From NCBI GenBank assembly GCA_964017185.1, contig OZ024884.1, positions 17,764,048 to 17,828,047 on the forward strand: a stretch of 64,000 nucleotides of DNA. The letters are read 5' to 3'. Numbering within the stretch: position 1 is the stretch's first letter; every line of letters begins with the position of its first letter. Under the pieces are notes generated by a model that saw only the letters and a list, made by a program, of their open reading frames with translations, was not told where the DNA came from and made no database searches. Below are positions 1 to 64,000 of the stretch, one piece after another. The DNA comes from Rugalucina vietnamica. Lineage: Eukaryota; Mollusca; Bivalvia; Lucinida; Lucinidae. The position numbers were made by a program, and so were the translations under genes.

Positions 1-1014
1 CAACATTCGTTACGAAATGCGACGCGTCGCCCTTTTAAAATCGTCGAGTTTTCATCAAAGAGTATTACAAAACACACCACTTTCAAAATATACAACTATC
101 AGGTTTTCATGCCAGCTCTGGTTTGATAGCAGAACAGATGACTCGAGTAGTTATTTATATGATTATTTGACGCATAACCAGGACTGTATCTACCATAATA
201 AAATACGTTTTGTTAATTTTTGAAATTGGCTCATGTGTAATATACATGTTAATATACATGTATGTATATATTGTCTGGATATATGAATTTTGTGTCAGTT
301 ATCAAATGTACATCGATATGTGCCATTTCTTTGCATTTGTATTGCAGAGATGACGATAAAAGTCTGCCGTGTGTTTCTTTACCAACAAGAAATTCGTCTG
401 ATGGACCACATTATACTGTAGAGTGACATCTCCATAGACAACAGTTACAGAATCTGTATCCATCATGGAAACGTCTCCGTGTAGAATTTAGCCCCTTCAA
501 ACCTATACTTATATAGTTAAATTGAGGTTTGACGGGTTAAGAGAAAAAATCAATAATTTGTGTAATTTAAAAGTCAAAAATACTAAATTCTAACAAAAAT
601 CAATATAATAAAACATTATTTTATGATAGGCAAGGTAAATATTTGCAAAATTAAAATTGAGTTCATAAATAGATATTTCATAAGTAATTAAAAGAAATTC
701 CCAAATAATCACGGAGACGTTTCCGTAATACGCCAAGCAAGACACCATCCAAACCTTTATATAATTTCCTGTATCGTGGCATTCTCTGTTTCTTCAATAC
801 TTATTCGCGATGCAGTAGAGCGTCTATAAATCTTTTATAATAAATAAAATAAATAAAAAAGCAAACACAAATAGTATAAAAATGGCCGCCGTCCGTAGGT
901 TATAAAAAGAACCGAAAATGATAGGGTCGCCTATGGCGGTAAATGAAAGGCCGCTAAATAGCGCCATTGACGTCAAAGGTTTATAATTGCCAAAATCGGC
1001 GTACATAATCGGAA

Positions 1015-1089
1015 GACCGCGGTGGTGTAATGGTTAACACTTCTTCCCGGAATGCAGGAGGTCCGTGGTTCGAATCCCGGTCGCGGCAC
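1015..1089 (+). repeat. tRNA-like Pol III module 1
   Basis: It has an A-box-like TGGTGTAATGGTTAACAC and a B-box GGTTCGAATCC about 35 bases later. The ends GACCGCG and CGCGGCA can form most of an acceptor stem. A TTTT run about 10 bases downstream fits a Pol III terminator. The T-stem and anticodon stem are imperfect and the base before the would-be anticodon is not T, so I call it tRNA-derived and not a functional tRNA. Confidence 0.7.
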
Positions 1090-1364
1090 GAGCGACTTTT
1101 GTACGCTAATTCTGTTCGTTTACATAATTTCCTGTGTCGTGGCATTCTCTGCTTCTTCAATACTTATTCCCGATGCAGTAGAGCGTCTATATTTCTTATA
1201 TAATAAATAAAATAAATAAAAAAACAAACACAAATACGCCGTCCGTAGGTTATAAAAAGAAACGAAAATGACAGGGTCGCATATGGCGGTAAATGAAAGA
1301 CCGCTAAGTAGCGTCATTGACGTCAAAGATTTTAAGACGCTAAAACTGGCGTACAAAATCGGAT

Positions 1365-1440
1365 GACCGTGGTGGTGTGATGGTTAGCACGTCTACCCGA
1401 AATGCAGGACGTCCGTGGTTCGATTACCGGTCGCGGCACG
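1365..1440 (+). repeat. tRNA-like Pol III module 2
   Basis: Second copy of the module: TGGTGTGATGGTTAGCAC (A box), GGTTCGATTACC (degraded B box), CGCGGCACG at the 3' end, and CTTTT shortly after. Substitutions relative to module 1 fall in the anticodon arm and the B box. Confidence 0.65.
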
Positions 1441-1658
1441 ACCGACTTTTATACGCTAATTCTGTTCGTTTATATAATTTCATGTATCGTGGCATTCTCT
1501 GTTTCTTCAATACTTATTCCCGATGCAGTAGACCGTCTATAAATCTTATATAATAAATAGAATAAATAAAAAAGCAAAAACAAATAGAATAAAAATGGCC
1601 GCCGTCCGTAGGTTATAAAAAGAACCTAAAATGATAGGGTCGCCTATGGCGGTAAATG

Positions 1659-2106
1659 AAATAAAAATAATTGTTAGATCCTTTGGAAACAGTAAAACAT
1701 TCAAAGTGAGAAGATGGGCCATATTGTACAATTTCGGGTAATGAACCTTCATCAGTGACCCTTTACAAAACTGGCAGTGAAAGCCAGACATTTTTGCTGC
1801 AATTTCAATAATTTACATCTGTGTAGTCTAAATCAAAGACTCATAATCCCAAAGGGGCCAAATAATCAAAATACAGTTAAGAAGATGATTCTCAACGAAC
1901 AATATATTTGAAATACTCCAAATCTATTCACTGATCCCAAAGGATCAAAAGAAAATATAATCTGCACTATGGATGATGTACGGGGAGACTTTTTAGGGCC
2001 GCCACACGGCACAACACCAGCTGCAGTAATAGCAAATAAAAATAATTGTTAGATCCTTTGGAAACAGTATAACATTCAAAGTGAGAAGATGGGCCATATT
2101 GTACAA
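1659..2106 (+). mobile_element. Small element with 73-bp terminal direct repeats
   Basis: The segment 1659-1731 recurs almost unchanged at 2034-2106. Both contain TTGTTAGATCCTTTGGAAAC and GAGAAGATGGGCCATATTGT and differ at about one base. Between them are about 300 bp with no reading frame. The block interrupts an otherwise continuous array unit after GGTAAATGAA, with at most 2-4 bp of target duplication. The layout resembles a terminal-repeat-in-miniature element, but the repeats have no clean TG...CA ends and no primer site was identified. A diverged inverted copy lies at 19458-19530. Confidence 0.55.
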
Positions 2107-2173
2107 AGGCTGCTAAATAACGTCATTGACGTCAAAGGTTTATAAATGCTAAAATTGGCGTACAAAATCGGAG

Positions 2174-2249
2174 GACCGCGGTGGTGTGATGGTTAGCACG
2201 TCTGTCCGGAATGCAGGAGGTCCGTGGTTCGATTCCCTGTCGCAGCACG
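2174..2249 (+). repeat. tRNA-like Pol III module 3
   Basis: Third module copy, with TGGTGTGATGGTTAGCAC, GGTTCGATTCC and a TTTT run 7 bases after the 3' end. It lies downstream of the 448-bp insertion and next to the right arm of LIR-1. Confidence 0.7.
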
Positions 2250-2603
2250 ACCGAATTTTGTACACTAATTCTGTTCGTTTATATAATATCATCTTCGTCA
2301 TCTCTGCAAAAAGAAATTGCATTAAATCGATGTACGATTTAATAATGTTACAAACTGATATATCCAGGCAATACACATATAATACACATGAGGCAATTTC
2401 AGAAATTAACAAAACATATTTTATTATGGTAGATACTGTCCTGGTTATGCGACCAATCATCAATAAATTGGATAGTCATCTGTTCTGCTACCAAACCAGA
2501 GCTGGCATGAAAACCTGATCGTTGTATATTTTAAAAGCCACGTGTGATGTAGAAAAACACGTATTTTAAAAGGGTGGCGCGTCGTATTTTGTAACAAATG
2601 TTG

Positions 2604-3247
2604 TTTAACTTGATGAGTTGAGTTTTAATGATGTGTCATAACATTGTTCTTGCCGCAATATTGAAACCAAAAGCATATTTTGTAAACGTTGTATGACGAT
2701 TTACAAATTTATAGGGTCTGGACATATTTATAGCCACTATTATTTAAAACGCTGGGTGTATCATCTGATTATTCACTATTTTTGCAGCGTCTACTGGTTC
2801 CCAACTTACTAAAATCAATATTGGAAATACAGGTAGCCGACACCTCTTTGGATTTTTGTTCTAAGGGGATTGTTACCTGTATTTCCATTATTAATTATAT
2901 GTATGCAGGGAACCAGAAGATAATGCAAAAATGGTGCGTGAATAAGCCTTACAAATAAAATACATAAAAATGAGAAACCTTTTTTTTCATCAATTTGAAA
3001 TTTAGTAGGAAGCATATGCGTTGTTTAAGATTTAGAAGCCATGTGCGTTGAAAATGAAATTCCCGAATTTTGTTTTTCCTAAAACGTTGTGAAATGACTT
3101 GGGAGCTTGTCTTTCGACGTCATTATCTTGGCTTTCGATGTTCTTGGCAGAACAAGCGTTTCGATCGTGTATTAAATAGAGAAGTCGGTAATAAAAGCGT
3201 ATTTTCTCACAAACTACCATTACCTAAAACAGTAAATTTGGGTCTAT
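2604..3247. other. AT-rich stretch, nothing recognised
   Basis: No coding, RNA or repeat signal I can support. Short frames here lack family features and splice signals. Confidence 0.5.
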
Positions 3248-4478
3248 TTTTAGCTCACCTGAGCCGAAGGCTCACAGGGGAGCTTATAGGATAGGTAGGC
3301 ACCCGGCGTCCGTCCGTCGTCGTCCGTCGTCCGTCGTCCACCATTTTCAAAGATCTTCTGCTCTAAAACCGCTCGGCCAATCAAAGCCAAATTTTATATG
3401 AAGAATCTATAGGAAGGGGGAACCAATGTGTATATAAGAAATTCAGGTCACATGACCAAGATGGCCGCCATGGCCATATATGGTAAAAACCCTTCAAAAA
3501 TCTTCTTCTCCAGAACCAGTGGATCGATTTCAAGCACTACAACGTGTATATAAATCATGACCCTGTGATGACCTTGACCTATTTTACGGCAAGGTCAACA
3601 TAGGTCACCAATGCATTTGAATGGGGAAAACTTTCAAAATGTCATTTAAAGTTAAAGTCTTGCAGGAAATGGGCAGTGGGACTGAATATTAATGATTCTG
3701 AAACTTAAATATTAAACTTAATTTTCTCAGTAACTGCTTGATTAATCAAAGCAATTAAAGCCATAATTTATATGTAGTATCCTTGGAATGAGGGAGCGAA
3801 AATTTATAAAAATGGTCAAGGTCACATGACTAAGATTGCCGCCATGGCTATAAATATCAAAAACCTTTAAAAATTTTCTAAAAAACCAGAAGGCCTTAGA
3901 TTTTGAAACATGGCATGAAGCAACAGGGAGAGGACCTATACAATGTTTATATAAATCATGACCCTGGGATGACCTTGACCTATTTTAAGGCAAGATCAAC
4001 ATAGGTCACCCATGCATTTGAATGAGGAAAATTGTCATAATGTCATTTGAATGGAAAACCTTTATGGAAATGGGCAAATGGACTGAAGATTTATGATTCT
4101 GAAAAAAAAAAAAAAAAAAATAGACCCCAGGGGCAGGTCTGCCCCTGCCCCGGGACAATATACATGTATTCGAAGATCCTTTCTCTAAAACCACTTGACC
4201 AATCAAGGCCGAATTCATAGGAAGGGAGAATGAAAGTTTATATAAATAATCAAGATCACATGACAAAGATGGCCGCCATGGCTATAAATAGCAAAAACCT
4301 TTAAAAAAAACTTCTCCAGAACCAGAAGGCCTATGATGTTGAAACTTGGCATGAAGCATCAGGCAATGCAATTCCTTGTGACCTTGTGATGACCTTAATC
4401 TATTTAATGACAAGGTCAGCTTAGGTTGCATATCCCAGTTCTCAGGTGAGCGTTTAGAGGACCATTGGTCCTCTTGTT
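3248..4478 (+). mobile_element. Bivalve interspersed repeat R2 (AGCTCACCTGAG type)
   Basis: It begins TAGCTCACCTGAGCCGAAGG and ends CTCAGGTGAGCG...GGTCCTCTTGTTT, so the ends are short inverted repeats. Next to the left end is a CGTCCGTC-rich tract. The body holds three diverged tandem units (about 3340-3650, 3730-4060 and 4170-4430), each with CCAATCAAAGCC-like, AAGATGGCCGCCATGGC-like, CCAGAAGGCC-like and GACCTTGACCTATTT-like segments. An A run and a GC-rich hairpin (GGGGCAGGTCTGCCCCTGCC) sit at 4101-4165. I recognise this repeat style from bivalve genomes. No transposase is present. A shorter inverted copy lies at 59514-60304. Confidence 0.85.
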
Positions 4479-4504
4479 TGTTTATGTGTTACATATATTT
4501 GCAG

Positions 4505-4810
4505 ATGTGTCGACTTGTTTACGAGCTTACGCAGACACAATCTAGAGATACTACAAGATTTAGGTCTATAGACCGTTCTTATTTCGTACCCGCTCGCCCT
4601 GATTACGGGCGAGTTACGCGTGATCATAATGCAAGAAGACAAACTGAGATAGATGTCAAGAAAGGTGATATTTGCCGGTTTTTCGAGAACCACTGGGACG
4701 GATACGCAGAGGTTCAAATTCTCAATACAACTAAGAAAGGGCTTATACCTGCCTTCAAGATCGACAGAACAATCAAAACGTACAATTATTCTAGTAACAC
4801 GAAAACGTAA
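4505..4810 (+). CDS. Last coding exon with SH3-like domain
   Basis: The frame opens directly after a good splice acceptor (ACATATATTTGCAG at 4491-4504) and runs 101 codons to TAA at 4808-4810. About residues 40-95 of the exon read like an SH3 domain: RDHNARRQTEIDVKKGD matches the ALYDY...TELSFKKGD strand pattern, HWDGYAEVQI fits the n-Src/GW region (with the second W position changed), and KKGLIPAFKI corresponds to GLFPSNYV. SH3 domains bind proline-rich ligands in signalling and cytoskeletal proteins; which protein this belongs to is not determinable. The first codon could be read as ATG, but codons upstream are open and the acceptor suggests an internal or terminal exon in phase 0. Upstream exons are not identified, and repeat R2 lies in the preceding intron. 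An AATAAA occurs near 5151. Confidence 0.6.
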   Translation: MCRLVYELTQTQSRDTTRFRSIDRSYFVPARPDYGRVTRDHNARRQTEIDVKKGDICRFFENHWDGYAEVQILNTTKKGLIPAFKIDRTIKTYNYSSNTKT

Positions 4811-6364
4811 CGTATCTTATGAACTGTTTAGATCTTACAGTTTCTTTCCTCAGAGATCCGTCGTTCTACTGTTACATTTACATTTTACATTGTATATCAT
4901 GAGACTCAGTCACTTTTATGAGGCACGTCATAAGACAAATAGACCTCGGTAGATTGGCCCACATTTGCTGAATTTAGCTGCATTGTGTTTATTCTGGAAA
5001 GTCCATGGTTAGTTTGTGTCTCAGACCCTGTTTTCAGTGTCCAAGTCAAACGCCCCGATCCGTAGATTTAAACCGAGATAGAACTGTGGCATTGGCATGG
5101 ACACCCAGGTCGTACGGTCTTGCATTGGCTAGCTGTTATTGCAAATATATAATAAAACGGACTGAAACAGGGACAACACCTAGACAAACCGTGTCACTAA
5201 GGAGCTTGTACGTCTCTCCACCATCAAAAACTTAGATGATCCGACGTAGACTGTGATATCTTGGGTGACTCAGGGTTATTGCGGTACTAGTTGGATTTTA
5301 ATGTGAGTGCACCATGATGATTTAATAATGACTTAGCGGCTTTGTAGTTTCAAGCCCCAGATGCAATCACTCATTTTGTTTTCCTTACCGTACCTAGACG
5401 GCTCTGTTTTTCTATGTACTCCTCATGTTTTCTGTTTGTTTTGTCTGTCTCTCGGTTCTACACATGAATTTGAATTTGGTTGATGCTAGCCGGATGGATA
5501 CCTTGTTGGGACAGAGCTAGTCATCTTGTACCTCGTGTGTATTATAACACTTGATAGGTGTTTTGTATTGTATTTTCTTCCCCGTCTAGTGTACGGTTTG
5601 GAATGTCATCAGTCCTTTGCGTTGTTCCTTTGAATCTCATTTTGTGCTGTTTGCGTCCCGTCGAAGCCCAGTTTGCGTGTCATGGTTTTAACCGGTAACC
5701 CTTATCTCGACAGACGTTATATACATTGTACGTGCCACACGTTATTATCAATAGCTCACAACCATTATCTACAATTATGAGCTTGGAAAAACTATAACCT
5801 TGGCATAAATTAACCGTTGATATTTTTAATGTATTTTTGGTTTTTATTTACGACTTATATGTAATATTTAACTGTCTTAAATATTACAGAAATATTGCTT
5901 GTATGTTATCACAAAACGTAAATAAAAGAAAATTACAGAGACAATCGTTACAGTGTCTTTGTCTTCTTTTCCTTTGTTCGCTCTTCGAAAACAATAGTTT
6001 GTAAAAAATGCACTTGCATTTGGATAACGGCAAAAGTGAGATAGGTCAAGAAATCTTAACGGGCCAGATAGCCCGAATATAAGAGACAAACGATATTTTA
6101 TTCAACAAATGTTCTGCTAATTGCCATCAATCGTCAAGAAACTACAACCTTTCGGGATAGAAACCATACCATTAGTTGGTTAATATAAAACAGGCAACCG
6201 ACCGATCGCTCAGGATACCGCAAGATTGAATTCGTGATTTTTATTTGAACATTAGTTTGTTTTGTTGCTAAATCAAATCAATAGTTTTGGTCAGTGGCCA
6301 TATCAGGGCATAAACTATTGCACTTGTCATTTTATTTTACGCTTTGATTTGGCTTGTTCAGGCT
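4811..6364. other. 3' flank of the SH3-like exon; otherwise nothing recognised
   Basis: The first few hundred bases are the likely 3' untranslated region, with a candidate AATAAA near 5151. The remainder is AT-rich with no supported gene or repeat. Confidence 0.4.
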
Positions 6365-6510
6365 TAACATCCCAGTCAACTTTTTTCATTCATGTGTGAT
6401 AGAACCAACCCTTCCTGACCAGTACGGAGGAAAGCTTAAAGTGCCTTGCACATGAACAATATACAACGAAGGTACTTATCGAACCCAGGATCAAGGGTGG
6501 TCGGTAGAAA
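6365..6510 (-). repeat. Degenerate SINE-like copy (family S3)
   Basis: It contains CATCCCAGTCAAC, a CCTTGCACATGAACA-like segment and ATCGAACCCAGGATC in the same order as the better copies at 25575 and 61078. ATCGAACCCAGG is an inverted Pol III B box. Strongly decayed. Confidence 0.45.
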
Positions 6511-6737
6511 TATGTACCCACCTATTGGGGGCCTAAAGAAATAGATGGGCAGCTTGTGCCTCCAGGAAAATTTTACACTACTGACTCACCAACAGATTAC
6601 TGGTTAACTGGTCAGGTCTGAGCCTGCCTAGGAAACGTGGTCTCAAGTTAAATCATACATACATAAAAGCCTTATTGGCTTAGTTGGTGGTTATATTTGA
6701 AGCGATTTTTTGATGTCATGGCATCCTCATTTTGGAT

Positions 6738-8255
6738 GAAAAGGTACAAGTAGGCAATCAACAGGAAAAGGCACAGTGAGAAATTCCCACTCCAGATACC
6801 AAGATGGGAAAAACTAAACTGACAATAAAATACTACTTCGAAACAATATCGTCAGCCGAATGAGCAGCTATTTCCCAATAGGCGGCCAATCAGTTACCCG
6901 AACTTAAATAATAATATAAAAACGTTCATAGGTTCAAACAAAAAGTCGACTACAAAACATAAAACAAATGGAACCACAACAAAATATCGCCTGGGAACGA
7001 TCAGTAATATAAAATTACCTCATCTGCTGCAGTGGTTCACAACAGTTAGTTAGTTGTTCGGTCCTCGTTGTGAATCCGAAACTAGTCAATGAATCATCAA
7101 AGACAAACAAATAAATCATGATAACCATCATGATGAATCAAAAACGAGGACTCACAGATTCAGTAAGCTGCCCGACGATGGAGATCCCTGTGCGCCGAAT
7201 AACAAGCAAAAGAAAAACACCAGTTGAACCCCGGTGGGCCAAGCAACAGACAAGAAGATCCGGTTCCAACCAACTAAAATATATATCTTTATGTCGGGGC
7301 CATCATAGAGTCTGTCGCCCGACCCTCATATGTGCAATTAAAGAAGGCCGCATAGTTATCAACCATGATTGGCTAAAAAAACTTAGCATGCGGACTGTCC
7401 CATAACATTCAAGTTATAACCTATACGTCTGTAACGTGTTATGATATTTCTGAACTGAAAAGAAAATTGATTCCTTCCTATATGTTTCTTATTTATAAAC
7501 CAAGTCACAACCAAATACTGGTTTCGAAGGGCCCTCACATAAAAGCATCTTAAGCACAACATTAAATTTGGAAGTCAACTCATAGTGGCTGCGATAAAAT
7601 TTAGAAAATGTGTTTCAAAGTTTATAATACCGATATCCCTGCTGGAGATGTTTGGCTGTTAAACATTTATTTCGCGCGTTGAAACTCGCTACATGATTGC
7701 AGACTCTACCAAACCTAATACGTTGTGAAATGCATACACCATAAGAAGCAAGGCAAGGAACGTCACAATCCAAAAACGGAAAACATAATGTATCAAAATC
7801 AAAGTCATCGAGCTTATCATAAGTATTAGACGAAACAAATCCATGTGCAATAGAAAGATGTAAATTAAAGGAAGGGGCTTCGGTATCTGAGATATTGGCT
7901 TTGTTCAGCTGTAGTTTAGATGTATACATTGGACTAACCATGCCTTCAATATAAGGGTTGGTGATGTTCAAAAGGTCATCGAGGTATATTGAAGTCGAAT
8001 TAAAAGCCTCGATAACAATAGCTTGATATTCATGGTTAAGAGAATCCATGAAATCTCATTCGTGGCAGTATAAAATAAATCAGCTACGAGATGGGCCCAA
8101 TATGTACCCATCAGAATTCAAACAATTTGTCTGTATATATTTGATTCAAAGCTATCTATAAGTATTAACCAGGAGATAGAATAAGGCGTCGCATACGTTC
8201 TGACATGACCAAAGCGTATATCGACTGATAAGAGGAAGTGAAAAAAAGCCTTTCT
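6738..8255 (-). mobile_element. Penelope-like retroelement copy P1, decayed
   Basis: The left edge AAAAGGTACAAGTAGGCAA is the common 3' terminus of this family (compare 24073, 27651, 28917 and 39355). Minus-strand frames at 7615-8049 and beyond match the copy at 28917-31165 segment by segment: FNSTSIYLDDLLNI (RT motif C, DD present), LQLNKANISDTEAPSFNLHL, and the C-terminal CNHVASFNARNKCLTAKHLQ. Several stops and frameshifts break it and the 5' part is missing. Similarity to the other copies ends near 8255. Family-level placement as Penelope-like rests on RT motif style; no GIY-YIG nuclease is visible. Confidence 0.7.
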
Positions 8256-8574
8256 GCCAATACAGGCCAAGGGGATGGGCCATACCAAGGTTTCGGCTAC
8301 TTAAGCCTCGCCAGTTAACCTTTAGATTTGACAACATTGAGCCAAAGAGAATAACCGTAAATTTTCTCCTTTCAACAGGGTAGTCGAAGCCAGTATTATC
8401 CAAATGGTTCCGAATTTATTAAGTGTTGGTTAGAAAATTTATCTTAACCAAAAATAATTTCGTGATTTGACAGAATATCCTCGCTGATCTCATAAGACCA
8501 GAAGGAAAATTTAATCTGCACTATGGAGAAACCCAGGATCGAACCTACGACACATGTTTTACAAGGTGAGTGAC
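8256..8574. other. Fragment of an unnamed repeat
   Basis: About 8276-8312 is the reverse complement of part of 43200-43250 (shared core GGCTTAAGTAGCCGAAACC). The rest is unassigned. Confidence 0.4.
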
Positions 8575-9805
8575 TACAGCTTGGTTTCAAAAATAACATA
8601 CCCCTGCAATGTCGCAAAATAAATTGACCTCTTCACCTGCATTGCTTCGACCACTGCTTGATGGCTATTAACCTGGTACGAATGAAACTTCTATATTTTG
8701 TGCATGTGGTTAAGTGTGTTAAAATGGTATAAATGTTATATCGATCATGAGCAGTCCGATTGGACAGGAAGCTGCCTTTGGTGTATACCAAAATTCTGAC
8801 AGATTTAAAGTCAAGTTTTAAATTTAGGCGGTTGGCATGGTGTACGTACTGTGAATATTGTCACTTTATTACCTGCATGCTATGCATTGACACCTATTTG
8901 GGACATCTTAAAACTTGCACCGCACTCGAAAAAGTATTGAACCAGAAAGTGTGAGTTTAATGTACCCACTGCCTTGGTTATAAGTAAACTGTAAATGCAT
9001 GTTTTCAGCATAAAATTCTCTTCAAAGTTATCCAATTTTAAAAATTTGCATCTGAGAATAGCAGTAATAATCAAAATGATTATTTTTTAGATACATGTAG
9101 AGACTAATTTATATATATATATATATATTGTTTCTCATGCAACTCGCACATGCCTATAACAATGTTAAAAATATGTAATGACCTTCTTAAACATAATATA
9201 ACAATGTATAAACAAATATGACATTTGTTGGTATGTGGATATATTTGATTGAAATACTGTGACTGGTGATCTTATGAAGACGGGTTATACAAGAAATTAT
9301 TCCAGAGAATCTCCAACGAAACAATTATCATGCGCAAGAGAACACAGTAAGAAATAACTGGACAGTAAAAACAGTTTTGCTTCCTTAACACACGCCGATA
9401 TGAAGGAATAGCGTCTATTTAATCATTAATTCAGTACTTAAAATGTAAAACGAATCTGGTGCAAGTTTTAAGCTATCTAAAATAGATGTATATGAATGGC
9501 ATTCAGGTCAGAATGTGGCAATATTAACAATATGTACATCATACCAATCGCCTTAACTTGCAAACTTGACTTTAAATCTGTCAGATTTTTTGTATACGCC
9601 AAAGGATGCTTCATATCTGGTCGGACTGCTCATGATCAATATAATTTTAATATCCTTGTAACATACATAAACATATGCACAAACTGTAGAAGTTTCATTT
9701 GAACCAGGTCAACAGTCATCAAGAATAGGTCGATGCAATGACGGTGAGAAGGTCAATTTATTTTGCGACATTGCAGGGGTATGTTATTTTTGAAACCGAG
9801 CTGTA
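8575..9805. mobile_element. Long-inverted-repeat element LIR-2, TA-flanked
   Basis: Arms 8575-8865 and 9514-9805 are inverted copies. Both begin TACAGCTYGGTTTCAAAAAT, continue ACATACCCCTGCAATGTCGC, and further in share GAAACTTCTA and TTTAAAGTCAAGTTT. TA flanks CAGC at each end, as in Tc1/mariner-type insertions. The 650-bp spacer has a TATATA run at 9110-9128 and no transposase. The outer sequence resembles that of LIR-4 at 41849-43633. Reading frames in the arms are mirror artefacts. Confidence 0.75.
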
Positions 9806-10045
9806 TATATTCAGAATAAATTACAGAGAATAACTCCGAACATGGATTTGTTATTTATTAACATAAAGTTTCAGCTTCATGACCTTTTTCATGACCAGAT
9901 GCTGTCATGCTAGAAAATAAACTTGACTCCACAATTTTTGAACAATGTGAACAGCGAGGCCTATTACATTTTGAATTTATTTTTCTGTTAATCTCAGAAT
10001 GAACCAGAATATCTTGTAAATTTTAATGTATTTTACAAGCCACAA

Positions 10046-13000
10046 TACAGCTGTAGGTCTACATTTATAGTCCGGCACAAAATCAATTTGACCTGGAATT
10101 GTGGTATAAAGTTTTTTTCTTTACAGATTCTTGTAGGTTAGACATTCCCATTAACGATTCTGGATGATGACAGCCTGTCATCATTGAGCATTTTGAGAAA
10201 TTCAAGATGGCGTCCAAGATGTCAGAAAATAGTGAAAATACATATACTATTGTACAATGTTCCCCTTAAAATGAATAAAACTGCTATGTTTCCTCACAAA
10301 TTTAGCAGATATTATTATATCTGACCTAAGTTATTGTTCTCTGGTTTAAGGATCAAAACTGACATCCAAGATGGCCGCCAAAATAAGATTTCTTGACGAA
10401 TACAAATGTCTGAACAATACGTACATATTTGAGCTTCTAATGCATATATATTTTGATGAATTGGGCCTGAAAATGGCATATTAAGTTCTGTTTTCTTTAT
10501 AAATCCATGCATGTAAGACCTTGTCAATAAAGAATCCAACTTCTGACACCCTGTCAGCATTAAACAATTTGAGAAAATCACGATGACATCTGAAAATATT
10601 TTTTCGTACTGTTTTATAGTTTGTCTCTAACAGAATGAAACATTATTCTACTGTTTAGTACATATTGACATATCTAACATTAGTTTCCTTTTCCAGGCTT
10701 GAGTACAATATAGAATCCAAGATGGCTGCCAGAACATTTAGATATTCTAAACATTTTCCTAACACATACACTGTTGAACCTTTATCTTGTTTCTGATTTT
10801 AATGCACCGTTAAACATGCTTAATTCTTAGGAAAATTAATGAAAAAATATCAAGAGCTTCACTGTATTGTTGGCGCTCACATAGTTTGTCTGGTCAATAT
10901 TCATTTTATTGTGGTTTGCTGTTACTGAGAACAAACAGCAGCTTATTAAATCTATAGGCTATGGTCTTACATAGGATGTTTAGTTGTATAAAGGAAGTCA
11001 TGATACATGTAACCACAAACTAGTTGATACAGGCAAAACAGCAAACAGAATGTGTAAAAATGTGTTTCAATTATAAGTATTGACATAAACACACTTAAAA
11101 GCAGACAGATAATAGCATTGTATATCAGATAGTCCCTTTTGTACTTCATGAAAATCTTAAAGGAGTTTTAATAGTTGTGGATGACACTAATGTACAGTTT
11201 TGTTACTTTAAATCTCAACACCTCACGATTCCTGGTATCATTTGAAAGCAAGAACTGTCATAAGCCGACAGACAAGATATAAAGTGCTGAACTAATACCT
11301 GATTTAATTAACGCTCATGTTTATAAAGATTGGTTACTTTTGCACGCTTCCATGCTTTGCCATCCTAAATAATTGAAATTGTCAGTCATGCTTTTTAAAA
11401 TCAAATCTGCCAAATGTGTTGCCAGAGTCATTTTTGTGGCTGACAAATGAGACCAAACTTTAACTGTACCTTTTGATGACCAGTCATAGCGCCGCATAGC
11501 GCCGTGGTTAGGCTTAGGCTTGTAGGAAACAAAACTGTGAGACAAATGGTTTTGAGACGGCATCCTTATCTGCACAATTGTGGATTTATTGCATCTGCTT
11601 AAAGCATAGGGTGATATAAGACCTCAACTTTTCGGATGTAACAAAAAAAAATTCAACTATGCATATTGACCATGTATGCTTGATCTTTTTTGTATGTTCC
11701 ATTCCCTTTGACTGTTGAATGTTTTGCCAAGCTATGGCATTCACATATTCATTAGTAGGTCAAGCATTAAAGTGCGATTATCAGTAACTTAGCTGTAATT
11801 GTAAAACCTTGCATATTTTTATTATTAATTTAGTATTTGTCCTTCATATACATGAATGTGCTTGTATGTTTCAAGCACACACCTTCAGCTGATGCCCTTG
11901 ACGTATATGCCATGCTCCACTGACTGTGGCAAAATAAATATCATATGGCTGAAAGTGTAACTGTATTTGAAATATTCTTAAAAGCACACTCTTAGACTTG
12001 GAACCCTTGATTTCTTGTCGGGCCACTGACTTTGATATTATAAGTCGAGGCTAACATTTGGATTGTGTAACAATGTCTGTAAATTATCATTGATATACTT
12101 TTATAGCATGTACCTTGACCTGGAATATCCCTTGATCTGATTTTCATGCTCTGTTGACTTAGACAATATTTATGCCACCTTGCACTAAGGTGTGTATTTC
12201 TGCACCTTCATTAGCTTGGTGTGCACCCGTTAATAGAAATTTGCACAGGACATTGTTCTATATTGTACAGTATGCTTCATAGAGTTCGTTAAAATTTAAA
12301 TATATGTTATGGCATTTAAGTGCGTTTCTTGTAACACCGATATCTGCAGATATAGATCCTTAGATATGACAGGTCCTTTGTACATCCTTCGCCTGAAGCA
12401 TCACTACACCTGGAACAAATGACCTACAATGTGTGTTGTAATTATTGCATCCGCTGCTGTTGATTTTTGAAAGTATATATATTCTAGTTATATTTGTCCA
12501 TTTGTTCTGAAGCTTAATAACTCCATATACTTTCAGTAAAAGTAGCTAAGATAGAGTATATAACAAGTCATACCCGACACGACTTATAAATAAGAAAAAT
12601 AAACTGTACAAAAGTCTCATCTGTGTTATTAATACATCGGATTATATTGGTATTCAATTCAAGCAAAATGTCTTCATTTATACTATTATAAATCTTATAA
12701 ATGCCAATTTGATGATTTTACATGTATAATGTTACTGATGAATCTGTGAATGAATGATAATGCTATTTTCATCATCTGTTTACACTGTGACCATTTATTA
12801 TGGATCCTTTTCATAATTTGTGTAATAATAAACTGAAATTACATTAATAGAATAACAGCACTGCATTGTGTTAAATCTGCACTTTTAATAGCTTCAAAGA
12901 TAATTCAAAGCCATTCAGTACTTAAAAGATATACAAAGCATTTGCTTAGATGAATCATGTGGTATTTTTGTATCTATTTTAGAAAAATAATATAAAAAAT

Positions 13001-13697
13001 GAATTGTTTTGTTGTTTCTAAAGTGGCCATTTTGGATGTCATCTTAAATATGATGATTTTACAGCTTGCAAACATATATAAGCTTCAACAGTCCTATAAC
13101 TTTCTTTCAAGATTAGATCAAAATGCAAACAAACACTCAAACAAACATTCATTTGCAAATCAGTGTAATTGACTCTGTAGTTGGAAATCCATATCTGGTA
13201 GACATTTTGGATGCCATCTTGAATTTCTGACAAGGCTCAATGATGTCATGAGTTTATTATTTTGATTCTATAATATCAGTGTCTAATTCAGAAGAAGCTG
13301 AAATATGTATACCGTATAAATACACGGTAAAATAATAAAAATCTTTTTTAAAAAATTGTATTTTGGCAGCCATCTTGGATGCCATCCTTGGTTTTCAGAC
13401 CAGAAAGTATTAACTGAAGAAAGTTGTGTTAATACCCAATAAAGTTGTGAGGTAACACAGCATTTTCATTCATTCTATGGACAAACTGTATAGCAGACCA
13501 TATGTATTCTCATCATTTTAGACATCTTGGACGCCATCTTGAATTTCTCAAAATGCTCAATGATAACAGGCTGTCATCATCCAGATTCATGAATGGCAAT
13601 GTCTTCCCTACAAGAATCCATCAAGAAAAAAACTTTATACCTGACTTCCAGGTCCATCGAAAATATGCCATATTCGTGCCGGACTATTATACAGTTG
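10046..13697. mobile_element. Long-inverted-repeat element LIR-3 with 'aagatggc' arm repeats
   Basis: Sequence from about 10046-10770 returns inverted at about 13010-13697. Shared blocks include TAGTCCGGCAC, TATAAAGTTTTTTTCTT, GATTCTTGTAGG, GGATGATGACAGCCTGT, CATTGAGCATTTTGAGAAAT and TTCAAGATGGCGTCCAAGAT. Within each arm the ATTCAAGATGG / CCAAGATGGCYGCC segment is repeated at intervals of 150-200 bp, so the arms are themselves internally repetitive. The ends are TACAGCTG (left) and CAGTTG (right). The 2.2-kb interior has no recognised coding or repeat content. Confidence 0.65.
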
Positions 13698-13849
13698 CCT
13701 TACATTTCACTTTTTTAGTATTTTAGGAGATTTCAGTACTCATTTTTGATGCAGTCTACATGTCTGTTTGGTTATGAAGGATTGTAGGTGCATACAAAAA
13801 GGGATGGCGTCCTAAAACTTCGTGGGAGAAGTAGGTTTAAGGTCTTCGT

Positions 13850-15285
13850 CCATGCTTATTGAGGGTCCTTTTCAACAGCCTCCTCAATAACATGTTTCGG
13901 ATAATTACGTGCCAGAAAATGCTTCTTGAGTCTCCTAAGATCATTTACCAAATGTGACTCGTCTGATGTAATACGTTTATAACGTTTAGCCTGACTATAG
14001 GGGATACCCTGTTTACACGACAAAGGATGACATGATGAGAAAATTCAATGCACTGATGACATTTTGTGATTTTCTCATAAACACTTGTTTCAAGTTCACC
14101 ATTTTCTTTCATTTTGATATCAATATCTAAGAAGGTAGTTTCTGTCTTAGAACAATTGAAAGTGCATTTTATGGTTTCATGATTTTTTTTTTTTATTTTA
14201 GAAATGAAATCTTGTAATTCTTGTTCACTATGATCCCATATCATAAAAGTGTCAGCAAGGAATCGCAACCAAACCAAAGATGTTTTATCACAGGAGTCAA
14301 GAAAATCCACGAATAAGGAGGCAAAATGGGTACCCATGGCAGTGCCGAGAACTTGGAGCTAATGCTCACCATCAAACAGAAAATTATTTTAGCTAGTACA
14401 AGATTGATAAGTTTTAAAATGAGTGATCTAACCTCCTGTGAATTGACACCTTCAGATGTGAAATGAGCACATGCTATTATACCAGCATCATGAGGAATAT
14501 TGCTATACAAAGATGTTACATCTAAGGTTACCAAAGAAGCATTTTCAAGAATTATTTTCAGATTATGAATTGTGGTAATAAAATCAGAAGTATCTTTAAC
14601 ATATGATCGTAAAGATTCCATGTATGGGTTCAGTTCAATATCAGTATATGCAGAAACATTTTCTATAAGTGAACCGCAGCCTGAAACAATAGACCTACCA
14701 GGATAGCCTAGAGGAAGTTCAGAATCCAATGCTTTGTGTATTTTGGCAAAACATAAAACATTGTAGTTCTACTGCTTCCAGGACTAATATTTTCTCGGGT
14801 TGACTCTGATATTTTGATGTTTTCGAGCACTTCGTTTATGTCTTTTTAAAACTGTTCTTTTGGGTTGTCATCAAGTTCTTTGTTTTGAAAAACTTAGAGT
14901 CGTTCAGCTGTCTTTCCACTTATTCTATGTATTCATCTTTAATCCTTATTACAACAGTTCATCCGTTATCAGCCTTCCTAATTACAATACTGTCATCATA
15001 GCGTTTCTGTTTTAGCGCTAATTCTTCGCCTGCCAAATTTGGTGTAAATTTATATTTCTTATCATTTTGTAAAATTTCATTTGTATTAGAATCAATATAC
15101 GTGCAAACGTAAAAACTTGTATCCCTACCAGAAAGAGGGACAAAGGTTGATTTGGGACCACTGTTGTGTTTAACATAATCGAATTTATTATTACAAGCAT
15201 TTTGCTCAGTATCATTTTCCTCACTATTTTTGCATTAAAACTTCTCGCAGTCTTAATTGTCAAATACATTCAAAATCATCCTATT
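13850..15285 (-). mobile_element. Penelope-like reverse transcriptase pseudogene (second lineage)
   Basis: Read on the minus strand, a decayed RT is recognisable: DDSIVIRKADNG near 15000-14970, LDVTSLYSNIPHDAGI near 14530-14480 (motif A), MGTHFASLF at 14337, RFLADTFMIW near 14255 (expected ADD in motif C is ADT here), TTFLDIDIKMKENGELET near 14140-14090, then HFLARNYPKHVIEEAVEK near 13930-13865, followed by a stop. The motif set is typical of Penelope-like elements. Frames are broken in several places and no GIY-YIG endonuclease remains. It differs clearly in sequence from the P1-P5 family. No terminal repeat was found. Confidence 0.75.
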
Positions 15286-16614
15286 TCAATTGAATTGTAT
15301 CATTACTTTTAGGCTTAGAGCAGAATGTTAAGCCCTTTAAGGTGAATGACTGAAAAACTGCATCATGTAGGCTAAACGCATTAGTATGTCCATGAGTGCC
15401 AGCTAAAATAATTTCTCTAAAATAGAAGTCATATGCTACAAATCAAGGAAAAAAAGAAAGGAAACAAGTCATAGGCTACAAACCAAGCACAGACGACAAT
15501 CAAACAACTTTTGTCGTCATCTTCCGTTACACTGATATTGAAATATACAAGAAGAAAATCGAACACTGGATAGAAATGACACTATCTTTACAACATATAC
15601 TAAACGACTCTGAAAACTCCGCATTATAAATTGGCCGCAATGATCATTATATCTTTTGAAATACAGGATATTTCGAAAAACATATTTTCGAATAGAAAAA
15701 TACAAGAAGTCTGCTTAAATTTCATACCAAGCCAAAACGGCAACGCCAGTGATTAACGTCATACAGTATGATTTCAAACGTCGTTACCAAATATTAAACT
15801 AAAACAAACTATGAGGACGAAACATATTCCTCGGGTCCAACATGATTTCTGAAAATAAACACAAAAAGCCAACAAAATGTTGTTACATGTTTTTCAATTG
15901 CATACAAAATGTGGTAATTACGTCACTTTAATATTTATGAAGAAAACTTTATTTTTTGCGTGTAAAATACCATAGCTTTTGGCGCTGTAATCATATGTCT
16001 GTGAGTTTTGACCACTTTACTCTTGACGTCAGCAAAAAATAATAATAATCATAATAAAATAAATAAACTCTAGCTCCTTAAACAGCATTGAACTAAAGTC
16101 CCCATTTTGTTTTGCTTTTTTCTCTTGCTTAAGGTTCTACGCATTTGTTTTCACAAAAAGCTTTTTTATAGCCGTCCTTAGGTGTTTTTTTCGACAGACA
16201 ACAAAAACGTTACGTATCATGATAACAGTATAAGCAAAAAATTCAGCGAACAAATCTTTATGAATAAATATTGTTTATCATGTTAAGATACACACTATTA
16301 AATGTATTTTATACTTCAGATTAATTTTAACCAGTTTTGAGCAAAATGATGACCGATGGATAGTGAGGCGTTTTCATTTAGTCATTAAGATGTGTTTGAG
16401 ACATGTTGTAGACAATTAAGTCATAATAGTGTTTTCTTGAAGTTTGTATAATCAATTTGCAGACTCTTTTAACCTATATGTCAAAAGAAAGTACACCTTA
16501 CAAGAACAACGCTGAACAAAGGATATGGGTCAAGGTTTTGATATGTTTACATACAATTTTTCTTTTCTCGTATGACCAAGCTATTATTTGTTGAGACATG
16601 TTGCAGAGCGAAAC
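15286..16614. other. Downstream flank of the sulfotransferase exon; nothing recognised
   Basis: AT-rich DNA between the Penelope remnant and the stop codon of the sulfotransferase. It presumably holds that gene's 3' untranslated region. No supported repeat. Confidence 0.4.
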
Positions 16615-17754
16615 TTAAATTATAATACGATGTTCCGTAATTGGGGCACTGAAGTTCAAATAATCAACTTGCTGGTTGTCTATATTTCTTTTACCAAAGT
16701 AAGCATCGGGAGTGTCATCATATCCAAAAAGTTTAAAATCCAGTCTATATGCATCTCTTATCTGGGACAAAACATCGTTAGGTATAGCTCTATAAACACT
16801 TTCAAAGATTGCATCCTTTTGGTTTTTCACTTCATTAGGGCTTGACTGTTCTCTAGCTTTCATTGCTAGGTTTATAAACTCATTAGCTTCAATGACATGA
16901 GCTCTTGTTTTGTTAAGTGGATAGGACTGGCTGATTCCAATAAGACCCCGTATTTGAAGTTTTCTCCACACTCTCATTAGTGCTTCGTTCCAATTCATAC
17001 ACTTCAGGATGTCTTTCTTCCATTTGAATGGACTTAATATACTGTCAGTAATTGCGTCATTGGCAGTGAGATTAGAGAATTTATCACCCATTACATTCAC
17101 AACTGAATCGAGACCAAATTGCTTTAGCACGTATGTGAAGTCATCTTTAGCTCTTTCCATCTTCCCTATGAACGTGTAATTTATATCACATGGCATACAC
17201 ATCTCCGAGGCAAGGCGAAAATGAAGATTCAATTTCATTCCTGTGCGCAAAGACCAGGCAACAAATTGTGCAAATTCTAGAAAAGATGGATCATGTCCAC
17301 AATTCAAACTCAATCGGCTTGCATTTGTACGAAACATTTTTATCGAATGTTTTCCAATTTTGTTCCAGTGCTGTGGATTAGGCACTAACAATTTATCGAC
17401 ATAAAGGGAAATTAGTCTTGCATATGGGTTTCGTACGAACATAAACCGGAACCAGTCATTGTAGTCAGCATGTTGATTGTACCCAGTGTGATTTAGTGTT
17501 AGCAAGGCAGGGATGGGAACTTCAAATGGATGTTTGTACCCTTTAGACGGCATCTGAAGTAGATACATCACCCGCTCCCAGAATGTGCACCCTACTTTTT
17601 CCACAGGGCAGTAGAGGAACTTTTTAGGCGGTATTAAACGCATCTTCTTGAACATGGTTTGTTTCGTCTTCTCAGTCGTTGTCTTCAGACTCTCTAGTTC
17701 ACAAACGTGCTTGACATAGTTAGTAAGCGAAACAGCTTTCAGAGTCTGAGTCAT
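16615..17754 (-). CDS. Carbohydrate sulfotransferase (HNK-1 / C4ST family), main coding exon
   Basis: The 379-residue product fits the Golgi sulfotransferase family that moves sulfate from PAPS onto sugar chains. Residues 49-59, CPVEKVGCTFW, are the 5'-phosphosulfate-binding loop. Residues 103-122, starting RFMFVRNPYARLISLYVDKL, are the 3'-phosphate-binding segment with its conserved R, N, P and S. Further family blocks are CGHDPSFLEFAQFV, the HF..ASEMCMPCDINYTFIGKME region and the C-terminal DYRLDFKLFGY-like region (RDAYRLDFKLFGYD). Length fits the catalytic part, but no N-terminal membrane anchor is encoded. A splice acceptor (TTATTTTCAG, minus strand) sits just upstream at 17761-17770 and the frame stays open back to it, so the true exon starts at 17760 and the anchor is probably on an upstream exon. 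Acceptor sugar (chondroitin, HNK-1 or other) cannot be told from motifs. The plus-strand frames inside are shadows. Confidence 0.9.
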   Translation of the reverse strand: MTQTLKAVSLTNYVKHVCELESLKTTTEKTKQTMFKKMRLIPPKKFLYCPVEKVGCTFWERVMYLLQMPSKGYKHPFEVPIPALLTLNHTGYNQHADYNDWFRFMFVRNPYARLISLYVDKLLVPNPQHWNKIGKHSIKMFRTNASRLSLNCGHDPSFLEFAQFVAWSLRTGMKLNLHFRLASEMCMPCDINYTFIGKMERAKDDFTYVLKQFGLDSVVNVMGDKFSNLTANDAITDSILSPFKWKKDILKCMNWNEALMRVWRKLQIRGLIGISQSYPLNKTRAHVIEANEFINLAMKAREQSSPNEVKNQKDAIFESVYRAIPNDVLSQIRDAYRLDFKLFGYDDTPDAYFGKRNIDNQQVDYLNFSAPITEHRIII

Positions 17755-17760
17755 AGAATG

Positions 17761-19457
17761 CTGAAAATAATTTAATTTTTGAATAATTGCTCGCTAATTA
17801 TTTTTTTCAAACATGCATGCCTGAGTTGGTCAAGGCTAAGATGGGGTATGCATTCTGATTGCCACCTCTACCTGCCATAGTTTTGTCAAGTGACCTTGCT
17901 TCTTTTAGTGGACTGGTGTCAGTTTTTGTCTACATCCCTAACTGTTTTCCAGTCAGTTCAGTGCTGGTTAAATAATCACTCTATATACAAATGAAATATA
18001 AACAAACAAAATTAGTTTACAAAAACGGTCGTGCCGCGACGGGAATGGAATATTTATTGTAATATGGGGAAACGTCTTCCCCAATCTCAAATATATACAG
18101 AGTTTCACAGCCAACGCAATTCGTCATTAAATTTTAAAAACTTTGTGTGGTTTCAGTCTGAAATTCCGAATATATTATATGTAGTCGAACCATTTTCAAA
18201 GACGGCCTGTGAAAATTAGCCGACATACTTTTTTCGTTTGCATACAATTGCGTAAAAGCTGGCGAAGGGGTCATTTTGATAAATTAAGGAAATCAGCGAC
18301 TTTAATGAATTTCTTGCTAAACTGTGCAAACCGTCCTAAACTAAAGCAGCTAAACACATTAACAAACACTTTTCCAATAGCTGCAATACACTTATTCAAT
18401 AAGGCTAGGTTGCCAACACAAAATAAGGCATATGGTTGGCATCTGCAGTGACGTCGACCATGTGATCAAGTGATGCTGAACTCCTTAAAACAAGTATTTT
18501 TCGGATACTGAAAATAAATGCCAGCTTCTGACGTTTAGCCGTGGGTGTAAACATTGACATTGCCATACACTCATCGGACGCCCTTCCAAAATTTGAATAG
18601 TGTGAATTGTTTGGAAAATTTTCGAACCGCGCGCGCTGGGCTCGGAAAATGCATTTTTTACCCTGGGGAGTCTTACGGCGCATAGCACACAAAGATTTTC
18701 GAGTCATTTTAATGATGATAGGGCACAAACCTTTTCACATAATTGACCAATCTAAACGATGAGAGGAAAAAAAGTTGCGTTGGCTGTGGAACTCAGTATA
18801 GATTGAATGCATGAGACGGTGTCGCCTATAAAGATCAGCTGGCTAACCTGCACTCCGACACACTTCGTTACCTTGCTCCTCTCTCATGACAGCTTAGCAT
18901 TAGTTGCCTTTAAATTATGGTCGAACAGATTATGGATTTCGTTTTTTCATTTTCGACCAAGGGCTCATTACACATCATTTCCGTTGGTATGGAGAGGTCT
19001 AACGAAATACCGATGGAAATATTCCGTCTATCGCCTATAGTACACAAATACATATATAGTTTACCCGACGTATAATTACTGACCTGATTTTCGGATCTGC
19101 GCTCGGGTGTTGATCGGGCCTTTGAATGACTAGTAATTCCTGATCGGACCCTTGAAATAGTCGCTGAAATACAACGAAATTATATAAGCACGCGGAGCGT
19201 TTAACAACGATAAATCTAGCGCTATAGAATAATCTTTTACACTTAAGCATCATTCATTGTTGATAATTGTTTTCATCCGATTGTTCATTGATACTAATAT
19301 GTAAAACTTATGACCTTTTCATTTCTATTATACAAGCTTAAGGTAACTAGTAAAAGCCTTGGTTCAGACATTCTATGATGGCTCCACATAACGTTTAGCT
19401 GTGATACATGTACGCCAAGCGGTTTCAAAGGAGATTAGACCAGGGTCACTGATTACC
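17761..19457. other. Upstream flank/intron of the sulfotransferase; nothing recognised
   Basis: It begins with the acceptor of the sulfotransferase exon (minus strand). A 107-codon minus-strand frame at 18405-18728 has no membrane segment or family motif and I do not call it a gene. No other supported feature. Confidence 0.4.
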
Positions 19458-19530
19458 CGAAATTGTACAATATGGCCCATCTTCTCGCTTTGAATGTTTG
19501 CTGCTTCCAAATTTTTATTTTATTTGATAT
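19458..19530 (-). repeat. Diverged copy of the 73-bp direct-repeat element
   Basis: TTGTACAATATGGCCCATCT and the following bases are the reverse complement of 1659-1731. Similarity continues a little beyond the 73-bp repeat into the adjoining unique part (TTTCGGGTAAT), so it derives from the left repeat of that element type. Confidence 0.6.
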
Positions 19531-19839
19531 GTCATCATGTATATATAGTTGTGTTTTCACGGGCTTCTAGCCTACTGGATTTGGATAAATTGTGTTGCTG
19601 TTTCTGTTTTTATATCGTGGGTAGACGACTGATTGTAGCCTAACGGCTCAGCTGAGTTTAGAATGTGAGCTTAATCTTTTAATTGGTACAATTTATCAGA
19701 ACCAAAAAGGACAAATTAACATGAATATGTTCTTACCGTTGTCTCGAACTGTCGCTCTATTGGGTATTTCTTGTCTGAGATTAAGCCTTTCTGCAAAATA
19801 AGAGCGAAATGTAAGAATTAAAAAAAAACTCCGAGTAAC

Positions 19840-19987
19840 TGTAATGTTTTATGCTGGTATGCTAGGGCCGAAACGACTCAGTATTGTATGCTCTTGTCTT
19901 GTACACTTTTTACGTATCCGAAAAATCAAGTGCAACCCCAGTTGTCAATAAATCCGCCATTCCAAAATCTAGTCGTTGTACATTACA
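19840..19987 (+). repeat. 5' LTR (148 bp)
   Basis: TGTAATG...CATTACA, with a 7-bp terminal inverted repeat. It is identical to the two 3' LTR pieces combined. Confidence 0.95.
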
Positions 19988-20004
19988 TGGTGTCTTGAAG
20001 CGGG
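19988..20004 (+). promoter_or_regulatory. Putative primer-binding site
   Basis: TGGTGTCTTGAAGCGGG follows the LTR directly and starts with TGG as expected for pairing with a tRNA 3' CCA. The tRNA species was not identified. Confidence 0.6.
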
Positions 20005-20178
20005 TCCCATCTGCCTACAACAGCCGCCTTCCGTCAGATCGTCCAGATAATCGGATGAATAAACATTTCATCTACCATCAGGAAACGATATTTCGTTGGG
20101 AAATCGCAAAATAGCGGCAAATTTCACCACGGACTTCGGCTTGTCAGAATTTCGTACACCTGTTGAAAACAACACAAA

Positions 20179-20994
20179 ATGGCATCGGCTATGCAATTTG
20201 AACAGCCCACAATGAACTGGGACGCTAGTGACACATACCAAGAATTTCAGAGATTTAAGCAACATGTCGAATTCACGTTTAAGGGTCCTTTAGCAAAGGC
20301 TGACAAAAAGGATAAAGCTGGTTGGTTGGGTATGTGGATTGGTGCCCAAGGTCGTGAGGTTTACAAGACTTTCACATGGACAGTAGACCCAGATCACCCT
20401 GAAATCATTGAGCAAGATGATCCTGACAAAGTTTTGGGTAAACTTGAAGACTATGTTCGTCCGGCTAAGAACAAGCGCGTAGCACGTTTCAAGGCTCAAC
20501 AGCGTAAACAATCTGATGGAGAGTCATTTGATAATTTTGTCAAAGATCTCAAGATTCTTCTCCTTGACTGTGACTACGGTGAAACCCATACTGATGACAT
20601 ACTTGTTGATTTGATAATTAATGGCGTCAAACACAAGAAAGTCCAGGAAAGGCTGTTAGACAAAGGTCAAGATTTAACATTAGCCAAAGCAATTGAAATC
20701 GGTAGACAGTATGAGCTTAGTCAAAGTCAAATGAAATTAATGAGAGGAGAAGAAGTGTTCGCTGTAAAACAGAAACAAACTCAGAAATTCAGAAAGAATA
20801 CAGTTCAGTCTAAGAAATTTCGGGAAAAATCGCGTTCCTCGGAGAAAATCGCGGAGAAATCTCTTTGTGGTAAATGCGGTACATCTCATGAAATCTCTAA
20901 ATGTCCAGCTAAAGGTACTGTATGCAAATACTGCAAAAAGCCTAATCATTGGTTGAAAGTATGCAGAAAACGTCTGAATAAAGTGTTCGTCTGA
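20179..20994 (+). CDS. gag: Gag polyprotein of the Ty3/gypsy element
   Basis: 271 residues. An N-terminal capsid-like part (about 15-190) contains W-rich and LEDYVRPAKNKRVARFK segments typical of retrotransposon Gag. A basic linker (about 195-230) leads to two zinc knuckles at about 233-257: CGKCGTSHEISKC (CX2CX3HX4C) and CKYCKKPNHWLKVC (CX2CX4HX4C). It would assemble the virus-like particle and bind element RNA. The ORF is intact and starts at the first ATG after the primer site. The stop falls right at the deletion junction where the frame meets the remaining RT, so the natural C-terminus may be lost. Confidence 0.9.
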   Translation: MASAMQFEQPTMNWDASDTYQEFQRFKQHVEFTFKGPLAKADKKDKAGWLGMWIGAQGREVYKTFTWTVDPDHPEIIEQDDPDKVLGKLEDYVRPAKNKRVARFKAQQRKQSDGESFDNFVKDLKILLLDCDYGETHTDDILVDLIINGVKHKKVQERLLDKGQDLTLAKAIEIGRQYELSQSQMKLMRGEEVFAVKQKQTQKFRKNTVQSKKFREKSRSSEKIAEKSLCGKCGTSHEISKCPAKGTVCKYCKKPNHWLKVCRKRLNKVFV

Positions 20995-23161
20995 AATTTA
21001 CCAGAGAATCATGGAGCAGATGATAGAAGGCATAGATGGTGCGTTTGTGATCATTGATGACATTCTAATAGCAGGGAAAGACATTGAGCATCATGATAGA
21101 ATTCTGAAAGCAGTAATACAGAAGGCTACTGAGTACAATCTGAAACTGAACTATGAGAAATGTTGTCTAAGACAATCTAGCGTGCCTTATATGGGTCATA
21201 TAATCTCAGATAAAGGATTACAACCAGATCCTGAGAAGGTGAAAGCCATTACTGGTATGCCGCCCCCTACAGACAAGGAAGGAGTCAGAAGATTCTTAGG
21301 TCTCGTACAATATCTGTCAAGATACATTCCAAATTTAAGTAAGGTTGATGCGCCACTTAGAATTCTACTCCAGTCTGATGTTCAGTTCACCTGGGATTTC
21401 AACCAAGAATCAAGCTTTCAGGAGTTGAAATAGCTCTGTAGTACTCCACCTGTATTGGGATTCTACAATGTAAAAGAACCAGTGGAAATCGAATGTGATG
21501 CCAGTAAAGATGGTCTCGGAGCCGTGCTCATGCAAAATGGTAGAGTAATAGCCTATGCATCCAGATCTCTCACTGAGACGGAGAAGAGATACGCACAAAT
21601 TGAAAAAGAGTGCCTTTCTGTCGTGTATAGCACTACAAAATTTCATAGGTATATCTTTGGCAAGAAAACAACTGTGTATAATGACCATAAGCCGTTAGAG
21701 CAGATATTCTCTAAGCCCCTACTTTCAGCACCTATGAGAATTCAAAATATGTTACTTAAGCTGCAATGGTATGATATAGACATCAAATATCGGAAAGGCA
21801 AGGAAATGTACGTTGCAGACGCATTATCTAGAGCTTACATTCCGAGTCATAACAGTGAAGTAAATGACATTGAACATTCAGATGTGATAAATATGATATC
21901 TGTAAGCAAGGAGAGATACTCTGAAATGCAAGAACTAACACAATCTGAACTGAAAACTCTGTATAGTGTTATTGTAGAAGGTTGGCCAGAATTAAGAAGT
22001 GAAACGCCAATTGAAACAAGACAATATTGGGATTCTAGAGATCAGTTATCAGTGTTAGATGGCATTATCTACAAAGGCAATAGAATAGTAATTCCACCAA
22101 GCATGCGTACAGATATGTTGAAGTTAATTCATAAATCGCATCTGGGAATGGTCAAATGTAAGCAAAGAGCCAGAGAAGTAATGTATTGGCCCAACATGAA
22201 CTCTGACATCGAGAAAACGGTTAGAGACTGTAATCATTGTGCCGAATACCAGAATCAGCAACCGGCTGAACCACTAAAACCGACCATGACTCCAGATTTA
22301 CCCTTCAGTATGGTTGGCTGCGACTTATTTGACTTTGAAAGCAAACAGTATTTAGTGATAGTTGACTACTATAGTAAATGCATTGATGCCATACAGCTTC
22401 ATTCAACCACAACTACAGCTGTGATAAACGCGTAAAAGACAGTTATGGCAACGCATGGCATTGTGAAAACGCTAAGATCGGACAATGGCCCACAATTCAG
22501 CAGTTCTGAATTCAAGCAATTCTGTAAATCGTATGGTATAGAACATCAAACTTCCAGTCCCCACTTCCAAAGTTCGAATGGAGAGGCTGAGAGAGCCATA
22601 CAAACTGTGAAACGTATGTGGAGCAAATCTAGTGATAAGCAGTTAGCATTGCTAGATTATCGTACAACGCCGCTGGAAGGGATAAATCTTTCACCCTCAC
22701 AACTGTTAATGGGAAGACGCCTCAGAAACACACTTCCCATGTCCAAAGAACTGTTAAAACCGAGTGCAGACAACACAGAATCTGTTAAGAAACATTTCAA
22801 TCTTGAAAAGGACAAGCAGAAATTCTATTATGACCATAAAAAAGGAGTGAAAGAGTTACCACCCCTGAATAGTGACACTAACATTCGGATGAGCCCATTA
22901 CTCGGTACGAAATCATGGTTACCTGGTACTGTTGTTCAACCGTATGGATTACCAAGGTCGTATGTTGTGAAACATGGGAATCGCATATATCGTCGCAATC
23001 GGAAACATCTTAGACAGTCGACTGAAAGTGCGAACATTGAACCGGAACTACCAGACTTTTCAGATCGTTACATTCCTTCAGATCCCGGTAATACACTGGG
23101 AACATACAACCGCCCCGATCGGAGGAAACAACCGGAAACACATTGCCTGGTACGGGACTAG
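20990..23161 (+). pseudogene. pol: Pol remnant: RT C-half, RNase H, integrase, with two in-frame stops
   Basis: One frame continues from about 20990 to 23161, broken only by TAG at 21431-21433 and TAA at 22433-22435. RT starts just before the catalytic loop (VIIDDILIAG) and includes YMGHIISDKGLQPDPEKV and the thumb (RRFLGLVQYLSRYIP). RNase H follows with ECDASKDGLGAVLMQ, EKECLSVVY and the VADALSRA end. Integrase has the HHCC domain (HKSHLGMVK...CNHC), the core D in VGCDLFDF, D in RSDNGPQF and E in NGEAERAIQ, then a basic C-terminal tail. Protease and RT fingers/palm are absent. The junction with gag is at about 20985-20992. Confidence 0.93.
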
Positions 23162-23944
23162 GCAACACGGTTAAATCGCCAACAGTTTCGTCTAAATCTC
23201 CAGTTACAACACGTTCTGGCAGAGTTGTGAAACCACCTCAGAAACTTAACCTGTAAATTCATTCTGGGAACAAACCAACGTTATTCATACAGAATAGATA
23301 CCTGATTCCTGATTTACTTATTCTCGAAATTTATTATACATTCATACTGGAGAGAAACCTAGTGTCTATATAATGTGTTAATTTAGGTGCATTTAAAGAG
23401 TAGCATAATGTTAAGGAGCACAATAATCTCCAGTGCACTCTTTCAGAACATGAGTTCTGATTCATATTAAGTATTTCATCTAAGGTTCATTTTAAGTTGC
23501 ATTATACCAAGAGATGCACAGTGTTAAGGAGCACAATAACCTCCAGTGCACTCTTACAGAACACGTAGTTCTGTTTTTCATCTTTTAAGTTTAAATTTAT
23601 CTTTAACTCTTAATCACTTAACTCAAAGAATCAGGAACAGTCATTCATCATATACTGAGAGCCACAGAATACAGACTAAGAGCTATGTGACAGTATATCG
23701 GCAGTGTAGCAGTACAAGACAGTTTACTACATGAAGTTTAAAGTTTATTAAATATTTACATTTATATACAGTACACAAAGTTATGTATACTTAACTGCTT
23801 TAAATATGCATCATAAAAAATTGACTTTTAAAGACATCACATTTTACAGTGCATAACAAACATTTAATGTTACAAAATTTAAACGTCTAGTCTACAAATG
23901 ATCATGTCTTAAAAGATGCTTGGTGCAGTGTTTTATTTGCTCAT
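23162..23944 (+). other. 3' noncoding region of the gypsy element with an internal direct repeat
   Basis: About 800 bp without a reading frame. A segment with TTAAGGAGCACAATAA and CTCCAGTGCACTCTT occurs twice, near 23411-23460 and 23520-23570, about 108 bp apart. The part just after the integrase stop still has fragments of coding-like C-terminus. Confidence 0.6.
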
Positions 23945-23960
23945 TCCAAACAAAGAGGGA
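23945..23960 (+). promoter_or_regulatory. Polypurine tract
   Basis: Purine-rich AAACAAAGAGGGA ends immediately before the TGTAATG of the 3' LTR, in the expected position for plus-strand priming. Confidence 0.75.
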
Positions 23961-24072
23961 TGTAATGTTTTATGCTGGTATGCTAGGGCCGAAACGACTC
24001 AGTATTGTATGCTCTTGTCTTGTACACTTTTTACGTATCCGAAAAATCAAGTGCAACCCCAGTTGTCAATAA
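23961..24072 (+). repeat. 3' LTR, first part
   Basis: TGTAATG start through AGTTGTCAATAAA, identical to the 5' LTR. It is interrupted by the nested Penelope-like copy P2. Confidence 0.93.
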
Positions 24073-24892
24073 AAAGGTACAAGTAGGCAAAGATCAGGAA
24101 AAGGCGCAATCAGAAAAAGATTCCCACTCCAAAAACCGAGGTGGGAAAAAACCAAACTAACAATCAGGTACTTATACCATGAAACAATCGTAAGCCGAAT
24201 GGGCAGCTATTTTCCCAATAGGTGGCCACTCAGTTACCTTAACTTAACTAAAAATATGAAAACATACATAAGGCGCCAACAGCACAAAAAATTTTTTAAA
24301 CACCAAGACATAAAACAAAAAGAACCACCACAGAAGTATCGACTTGGAACGATCAGTAACACAAAGTTACTGGCGGGCTTAAACCGGTTTTACATGGCCA
24401 TAACCTCACCCTCAGCTTCTGCAGTGGTTCATAACATTTAGTTAGTTATTCGGTCCTCGTGGTGAATCTCTAACTAGTCAATGAATCATCAAGAACAAAC
24501 AAATAAATCATGATAGACATCCTGATGAATAAAAAACCAGGACTCACAGACTGAGTAAGCTGCCCGACGATGGAGATCCCTGGGCGCCGAATAACCTACT
24601 AACTCCGGAGCAAAAGAAAAACACCAGTTGGACCCCGGTGGGCCAAGCAACAGACAAGAAGCTCCGGCCCCAACCAACTAAAATGAATAGCTTTATGTCG
24701 GGGCCATCATAGTCTGACGCCCGACCCACCGGCGTGCAATTAAAGAAGGCAGCATAGTTATCAACCATGATTGGGTTAAAAACTAAGCATGCAGACTGTC
24801 GCATAACATTCAAGTTATAACCTATACGTTTGTAACGTGTTATGATTTTTCTGAACTGAAAAGAAAAATCATTAATTCCTTTAAGTTTTTAA
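24073..24892 (-). mobile_element. Penelope-like copy P2 nested in the 3' LTR
   Basis: It starts with the family terminus AAGGTACAAGTAGGCAAAG and covers only the 3' noncoding part plus the C-terminal coding end (MRQSACLVFNPIMVDNYAAF at 24800-24740, minus strand). The LTR resumes at TCCGCCATTCC. The 5' truncation with a shared 3' terminus fits target-primed reverse transcription. About 3 bases (AAA) may be the target duplication. It is closely related to P4 at 28917. Confidence 0.85.
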
Positions 24893-24928
24893 ATCCGCCA
24901 TTCCAAAATCTAGTCGTTGTACATTACA
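24893..24928 (+). repeat. 3' LTR, second part
   Basis: The remaining LTR bases up to CATTACA match the end of the 5' LTR exactly and are followed by the target duplication GTAAC. Confidence 0.93.
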
Positions 24929-25574
24929 GTAACGGACTGACCCCGTGTCCGGTAGACATTAGGAATGGATACAAAGTAATTGTGGGCTGTCCCAGAGGCT
25001 ATGTTTATTTGTATTTAATTTCCTTTTTTATAAAATTGTGAATGACCATTTTGATATCCCAGTAAAACGTCAACGTCCGGCTAGCTGTCTTAGGAGTGGG
25101 ATTTTAATTTAATTGCATCAAATTTATTTGAAATGTGCGTTTGCCAGTTGAGCATATTGTTTATTTCTATAACGAGTTCTCTTTCATAGCTTCGTAAAAT
25201 GGCCATTTTACCAGCCCAGTAAAACGTCACGTCCAAGTTAAAACGACACCGTTCCTTCGCAGCGATTTATTTTTATCCTGCCTTACTCTCTGTTGTGATC
25301 ATAACAAACGTATGTTTTGGTTGAGACTGTCTGGATGCCAACCTAGACATCTAGCTCTCTGGGTCTGCTGTCGGAAGAAAATGTTTTATGATGGTTTTTT
25401 TATCTCCACTCCCTATGTTGCCTTTATTTGGACTTAAGATTTAATTGCATCTATTGATTGTCCCTCAGATAGTGTATTATAGGTATTAACTTGCCTGGTG
25501 TGATCTGCCCTGTATACAGTGGAAGTGTTTATCAAACAAACAAATGGCGTAGTGATCAAGTTTTTTCTTGTTTG
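24929..25574. other. Nothing recognised
   Basis: Target-site copy GTAAC at 24929-24933, then AT-rich DNA without supported features. Confidence 0.4.
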
Positions 25575-25715
25575 TTTGTTTTGTTTAACGTCCCAGTCCA
25601 CAAATTTGCAGTCAGTTTGGGACGGAGCCACTGCTTTCTTGGTATTAACCTGTACTGTACCTTGCTCATTTGGGACACAACACGATGCCGTCAGTGGGAA
25701 TCGAACGCAGGGTTC
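25575..25715 (-). repeat. SINE-like copy (family S3)
   Basis: It shares ACGTCCCAGTC, GGGACGGAGCCA, CCTTGCTCA...GGACACAACACG and GGGAATCGAACGCAGGG with 61078-61275 in the same order. The last block is an inverted B-box-like sequence. Confidence 0.6.
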
Positions 25716-26764
25716 GTGTTTCTTATTTAAGATTTGGAGTAAAGTTCCGATTTCTTTTACATATGCAGAGAATAAATATTACCTGCTACTTTATTTCTCA
25801 GAAACAACTCGAGCAGCACTGGAAAACAACAATAACGAGAAAATCATAATCTAAAAATTCGCATTGTATATGTATAATATTGTTCGTTTAAATTCAGTAT
25901 GTAATACTCAAATGTAATTTTACATGATATTTAGTATTGTGAGCTTTACAGTTGAAAGCATTTGTGCTGTGAAAACAGAAAAACAGGGCACTGCAACTGT
26001 TTACAGTGTATACATTGTTATAAAATTGGGGATATCATTGTGATCCCGTTTTTGGCTATGATAATTGCATTTTGTTTTTCATTATTTCATTAACGGGCAA
26101 TTTGAAAACAACATAACAAATGATAAATTTCCATACCACAATCTTCTTCATCGAACCTGGCGAATAACTGGCCACAAAATCTATAGAAAAGGATAAGAAC
26201 AAACTGAATATAAATAATAAAAAAACGCATACCGTAAATCAGGAAACAGCCGATTAAAACATGAATCGTATACCGATACTTCATTTTGAATATCTTAATT
26301 GCAATGGACGATGTACATTTAATGATTTTGGCAATATGTTATTTCAGTCTTTTGTTTTAAAATTAATTGTTTGTGCATTGAATTGATGGATTTGAGATTA
26401 ATTTAAGATTTGCTAGTACGCAAAAACCTGCATGTCGACCTTTTGACATGTATCTGATGCTAGATTCGCGAACGATTTAGAACTTCGTATGTTTGATAAA
26501 TAGTACTGGTTAGTTTCGACACATGCTTGATATATATTTTACCTCTTCTAACTTGAAAAATACAACATAAACATATTCTCAAGTTATTAATTTTAGTCAA
26601 ATCGTAAGGCTTTTGCTTTACGTTCAACGTCGTATCTATTATCTATGAGAGGAATAGATATGTTTGAGCATCTTCTCCCCTGAAACATAATACATTTATA
26701 ACACAATGAAACAATAATCACAAACTCTAAGCCAGCATGCAACCACACTTTTCTTGCAGTGTCA

Positions 26765-26766
<2 letters not shown>
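25716..26766. other. Nothing recognised
   Basis: AT-rich, no coding or repeat structure that I can support. Confidence 0.4.

Positions 26767-26857
<91 letters not shown>
26767..26857. repeat. Compound microsatellite (CT)n(CA)n
   Basis: An uninterrupted CT run to about 26813 switches directly to a CA run to 26857. The minus-strand frame across it (ER and VC repeats) is an artefact. Confidence 0.97.
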
Positions 26858-26859
<2 letters not shown>

Positions 26860-27617
26860 ACTGTATAAAATATTCATAAAGAATTTGGAAAAGAATACTA
26901 TGCCAACTTTATATGTATACTTGTCTCTCTGGACAGCTTAAACTGGCCGTAGATGTACAGCTTCGATGGTGACCAAGCGCATCTCGCAGTTTTCACATTG
27001 CACGACGAAAATGCAACAATGGGATGTTTTTCAAAAGCGTCAAAGTCAAAATACAGTGTGCATATTAGAGCGCCTTTCTTTCTTTTCGAATCCGGGCTCA
27101 ACGTATTTTCTCCTGCAATTTTCTAACAAACTTTGACACTGTTTTTATTTGGGAAGGTGTGGAAACTATTTGATTCCCTTTTTTGCCCGTTTTACACCTC
27201 GCTACCGCACATTGTACCATTATACGGCACTATAAAGTCTTACTATTGATCACACATTGTAATCGTTTAACTGCAGAAACTTATACAAGAAATATTTTTT
27301 TTCTTCTTTTTTTTTTCAAGTCACTGATCCAGAGACATGCAATACTGCACTAACGATAGGGAATCTGCGTTTTCGGACATTCAAGTATGTTTATTTCTAG
27401 CTGTATTTTTTCATAAATATTTTTCTCCCTTCAGAAAGTTCGATGTTTGACACAGGAAACTGAATCACTAGTAAATCCTTAAAAGGTACTATTATGCTTC
27501 ACAATCAATGTAATATACATGCATGCCAAAGTCCGATTGGATTGTATTGTATAACGTCATAAGCTCCGCCCACATGTAAGTGCCGGAAAAGACCAGAAAA
27601 TACCGAAGCGAACGTGA
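26858..27617. other. Nothing recognised
   Basis: AT-rich stretch with T runs near 27295-27320. No supported gene. Confidence 0.4.
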
Positions 27618-27892
27618 CATCAGGAAAACATGTCCGTGTTATACCCCCTTAAAAAGGTACAAGTAGGCAAAGATCAGGAAAAGGCTCAATCAGAAAATGA
27701 TCCCCACTCCAAAAACCGTGATGGAAAAACTGGGGTTCGCAGGGGGATACCTAATTTTTCTTATTTTTGCTCCAAAACGTAGATTTTTGGTACGCGTTAT
27801 AACCGCCACAGCAAAATATCAAAATTAGACTTTTGACAGCCAAAAAAAGAAAAAAATATATATGTATATTGCATGGGCAAGTTTTAGTAATG
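27618..27892. mobile_element. PAL copy 1, split by a Penelope-like 3' end
   Basis: It starts CATCAGGAAAACATGTCCGT and ends GCATGGGCAAGTTTTAGTAATG-like, the two ends of the PAL element. The central palindrome is reduced (GGTACGCGTTATAACCGCC without its mirror arm). The left C/G stem is interrupted after ACCCCCTT by 77 bp of a Penelope-like terminus. Confidence 0.75.
27651..27727 (-). mobile_element. Penelope-like 3'-end fragment P3
   Basis: Only the last ~77 bp of the family (AAAAAGGTACAAGTAGGCAA...), inserted inside PAL copy 1. An extreme 5' truncation. Confidence 0.8.
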
Positions 27893-28072
27893 AGTACTAA
27901 ATCAACGAAAAATAATTATTTTTCGGCCAGTTTGGTCAAACACATAGTTTTTATGTTTAAGGCACGTTGTTATAAGATATTCTGCAGTTATTTTCAGCTA
28001 AAATTACGTAAACCATCATCTTTAAGATGACAAATGTGCTATGAAACTTTAAGAAATTTATGAAACTTTAAG

Positions 28073-28250
28073 AAAAGCCCTAACTTGTTCTAAAATTTAC
28101 ATTTAGTTATGGTAAGATAACCTTTGTGAAAATTCTTGACTTGTTAATCAGGAAAGAAAAAAAACTTGACTTGATTTGAAATTTACACTTAGTTTTGGCA
28201 AGATAACCTTTGTGAAAATTTATAACTTGTAAATCAGGAAAGAAAACAAA
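28073..28250 (+). repeat. Two tandem ~83-bp units
   Basis: The pattern ACTTGTTCTAAAATTTACA...GATAACCTTTGTGAAAA...TCAGGAAAGAAA occurs twice in succession. A third diverged unit is at 39125-39295. Confidence 0.65.
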
Positions 28251-28916
28251 ATCACATTTAACTTGCAAAAGCAGAATTTAGAAATTCTGAAGTTTAAAAC
28301 AAATTATTCTAGTACGTGGGTTGGGATTTAAGTTCGTAGACTTTCTTAATAAAAGTTCAGATGTACATCACACATAAATAAAAATGATATCATCTGAAAG
28401 CACATTCTTTTACCTTTCTTATAAAATATTAAGCATAGTTCTAATCATAACAATTTCGTCACAACAATTAATTAAACACAATGGCCTTTTAACAACCGGG
28501 GCACGCCGTGGAAATTTCGACGTCAAAACTACTTCAAATTTCAATAAATATCAGCATTAAAATGCTTTGTTTAGAACAAGACAACACGCCATACCGTTAC
28601 TTGTTTGCAAGATTTCCTTCAGGGGTTTGTTGATTATTTAAATTTAAATGTATCATGAATATTCGAGGTTTAACTTAAGATGCTGACCGTAGCGATTGTA
28701 GATTAATTGTAGTTGTGTGCATTTCTCATCGTGTAAAATTCAAGAACGTCCATCTGTTCTACAACGGTATTGCAATTCCGATCATTTTGAATGTTTCTGT
28801 GAGCATTTATGCTACTCAAACATAAAATGTGATCATAGCTCTTGTTTAGACGTTGTTTGTCAACGCCATTTTTCTTTCCCTAAGAAACGCGACTGGCTTT
28901 ACATTTTCTCGAATAA

Positions 28917-31165
28917 CAAAAAGGTACAAGTAGGCAAAGATCAGGAAAAGGCGCAATCAGAAAAAGATTCCCACTCCAAAAACCGAGGTGGGAAAAAACC
29001 AAACTAACAATCAAGTACTTATACCATGGAAACATTTCGTAAGCCGAATGAGCAGCTATTTTCCCAAAAGGTGGCCACTCAGTTACCTTAACTTAACTAA
29101 CAATATTAGAACACACAGCAGAAAAATATTTTAAACACCAAGACATTAAACAAAAAGAACCACCACAGAAGTATCGACTTGGAACGATCAGTAACACAAA
29201 GTTACTGGCGGGTTTAAATCGATTTTACATGGCCATAACCTCACCCTCAGCTTCTGCAGTGGTTCATAACATTTAGTTGGTTCTTCGGTCCTCGTGGTGA
29301 ATCTCTAACTAGTCAATGAATTATCAAGAACAAACAAATAAATTATGATAACATCCTGATGAATCAAAAACCATGACTCACAGATTCAGTAGGCTGCCCG
29401 AAGATGGCAATCCCTGGGCGCCCAATAACTTACTAACTCCGGAGCACAGGAAAAACATCAGTTGGACCCCGGTGGGCTAAGCAACAGACAAGAAGCTCCG
29501 GCCCCAACCAACTATAATGAATAGCTTTAAGTCGGGGCCATCATAGAGTCTGATGCCCGACCCACCGGCGTGCAATTAAAGAAGGCAGCATATTATCAAC
29601 CGTGATTGGGTTACAATTTAAGCATGCAGACTGTCGCATAAAATTCAAGTAATAACCTATACGTCTGTAACGTGTTATGATTTTTCTAAACTGAAAAGAA
29701 AAATCATTACTTCCTGTAAGTTTCTTAAATTTGTAAACCAAGTCACCATAAAATTCTGGTTCCGAAAGGCTCTCACTTAAAAGCGTCTTTAACCCAACAG
29801 TATATTTGGAAATCAATTCATAGTGTCTACGATAATATTTAGAAAAGGTTTTTCGAAGTTTATGATACCGATAGCCCTGTTGGAGAAGTTTTGCCGATAA
29901 ACATTTATTTCGAGCGTTGAAATCTGTAACATGATTGCAGACTCTAGCAAACCTAATAAGTTGCGAAATGTATACACCATAAGGAGCACGACGAGGAACG
30001 TCACCATCCAAAAACGGAAAAAATTACTATATCAAAATCAAAGTCATCGCGCTTATCATAATTTTTAGAAGACACAAATCCATTTGCAACAGAAAGATGT
30101 AGATCTAAAAAGGGGGCTTTGGTATCCGAGATATTGGCTTTGTTCAACTGTAGTTCAGATGGATAAATTTGATTGACCATACCTTCAACATAAGGGTTGT
30201 CAATGTTCAAAAGGTCATCGAGGTATCTAGAAGTGGAATTAAAAGCCTCGATAACAACAGCTTGATTATCATGGTTAAGAGAATCCATTAAATCTCTTTC
30301 GTAGTAGTATAAAAATAAATCAGCTACGAGAGGTGCGCAATTCGAAATTCCAACAATTTGTCTGTATAACTTCGTCCCAAATCTAATATAAATATTATCC
30401 AGGAGATAGGGTAAGACATCGCACACATTCTGACATGACCAAAGTGTATACCGACTTTGGTAAGAGGAAGTGAAAAAAGCCTTTTTGTCATTACATGCCA
30501 AATAAAGTGAACCATAGTTTTTTAATGCCCTTTTGAAGGTCCACTTTATCAAATCCAGAAGTTTAATTAGATTATGTGGTAAAGTTGTATACAGAGTAGA
30601 AAAATCATATATGGACAAGCTCGCCGCACGGAACCCTCTACACTTCAATTTATTGAGCACCTCACAAGAATTTTTTATTGACCAAAACCAATTTTTATTA
30701 CTGTCTCACAGTATCTTATAACATGAGATTTGATAGCAGTAAGACAGGCAGTTAATAATTTAGAAAGTTCAGTAGTAGTACAAGATTTAGAATTTGCAAA
30801 ACAATCTAGCTTTGTATGGTCTGCTGTGAAGCTTAGGTAACCAATACATCGTAGGAAGTTTGTCTTGGCCTTCATTGATACAAACAGAAAACTTAACAGG
30901 TACATGTAAATCGTTTAATAAGTGGGCATTAACTACAGACATTTCATCAGTATCTGTCTCCAGATAAGCCCTGGTACCATCAAGCTCCTGTTTTAAGGTG
31001 TTAACTTTTCCATTCTTTAAGAGCATAATCCTCAACACCCTCTCGTTTACACCATCGATTACCCAAATCATTCAATGCAGATGCAATCTCCTCTCTACAT
31101 TTGTCGAAATTATGTAGGAAGGGAATCTATATTTCGGAAAATCAATCTTCGACATAGTGTTTAAA
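28917..31165 (-). mobile_element. Penelope-like retroelement copy P4, longest of the family
   Basis: The left edge AAAAAGGTACAAGTAGGCAA is the shared 3' terminus, followed (minus strand, 3' to 5') by about 620 bp of noncoding sequence and the decayed coding region. It is inserted in LIR-5. The 5' end near 31165 is set by where coding similarity stops, so it is approximate. Confidence 0.75.
29541..31155 (-). pseudogene. Reverse transcriptase of the Penelope-like copy P4, frameshifted
   Basis: Reading down the minus strand: NFDKCREE-type N-terminus near 31100, KLPTMYWLPKLHSRPYKARL (30900-30800), YDFSTLYTTLPHNLIK (motif A, D present), KLYRQIVGISNCAPLVADLF (motif B, with a residue pair lost after GI), SRYLDDLLNI (motif C, DD intact), APFLDLHLSVANG, then YGVYISQLIRFARVCNHVTD and a long basic thumb/connector to MRQSACLNCNPITVDN. 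At least three frames are needed, so it is inactive. I place it with Penelope-like RTs on the YLDDLL, LPKLH and FLDL blocks. A GIY-YIG domain is not visible at either end, so the assignment to a Penelope subgroup is open. Confidence 0.75.
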
Positions 31166-31476
31166 ATTTTACATGAAAATAACAAAATGATACTACAATG
31201 CCTCAAATTTATTTAGCTCAAGTTTTGGCCTATTGTATAGTTTTAATGGTATGTTCTTCAACGTCATATAGCTTCATAATTATTCAAAATACGGCGTGCC
31301 CCGGGAAGCGAGACCTAAGTTGCTATGGAGGCCATTTTTATGTGTACGGCGCAAGATTTCATAAAACATATTGTAAACACGAAAGAAGGGGACTTTGTTT
31401 CTATATTATAATGCATCAAATATTGGATAAATGTTGTAATAGAAAATCAGTCTACGAACTTAAATCCAATCTATCG

Positions 31477-34053
31477 TAAACAAAAGAGTTTATTTAATTA
31501 ATTTCTTTGCAATTTTGACCAAAATATCACAAAAATATTTCAAAAATTAAAATCAGAAAACTCAGTTAAACCTACGTCTGCTCTCAACAAAAGAATAATA
31601 GACCTTGGGAAAACCTAAGCACTCGCTTTTATATTCCCAGATTACTGTATCCCAGATCCCGGAGTAAAATTGCCTGAAATTCCAGATCCCGGGCAAAACA
31701 ACTCAGGGAGTCCGAGAACCCAAGGCAAAATCCGCTGGGGTCACATGATCCCGGCCTAGAAAATCCAGGGAAGATGTCGCACATTAGACTTTGCCGATGC
31801 CCGCCATCATGGACTTTGCCGAAAAACTAATACAGACACTTGAATTCATGCAGAAAATTAAAGGCCTCCCTGAATGGAGTAAACTAAAAAGGTATAAAAA
31901 TGACACGAAAATGATCCTGAATTATAATTTATCTAAATGGCTGATAGGGTGAGATAACTTGATTCTGTACCGATTAAGTAAAATTGACTGTAACAAAATT
32001 GACAAAGTAGAAATCCCTGTGTTCTGTTTTTATTGATACACCTGCACGCTTACACAAATCAATACCCAAAATGCACCACTAACACAGCAACAAAGTGGAG
32101 GTAAAATGACATGTGAGGCTTTGGGTCTGCTTAATTAGGGACAAACAATCGCGTAAGGTACAAAATCATGGATTAAAATACTGTAAACCATCGGTAAGAA
32201 CTTTGTCTACAAAAATGCCGAGTGTCATTTGAGCAAACCAAGCACGAACCCAATTTTAAGCCATGCACATGAAAAATGACCGATCTGCTGATTTGTAAAC
32301 AATCAAAACATACAGTTTGGACGTTAGGTCACATAATTACCCCCTCCATTCAGGGTCGTTAAAGTCCCATCTAACGATCCTGAACAAAAGCACTGACATT
32401 GATACAAATTACAGGAATAATTAACATCAATATGACATGTATATTTAAAACATCCTGGTAACGGCACCAAAAATATGGTGTAGTGCCAAAAATTAGCAAC
32501 TTTCACAACACAAACACTTGAAATAATCTCACATTCAAATGCCATGACTAGAAGTTGGCAGTAAAATTCAATTAAATTAGATTATTTAAATATATGCAAG
32601 TTGAACACTGAACCTTAAATATGAAATTGAGTCCTCCGTAAAACCACCCATCATTAATATTTATTTTATATTGACCATTCAAATCTGCACATTAGCTAAC
32701 GGTCAATGACGGTGACCAACACGTGGGTTAGACAAACAAACCAACACGTGCTTTTTACAGGTAAATACAGGTGCAAAAACACAATGTTTGTCTAAGGAAA
32801 TAGGGGTGGGCGTGGCTATACCTTGCTGGCGGAGGAGTCAATTGCAAATAAAAGACTAATTTAATGCTTCACTTGAGACCAAGTTAAGATATTGACTGAA
32901 AATTTCTCATATTCACCTTAAAATGGAAAGTACATTAATATGAAATGATGCTTTAAGGGAACATTTAACAAAACCACTTGAAGACGCTGCATCAGTTTGA
33001 ATACTTAAATGCTTAATTCCATACACCTTAAATGACTTGACCTAACGAATGATGAATGATGATTTAAATTCTGAACAAATAATGGATAATTGATCAAATA
33101 CTTCAATATAACCACTGAAGACATGTATGTGTCACTCAAGTTAAGTTTACTTTCTCTACGCATTTACGAGTACATTGAATGAAAATATAATACATTCCTT
33201 GTTTACAAATTCAACCACACTGAAGACAATTGGCTTCCTAACGCGACCACGCGAGAGACATGAACTTTGTTACATAAAGGCATGTAATTAAATACGAGTT
33301 AAATAACATAGATTGCAACTGACAAATTTTAACAAAATATTCAGAAGCCTGTTATCATCATTGTACAATATGATAATTATTACTTTAATCACAACACCAA
33401 TAACCAACTTTCACTATTAAAGTTCCTTGTAATCATGAATTTGTCCACTAATCACCTGACTTGACTTCTTAGTTAACTGTCAGTTGTATCATGAATGATT
33501 TATCCACTGTCACTATTATTATTTGTGACATGTTTTAATAACTTGAAACTTTGCAATATTAATGTTTCTCCTTTCCTATTGCCTATTTCTTTATGCATTT
33601 CAGAGGTAGCTTATTTCTTCTATTTGTTTAGTATCATTTGATTGTATAGTACTGCATTCATCAATCATCTTTCATCATCTTTCATCATCATACAGGTTGT
33701 CCCATTTATGTGTATTTCCGTTTGATTTTGTTCTTGTCCTGATTACTTTAAATGTGGGGTTTTCTGTCTGTCATCATTGTAATAACTTTTTACGCAAGTC
33801 TTTGACACTGTTTTCCGTGTATGTTTTCCCCAAGACTGAGTTTACCGTGTTTTTTTTTTTGTGTGTTTTTTCTCTCCTCATTATTGTTCTTATCCTTCGC
33901 GTCTTTTGTCTTCTCTTTATTCTTTACAACTCCACTATTTGATCCTTTCTTACCCTTCTCTCCACATTTCATCTCTTAAGATTACCTTCTTTAATTCTGC
34001 TGTCTCTTTTTGCTCCGCATCTCTCCTCCGAGCCTCTCTCCTTTTCTCTGCCA
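31477..34053. other. Nothing recognised
   Basis: About 2.6 kb of AT-rich sequence. A short cluster of 'cagatccc' repeats lies near 31640-31760. No supported gene or mobile element. Confidence 0.4.
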
Positions 34054-34830
34054 CTATCCATTCAGTAAATCCTCAGCAAGTCTCTTCTCTCTATCTAACC
34101 AACTCTCCTCTCTCTTTTGCCTATCAGCCGCTCTTTCCTGGATAATGTTCTTAAACTCAGTAAAGGCAACTACCACCTTGTCCAACATGAACATAATCTC
34201 CATTAAAGCCTTTTCAGATTTTTCTGCCACCTTCTTCGCTCTGATTGTGCTCTGCGTCTGTCTCTGTATCGTATCTACGAGACCGTTGATTTCCACTAGA
34301 CTTTCTTGCACTGCAGATCCGACAGCCTGATATCTCTCCTCATCCTTCTGCCTTTCGACTTTCCTCTTCTTAACCTCTGCTACCTCAACTTTTTCATCTA
34401 CCGACTCTGATTTCCGCTTACACGCCTCTGTCCCGCTTTCAGAGTCGATTTCAGATATTAGATCTAGATCAGATCCCATCAGTTGCGGTAGGATATTCTC
34501 TACCTCTTCATCTTCTCTATTCGCTCTGCCTGTCTCACTATCCTGTACCTCTCGAACTTCAGAGTTTACATCCTGATATTCTGAAAATGATCCCTCAACT
34601 GTCGTCTGGACTGCTGATTCATTCTGCCTAACACTTGCATCCGTTGTTCTCGCAGGGACTGCAACAAGCACATCTGTGGCACCCTGAGGTCTGGCATTCT
34701 GGTTGGCTACCGGAGCTCCTACAACCACCTGGTACTTTGTCGGCCACTTTTGTTGTTGTGTAGATGCCTCGGTTGCTAGTTGGACACAATCACCTGCTGA
34801 TAAGCAAGTACGGGATCCTCTGACCACCAT
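34054..34830 (-). CDS. Unrecognised acidic, coiled-coil-forming protein (probably element-encoded)
   Basis: 258 codons from the first ATG. The frame stays open about 80 bases further upstream to a possible acceptor (ACATTTCAG near 34926-34934), so the start is uncertain. The N-terminal part is Ala/Val/Gln/Thr-rich and low in structure. Residues ~75-125 are strongly acidic (EDEEVENILPQLMGSDLDLI). A Lys/Arg/Glu-rich nuclear-signal-like KKRKVERQKDEER precedes heptad-like helices to the end (EKSEKALMEIMFMLDKVVVA; REKRLAEDLL). No enzyme motif. It lies downstream of a gypsy gag-protease remnant on the same strand and may be a third ORF or part of a different element. Function unknown. Confidence 0.45.
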   Translation of the reverse strand: MVVRGSRTCLSAGDCVQLATEASTQQQKWPTKYQVVVGAPVANQNARPQGATDVLVAVPARTTDASVRQNESAVQTTVEGSFSEYQDVNSEVREVQDSETGRANREDEEVENILPQLMGSDLDLISEIDSESGTEACKRKSESVDEKVEVAEVKKRKVERQKDEERYQAVGSAVQESLVEINGLVDTIQRQTQSTIRAKKVAEKSEKALMEIMFMLDKVVVAFTEFKNIIQERAADRQKREESWLDREKRLAEDLLNG

Positions 34831-35188
34831 TTTTGGTTCATCACTTTCTACATCTTTGAGTCGCTCTGACAGGCAACCACTTGGTGTTTTGCACCTGTAA
34901 ACAGTGACATAACCTGGGGCCGCTGAAATGTTACCTCATTTGATCCTTGGAAGTAAGTAGGATGCCTTCTCACTTGCACCATGCGGAGTCCTTGCTGGCC
35001 ACAGCTGGTTGACTTGCATACGTGAGTCCTGGCCTGCCACATGAGTCTGTTAGATGGCTTGAGCTCCCTAAGCCGAAGCTGCCACCTCCACTGTCATGAC
35101 TTCCCAGACTGCTTCTTAAGGAAGTATAGCAGACTTTCCTCCCGTGTAAATTTAGCCATATCTGCTTCCCATATCTAATATCTAATAT

Positions 35189-35533
35189 CTATCCACTCCT
35201 CGTGGTTGATGATATCATTTTCTTAGATGCGGTCACATGGCGAGAATAATGTTGAACAAGGTGGTACCAGGCTTGGTTATTGAAGGTACATAGCCTACAG
35301 AAGTAAAGAACCCGGTCCCGACTAACGTGGTTCTTGAGAATGTGATCCTCAATGGGCAAGGGTTCTCCACCCCTCTTCTCCCCCGTCAACCGTAGTAAAT
35401 AAGGCACAAGTAGGCTCCCCCTCCCCCTCGTCTTTGCCTTCTTTATCGCCTCCTTCATGTACAACATACTAAGGATACTTGAGCTCATCTCATTCTTTCT
35501 TTTAATGCTTTGGGATTGATAACTGACAGACAT
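35189..35533 (-). CDS. Small protein with one C2H2 zinc finger, unrecognised
   Basis: 114 codons. The C-terminal half has a canonical C2H2 spacing, CRLC-X12-H-X3-H (in FCRLCTFNNQAWYHLVQHYS). The N-terminus is basic and Ser-rich with KKAKTRGRGSLLVPYLLRL. It may be a DNA- or RNA-binding exon joined to the frame at 34054-34830, which lies in another frame about 350 bp downstream. No homologue recognised. Confidence 0.4.
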   Translation of the reverse strand: MSVSYQSQSIKRKNEMSSSILSMLYMKEAIKKAKTRGRGSLLVPYLLRLTGEKRGGEPLPIEDHILKNHVSRDRVLYFCRLCTFNNQAWYHLVQHYSRHVTASKKMISSTTRSG

Positions 35534-35715
35534 GCATTCGCCGCTTACTTACGAATTTCTGTTTCGACTCGATTCTATCTAACCTCGCATAGCCTCAGCT
35601 GCGCATAGTCTAGATTAAGAAACCTTTTTTCTGCGAGGCAGTTACTCATAAGGTCTATCAAATCCGCGTCTATAAACCGGTTTTAGTTTCTGGAGCTCCC
35701 CTCATATAACACTCA

Positions 35716-36020
35716 AATTGTTATTCTCTAATACTATAACCCGCTTCCTAGCTATTATCTCATCAAAACTGCTGAACTGTACCCTTTTCAATAAGAGAAC
35801 CCCGATTGTCACTCCTGTTAGGCGTACTCTCCAATTCTACCTTACACTCAATACCTTTTTAGCTGCACCGTGCTGTGTTAGATTCCTGCTTCCATCTCTT
35901 ACTATCCCGCTTTCTATGTCTACTCGAATTCCATTCCTTGTATCTGTAAAAAAAAATTTAGCATCGTACAGTTCTTTACTTCTCTTACCTTTAAGATCTG
36001 CTTTAGCACTTTTCTAATCA
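35716..36020 (-). pseudogene. Coding-like remnant with candidate 46-nt intron
   Basis: On the minus strand a frame reads NGIRVDIESGIVRDGSRNLT and, after one frameshift, continues RLTGVTIGVLLLKRVQFSSF and ENNNLSVI to a stop. It is preceded by CTTAAAG/GTAAGAG and, 46 bases on, TTTTTTTTACAG/ATAC, a plausible short intron. The peptide is not one I recognise. It begins where the upstream RT homology ends. Confidence 0.35.
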
Positions 36021-38582
36021 ATGATGTAGGCAAGTGGTACTCGCCTATTATCTGTTTAATTGGCGTTGCATCTTCTGTTTTGATAAGATGTGACGTTAAA
36101 CTGTTCTGTTCTAATCCCCACTCATCTTTCGAGAAGGTATTGCTGACTTTGTATAGTTGTTGTGCTACTGTTTCCTTCTTAGTTACATTTGAACTGTTTG
36201 TAGTTTTTTTCTAACCAGTGGGATTAGAAGATCAGGCATTGAAAAATTATCAGACTCTTTAACTGATGTACATACGGTTGCTTCTGATACAACCTCTTGT
36301 CGGTTTGACACATCTAGCCCGTGTATATAATTTACTTTTTTGTCTCGTCTTCTTTATCTTCAGTCACCACTGTTTTACCTTCTACCCGCTTGGCTCTCCC
36401 GATAACAGCACCCTGTTTGATACATAGACATCTAGTATGAATAGGATTGACCATTCTAACTTTACACGTGCACGCTCTATTAATGTCAACTAAAAGTGGG
36501 TGCCATATGTATGGGATCCTATTCCTGAAAATGTTTTGATGGTTCAACAAGGAATTCATTCTCGTGAGAGAAATTGTCATTCTCGTGTCCTTTGGCAATT
36601 ACGTCTACAAAACACTCACTTTGGGCTGGTATAACAAAGTGGACAGATGGAGTTACCTTTCGTACTCTACTTGGCATCCCAACCTGCATCATGGGTGTTT
36701 CCTCCTTGTCCAGTACCATCACCCCCTTTCGCATAAGTAGGTCAGCTGGACAATTTTCACCATTCTGCAAAATGTCTACACCTAGGAGACCATCGTCATC
36801 CATCTCGGCCACTGTTGCTTCTATTTTCAATTCAACAGGACCTTATTTTATGTTGAATGTACCCATTCCATTTTCGTTAATACATATACCGCTTGCATCA
36901 ACCAGCTTCGAAATCTTCACCAGATTGGGTCTGTCCTTTGGTTTCAAAGACTCTGTTTGATAAAATTGTCTTTGAAGCCCCCATGTCTGTGTTAAACAAA
37001 ATTGAGTACCCTTGTACTGAGCTAAGAAGATACATACCATCAGGCAACTTCCTTGTGTCTTTTAATGACTTTATGACATAAATGTTTGCTACATATAGTT
37101 GGCCTTTAGCAAGTGAGCAGGCTTCTATGTGGCCGTCAGAGACAGCCTGTCCTAGTTTAAAGTATTACTACCTGATTCCCCTTGATTCTGGTAAGGCCAT
37201 GGTATATAGCCTTTTCTATTACCCTCATTAGAGCATGACTGTCTAGTGGGGCAATCTCTAGCAAAATGACCTAATTCATAGCAAGCGTAGAACTGAATCT
37301 TCACCTTACTTGCAACTGTCTGCTGCTGGGTTTTCATACATGTATTACTACTATCTTTCTTCGCCAATGGACTTACTAATGTTTGAAGCAAGTCTTTGGT
37401 CTCAGTGATCATTTTCATGGTGCCACTTTGGCCTGAAGCATCAGTTTTACCTTTTCCGCCTTGTTAGTTCATTCTACTAGACTTCTTCGATACATTCTTG
37501 TCAGTTTTGACAGGTATTCTATATGCTTTTCATCTACCTCATCCTCAGATTCTAAGTTATCGTCATCATCATTTTGGTCAGCATAATCCAGATTTATTCT
37601 CCTGGCATATTTCTTAAACCTTCTATCATGGTTTTCGTGTGAATTCTTACGCCTAGTATGAATAAAATTGACTGCATGATAAACAGCCTGATCTATATCA
37701 TCTGTTTCTCTATGGTACTCAATTTCGAAACGGGCCTCACCATCTTTCACACCGTCTAAGAACTTCTTTCTTCGTTCAACTATCTATATTCTTAAATGCC
37801 TTGGCATACAAACGTTTAAGCTTGGCAGCATATTTTTCTACCTCATCAGCTCTTTGGCACCTCTAGCTAAACTTAGCCGCAAATGACTTTTCCATTTCCA
37901 CTACTCTTAACCTATTGTTTAATTAACTAACCCATACTCGGTTGCAAATAAGGGTTTCCTTGGATGGCTGCGAGAAAACAAAATCACCTGTCTTACCATG
38001 CAGTTTAGGCAAGATGTTGCCTATCTGCTTTCCTCATCCCAGGGTTTCCTACCTGCCGTAGCCACAAATAGATTGATCCAAGTCTTCCAGGTTTCCTTAC
38101 CACTGAAAGGTGGTATTATACGGCCATACCGCTCAGAGTTCTGTCTGCCTCAGACCTAGATCTGATCCTGCCTCTGCTACGAGAACGATTACCACCTGAT
38201 GTTTGTCTTAATGTATTTATAATGAATTGTTCTTGATGGAGATTACCAATGGCATTTGATGGACCTGCCATAGTGTTTTGCATGTTTATTTGTGAGTACA
38301 TGAATGTATTTTGTGTCATATTCACATTTTCGGGTAGCTGGACCATGTTTCTATTATTTAAGCTCGAGTTGCTATATGCCTGATCACCTTGACCACCAGA
38401 CACGGTGTTATTGGCGTCGCTAGTATATAACTGTAAAATAGTTGAGGCGTCGATGACCTAATAGGTCCAGTGGTAGGGGTCTGTCCTTGATTTGGGTCTG
38501 AAGAGAAGTTATTTTTATGATTGTCGCCATTGCCTTGGTCACCTTCTGTCATGGTTTCAGCCTGACAATTCTCGCTGATCAT
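36021..38582 (-). pseudogene. Gypsy-type gag-protease-RT(start) remnant
   Basis: Broken frames in element order on the minus strand: a Gln/Asn/Gly-rich Gag N-terminus from 38582, Gag C-terminal part 37750-37469 (DIDQAVYHAVNFIHTRRKN, then an acidic run), a damaged zinc knuckle at ~37310-37260 (YACYELGHFARDC, first Cys lost), retropepsin with FNTDMGASKTILSNRVFE at ~37000-36950 (active-site DTG changed to DMG) and LLGVDIL at ~36780, a linker (FLVEPSKHFQE), and the start of RT (FSKDEWGLEQNSL...DATPIKQ) at ~36130-36040. Homology then stops: RT core, RNase H and integrase are missing. Many frameshifts and stops. Confidence 0.75.
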
Positions 38583-38648
38583 CTTGGTTCAAATCTCCCG
38601 AACTGATTAATGAATCAGATCATTGCACCGCCGGCCACCACAATTTTA

Positions 38649-38749
38649 TGTTACGACCTAGCCTTGCAGCACAGAACGTATCTTCTCTTCAATATATCGG
38701 CAAGCTCGGGCTCAGGCTGATACTACAGCGAGAGGTCGTGCTGACAACA
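38649..38749 (-). repeat. Putative 5' LTR of the gypsy remnant
   Basis: 101 bp bounded by TGTTACGACC on the left and GGTCGTGCTGACAACA on the right (plus strand), i.e. a TGTTG...AACA-type LTR on the minus strand. TGGTGGCCGGCGG just inside resembles a primer site. No second LTR copy was found, so this is an inference. Confidence 0.4.
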
Positions 38750-39124
38750 CGATGCTCTAGATGCAGCCAAGGCCTCGTTTGTAGTGGGCTTTGTGATCTT
38801 CAGAAACTGAATATAACTTAAAAAGTTTAGTGGGAATGAAATCAGACTAAAGACATGGCTTGATGGAAAAAAATATGCATTTTAATAATAAAAATAAACT
38901 TTTAGATATGTAACAAACGATGTTTTTTTTTATGAATAATGTAATGAAATATTTGCAATGTAATTTATACGAACGGATGTTGACACGAAAAAAAAAAATA
39001 AAAAAATAAATAAAACAGCGACTCAGTGATCAATAAAAAATAGTCATAAACTATGAACAACGGTGATATTTAAATCATTTAAAGATGAAAACTATACTTG
39101 ATATTTGATAATTAACGCTTTATG
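38750..39124. other. Nothing recognised
   Basis: AT-rich with A runs near 38990-39010. CAGTGATCAATAAAAAATAG at 39022 resembles the end of the TIR element at 39974. Confidence 0.35.
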
Positions 39125-39295
39125 CCACTTTAAGAAAGCATTAAATTGTTCTGAAATTTACACTTAGTTTTGTTACGATAACTGTTGTGAAAAGCCTTAA
39201 CTTGTACATCAGAAAAAAAATCACATGTAACTTGCAAAAACAGAATTGTGAAGTTCTGAAGCTTAGATAAAATTATTCTATTGAAACAAAAATAG
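39125..39295 (+). repeat. Diverged copy of the 28073 tandem unit
   Basis: TTGTTCTGAAATTTACACTT, GATAACTGTTGTGAAAAG and ACTTGCAAAAACAGAATT follow the same order as 28085-28290. Confidence 0.6.
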
Positions 39296-39299
39296 TTTA

Positions 39300-39355
39300 C
39301 GGAGTGGGAATTTCTTTCTGATTGCGCCATTTCCTCATCATTGCCTACTTGTACA
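39300..39355 (+). mobile_element. Penelope-like 3'-end fragment P5
   Basis: The reverse complement of the family terminus (TTGCCTACTTGTAC at 39340-39353), only about 55 bp long and in the opposite orientation to P1-P4. Confidence 0.7.
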
Positions 39356-39379
39356 TTTATAAAAGAAATCATATTTATC

Positions 39380-39450
39380 ATTTTTCAATGAAAATTTCAA
39401 TTTTAAATGCTGAAAATTCTCTGTATATTGCATGGGCAAGTTTTTGTAAT
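39380..39450. mobile_element. PAL fragment (right end only)
   Basis: AATTTCAATTTTAAATGCTG and TTGCATGGGCAAGTTTTTGTAAT match the right end of full PAL copies. The rest is absent. Confidence 0.6.
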
Positions 39451-39464
39451 TATATTATGTACTA

Positions 39465-39670
39465 ATGTTTACAAAATACAAATTCCATGTTGCAAATTAC
39501 AGCGTGCGAATACAAATGTCGTGTTGCAATTTACCGATGGATGTGCGCTGTGCTGTAAGCTACTTAAGAATACAAAGTCGAATGTCAGCTACTCTTTGAC
39601 AGACGTTCATCATATTACTCATGTTTGCAAATACAAGTTCCCGCCGGACGATCGTAGTAAACTTACGTCA
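39465..39670. mobile_element. Element D copy 1 (right-end part)
   Basis: It holds the ACAAATGTCGTGTTGCAATT-like internal repeats of element D and ends with GGACGATCGTAGTAAACTTA CGTCACAG, the D terminal sequence. The left end is not identified. Confidence 0.5.
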
Positions 39671-39682
39671 CAGTTTACTGTT

Positions 39683-39940
39683 GGGCGGCCCCCGTGGCCG
39701 AGTGGTTAAGGTCGCTGACTTCAGTGCTCTTGATCATTCGATCATCTCACCGATGTGGGTTCGCGCCTCGCACGGGGCGCGAATTCATATGTGAGACAAG
39801 CCATGTTCTGCTTGCGGGTGTGCCAGGTGGTTTTTCCCCGGGTACTCCGGTTTTCGCCCCACCTACCGATTGATTCGTCTCGATATGAGTGAAAAAGCTT
39901 GAAAGGGACGTAAAACTGAATCAAAAAAAAAAAAAAAAAA
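39683..39940 (+). mobile_element. tRNA-Leu/Ser-like SINE (family S1) with 12-bp target duplication
   Basis: The head GGCGGCCCCCGTGGCCGAGT has a long-variable-arm tRNA look: A box TGGCCGAGTGGTTAAGG, B box GGGTTCGCGCC. The body contains TGTGAGACAAGCCATGTTCT and GCGGGTGTGCCAGG, and the 3' end is CTTGAAAGGGACGTAAAACT followed by an A run. CAGTTTACTGTT stands on both sides (39671-39682 and 39941-39952). A second copy is at 57267. It probably belongs with known bivalve tRNA-derived SINEs; the exact name was not confirmed. Confidence 0.9.
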
Positions 39941-39973
39941 CAGTTTACTGTTATTCATATGAATTAATTGAAT

Positions 39974-40780
39974 GTAGCGTAAATGGACCAGTGATCGATC
40001 AAAAATAGCCATGTTTGAAAAATTTGCGGATTAGACATGCAGTGGAGAATGTATGTGTACATACCATATGCAAGCTTGAACCTTCGCCATGTTTTCCAAT
40101 ATGTCAATTTATGACGTCATCACATCACGTTCTCAGTGACGTCATTTTAACACACCCACCATCATGCAGCGTTAATCAGGGTCAGGTGGACCAGTGATCG
40201 ATCACCTTCTTTTTCTCTCCAAAACCGCGGCTAACTTGGAAGGTATGTACATTTTTAGAAAGAATAATTATTGTTTACCTCTAGCCACGAAACACAGTTT
40301 GGAAATTTTCAGTGAGGTAAAAGAAATAAGGCAGAGAAATGAGGTGGTCGAAAAGTATAAACGTCCATAGAAACAATGGAAAACTGTTGAAAAAATAGCT
40401 CGAAAATCATAGAAATCGTCCATTAATCGCAGTGTTATCCTATACAATTTGAAATGTGGATCAGATTTGTTTAGTATGCAGTAAGGTTAAAACATTTAGC
40501 CAGTCGGAACAAATGCAAGTTGTTTCATCTTGAAGAATTCATTGAACAATCACCGCTTTTAAGCAGTACAACTAAGACCCCCTCTTCGTAAAGTGAAAGA
40601 AAATCCAAGATAGAAAAGCTTTCCAAAATAAATCTAAATCAGTGTTTGTAAGGTAATATAATGCGCTTTAAGTTGAGACTAGCATAAGATTTACTTAGGT
40701 ATCTTTTGAGAATTAATAGCCGATAATCACTAGTTGATCGATCACTGGTCCCTGATCGATCACTGGTCGTCTTACGCTAC
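39974..40780. mobile_element. TIR element E with repeated GACCAGTGATCGATCA
   Basis: Left end GTAGCGTAAATGGACCAGTG and right end (reverse complement) GTAGCGTAAGACGACCAGTG form ~28-bp inverted termini. The 16-mer GACCAGTGATCGATCA occurs four times: at 39986 and 40189 forward, and at 40735 and 40753 inverted (the last two as a tandem pair). No coding capacity. Target duplication unclear. Confidence 0.7.
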
Positions 40781-40828
40781 TTGACCTGTGTGTCCAATAA
40801 GACTAGACATGTCAATCATTTTATTACA

Positions 40829-41790
40829 TTAAATCTGTGACGAAAGTCTACTGCGATCGTCCGATATACAATGTATCAAGTAACTAGTGTTTACAAGTAC
40901 AAATGTCATGTTGCAAGTAAATAAAGTGTATAAAGTGTATAGTGCAAATGCATTGACATTGCCGATTGGCATCGCGCGATAAAGTTTTGTAAACGCTTGA
41001 AAAACAAAACGACACCTATCAGTTTTATTTATTTTTTTCCATTTTTTTGTCATTACGAAAACATGACCATGCAATAAACAGAGATTTTTTTAGCTTTAAA
41101 AATTGAAAATTTTCAGCTGAAAAATTTTGATATTTTTCTTATTTTTGCTCAAAACATAGATTGTGGGTACACGTTAGAACCGCCTCGCCGAGGCGGTTCT
41201 AACGAGTACCCACAATCTATGTTTTGGAGCAAAAATAAGAAAAATAGGTATACCCCTGCAAACCCCAGTTTTCCTATATAAAAGTGGGGTTCAAGGGGGT
41301 ATACATTGCACGGACATCATCGGTTTTCCTGATGTCATGTGAAGCAAGTCACGCAATATTTACCATTATAGAGTATCATTTTTTGAAAACATGTTTATTT
41401 CGATCAACAAATGCATGTCTTTGTCAAGGGTAAAGTGGCACGGTCAAAGTATTTGCACTATACAAATACTAAACGTTTTGTTGTAGAATACTCTTGTATA
41501 AAAATATCTCATGTTGTAAATTGCTAATTTTACACATGTCAGTGAATTGCTATAATTTACCAATATGTACATATACGACCACGAACCGCGCTGCAAATCA
41601 AATTTTACTCATGTGTACAAATACAAATGCCAGAATCAGTGCAACCGCCTCCCTTGTGTCCTTTTCGAATGCAGTAGTCCACGCACGTTTCGAGAGATTT
41701 CCCTAAACAACCATGACCCCTCCCGCTAAAAGGAATAAGATATCTGTTAAGATCTGGGACGATCGTAGTAGACTTTCGTCACAGATTTAA
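40829..41790. mobile_element. Element D copy 2, TTAA-flanked, carrying a PAL copy
   Basis: Termini TTAAATCTGTGACGAAAGTC (40829) and its inverted copy ending at 41790 are near-identical over about 34 bp. TTAA at both outer edges would be a 4-bp target duplication as in piggyBac-type insertion. The interior has no transposase and includes PAL copy 2. D ends are also seen at 39645-39670 and 43650-43680. Confidence 0.7.
41051..41334. mobile_element. PAL copy 2, complete
   Basis: It starts CATTACGAAAACATGACC and ends GGTTTTCCTGATG, so it lies inverted relative to copy 1. The central palindrome spans 41139-41241 with arms meeting at CGCCTCGCCGAGGCG and only a few mismatches. The second stem ACCCCTGCAAACCCCAG ... 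GGGGTTCAAGGGGGTA lies at 41250-41304. Confidence 0.88.
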
Positions 41791-41848
41791 CGTTATAAAT
41801 ATGGCATCTCTGTTCCTATTGGTTGAATACATTCGTTTCATTCATATG

Positions 41849-43633
41849 TACAGCTGCGTTCAGTTATTATTATACTCCCGCATTATTCAGAAATAAATTG
41901 ACAACTCTTCTTGTTTTTGAACAATCGTCACTGGCAAAAATGGTCAGCTGGAAGAATTTGCTTATGTAATGTGTTCAGTTTGAGTACAAATATTACTCTG
42001 TTAATAAAACTTCCAGATCTTGTGATGCTGTATGCCTAAATTGATTACATAACATAAGGAGCCAAACTTTTAGCAAAAATTCGTTGATGTTCGAGTTCCA
42101 TAAATTCCACAAGGAACCATGGTTAATGGTTTGTAATTTCATTTATAACTTCTTATGAAAGAATAATTATTTTTACACTATGGCTGAAAACTTGGTGCCT
42201 GTAAGGGCACTATTTACAGTCACAGTCTGATTTTCATTCATTGTACATTTTAGAATGTCAGTGTTTTTTTGCAAGAAAACGTATATTCTACCAGGACGGT
42301 CTTACGACCAAAACTTGCTAGTGAGTGGGTTCCTTCGTGAGGTAAGCATGCCTTAAAGCACTGTTGAGGCACCCGTGGCTTTGTATTCTGCCATAACGTG
42401 GGTTGGTTTTTCATCATACAGTTTCATGATTTATTCCTCCGCAACGAATACCATAGCGGGCTAAATTTATTGTTAGGCAATGGCTCACATCTGCTCTTCG
42501 TGATATTTCAAATCTCTTCTATTGTGTTTAAGTCAAGGAAATTAACATGCCAATGAAGGATTCAAAATCTAGTATTCAAGTTATGCAAGGCAATGTTCTT
42601 TATATTTATCCTAAATACGCAAAACACATAACTAATTTTAGAGGAATGTCTGTCTTTGAATGTCCTGGTGATTCCCTGGACTTTAAACCTATACAAGATG
42701 ATTGGAATATCATGAAGATGAGCTGGGAAAGATAGCGTAACAATAAAAGCTTCTATGTGAAAGTCCCAGACCCCTATGGTATTCTGTTCCGAGAGAAAAA
42801 AACATGAATAGTATGATAATATGCTATCCACGTTTTGGCAGAATACAAAGCTATGGGTGATTCCACAGTGGTTTAAGACATTCTTACCTCATGAAGGAAC
42901 CCACTAGCAAGCTTTGTTCGTAAACCCGTCCAGGTAGAATATTAGTTTTCTTGCAAAATAACACTGACATTCTAAAATGTACACTGACTGAAAATCAGGC
43001 TGTAATTTTACAGCGAGACCAGCGAGGGTATTCTGAGAAATCAGAAAATAAGTATTGGTTTAGATTCCTGTTCTAACCAACGTTTAATATATTTGGTCCC
43101 GTTTGGATTATAAAAGGCTTTGTATCGACTATCCTTTTGAAGGTTGCATAATTACAGTTATTCTTTATGGCTCCATGTTGCCAAGCTAGAGGGTCACTGA
43201 ATAGGCTTAAGTAGCCGAAACCGCGGTATGGCCCATCGCCTTTCTCATTAATACGATCACTGCTCATAAAGGATCCCAGTTTTATTTTTATTGTAAATAT
43301 TGCTCATAAAGACACCAAATTGTCAGCCTTAGTACAAAAATAGCTATTCTTTCATAATTTGCAAATGAAATAACAAATCATTAACATGGTTCCTCAGTGG
43401 AATCTTTAAAACTCGAATATCAGCGATTTTTTATTTTAAATTTGGCCCCAAATGTTATGTAATTAATTTAGGCATTTTACATCACAAGATCTGAAAGTTT
43501 TATATACAGAGTAAATATTTATGCTCAAACTTAACACATAATAAAATCAGATTTATCCAATTGTTCAAAAAAAAGAATTGTCAATTATTTCTGAATATTG
43601 CAGGGGTATATTAATAACTGAACGCAGCTGTAT
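41849..43633. mobile_element. Long-inverted-repeat element LIR-4, TA-flanked
   Basis: Arms 41849-42401 and 42828-43633 share TACAGCTGCGTTCAGTTATT, TTCTGAATAATTGACA-like, GAACCATG, GCAAGAAAAC, GGGTTCCTTC, TTTGTATTCTGCC and others in mirror order. TA flanks CAGC at both ends, and the termini resemble those of LIR-2. The right arm has an extra ~265-bp insertion (about 43014-43280) that carries the repeat fragment also seen near 8276. The spacer 42402-42827 contains a 62-codon frame (42547-42735) of unknown meaning. No transposase. Confidence 0.75.
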
Positions 43634-43800
43634 AACGGTAAACCTGCTGTGACGTATGTCTACTACGATCGTCCGAGATCTATAAAAGGGAGAAATTATA
43701 CATAAACTAGGTATAGTGCAACTTCTTTGACATCGTCGGTTTACCTTTGACATTTATATAGCATAATACTGTATGTCAGAGGGAAAACGACACGGTCAAT
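43634..43800. mobile_element. Element D copy 3 (left-end part)
   Basis: CTGTGACGTATGTCTACTAC GATCGTCCGAG matches the D left end. The body and right end are not found before element H begins. Confidence 0.5.
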
Positions 43801-43821
43801 ATGGTGAACAAAAAATGAAAC

Positions 43822-44066
43822 GAGCCGCGGTATGGGAAAACCAAAAATCTGCGTAGGCGAAAACAAAGGTGCAGATCAGCTTCGCAGTGTCTGCGAAGCT
43901 GATCAGCGCCTTTGTTTTCGCTACACGGATAGTACAATTCCTCTTCTTTCTAAATTCAAAATTTCCACCCTCTAGCCATATTCAATGCTTGTACAGGCCG
44001 GTTTGTGTCTGTGTCTGACCTGGTTGGAAACACAAATTGTTGGTTTTCTCTCGCACAGGCTCAAAT
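43822..44066. mobile_element. Hairpin MITE H, copy 1
   Basis: Inverted termini GAGCC...GGGAAAACCAA and TTGGTTTTCTC...GGCTC. A hairpin at 43857-43921 has ~31-bp arms (GCGAAAACAAAGGTGCAGAT and on) with tip CTTCGCAG/CTGCGAAG. The 3' half holds ACAGGCCGGTTT and TTGGAAACACAAATTGTTGG. Confidence 0.8.
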
Positions 44067-44129
44067 GTCTTTTACGTGTACAATCTCAAATGAGACAGTC
44101 CAGATCTTTGAAAGAATTTTGATGTTACC

Positions 44130-44133
<4 letters not shown>

Positions 44134-44186
<53 letters not shown>
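44134..44186. repeat. Poly-T run
   Basis: An uninterrupted T run of about 53 bases following GATGTTACCTGCC. It may be the inverted tail of a retroposed sequence, but no body was recognised. Confidence 0.95.
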
Positions 44187-44187
<1 letters not shown>

Positions 44188-44303
44188 TCATTGACTAGTT
44201 CGGAACTCGATCGGTTAGTTTCGTGAACGAAAATTAGTGCAATGCAAAGCTTTACTCCTGGTTGAGTAACACTTCAGATTTCCTTTCATAGTTAGTGTTA
44301 TAT

Positions 44304-44719
44304 CCTCGGGGGGTAACTACCTATATATGACGTAGTAGGGATGTGCCGACCGAATAGCCCCCTTTTTCAGCCTCGCCAGATATATGAATAGGTTACCTTT
44401 TTCAAGTCAAAATATATGAATGACCCCATTTTTCGATATTTAGTCTATGAATGACCTTTTTTCGGACATCCATGTTTAAGAGCACTTTTTTTTTGCTGAC
44501 ATACACAGCTCAGAAAGTCGAAATATTTGTATATAATTGTGTATAGGTCAAAATTTTGTACAATCAAATATATGAATGAGTCACTTTTTTCGAAGGCATG
44601 ATATATGAATGGGTCCCTTTTTTCGATTACTAGATATATAAATTGGGTATGTTTTAAAGTATCGGGCGGCACGTCCGCACCAAAATTACCTCCGAGTTAC
44701 CCCCCCCCCACCCCCGAGG
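44304..44719. mobile_element. TIR element with internal ~32-bp tandem repeats and TTATAT target duplication
   Basis: Ends CCTCGGGGGGTAAC and GTTACCCCC...CCGAGG are inverted. TTATAT flanks both sides (44298-44303 and 44720-44725). Inside, ATATATGAATGRGTCCYTTT-like units recur at about 44381, 44410, 44442, 44567, 44599 and 44632. No coding capacity. Confidence 0.75.
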
Positions 44720-45011
44720 TTATATCCCTCTTTTTCAGTGTATAACTAAAACACATGACTATCATTCGAGGCCACTCAGACCCATTTTTGCCGGACCCGG
44801 TTGGATAAGAATGAAAATGCAAAATAAAATAAAATCAATTTTAAATTAGATAAATATTTAAATAAAAGCACGTACTCATCCGAACAGTGACATGCAAATT
44901 TGGAGATACAATATCCAAAGATGTGCCCGTACTTCGCGCAGTGATTAAAACACGCTGTATGGCTCAGACACATTGCATCTGTGGTACGCGACCAATCTGT
45001 AAAAATAAAAT

Positions 45012-45262
45012 GAGCAGCCGCATGTGAAAACCAACGAAATGCTTAGGCGAAAACAAAGGCGCAGGTCAGCTGTGCAGTAACTGCACAGCTGATCAGCGCC
45101 TTTGTTTTCGCCACTGGGATAGTACAATTTCTATTCTTCCTTAATCCAAAATTTGAAGGTTTTAACAATTTTCTGTGACTGTACTGTACAGGCCGGTTTT
45201 GTGTTGGACCTGGTCGGAATTTCGGAAACCCAAATTGTTGGTTTTCTCACGCACATGCTCAA
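45012..45262. mobile_element. Hairpin MITE H, copy 2
   Basis: Same layout and orientation as 43822-44066. The hairpin at 45047-45111 has tip CTGTGCAG/CTGCACAG, so both arms changed together relative to copy 1. The ends GAGC...GTGAAAACCAAC and GTTGGTTTTCTCACGCACAT GCTC are better preserved inverted repeats. Confidence 0.8.
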
Positions 45263-46669
45263 AAAACAATGACTGGAAATGAAAGACAAAATAATTTATA
45301 GTGTATACACGATGGACAGCATTAAAGGTTACAACTCCAAGACTTTATTTAGAAAATATCTTTTGCTCATAAAAGGTTATTCAAGGAAAACTTCTTGTTT
45401 AAAAAGGATATCTTAAGTACCGCAACAAGGGCGTATATTTGAACGATCACTGATATATTTATGAATTTGTAACGTCAAATGTAAAAAAGACTTAGTCGAT
45501 GAACGGATACACCACAATGATAGAAAGAAAAACAAACGTAAGCAAACATTCTTTACTCACAAAGTAACTGCAACGCAATGGCTAAAGTTAACGTGTATAA
45601 CACAGACATGGTCTCTAGATTTTCTGGTTGTTTATAATATACAGTCTTATGTATCCTTGATAATTGTTTCAAATCTTATTAAATAGCAGGTATACCGGGG
45701 CACATCAAAACGTCCATGTTTTAATGTTTGTTTTATTTAAAGTAAATTTCGAGTATCAGTGTCAAAATAAAGCAAATGGAAAGAATTGTTTGCTTTTTGA
45801 TCAATGCTTTTGTTTTTAAATATCGCTATGCAGGAAACTAATGCCAAATTAACATAGCAAAACATGCAAACTACTACATTTCTTCTGACTTTGAACATTA
45901 AAATATCTGGTTTTCAATGCATACTTGTGTGCAATTTGATCATTTTCATTTGATCTGAACAATTGACCCCTGAATAGCAGTGAGAAATATGAATCAATTC
46001 GTACAAAAAACATGAGCAGATATTAATAAATTCGAACATCTATACATGTACATGCACTATATACGATATATCAAGGACAAATGCTTAATACGAGGGTTGT
46101 TCTTTAATGCATGTCATTTGCTCGATTACTTGTCCTGTGGACAATGTAGGAGAATGATGTTTATATATGGTGAAAGCTTAATCTTCTTGGTCAGACTGGT
46201 ATCAAAATTATTGCTCTCTGACTCCCGGTCGTATAGACATCACCTTCTTAAACAGGGTACTATATTGTTTTCCAGTTAATGTAATTTCGATCACTTGTAT
46301 AGAAAATGTTGTAACATTCGCAACAATATGTACATGTACAAATCTGCTTTCATTTTACACATAAACCTGCCACTCTTATGGGCATTAGAAAACACTTTTG
46401 TAGAATGTTTTCACTTTGAATTTATAGAATTATTGCCACTGCATTATGACGTCATAGTGTTTTCATTATACACCATTTAAAATAACTGAACAGGTTACGT
46501 CTTTCATGATTTGCATATTTTGCAAAATGGATTATGTGGTAAATATTTCAGATTTATTGTTATCTAAATTTAACCAAAAATGGTCTATACATGTATGGAC
46601 AACCCCTATAAATTGCTAAATTGGCAATTTAACAATTACGTCAGGTTTAAGGTAAAGCGGTCACACAGC
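45263..46669. other. Nothing recognised
   Basis: AT-rich, with no supported coding, RNA or repeat feature. Confidence 0.4.
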
Positions 46670-46770
46670 TTCTAACGAGTACCACAACTTACGTTTTGGA
46701 TCAAAAATAAGAAAATTAAGTTAAAACCCTGCAAACCCCAGTTTTTCTATATAAAAGTTTTCCTGTTGGA
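46670..46770. mobile_element. PAL fragment (copy 3)
   Basis: TTCTAACGAGTACCACAACT, a half palindrome, then CCTGCAAACCCCAGTTTTTC and TATATAAAAG. The other half is missing. Confidence 0.65.
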
Positions 46771-47348
46771 TAAAAAAAAAACATAGCATGGCCTTGAATA
46801 AAAACAAACAGTTCTTGAAACCTGCACGTAAATATTGCTCTACCGCCGACCGTCGGTCGGAAAATAGAGAAACTGTGATTAAAGTTCAACAAACGCTTGC
46901 CAAAAATTACATAAAATGTGAATTCATTGAATAATTTGATTGTAAAAAAAATCGGCGCATTCCTTGTATTTAGCATAAATGTATGTATCAAATATTGTAT
47001 CTGCCAGAGTTTGTATATTTGGTGATCACCATTTACACAGTAAAACTCAAAAAAGGACAATTCCCACAAATCGAACCCACCCCACAAACTGGGCATATCC
47101 CACCAGTTGCTCAGTTTGTGGGATTAGCCAAGTTTGTGAGTCCTATTTCACAAAAGGCTTAACCTACACGTCGTGATTTATATTACCCGCTTTTTACGTA
47201 AACCCTTCCGGTAAGAGGATTTTACCTGCTTTATCCCGATAAAGTATTGAGCTACATGTATTAGGACACAGAGCCAAATGTCGCCTTTGACACGACAATA
47301 TGAACATTTGGGGCGTTTTGCGGAACTGTGTCTGGTGAGCATCAGTAT
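46771..47348. other. Mostly unrecognised; short inverted repeat at 47083-47124
   Basis: CCCACAAACTGGGC and GCTCAGTTTGTGGG form a small imperfect hairpin. A 126-codon minus-strand frame at 46716-47096 is AT-rich, Phe-rich and overlaps PAL sequence; not called. Confidence 0.4.
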
Positions 47349-47494
47349 AACACGTCCGTGCAAAATACCTCCTTACATCCCACTTTTATATAGCAAAACA
47401 GGGGTATGAGGGGTATACCTATTTTCTTACTTTTGATCCAAAACATAGATTGTAGGTACTCGTTAGAACCCGCCTCAGCGAGGCGGTTTTGTTG
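47349..47494. mobile_element. PAL fragment (copy 4)
   Basis: It has the left part from CACGTCCGTGCAAAATACC through the C/G stem (CCACTTTTATATAGCAAAAC AGGGG) and the central palindrome tip CGCCTCAGCGAGGCGG, then breaks off. Confidence 0.7.
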
Positions 47495-48013
47495 ATGACT
47501 TCTGTGCATTTTACATCTTATATGCGCTTTCATTTTAAGTTCGTGTAACTAGGTGGCTACCTATTGGGAAAAAGCTGTTCACTGTTTACTGATCTGATTG
47601 TATTAGTATCTGTTAGTCAGTTTAGTTAAATACATCATGTAAAAGCAATGAACGCATGGCTCGAGTCGCGTCCACCCATATCATTTCAAATAGGCTGTTT
47701 CTTGGCTGCACTTGAACGTACATGTATCAAGTTTCGTCTACGCTATGCGATACAAAAAAATTCAACTTTGAGAAGAATGTAAGGAAAATTTCAACTATGA
47801 AAGGAATGTAAGCAATATCTTATCAAATACGTACAGTTGAGTGTAATAACATCTATTCATGTACTTTATTCTTGCTCCGCACAGTATGTCAACATTTCTG
47901 CACATGAATTGATTTTCAACTTCACTCGTATGACTTTTCTTTTGTTTCATCGGCTTCAAGAATTGCGACCTCAGTTATGAACTGAGTCATAAATGTTAAA
48001 AATCAGCTTCAAC
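47495..48013. other. Nothing recognised
   Basis: AT-rich, with no supported feature. Confidence 0.4.
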
Positions 48014-48121
48014 CCCAGCGGGCACATGACGTCAAAATGACGTCATATCAACGTCGATGCGACGTCATGACGTCGCATCGACGTCGATCTGACGTCATTT
48101 TGACGTCATGTGCCTGCTGGG
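48014..48121. mobile_element. 108-bp palindromic element built of TGACGTCA-like units
   Basis: CCCAGCGGGCACATGACGTC at the left mirrors GACGTCATGTGCCTGCTGGG at the right. TGACGTCA-type octamers occur at least four times, with GACGTCATGACGTC at the axis. It is a nearly perfect single hairpin. TGACGTCA equals the CREB/ATF binding site, but here it may only be part of the palindrome. Confidence 0.85.
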
Positions 48122-48427
48122 AACCATAATGATTTCCTTACTCCTCTGCTAGGTCTGATTAAAATGAAGGCAACAGCAGGCATTTTAGAAAAAAAAACTC
48201 CATTGGGTTAAAAAATGTGCAAATTGAATTGTCGTTTTCGGCTTTAAAATGTTGGAATCATTGAATCTGTTGTTATTTTTCAAAGCATAACTACCATTTG
48301 ACTTTCAAGTACGTTTATATGTAACTATTCAAATGACGTTGTGGCGTCACAAGAAACGTTAAAATGTGTCCTTTCAAATGCTCACAGCTTTAATCTTCCA
48401 GCCTGGAAAATGAAAAACGATAAAAAG

Positions 48428-48461
<34 letters not shown>

Positions 48462-48979
48462 ACGATGGTTTAAAATATCGATATTGAAGGAAACAAATTC
48501 TCTGTGCTAATTGCAGTTGCGTGGATATGCATATACACTAGCCCAAAGAGCAAACGCAGGAGTGGATTATTTTGTCAATTTTACTTACTCTGACATATTC
48601 GTCGGAATATTTTCAAAACCAACATGTTGGGTTAATGCAAACATTGCATAGAATTTAAATTTTAATCATCAGTCGCTATGGCGCCATGAATCAGTCGATT
48701 TAACAGAGGCTGTATGTCTGTAAGAAAATGCATAGGGAGTTGCTGGTATTCGGCATGTGACTGAAATTCGTACACTTGAAAACGAAATTTCGATAATATC
48801 GAAATGTTGGTGTTTATGAACCATCCAAACGTTTTTGAACATAAGTGTGTTATACGTTGCGTGTTTGATTCTAATTTTGAGGATCGCTGATCAGTTAATA
48901 TCTACATGATTTGCAATTGAATGATGAAAGGTGAATATTGGGCCGAAACAAAATTTTGTGGGGAAATCAGTTTAGTTTT
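48122..48979. other. Poly-A run (48428-48460); otherwise nothing recognised
   Basis: A 33-base A run follows AAACGATAAAAAG. No SINE or LINE body was recognised before it. Confidence 0.5.
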
Positions 48980-49088
48980 AAAAAAAAATGTGCTTAGAAA
49001 CATTTCAAAGCACCGGTTTACATTTTTAAACTTAAAAAAAATGTGCTTAGAAACATTTCTAAGCACCGGTTTACATTTTTAAACTTTA
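48980..49088 (+). repeat. Two tandem 53-bp copies
   Basis: AAATGTGCTTAGAAACATTT, AAGCACCGGTTTACATTTTT and AAACTT repeat with a 53-bp period (starts 48988 and 49041). The second unit contains the palindrome GTGCTTAGAAA...TTTCTAAGCAC; the first has one base different in that arm. Confidence 0.85.
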
Positions 49089-50077
49089 AAATGAATAGAA
49101 GTCAGTGTTCTAGTGATTTTCTTGCATTTTTAATTTGCAATGTTTGAATAGGCTTTCATGTGCGAAACACAAAAATGACAATGTGTTTGAGTTCAAATTT
49201 ATGATGTGAGAAACTGGGGCAATATTTCCTCATGCAGCAACTTTTATAAGATTTGACAGTCGTCACATAATGGCAAAGTGCAAGGCCATGGTCAATCAAG
49301 CGTGAAGAATACCCGGAAAATGGGAAAAAGCGTTTTGACCAATCAGAACACAGCTTAGTGATCCCTAATCCGTAGAACAAATTTAATGGCTTTAAAATGT
49401 TTGTTGGCCATTATTGACTAAATGCTGCCAGTAGAGTTTGCCAGGACAACTTTTTTTTCTAGCAAAATCATCCCTGTTTTATGTGGCGTTTGGGTTTGCA
49501 TCTCATATCTTAGTTATACAAAAATTAAACAACTTTTCTGAAGACAATAAAAGACGTTTATTTGTTTATAATAGTATAATTGGTCAAATAGGTCACTGTA
49601 TAAGCGGCAACTTTAATATTCATATCTGGGCGTGGTCGGCTAGTCCTTCTGTTCAAGTAGGGAGATTATAGGGAAGTCGAACTCAGTCAGCCTAGAGTGC
49701 TGGGCCACATATTTACCGTTAGAGATCAGCTACCTGTATTTTGTCCAGTCCAGTGAATTAGACATATCGTTTTTCATTCGTATTTTCTAACGGAAAAAAT
49801 GTGAGTTGAATCTTTCAACTGTATACCTTTAGCTTTTACCTAGGTCAAACGTAGACCATACCCAATAACGTATTCATGAGGTAACGCCCATACAGTAGCC
49901 TATTTGCCGAATTATGTATCTAACTTTCATATACATGTATAGTATCATACATGTTTTCCAATATACTTGATTGAACGCCATTTTCTGTTTTCTTCCACTG
50001 TAAGGCTTTCCCAATGGAGCAAAGAGAAACTTAGGTACCTCAAGAGTTACCAACAAAACATTTCATAAGGATGACAT
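49089..50077. other. Nothing recognised
   Basis: No supported coding or repeat feature. Confidence 0.4.
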
Positions 50078-50245
50078 GTATATACATGAAACGCATTACC
50101 CTCTTAAATCCCACTTTTATGAAGTATAACCGGGATATACAGGGGGTATGCCTATTTTCCCTAAATTTGATCCAAAGCATAGATTTTGGATTCACGTTTG
50201 AACCGCCTCGCCGCTTATAACGTACAGTCTACGTTTTAAGCAACT
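50078..50245. mobile_element. PAL fragment (copy 5), decayed
   Basis: TTAAATCCCACTTTTATGAA, GGGGGTATGCCTATTTTCCC, GATCCAAAGCATAGATTTTG and GAACCGCCTCGCCGCTTATA follow PAL order up to just past the palindrome centre. Confidence 0.6.
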
Positions 50246-50464
50246 CTTTTTAAAAAGTCAACCGACAAATGTCTTAAATTCTGTGATCACTGCATGGACA
50301 TATTGATTGCATCGTAATGCCAAGGCGGTGTTACTGTAGTGGTTGTAATAGTGCAATGTTTTGATTTTTATTTCTGAACTGTACATGTATGTTCACTGAT
50401 GTTGAAATTCATATACATGTATTTAGCTAACTTTAGGTAACGCAGTTTGGCTGACAATCGTTAG

Positions 50465-50912
50465 AACACCAAGGAAACATGTCCGTGAAATGTGTACTCT
50501 CTTAAATCCATTTTCATATAGAAAAGTTGGGGTTTGCAGGAATATATAGTGCCATTTCACGCAGTGAGCCGTAAATGTACTTTTAAGGTTTACTCCATTC
50601 CTTATTTCAGGTAAACCATCTTACTGATAATGTCTTATAACAACACTCTTCCATTTTAAGTCTCTATGGCTGTTAAGGTCTGATTGCAACACCTCCGGGC
50701 CATCTTTATTTTTACAACAGAAAAACATTTCCGTATTAAATATACTCGCTCAAAACCCATTGGCCAGGCGGCTCTAACGTGTACCTACAATCTATGTTTT
50801 GAGTTAAATATTCAAAATGTGTGTTTGTTTTTTTTTTTTCTGATATTTCTTTTTTAATTTTTACAGCTGAAAAAAAAATATCCGTAAATTTAATTGGCCA
50901 GTTTTCGTAATG
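50465..50912. mobile_element. PAL copy 6, decayed and interrupted
   Basis: Left end GGAAACATGTCCGTGAAATG to about 50550; the right half resumes near 50745 (CAGGCGGCTCTAACGTGTAC, ACAATCTATGTTTTGAG) and ends CCAGTTTTCGTAATG at 50912. The ~195 bp between them are unassigned. Confidence 0.6.
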
Positions 50913-51267
50913 ACTATAAATTGATGTACTGGACAGCTGTTAGTCAAATTTTATTAAGGTTTTATCTTTTACTTTTTGTTTCGATTTTATCTTTTACTTT
51001 TGTCCTGAACAAAGGCAAGACAAAGATATTATCTGTGCTGCAACATTTGGTTGTGAGTAAAAAGAAAACTTGATCGAAACACAGGTATCAATGGATACTA
51101 ACGTACAAAGGACGCATCCATATCTGTACGCCTCTTCGAGATAAAGCAAAGGGACATAGTTTTCGGCTTTCCGTCCTTCCATATGCCCGTCTGCCTGTCC
51201 TTCCGTACTTCAGTACATGTACGTCCGTATATCCGTCATTCCGTCCGGACTCCCCATATATATAGGA
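50913..51267. other. Unassigned, with a TCCG-rich degenerate tract at 51165-51250
   Basis: Repeated CCGTCCTTCC / CCGTMTKCC words, likely a decayed simple repeat adjoining the tandem pair at 51268. Confidence 0.45.
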
Positions 51268-51576
51268 GTATGTACCTTGTGTGCGCAACTCCTCCTACAG
51301 TTTAATTCCGATTATTTTGAAACTTTACAGATGTTGTGACAATGCTTTGAAGAGGTGCATATGGTTTAGATATTATCCTTTGATAATTACTTTTGACACT
51401 TTTTTGCAATTTGAACTTAGTCGTTTTTCAGGCATTTTTACAATGTGAAAGTGGGTACCTTGTGTGCACAACCCCTCCTACGGTTTTATTTCAATTCTTT
51501 TCAAACATTACAGATGTCTTATCCATGCTTTGAAGATGTGTATGTGATTTGAATATAATCCTTAGTTTAATATTTG

Positions 51577-51609
<33 letters not shown>

Positions 51610-51620
51610 CAATTTGAACT
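51268..51620 (+). repeat. Tandem pair of ~183-bp units with T run
   Basis: ACCTTGTGTGCGCAACTCCT, TTTAATTCCGATTATTTTGA and GCTTTGAAGAGGTGCATATG recur as ACCTTGTGTGCACAACCCCT and so on from 51452. The second unit ends in a T run (51580-51610). Confidence 0.75.
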
Positions 51621-51751
51621 TTGCGTTTTTCGGGATTTTACCTAAAGAAAGTGCATGTGGTTTGGGTATGCTGCAAATGCTGAAACTGCAAACTCGAGTG
51701 AAAGGGATGTAAATTCTCTGAATTCGCTTGATTCCTTTCCCAAACAAAGGA

Positions 51752-51956
51752 CATCACGCTTACATGTCCATGTAATAAATACCCCCTTATAACCCACTTT
51801 TATCTAGAAATAAAACTGGGGGTTTAAAGGGGTTTACATACATTGTTTTTTATCCAAAACATAGATAGTAGGTACTCGTTTGAACCATCTCGTCAATGCA
51901 GTACTTATGTGTACCCGCAATAGATGTTTTGAGCAAAAAGGTTCCCTCTTCCTGTT

Positions 51957-51987
<31 letters not shown>

Positions 51988-52045
51988 CAATTTTTACTGA
52001 TTCCAAAAATACTACTATATATTACACGGGAAAGTTTTCGTAATG
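51752..52045. mobile_element. PAL copy 7, end to end but decayed
   Basis: CATCACGCTTACATGTCC start; CCCACTTTTATCTAG...ACTGGGGG stem; CATAGATAGTAGGTACTCG; palindrome tip lost (GAACCATCTCGTCAATG); T run 51957-51987; end GGGAAAGTTTTCGTAATG. Confidence 0.7.
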
Positions 52046-53256
52046 GTGTATCTTTACGAGAAAGGATTCCCCAGATTTATATTCCGATTATCCGATAAGT
52101 TCACGGCTGTGTCCCATTGTTGTTGTTTGTAAAAAATAGATAAAACTGTTTAAGAAACAAAATACATGTTATATCGTCAATAATATCTTCAACAGCCTGG
52201 CATGACACAATGATAACGTTTAGACTGTATTAGATATTGTGGGTTTATCTTTCAACAGTCTTTTAGAACAAAGAGTCTCATTGATTGAATTATTTTTATC
52301 AGTAAAAGAAGTTCCAACAACTAGATGTGCGACAGACAGATCATCAATGCGGCCTCCTGGTGCATAGTTGGCAAACAAAGAACATATGTTCACCAGGTGA
52401 TATCATGGTATAACACCCATGCAAATGTGAATTTCTCTCGCATTTAAATATTTCTGCTGATTTGAAAATATTGACTGCGGAATCACATAATCTAAAACAA
52501 ACGTTTCTCCCATGTGATTTCATTCAATATTAATCAATAGCAATGCAATATTAATTCCCAAAATTTGTCAAATCTGCTATATTACAATATATTACTCTTA
52601 AATTCGGTTCTGATTGTGCATGTAAAATACACGACCATGTTAACATGTTGTTTTGTATAAAGCTTAAAGAGGCGATGGCATCTTCCTATTCAGATCAGTT
52701 GTGTGCCTTACGTTGGACAGAGCGGAGCCATTAACGACTCTGTGACTAATAAGATAGAATAAGATAGAAATAACTAAAAGAACAGTAATAATAAGTGTCG
52801 TTTCGAAGGGCTGTCTGTGGAAAAGGTATTAAATAATGTACCGTAATTGAGATCCTAAGCACGTTCGAATATTTTTATTTGGGCCCTACCAGGGGTTTGA
52901 TGATCTGGGGAAAAGGAACAAGCGAAACTTTGAGGAGTTTAGAAACAAGGAGCAGGGATTGGGGAGAAACAATTTAAGGAAGGTGGTGAGAATGGTATTT
53001 TTCCTTCTAGGGTGCAGGGACATAAAATAGCCTGGTAGGGCCTTATTATCGTGCACACGTTTAAGCGAAACACATTGTTTACTTTTTCACAGGGCACCCA
53101 CTGTATTTACTTGACGTCGCTATTTTTGGTCTAAAAATTGAGAGATATTTAAACGATAGCATATCACATTAATAAAAAGTGACATTTCGATATACACGTA
53201 ACTCCGGGTATAAGTAATGTTTATGCTGTGTAACGCTGTAATGGTGACGTTAATTT
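52046..53256. other. 5' flank of the fucosyltransferase; small inverted repeat at 52881-53042
   Basis: GGGCCCTACCAGG at 52881 and CCTGGTAGGGCC at 53031 enclose ~140 bp and look like a short TIR element. No core promoter is recognisable. The coding exon has a probable acceptor at 53256-53268, so its promoter may lie further upstream. Confidence 0.45.
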
Positions 53257-54774
53257 ATGTTTTCAGAGATAAGAATGTTCGGGAAATTGAAATGGTCGAG
53301 AAATGTCCAATGGGCGATTGCATTTCTTGTTTCATTGATGGTAGGCGCCTTCGTAGGCGTAATGAAACCTTCTATACTCAGTTATTTCCTGACAAAAGCA
53401 AACGCGGCGTCGGAGAAGACAGGACAACTCATGGGTGCATTTCAAAAACGAGGGACACGTGGCGTTCAATCAGTTTCTAAGTTACCGACTGGCAGCTTAT
53501 CGCAATCAAATATGAAAGGAAACTTTACATCACTCAACAAAGAACTGCAGCCGTTTGTAGGCATGTATGACTCCAATTTACTACTCGACGCACTAGAGTC
53601 CTATATGAAAGGGCACTTAAGTGTCGGTCACACTGTAAAAGATCAGCCTATTGTTAGGATATATGACTATGTACCTATAAAGGAGTCTGTCGAGGAGCGC
53701 CAACGTAGATTTAATCGGATAAAAGCATGGCTATGTGGTGTCTCAGACAGAAACCCCGATTCAACACATAAATGCACAACACCTACAAAACGAATTCTCT
53801 GGCTGGATGTCAATAACGGTGCGCATAGTGGAAGGGAAAGTGGCCGAATGGTGGACTTTTCAAAATGTGCTTGTCGCTGTGAGGTTGATTACTTCATATT
53901 CAACGAATCGGATGCGCAAAGCGTTTACGACCCATTCGGTGCAGATGCAGTTTTGCTTCAAATCAACAAGCTTGAATTGTTGGCTCATCCGCCACTTAAA
54001 CGTGAAGGTCAAGTCTTTGTTGCAGTTGAAAGAGAAGTGTCGGCGACAGATAGACTACTACTACACAACTGGGAATATATTTTCAACTGGACAATGTCAT
54101 TTCGAACAGACTCTGACATATTTTACCCGTACGGTAGAATTAAAAAGAGGACGGAGGAGTCATCGCTTGCAAAGAATTATACGGACATTTTCAAGCAGAA
54201 GAAATATGGCATTATTTGGTTTGTGAGTAATTGCAACACAAGCTCTAAACGTGAAGATTTTGCAAAAGAGCTAAGTAAATATATTGATATAGACGTCGTT
54301 GGGAAATGTTGGAAAGAGTTATGTCCCAAAAATTCAGTCGAGTGTCTGAAAGAGTTTGAAGAGCAATATTTCTTTCGCATTGATTTCGAAGATGCATATC
54401 ATACTGACTATGTGACAGAGAAAGTATTTGAGAATTTTTCATCTGACATCATACAGATCATAGGTGGTGGTGCTGATTATGAAGATATAGTTCCGAACAA
54501 AACTGTGATCGATGTCAATAATTTCAGATCTCCCAAAGATCTGGCAATTTATCTGAAGTCGTTAATGAGGAGTGAGGAACGATATACTCAGTATCTGAGA
54601 ACGAAGGATAAATATTATGCACAAGGCTTAGAGGACGAATCTCAAAGAGCATACTGCGAGTTGTGTAGTATGTTACATGATCCACAGAGATACAAGAACC
54701 TATACTTTAGTGTAGGAGACTGGTTTCATGATAATCTAAAAATGACGAAAACTGCATTTCCACAATCCACTTAA
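53257..54774 (+). CDS. GT10 alpha-(1,3)-fucosyltransferase-like protein
   Basis: 505 codons, uninterrupted. A short basic cytoplasmic tail is followed by one membrane segment at about 17-36 (VQWAIAFLVSLMVGAFVGVM), a low-complexity stem, and the catalytic part from about 150: a Golgi type II layout. NWTMSFRTDSDIFYPYG (277-293) is the GT10 signature block. WFVSNCNTSSKREDFAKELS and VDVVGKC-like IDVVGKC follow, then FRIDFEDAYHTDYVTEKVFE (374-393), the donor-binding motif usually written FEN...DYVTEK. IIGGGADYEDIVPNKTVIDV and DLAIYLKSL complete the domain. These enzymes transfer fucose from GDP-fucose to N-acetylglucosamine on glycans. TTATGTTTTCAG/AGATAAG at 53257-53268 looks like a splice acceptor, in which case translation starts at the second Met, 53275 (499 residues). 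Here FEN is FED, so linkage and activity are unproven. Smaller frames inside are shadows. Confidence 0.92.
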   Translation: MFSEIRMFGKLKWSRNVQWAIAFLVSLMVGAFVGVMKPSILSYFLTKANAASEKTGQLMGAFQKRGTRGVQSVSKLPTGSLSQSNMKGNFTSLNKELQPFVGMYDSNLLLDALESYMKGHLSVGHTVKDQPIVRIYDYVPIKESVEERQRRFNRIKAWLCGVSDRNPDSTHKCTTPTKRILWLDVNNGAHSGRESGRMVDFSKCACRCEVDYFIFNESDAQSVYDPFGADAVLLQINKLELLAHPPLKREGQVFVAVEREVSATDRLLLHNWEYIFNWTMSFRTDSDIFYPYGRIKKRTEESSLAKNYTDIFKQKKYGIIWFVSNCNTSSKREDFAKELSKYIDIDVVGKCWKELCPKNSVECLKEFEEQYFFRIDFEDAYHTDYVTEKVFENFSSDIIQIIGGGADYEDIVPNKTVIDVNNFRSPKDLAIYLKSLMRSEERYTQYLRTKDKYYAQGLEDESQRAYCELCSMLHDPQRYKNLYFSVGDWFHDNLKMTKTAFPQST

Positions 54775-54854
54775 TTTATTGTCGGAGACTAAATTAAATT
54801 TATTAAGTATAAGGGTCGTTTGAAAACCGATGTTGCTCACTTTGCTGCACATTT

Positions 54855-55145
54855 CATCAGGAAAACATGTCCGCGCGATATATACCCCCTTAAACCCCAC
54901 TTTTATATAGAAAAAAAAACTGGGGTTTCAAGGGGTATAGCTAATTTTCTTATTCTTGATGCAAAACATACTATGTGGGTACTCGATAGAACCGCCTCGG
55001 CGAGGTGGTTCTAACGTGTACCCACAATGTATATTTTGAGCTAAAATATCAAAAATATCCAAAATTTTCTAATGCAAATTTTCGATTTTTACAACTTAGG
55101 AAAAGTCTGTATATGTACATGTACATGGGCATGTTTTCGTATTAT
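54855..55145. mobile_element. PAL copy 8, complete
   Basis: CATCAGGAAAACATGTCCGC start about 80 bp after the fucosyltransferase stop; C/G stem ACCCCCTTAAACCCCACTTT / ACTGGGGTTTCAAGGGGTAT; central palindrome around CGCCTCGGCGAGGTGG; end ATGGGCATGTTTTCGTATTA. Confidence 0.82.
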
Positions 55146-55798
55146 TTTTTTTCTTGTGATCGGGACTTGACGGGTGCCTTTGTCTGTACACATCTTTTTT
55201 CAACCATGATCTGACTTAAAGTTTTAAAGTTTGGATATAAAGACATGGACCCTTTCCATTGTTTTATCACAGTGCATCGTTTTATTTTAATGTAACCGTA
55301 AGCATTGAAATCATTGCACGAGCCATACATTATTTGTTTTATATGCTCTAGGCGCTTGCCGTGATGCAACCCAATTTGTTTCAGCGGGGATTGATGCAAC
55401 ACCACACAAGTCTTGACAAAATGATTGGGCACCTTATTGATTGGACACTTCGCTGTAGGTTGAAGCCCAATCATTCAGACTTCCCATCACCGCTCTGCAT
55501 TTTGTATCGTGTTTGTTGTGTGATGTTGCATCAGTGTGCGCTGTAAGAATCACCGGGGTTATAGAACATATAAGCCTATGTGTATTGTTTGTGACGAAGG
55601 GAGTTTCTTCGCCCTCTGGATTCTTTAAATATGTAATGGTTCAATAGCATTATGGCGTGGATTTCCCTTGCCATTCCGTTTACCTATTTTGTCTCTGTCA
55701 AGTATTTTAACAATTCAAGTGTTTGGTGTGTGTGTGTGCGTGTGTGTGTATCTGCGTCTGTGTTTATTCACGTACCAATTATTTCGCGTAAAACTATA
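55146..55798. other. Unassigned; TG-rich tract at 55722-55752
   Basis: GATTGATGCAACACCACACAAG and later TTGTGTGATGTTGCATCAGT (55515) are inverted relatives, and TTGTGTGATGTTGCATCAAT recurs at 58608. Otherwise nothing recognised. Confidence 0.4.
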
Positions 55799-55804
55799 GT
55801 AAAT

Positions 55805-56094
55805 CATTACGAAAACATGCCCATGCAATAAACAGAGATTCTTTTAGCTTTAAAAAATGAAAATTTTCAGCTGAAAAAATTTGATATTTTTCTTATTTTT
55901 GCTTAAAACATAGATTGTGGGTACATGTTAGAACCACCTCGCCGAGGCGGTTCTAACGAGTACCCACAATCTATGTTTTAGAGCAAAAATAAGAAAAAAA
56001 AAGGTATACCCCTGCAAACCCCAGTTTTACTATATAAAAGTGGGGTAAAAGGGGTTAAAGGGGGTATATATTTCACGGACATGTTTTCCTGATG
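55805..56094. mobile_element. PAL copy 9, complete, 6-bp target duplication
   Basis: CATTACGAAAACATGCCC to TTTTCCTGATG. Central palindrome 55891-55992 (tip CACCTCGCCGAGGCGG). GTAAAT stands on both sides (55799-55804 and 56095-56100), the clearest target duplication among the PAL copies. Confidence 0.88.
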
Positions 56095-56180
56095 GTAAAT
56101 TAATCATGGAGTTAAAGTAATTTACCGGAAGCTACATCGACCTTTTTAAGGTGGCGATTTCGATGCATTCCCTTTTTAAT

Positions 56181-56467
56181 CATCAGGAAAACATGTCCGT
56201 GTAATATATACCCCTTTATACCCCACTTTCATATTGCAAAACTGGGGTATGCAGGGGTATACCTATTTTTTCTTATTTTTGCTCCAAAACATAGATTGTT
56301 GGTACTCGTTAGAACCGCCTCGGCAAGGCGGTTCTAACGTGTACCCACAATCTATGTTTTGAGCAATGATAAGAAAAATATCAAAATTTGTCAGCTGAAA
56401 ATTTTCAATTTTTAAAGCTTAAAGCTTAAAAAATCTCTGTTTATTGCATGGGCAAGTTTTCGTAATG
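56181..56467. mobile_element. PAL copy 10, complete
   Basis: CATCAGGAAAACATGTCCGT to GCAAGTTTTCGTAATG, opposite in orientation to copy 9 and only 86 bp away. Palindrome 56270-56372 (tip CGCCTCGGCAAGGCGG). The two adjacent copies could themselves form a large inverted pair. Confidence 0.88.
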
Positions 56468-56626
56468 TTATAAAATCATTAATGTGTTATTCATTTATTT
56501 TATTTCCTATAACATGTTTACTTATTAGATTTAGGTGTAATACATGTGTGTACTCTTGCCCTCAGAGATGCCTATAGTGACGTATAGTGTAATTTGATAC
56601 TAATTAAAGCAGATACTGCGATTAAT

Positions 56627-57065
56627 AGACATTTTTCACTTTTGAACGTAAATGCTGCTGGCGCTTGCGGTTACGACTTTGTGTGTGATGGGCGACGACT
56701 CGTGAGGGCATATTTGAGACGAAGGCGAGGGGTGATATGAAGAATTACTTAGTCAAAACTACCAACACCCACCGGAGGTGTATTAAATGAGACACGCAAA
56801 AAACGAAATTGTCCAAGACGAATAGCTGAATAGTTCAGTAGGTAGAGTGTAAGATGTAGAATCGAAAGGTCCTGGGTTCGAGTCCGGGTAGGACAAAAAT
56901 TATTTTTCCTTTTCTTTGTTTCTTCCTTTTTTCGCACCTGTGACATTAAAGCTTAAAAAATTAAAAAGAAATAAAAAAAGGAAAAAAGAAAATAAAATTT
57001 TATCTATTGGCAAATGCAAGAATCACAAAATGCAATGCTGCATTTAATACTAAAATCGTAAGTTT
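56627..57065 (+). mobile_element. tRNA-derived repeat (family S2), copy 1
   Basis: AGACATTTTTCACTTTTGAA, GCTGCTGGCGCTTGCGGTTA, CTCGTGAGGGCATATTTGAG and AGAATTACTTAGTCAAAACT recur inverted at 62172-62580. A tRNA-like core lies at 56823-56897 (A box TAGTTCAGTAGGTAGAGTG, B box GGTTCGAGTCC), followed by a T-rich run. The shared TGGCAAATGCAAGAATCA is near the 3' end. A tRNA scan may call the core as a tRNA, but its arms are imperfect. Confidence 0.75.
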
Positions 57066-57146
57066 CTGGATTAAACTGTCTAGTGAGAAGGCAGACCGCA
57101 TGTATAGGTTTTTTATATAGGTCTTGTTGGAAGCCGAGATATTGAT

Positions 57147-57250
57147 CGTCATTAGAAGAACGGATCAGCGACCGATCCTAACGTCAACATTTATTTCCTG
57201 ACTGGCTGGTACAGATAATGTGGATAGGATAAGCTGACCGCCTCTAATGA
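57147..57250. repeat. Short imperfect palindrome
   Basis: GTCATTAGAAGAACGGATCA on the left mirrors GATAAGCTGACCGCCTCTAA TGAC on the right with several mismatches; about 104 bp in all. Confidence 0.5.
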
Positions 57251-57266
57251 CTAAAAAAATACGCAA

Positions 57267-57500
57267 GCGTCCCCCGTGGCCGAGCAGTTCAGAGCGCTGT
57301 TTCATAATCACTGAATCATCTCACCGTTGTGTCTGGTGTGAGTTCGAGACCCACAATGGCCACATGTGAGACAGGCCAAGTTCTGTTTGCGGGTGTGCCA
57401 GGCGGTTTTTCTCGGGGTACTCCCGTTTTCGTCCCACCTACTGTTTGGCGCTTTTCATATGAGCTGAAATAATCTTGAAAGGGACGTAAAACTTAATTTT
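57267..57500 (+). mobile_element. tRNA-Leu/Ser-like SINE (family S1), copy 2
   Basis: CCCCCGTGGCCGAGCAGTTC head, GGTGTGAGTTCGAGACCC B-box region, TGTGAGACAGGCCAAGTTCT, GGGTGTGCCAGGCGG and CTTGAAAGGGACGTAAAACT tail. Older than the 39683 copy; the target duplication is no longer clear. Confidence 0.82.
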
Positions 57501-59025
57501 AACAAATACACAAGACACCAAATCAAAAAGTATAGTCACCGTACATGTTCACATATATGTGTATTACGTATTAGATGTAAAAATACAGTTTCACGTGCTA
57601 TCTCGTGAGCGAACGATGTTTATTTTGTCGATGTCTCGTTTTGAGTCCATTCGACAGTAGGAAGAGCGATGGGGGCAATACCCTACATGTAGCTACAATA
57701 TGCCTAGCCACACAACTGTTTTTGTTAATTGTAGACTTTCAACAGTATTTCTGCCATATCGAGTGCGATGGTTACGATGTAGAAAATTAATTTGGCAAGA
57801 CATAAGCTTTCGTTCTGATCCTCATTTATTCTGTGTGATAGTATGCGTGTTGTTTCACCTGGTTGAATTCAAATAAATAAATTAAAATCAAACTAACACA
57901 ATTATATTATTTTCATGAGTTTCTAAAGTGTTTCCGTAGAGGACGCATAGTGTTTCAGTCGCCCCAAAGTTTACTTTTGATGTTCGCCATTTTCACATAC
58001 ACGTAGAAGCAATTTTGGACACTACACATTCTGTCAAAGTGCACACATTATTCATTTGTTTCACAAATAATGGTGTATACAGTCTTCACATTGACACGTG
58101 TTTTCTTAAGATTATTGCCTCGTGTATTGTCCCTTTTAACAGAATGGACGCTGGTCTTGTTTGGAAAGAGCTAGTAATTTTGTTTTTTATGCCTGTTGTT
58201 AAATTGCTTGTGATGTGTTGCACCGCCATGTCTCTCCCGCCTGGTGTCTATGTTAGGATGGGAAATTTAATTGTATAGATTCTTGGTCATTCTATTGTTA
58301 CTTGATTACAGATAAGGGTCTCATTGTGCTCATTTCTGATCATAATGATGCATTTTTATACAATTTTCGGCCCGTTCAAGATTATTTTAGTTCATATATA
58401 CGGGTAAATCAGTAACAGGAGGAAAAGAGGAGAACCCTGAGAAAACGAACTTGCACACCCACAAACAGAACTTGGTTTTGTGTCACCCTTGATTGTATTA
58501 CTGATCAATTGGGCAGCAACCTAAGGCGAAGAGTTCATTGTCTTGGTGTTGGTAGTTGCCAAAGCGATATTGCTGCGCTGAAGGTTGTTTTAATCCATTT
58601 TATCACATGTTGTGTGATGTTGCATCAATCTTTGTTGTAAGGACTTTGATTGTATCGCAAGCATATACGATGGTGCTGACACTGATAGACAATACCCGAA
58701 TACACATATTCATGTACAGTATACCACGCAGACATTTCACGTGTCCATTTACCGACCTTTTACACAAACGTACCGCCATTCATGATTCTAACATATATAC
58801 ATGTAACAGGGGAAATCTAATTGTGTTGTGTTTGGCTATTGAAATTTTGTCCTAGGGCCCATCGACAAAACAAAGATCATATCAAGCCGGATCAGTTATC
58901 AAACCACATTGCAGCTTGGAAAGCCGAACGCAGTTGGTGTTTAGGGCATGCGTTCTTTTGTCCTTTTTTAACATTTAAAAGTACGATTTCTATCATGATA
59001 AAGTTTATACTGAACCTATTAAGCA
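57501..59025. other. Nothing recognised
   Basis: Three plus-strand frames of 61-99 codons are present but none has a family motif or consistent splice context. Confidence 0.4.
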
Positions 59026-59190
59026 AGCCTCTATGGTGCAGTGGTTATTTCACGTGCCTTATAAACCAGAGATGGCAGGTTTGATCCGGGTCTTCTTGAG
59101 TCTGTCGGATGAGACTATAAACTGAGGTCTCGTTTCCATATGACCTTTGCTGTTGGATTAACGCTCAAATCAACAAACCGATTCAATTTA
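59026..59190 (+). repeat. tRNA-like SINE fragment (family S4)
   Basis: CCTCTATGGTGCAGTGGTTA (A-box-like) and GGCAGGTTTGATCCGGGT (B-box-like), then GTCTGTCGGATGAGACTATA. A single copy in this window, so family status is inferred. Confidence 0.5.
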
Positions 59191-59349
59191 TTATTTATTT
59201 AAATTCAGATTGAGTAAGAAGCTTATGTGCTTATATGCTTGCCCGATTCCGGACGTAAAGATGGGTCCGAATGAGTAAGGTTGAGAATGATCAACGTCAG
59301 CATGTGTAATACATGTGCATTAAAACGGTACCCTATATCATGACGATAT

Positions 59350-60394
59350 CATTACAAAACCTTATCAAGCAAAATACAGTGTTTTTTTTTTTTTTAAGTT
59401 GAAAAAAAAATGAAAATTTTCAATTCAACAGTTTTGATATTTTCTTATTTGTTCAAAACATAGATTGTGGACACAAGATAGAACGAATACTCACAATCTA
59501 TGTTTTCAGAAGCATAGACAACCTAAGTTGACCTTGTCTTATAACAGGTTAATGTAATCCCTGGATCATATATAGACTTTGTAGATGCTTCATGCCAAGT
59601 TTCAAAATCATAGGCCTTTTGGTTCTGAAGAAGAACAATTTTAAAGGTTTTTCAATTTATAGCCATGGCGGCCATTTTGGTCAAGTTACCTTGACATTAA
59701 TACAAACTTTCGTTCCCCTTCCACGAAGTTTGGCTTTGATCGGCCATGCGGTTGCAGAGAAGATGTTTAAATATTATAGTCATATACATGTATATATCCC
59801 CCAGGCAGGAGCTGACAACCACCCGGGTCTTAATGTTTTCATAAAAATAAATCTGCCCATTTGTATTATCATAGCAAGTTTCCACCCATTTAATTACATT
59901 TAACTAATTTCCCCATTTAAATGCATGGGCGACCTACATGTAAGTTGATCTTACCGTAAAATAGGTCAAGGTCATCCCAGCGAAATGATTTATACAATCT
60001 TTGTAGTGCTTTTAATATTGTTTGATGCTTCATGCCAAGTTACAAAATCATAGGCCTTCTGGTTCTGGAGAAGAAACATTTTAACGGTTTTTGCTATTTA
60101 TAGCCAAGGCGGCCATCTTCGTCATGTGACCTGGTCCATTTATGCAAATTTCGTTCCCCCTTCCTAAGAATGCTCCGCAAACAGTTTTAACTTTGATTGG
60201 CCAAGCTGTTTCAGAGAAGAAGATCATGGTAATTGTTGACAGACGACGACGGACGGACGACGGGGCATGGCCATCCTATAAGCTCACCGGGCTCATGTGA
60301 GCTAAAACTAGATATACCCCTGCATACTCAAGTTTTGCTTTATAAAAGCGTTGTTCAATGGGGTAAACATGTCACGGACATGTTATCCTGATGA
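59350..60394. mobile_element. PAL copy 11, split by an R2 insertion
   Basis: The PAL left part (CATTACAAAACC start, ACAATCTATGTTTT) stops near 59513. The right part resumes near 60305 with GATATACCCCTGCATACTCA and ends GGACATGTTATCCTGATG. Between them is an R2 repeat. Confidence 0.75.
59514..60304 (-). mobile_element. R2 repeat, second copy, inside PAL
   Basis: Inverted relative to 3248-4478. The terminal GAGCTCACC-type end is at its right (AAGCTCACCGGGCTCATGTG AGCT, 60281-60304), next to a GACGACGGACGG tract. It contains two diverged body units (GCGGCCATTTTGGTCA and GCGGCCATCTTCGTCATGTG). The CTCAGGTGAGCG end is missing. Confidence 0.8.
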
Positions 60395-61077
60395 GGATAA
60401 CAGACCATGCTCGATATTACTTAAAATGTGTCAAAACGTTGTAAGGCGTAGAATAAAAAAAAAAACTGCACATAAAATTAAAGATCAACTAAATGTTTCA
60501 AATCGTAAATCTTGCCATGTTTACATGTAAAAGGAATTCTGTGTGTTCACGAAAAAAATGTGAAATGTAGCTAAACAGAACCAATGTACGTATATACATG
60601 CACCAGTATGTTGAAAGTCACATGGCGATAACAAATAGTTGATAGTTGTTTTCCCACCAACAGTTATCGTCATATGCAGACGGGATCTCGGTTTATAGTG
60701 TCACCATAAAGCCATGGGCAGCTCAGAATTGAGTAAGCGATCCCTAGTTATACACACGAGTGTCAAAAATATTCTGCACTGGAAGCTGTTTTATTCGCGC
60801 CAAGCATTTGTAAGGCCGACTCGCGTTGAACGCGTAATGTATCGTTAATGGCAATCATGACAGTTGATGATGCGATTTTGTAAACATGTCGTGTCAAAGG
60901 CCACTTCTGGTTCATTGTTCAATTAGAATCAGACAGTTAAACGGGAAGACAACAATAATCATTGTTACCATTGCATATGATAACATTGTTTACGATTTAT
61001 ATGTTTAATTGCTGTCTGGATTTCTTTATTTTGGCATTTTACCAATGCATATAGGTTTTAAGTTTTTATTTATTTTA
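60395..61077. other. Nothing recognised
   Basis: AT-rich, with no supported feature. Confidence 0.4.
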
Positions 61078-61275
61078 TTTTTTTTTTTTGTTTTGTCCCA
61101 GTCAACATTTGTTTCAGTCATGTCGGGACGGAGCCAACGCTTCCTGGGTTTAACCAGTTAGTAAGGAGTTAATGTGTCTTGCTCAAGGACACAACACGGC
61201 TGGCGCCTGTGGGGATCGAACCCAGGACCTCTCAGGAGTCAGACGCCCTACCACTACGCCACCGCGCTCCCTAAT
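61078..61275 (-). mobile_element. tRNA-derived SINE (family S3), best copy
   Basis: Read on the minus strand: GGGAGCGCGGTGGCGTAGTG (A box), CCTGGGTTCGATCCCC (B box), then GTTGTGTCCTTGAGCAAGAC and TGACTGGGACAAAAC, ending in an A-rich tail (T run at 61079-61088). The order matches the decayed copies at 25575 and 6365. The TGTCCTTGAGCAAG block is a widespread SINE body motif in aquatic animals, as far as I recall. Confidence 0.8.
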
Positions 61276-61381
61276 AATTTTGTACCAGTCTTATATCAAC
61301 TACATGTACGTATTTATTCTCGACATGTGATTTTACGTAGCGACTGACTGAACCACTGCGACATGAAGTCATCTACGGAAC

Positions 61382-61383
<2 letters not shown>

Positions 61384-61426
<43 letters not shown>
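61384..61426. repeat. (TG)n microsatellite
   Basis: About 21 uninterrupted TG units. Confidence 0.97.
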
Positions 61427-61428
<2 letters not shown>

Positions 61429-62171
61429 CGCATAAAGAACATTGTCGTCCTGTTTTAGGGTAAGCAAGATACGTTATGAAAAAACGAACTGTATGTTTCT
61501 CAGTCTATAAACATTCATTTTCTTGAAAATGATACTGTTTTAGTTTGAAGTTTAATTATACTCGTATTTATTTGAATTCACCCAGATAAACATCACGCAT
61601 AGTTCAAGAGAATAAAGGAGGATCCTTTGACTTGGAAAAAACATCCCAAAAATCGTAATTATCGCATTCAAAATGCTGAAATACTGTGGAAGGTCTACAA
61701 AACCTCAACTTATTTCTATGTCTATGCAAAATGTAGCTAGGATATCGCACTTATGACTTGCAGATGATTGTCTAATGGACTCAAAACGAAACATCAACCG
61801 TATAAATAACATCAAGATTTCGAGTATCTGTTTGAAGTACATGTATAAACATGCCAAAATAAATTATGTTCTCTCACGAGACAGCACGTGGAACTGTAGG
61901 TCTTACACCTAATAGATATACATATATCTTTACATGTACACTATACAGTGTACTATTTGAGTTAGTGCCTACGTCCGCGGAAAACATTTTTAAGTCGTTC
62001 AGGTCCTAGCCACATTATGCCTGTACAAGCCTTCAGTATATTCATATTTTCATGTCTCCCAGAAAGAAATATTGACGCGAGGATAGATCAGCTCTTATAC
62101 CAAAAATACGATCGAGCTCCCAATACAAGAGAAAACATACATGTGGGCTGCCGTCTCAAACTTCAATTCCT
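61427..62171. other. Nothing recognised
   Basis: AT-rich, with no supported feature. Confidence 0.4.
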
Positions 62172-62580
62172 TTACGATTTAAGAATTTAATGTAGTAGGG
62201 CATTTCATGATTCTTGCATTTGCCAAAAATATAATCAGCTGATAATATATGTTTTATTTCCAAAGCACTTTTGTCACAAGAGAGACAAATAAAGAAAAGA
62301 AAAAAGTGATGCGTCCGGGACTCGAACCCAGCACCTTGCGCTTTCAGTTCCAAGCACGCTAGCTACTGAGCTACAGAGCTAGACGTCCTACGCTATAGCA
62401 TTTATTGCATGTCTTATTTCATTCGTCTTCGTCGGGCTATTGGTAGTTTTGACTAAGTAATTCTTCATATCGTCCCTCGTCTTCGTCTCAAATATGCCCT
62501 CACGAGTCGTTCCCCATCACACGGAAAGTCATAACCGCAAGCGCCAGCAGCAGTTACGTTCAAAAGTGAAAAATGTCTGA
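62172..62580 (-). mobile_element. tRNA-derived repeat (family S2), copy 2
   Basis: Inverted relative to 56627-57065 with the same block order. The tRNA-like core at 62308-62385 (minus strand) reads CTCTGTAGCTCAGTAGCTAG, then TGCTGGGTTCGAGTCCCGGA, better preserved than in copy 1. A T-rich run follows the core on the minus strand. Confidence 0.78.
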
Positions 62581-62839
62581 TATGCATCGACGTTTGGAAA
62601 ATACCTTCTATGGTTACAATTAGTATCAATTTGTTATATTGTAAGGCACATAACTCACTGATACTTTCAATGCAGTTATATTAGAAAATTCCATAGTGAA
62701 ATGCAGAGGATTGTTTATCTTTTGTAGAGAATGCTAGATACTTGAAAACAGATAACAACCTATGTTTCATTTAACATGTTTAACACTAAACATGTCTATT
62801 CTAAACATTGTTGTTATCACTTATTTAAAGTTGTTAAAA

Positions 62840-62965
62840 GATTGAATTTTATGGGGTACCTCATATTACTGGAACTGTTGTGCATAATTGGAAAAATGAA
62901 GATGATATTTTATGGGATGTCTCATATTACTGAAACTGTTGTGCGTAATTGGAAAAATACACGAA
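62840..62965 (+). repeat. Two tandem ~66-bp units
   Basis: TTTTATGGGGTACCTCATAT, TACTGGAACTGTTGTGCATA and ATTGGAAAAAT recur once with few changes (TTTTATGGGATGTCTCATAT and so on). An 80-codon frame spans both; its repeated peptide is not evidence of a gene. Confidence 0.8.
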
Positions 62966-63058
62966 TAAAGATGAATTCAGTTATTAGATTTGTCGTATTA
63001 TGTTTCCATGTAATCTAAATTTTTGCGTGTATCAAGCAACTGTGTAAAAAGCTGCATA

Positions 63059-63345
63059 CATTACGAAAACTTGCCTATATTGTTTTAAATTAAAAACATT
63101 TTTTTTTTTTTTTTTTAAGCAAAAAAAATGAAAAATTCATTGGATTTTTTTTATATTTTTAATAAATTTGCTCAAAACATTTATTGTGGATACACCTCGC
63201 CGAGCGGTTCTAACGAGTACCCACAATCTGTGCTTTGGATCAAAAATAAGAAATAAGTATGAATGACCTGACTACAAGTCCAGATAACTGGTATATCAGG
63301 AGAACCGTATCCTTGTAATGTATACCCCATTATACTCCATTTAAT
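63059..63345. mobile_element. PAL copy 12, decayed
   Basis: CATTACGAAAACTTGCC start, long T run, GCTCAAAACATTTATTGTGG, tip CACCTCGCCGAGCGGTTC and TAACGAGTACCCACAATC. The C/G stem is degraded (GTATACCCCATTATACTCC). The right end is unclear. Confidence 0.65.
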
Positions 63346-63883
63346 GTAGTAAAACTAGGGTGCACATGGCATTACGGAAACATCTCCATTTGCTCAAAGT
63401 ATTCTATAATTCAGCTTTTTGCATAAAGTACACTTGTTGTCCATAAAATCATTTATTTTATACTTGACAGAGAAAACCAATGTATATCAAAACTTGATAA
63501 AATTGGTATTTTCATTGATATGAAATTTCACTGATATCAAATCTCACTGATATGATATCAAAAGTCACTAGTGACTGATATCAGCCTATATTTTCACTGT
63601 AATGACGTCAGATTTTTTGGATAACTTCTGACGTTTCCATTTACTTGACGTCATTAGATAAGTCTCACTTCAGAAATTCAAACGCCTATAACTCCGTTAT
63701 TTATGAACGAAAACATGAAGTATGGGTATTCATTTTCTTAGTTAGAACGTAAGGAACAATGTGGTATTAAAATTACTTGTGTTTTCAAAAAAATTTTGTT
63801 TTTTGCATTTTCACCGCCTGCCTTGTGAATTGTAAAATGCCTGTGTATTGTATATAATAAAAAGAAAATTTGCTTTTTTTTCG
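63346..63883. other. Unassigned; short inverted words
   Basis: It includes a run of TCACTGATATSA words and the palindrome GTCACTAGTGAC near 63566, and two TGACGTCA-like words near 63603 and 63645. It may be part of a larger element that includes the terminal palindrome. Confidence 0.4.
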
Positions 63884-64000
63884 GTGAATACCAAATATAT
63901 TTCATCTCGTGAGTTGAAAACATAAAAATTTTCACTCGTGCTGCGCACTCGTGAAAATTCTGATGTTTTCAACTCACTCGATGAAATATATTTGGTATTC
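63884..64000. mobile_element. Large palindrome at the window end
   Basis: GAATACCAAATATATTTCAT on the left mirrors ATGAAATATATTTGGTATTC at the very end. The arms meet at CACTCGTGCTGCGCACTCGTG with few mismatches. The right end lies at or beyond base 64000. Confidence 0.85.

Follow-up and report, generated by a model that had tools for sequence, protein, structure and literature searches.

Conventional MITEs are short, non-coding elements with inverted ends, rich in AT and present in high copy number. In bivalves, modular MITEs (the pearl family, DTC84 and CvA) are described in passages of PMC5139131 as non-autonomous, DTC84 carrying a conserved palindrome. Spy elements are set apart, according to passages of PMC4482050, by the absence of duplications, and parts of PMC4067079 report a lack of target duplication together with a TT target for Helentrons and their non-autonomous partners (DINE-1/HINE), which also have palindromic structures and a high copy number; the same source describes Helitron2 as carrying inverted repeats as well as palindromes at its two ends, the repeats being asymmetrical. 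How does PAL, a 279-bp repeat found in the 64-kb stretch of DNA analysed here (the window), compare with these systems? Full-text literature searches with the PAL end and palindrome sequences as text, or with a piece of a second repeat, T, returned no paper; among the matches listed, the 12-base PAL ends gave only unrelated titles, and among the titles listed by topic no title names PAL. Prokaryote contigs hold two exact matches to a degenerate 21-base PAL pattern, which were taken as chance.

An nhmmer profile HMM search at E<=1e-4 found 18 PAL pieces in the window, corresponding to about 15 insertions (Table 1). All 13 places that an earlier note had assigned to a recurrent element proved to be pieces of this one repeat; their locations held, and some of the listed starts were 2-14 bases off. 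Three of them (63059, 27618 and 50465) comprise two pieces each, and two pieces, 461-538 and 60304-60393, had been absent from that list. The latter forms, with 59350-59514 (-), the two parts of a single copy interrupted by repeat T, and five copies are complete in one piece (41051, 51752, 54855, 55805 and 56181). Both orientations occur and the elements are dense beyond 46 kb, as had been noted, with 13 of the 18 pieces starting at or past that point. PAL makes up 3,114 bp of the 64 kb, 592 bp in 40 kb made up of 20 arbitrarily chosen stretches (at round-number coordinates) and 2,165 bp in 72 kb of sequence surrounding 30 sampled copies.

Table 1. PAL copies, fragments and selected internal features in the window; ranges such as 1-279 are positions of the PAL model.
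Feature	Position	Strand	Remarks
Fragment 1-78	461..538	+	profile HMM
Copy with a repeat X fragment in the left arm, lacking the right palindrome arm	27618..27892	+
Fragment 196-278 (3' end)	39370..39450	+	profile HMM
Full copy	41051..41334	-	model 1-279; 284 bp; 5 extra bases in 5' terminal repeat
Fragment 45-135	46668..46758	-	profile HMM
Fragment 1-153, stopping just beyond the palindrome tip	47340..47489	+	profile HMM
Diverged, lacking the 3' end	50064..50304	+	model 1-270
Copy with 5' (1-81) and 3' (140-279) parts, unrelated DNA between	50467..50912	+
Full but diverged copy	51752..52045	+	model 1-279
Full copy, diverged over the final 3 model positions	54855..55144	+	model 1-276
Full copy	55805..56094	-	6-bp direct match ATTTAC at flanks, the sole such case among 93 copies
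Full copy	56181..56467	+	profile HMM; fold z -16
5' terminal inverted repeat of copy 56181	56181..56208	+	family consensus CATCAGGAAAACATGTCCGTGCAATATA
Central palindrome of copy 56181 (approximate)	56266..56380	+
3' terminal inverted repeat of copy 56181	56440..56467	-	family consensus CATTACGAAAACTTGCCCATGCAATATA
Copy interrupted at consensus position 90 by about 790 bp of repeat T	59350..60393	-
Fragment 80-279	63059..63259	-	profile HMM
Fragment 2-81	63295..63374	+	profile HMM

That PAL is a recurrent compound hairpin with common boundaries was right, and it holds genome-wide. With up to 3 mismatches, the 5' end occurs at 30,137 places and the 3' end at 56,161, reversed control patterns for both ends occur at none, and when 70 loci were sampled through their 5' end, 54 extended to the identical 3' end. 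The boundaries are fixed (CATCAGG...CGTAATG), similarity dropping abruptly outside them, and the ends are, as first described, imperfect terminal inverted repeats, of about 28 bp; they enclose a C/G-rich hairpin confined to one side (the left arm), a central palindrome and a weak right arm. The palindrome had been put at ~100 bp and measures about 121 bp (consensus 83-203). Folding bears out the hairpin character: as RNA, 56181-56476 (a PAL copy plus 9 bases) reaches -132.2 kcal/mol, where shuffled sequences average -56.0 (z -16), and as DNA copy 41051 reaches -91.1 against -25.7 (z -17.7), the strand forming an outer stem that encloses internal arms. Short, judged non-coding from its length and hairpin structure, flanked by terminal inverted repeats and present in many copies with fixed ends, PAL shows these general features of MITEs.

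The copies diverge from their consensus by a median of 6.1%, and CpG positions are no more decayed (0.067 vs 0.077). Variants shared among copies occupy 1 of 121 columns in the central palindrome, 3 of 52 in the left arm and 17 of 46 in the right arm; the source lineages vary in the right arm, which shows no conservation as a hairpin, and the palindrome and left hairpin are kept. Double changes in the central palindrome number 16 where 5.0 would be expected, and 8 of the 16 are paired; the terminal stem, left arm and right arm have 14, 8 and 58 against 10.5, 5.3 and 49.8. Since this compensatory signal is weak and partly shared by descent, no support is drawn from it. The central palindrome also appears to be a source of internal deletions.

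PAL integrates without target duplication and preferentially lands between two Ts (or As). The earlier note had looked to a constant target duplication for support; among 93 copies no length of 3-11 bp is clearly in excess, exact flank matches of 3, 4, 5 and 6 bp numbering 5, 0, 0 and 1 (shuffling gives 2.9, 0.7, 0.2 and 0.1) and those of 7-11 bp numbering none, and the clear empty sites rejoin exactly. Two-base matches are more frequent than expected (22 of 93 copies, against 9.5), and half of these are AA. Empty sites were sought with 119 joined queries, 13 of which gave alignments across the junction, rows with a nearly all-A/T junction core being dropped. Four of these sites rejoin exactly, one of them very strong: 14 of the 14 relatives shown, of 35 crossing rows, do so base for base at L096; at L065 four of six rows are clean, two are short of one A in an A-run and one further row is clean; the best of three rows is clean at L057, the other two being gapped near the junction; and the single relative of L023 is clean. 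At the clear empty sites the target base count equals that of the filled flanks. Set aside were L107 (ungapped at the junction, only 70% identical), L104 (weak), L045, L148 and L111 (within A or T runs) and, for gaps near the junction, L003, L064, L008 and window copy 41051. Of 119 copies, 55 have AA or TT at the junction itself, against 26 expected (P 4e-9), as do 26 of 55 in a sample not chosen by overall similarity. This covers only 46% of sites and is thus a preference, no rule; offset +2 is likewise raised (42/119), and an A|T junction is found in 7 of 119. With 30 AA and 25 TT, there is no polarity and the orientations are alike.

What mobilises such an element? The same two ends genome-wide, both present in 54 of 70 sampled copies, indicate an end-specific enzyme, and a protein encoded elsewhere presumably acts on PAL through these ends. 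No autonomous partner with PAL ends was seen in a search, partial in coverage, by the 28-bp end pattern, by a pattern for the region after position 90 and at DDE_Tnp_4 loci. A pattern for the 28-bp terminal repeat with non-PAL bases after it matched 35 places. Of the 20 that were fetched, 15 proved to be PAL copies and five (L134, L135, L141, L142 and L147) become other DNA within about 30-100 bp of the end, L134 and L135 being mutual copies. A pattern for an abnormal continuation of PAL after position 90 matched 95 places. At 71 of these the match ends in TAG, which, judging from these three bases, would suit repeat T beginning behind an additional T. Of the remaining 24 places 14 were fetched: 12 continue as PAL (one of them, L159, containing repeat X, and two, L153 and L154, being copies of each other), L160, a rearranged PAL end, passes into other DNA, and L162 does so too. 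In the DDE_Tnp_4 search, L163 contains a weak palindrome-like stretch (9.8 bits, E 9e-4) that looks like a decayed fragment. Five pieces in which the PAL 5' end gives way to repeat T at position 90 suggested a longer, composite PAL, an idea that was rejected. Of the 27,728 places at which T begins, 1,588 match PAL position 90 and 267 the mirror site in reverse, so that T appears to insert there on its own, at T-runs. PAL is also a landing pad for other repeats.

Our preferred explanation, offered tentatively, is that PAL is a non-coding, non-autonomous, MITE-like DNA transposon whose mobility would be owed to HUH/Rep-type (Helentron-like) single-strand machinery acting at T^T. Such machinery would open the T^T site and transfer PAL as a single strand, either end serving as the leading end, and the left hairpin and central palindrome may be the structures of recognition or termination. 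This freedom of the two ends would follow from the nearly palindromic make-up of PAL and would account for the equal orientations relative to TT. A bolder version, which we regard as doubtful, takes PAL for an orientation-free single-strand transposon, launched by HUH/Rep machinery from either end into T^T, in which the usual rolling-circle polarity vanishes and the nested hairpins would be working parts kept by selection while the other interior drifts.

A close rival, in our view only slightly less probable, is that PAL is a MITE moved by a Spy-like, PIF/Harbinger-related DDE transposase of different target taste, joining both strands at directly opposed positions, so that no duplication arises. 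The 28-bp inverted repeats on both tips speak for it, as do the Spy elements, which passages of PMC4482050 describe as lacking target duplications, and the abundance of DDE_Tnp_4 domains in this genome, where all 150 loci scored, of 415 first-look candidates, match. However, Spy's AAATTT context is missing (AAA before and TTT after in 0 of 93 copies, AA|TT in none), AA/TT is not palindromic, although a palindrome is what one would expect of a symmetric blunt transposase, and neither of the 2 of 150 DDE_Tnp_4 loci inspected has a PAL end (at best 17 and 18 of 28 positions). Could an ordinary MITE instead have lost its target duplication by decay? The median divergence, the excess of 2-bp matches and the 6-bp match at copy 55805 lend this some colour, yet at about 6% divergence a true duplication should still be visible in many copies, flank matches of 4, 5 and 7-11 bp are found in 0 of 93, and the clear empty sites hold as many bases as the filled flanks, making this reading quite unlikely.

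Still less probable is an origin from the end of a self-priming hairpin replicon (a parvovirus-type terminal palindrome) spread through hairpin replication. The fold with its outer stem and internal arms would suit it, and the palindrome centre base occurs in both states (G 36, C 14; 71 of 121 unreadable), but no flip/flop is seen: among 56 copies readable on both sides, 55 have the extra C in the left arm alone, 1 has it in both arms and none in the right arm alone, the T/A mismatch has its usual orientation in 51 of 54 readable copies and is swapped in 0, and two exact PAL patterns have no match in viral contigs. That stray hairpin DNA was inserted at breaks via end joining, with no dedicated enzyme, is consistent with the seamless joins at A/T sites; the recurrence of one pair of ends at tens of thousands of places, both carried by 54 of the 70 sampled copies, leaves this a very slender prospect.

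Returning to known systems, PAL resembles conventional MITEs (Tc1/mariner, PIF/Harbinger or hAT derived) in being short, non-coding, AT-rich and high-copy with inverted ends, and departs from them in its nested hairpins and 121-bp central palindrome and in lacking a fixed-length target duplication. Unlike the modular bivalve MITEs it is not built around a tandem-repeat core; where the tandem repeat T occurs in a copy, it is a separate insertion. With Spy, of the PHIS superfamily (DDE), it shares terminal inverted repeats and, as far as passages of PMC4482050 describe that element, the lack of target duplication, but not the AAATTT insertion motif (0/93), and no transposase was found among the loci inspected. 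Compared by description, PAL is like Helitron2 in its inverted repeats and palindromes and differs in that its inverted repeats sit on both tips, those of Helitron2 being described as asymmetrical; it is unlike a canonical Helitron, given ends that are not 5' TC and 3' CTRR and the scarcity of A|T insertions (7/119). True terminal inverted repeats and duplication-free integration are an unusual combination among eukaryotic transposons, one that tools demanding a target duplication could overlook or misclassify, and the copies are so numerous that how targets are chosen and what the hairpins do become directly measurable. Like Helentrons and their DINE-1/HINE partners, PAL is without target duplication, TT-preferring, palindromic and high-copy; unlike them, it carries terminal inverted repeats at both very tips, as is typical of DDE transposons, has neither boundary T-runs nor a conserved 3' stem-loop and lacks a fixed polarity relative to TT. 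To our knowledge, known rolling-circle elements are polar. With its tens of thousands of ends, its TT preference and its absence of polarity, PAL sits between the DDE and rolling-circle worlds.

The profile of PAL, a non-coding compound-hairpin repeat with a consensus of 279 bp, was built from four window copies, then refined with genome copies, and it matches 18 pieces in the window, or about 15 insertions once parts are joined; all 13 places listed in the earlier note are among them. The C/G-rich stem described there on a single side of the element is borne out, on the left, and the central palindrome is likewise present, albeit with the bounds tabulated below in place of the estimated ~100 bp. 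When folded, as that note had proposed, single copies proved far more stable than shuffles, both as RNA (copy 56181 of the window, z -16) and as DNA (copy 41051, z -17.7). The window holds two other long hairpins, a SECIS_1 match that possibly marks a putative selenoprotein gene, and, about 1.1 kb from each other, a pair of tRNA-like matches, which may represent tRNA genes or repeats derived from tRNAs.

How local is PAL? In the assembly searched (G000; 1.09 Gb in 47 contigs, nearly all of it, by summed lengths, in C1-C17, with the window on C16), the PAL 5' end (32 bases) occurs at 30,137 places and the 3' end (30 bases) at 56,161, each with at most three mismatches, and reversed controls of both patterns occur at none. 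The 3' ends thus outnumber the 5' ends, the pattern lengths being slightly unequal; a sister family with the 3' end only possibly accounts for the surplus. Among 70 loci with an exact 5' end, taken in map order, 54 extend to the common 3' end (47 uninterrupted, seven in two pieces) and 16 do not, four being cut by repeat T and one by repeat X, and one stopping at 271. PAL covers 592 bp (1.5%, four pieces) of 40 kb of arbitrarily chosen sequence, 3.0% (10 pieces) of the 72 kb surrounding 30 sampled copies and 3,114 bp (4.9%) of the window; the right part of the window is therefore rich in PAL, in keeping with the high density first noted, but the family occurs throughout the genome. Median divergence from the consensus is 6.1% in 93 copies and 6.8% in the 55 that either lie in the window or were picked by an exact 5' end, both samples being biased toward well-kept copies. 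Two PAL patterns had no match in viral contigs, and the two matches of one pattern in prokaryote contigs are taken as chance.

Source lineages are marked by columns in which at least 15% of copies carry a second base. Such columns make up 17 of the 46 positions of the right arm, a stretch that is AT-rich and less easily aligned; the left arm has 3 among 52, the two tips together 4 among 60 and the central palindrome 1 among 121. Linkage between right-arm variants (phi up to 0.93) indicates activity of several source lineages, each of which retained the palindrome and the left hairpin. PAL structure seems to matter; paired changes lend no firm support to selection on base pairing. In 55 of 56 readable copies an extra C stands in the left arm of the palindrome, and 51 of 54 retain a T/A mismatch that is never found swapped; neither homogenisation of the arms nor flip/flop replication is therefore apparent. 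At the centre, 36 of 121 copies have G and 14 have C (71 are unreadable), two states that could be due to tip inversion or to two lineages. It is as if the palindrome were a deletion hotspot: one breakpoint lies at its tip (consensus 130-150) in 11 of the 17 internal deletions, or perhaps in 10 of 16 events, as L052 and L053, about 6 kb apart, carry the same deletion, and arm self-similarity can bias the calling of breaks.

Similarity among copies ends outside both tips, where the flanks are merely AT-rich. Exact direct matches between the 30-bp flanks of 93 full copies were compared with shuffling: 2-bp matches occur in 22 (9.5 by shuffling) and 3-bp matches in five (2.9), with none of 4, 5 or 7-11 bp and a single one of 6 bp (0.1), ATTTAC on both sides of window copy 55805, which may be chance. 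The first flanking base is identical on both sides in 51 of the 93 (28.9 by shuffling), far under expectation for a 1-bp duplication. When 119 joined queries (two flanks with PAL removed) were searched against other sampled genome sequence, relatives spanned the rejoined junction for 13 insertions. The strongest empty site is L096, where 14 of 14 among the matches listed cross the junction without gain or loss of a base; L065 (four of six rows) and L057 (best of three rows) agree, without duplication, as does L023, based on one relative. The remaining insertions were set aside as weak, gapped or within A/T runs. Given the few flank matches and these empty sites, we conclude that PAL normally integrates without a target duplication; the constant one hoped for in the earlier note is absent. 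The restored junction dinucleotide is AA at 30 and TT at 25 of 119 sites, where composition measured over 40 kb of this genome predicts 26 for the two together (P 4e-9); 16 neighbouring offsets have 24-42 (highest, 42, at +2). AT plus TA are not enriched at the junction (16 vs 18.9 expected), and AA/TT is found in 26 of the 55 copies that come from the window or were picked by an exact 5' end.

Repeat T opens, behind a T-run, with a hairpin (AGCTCACCTGAGCC...GGTGAGCT), followed by a GTCC-rich microsatellite and, at L058 and L061, by tandem units of roughly 460 bp. Because of these T-runs, palindrome and microsatellite it looks like a candidate Helentron-associated element. Of its 27,728 starts genome-wide, 1,588 fall at position 90 of PAL, and the mirror site accounts for 267. 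Repeat X lies in the PAL left arm, at the same place (consensus about 40) and orientation, in L004, L005, L006, L008 and L078, and apparently also in L007 and window copy 27618, most such loci having been picked by a query containing both repeats; in L159 it occupies the right arm.

Positions of PAL parts, of repeats T and X and of further window features
Feature	Position	Strand	Details
PAL terminal inverted repeats, imperfect			28 bp each; one tip CATCAGGAAAACATGTCCGTGCAATATA, other tip CATTACGAAAACTTGCCCATGCAATATA
PAL C/G-rich hairpin	consensus about 29-82		left side only
PAL central palindrome	consensus 83-203		tip CCTCGGCGAGG
PAL right arm	consensus 204-249		weak
Repeat T	window 59515-60303	-	
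Repeat T	window 3252	+	
Repeat T	L050, L058, L061, L080, L118		
Repeat X	window 27650-27730, 24070, 28918		GGTACAAGTAGGCAAAGATCAGG...
Repeat X	L004-L008, L078, L159		
SECIS_1 match (Rfam)	window 29485-29552	-	38.8 bits (cut-off 35)
tRNA-like match	window 1016-1088	+	39.4 bits
tRNA-like match	window 2175-2247	+	32.9 bits
Long hairpin	window 48014-48121		54-nt arms, TGACGTCA-rich
Long hairpin	window 63886-64000		56-nt arms

What, then, would move such an element? The absence of a fixed duplication speaks against the usual superfamilies. A strand-transferring Rep protein could start at either PAL end, the element being almost palindromic. Nearly as likely, a DDE enzyme with zero stagger would move PAL, and the DDE-type Spy elements are described in PMC4482050 as likewise making no target duplications; their insertion within AAATTT, however, fits none of the 93 PAL copies. 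No partner with PAL ends was found among the fetched PAL-end-pattern loci and two DDE_Tnp_4 loci. On contigs C1, C3, C4, C5, C8 and C15 there is a DDE_Tnp_4 group whose members score alike or almost alike (about 92 bits) and mostly have a 392-aa open frame, which suggests recent transposition; PAL ends are absent at L163, its one fetched member. Strand transfer of the Rep type, which we prefer slightly, invites comparison with Helentrons and their partners, for which PMC4067079 gives no duplications and a preference for TT. PAL is like them in both respects and differs in that its terminal inverted repeats are true ones and that it shows no polarity; the missing polarity is, as we read it, a consequence of its near-palindromy.
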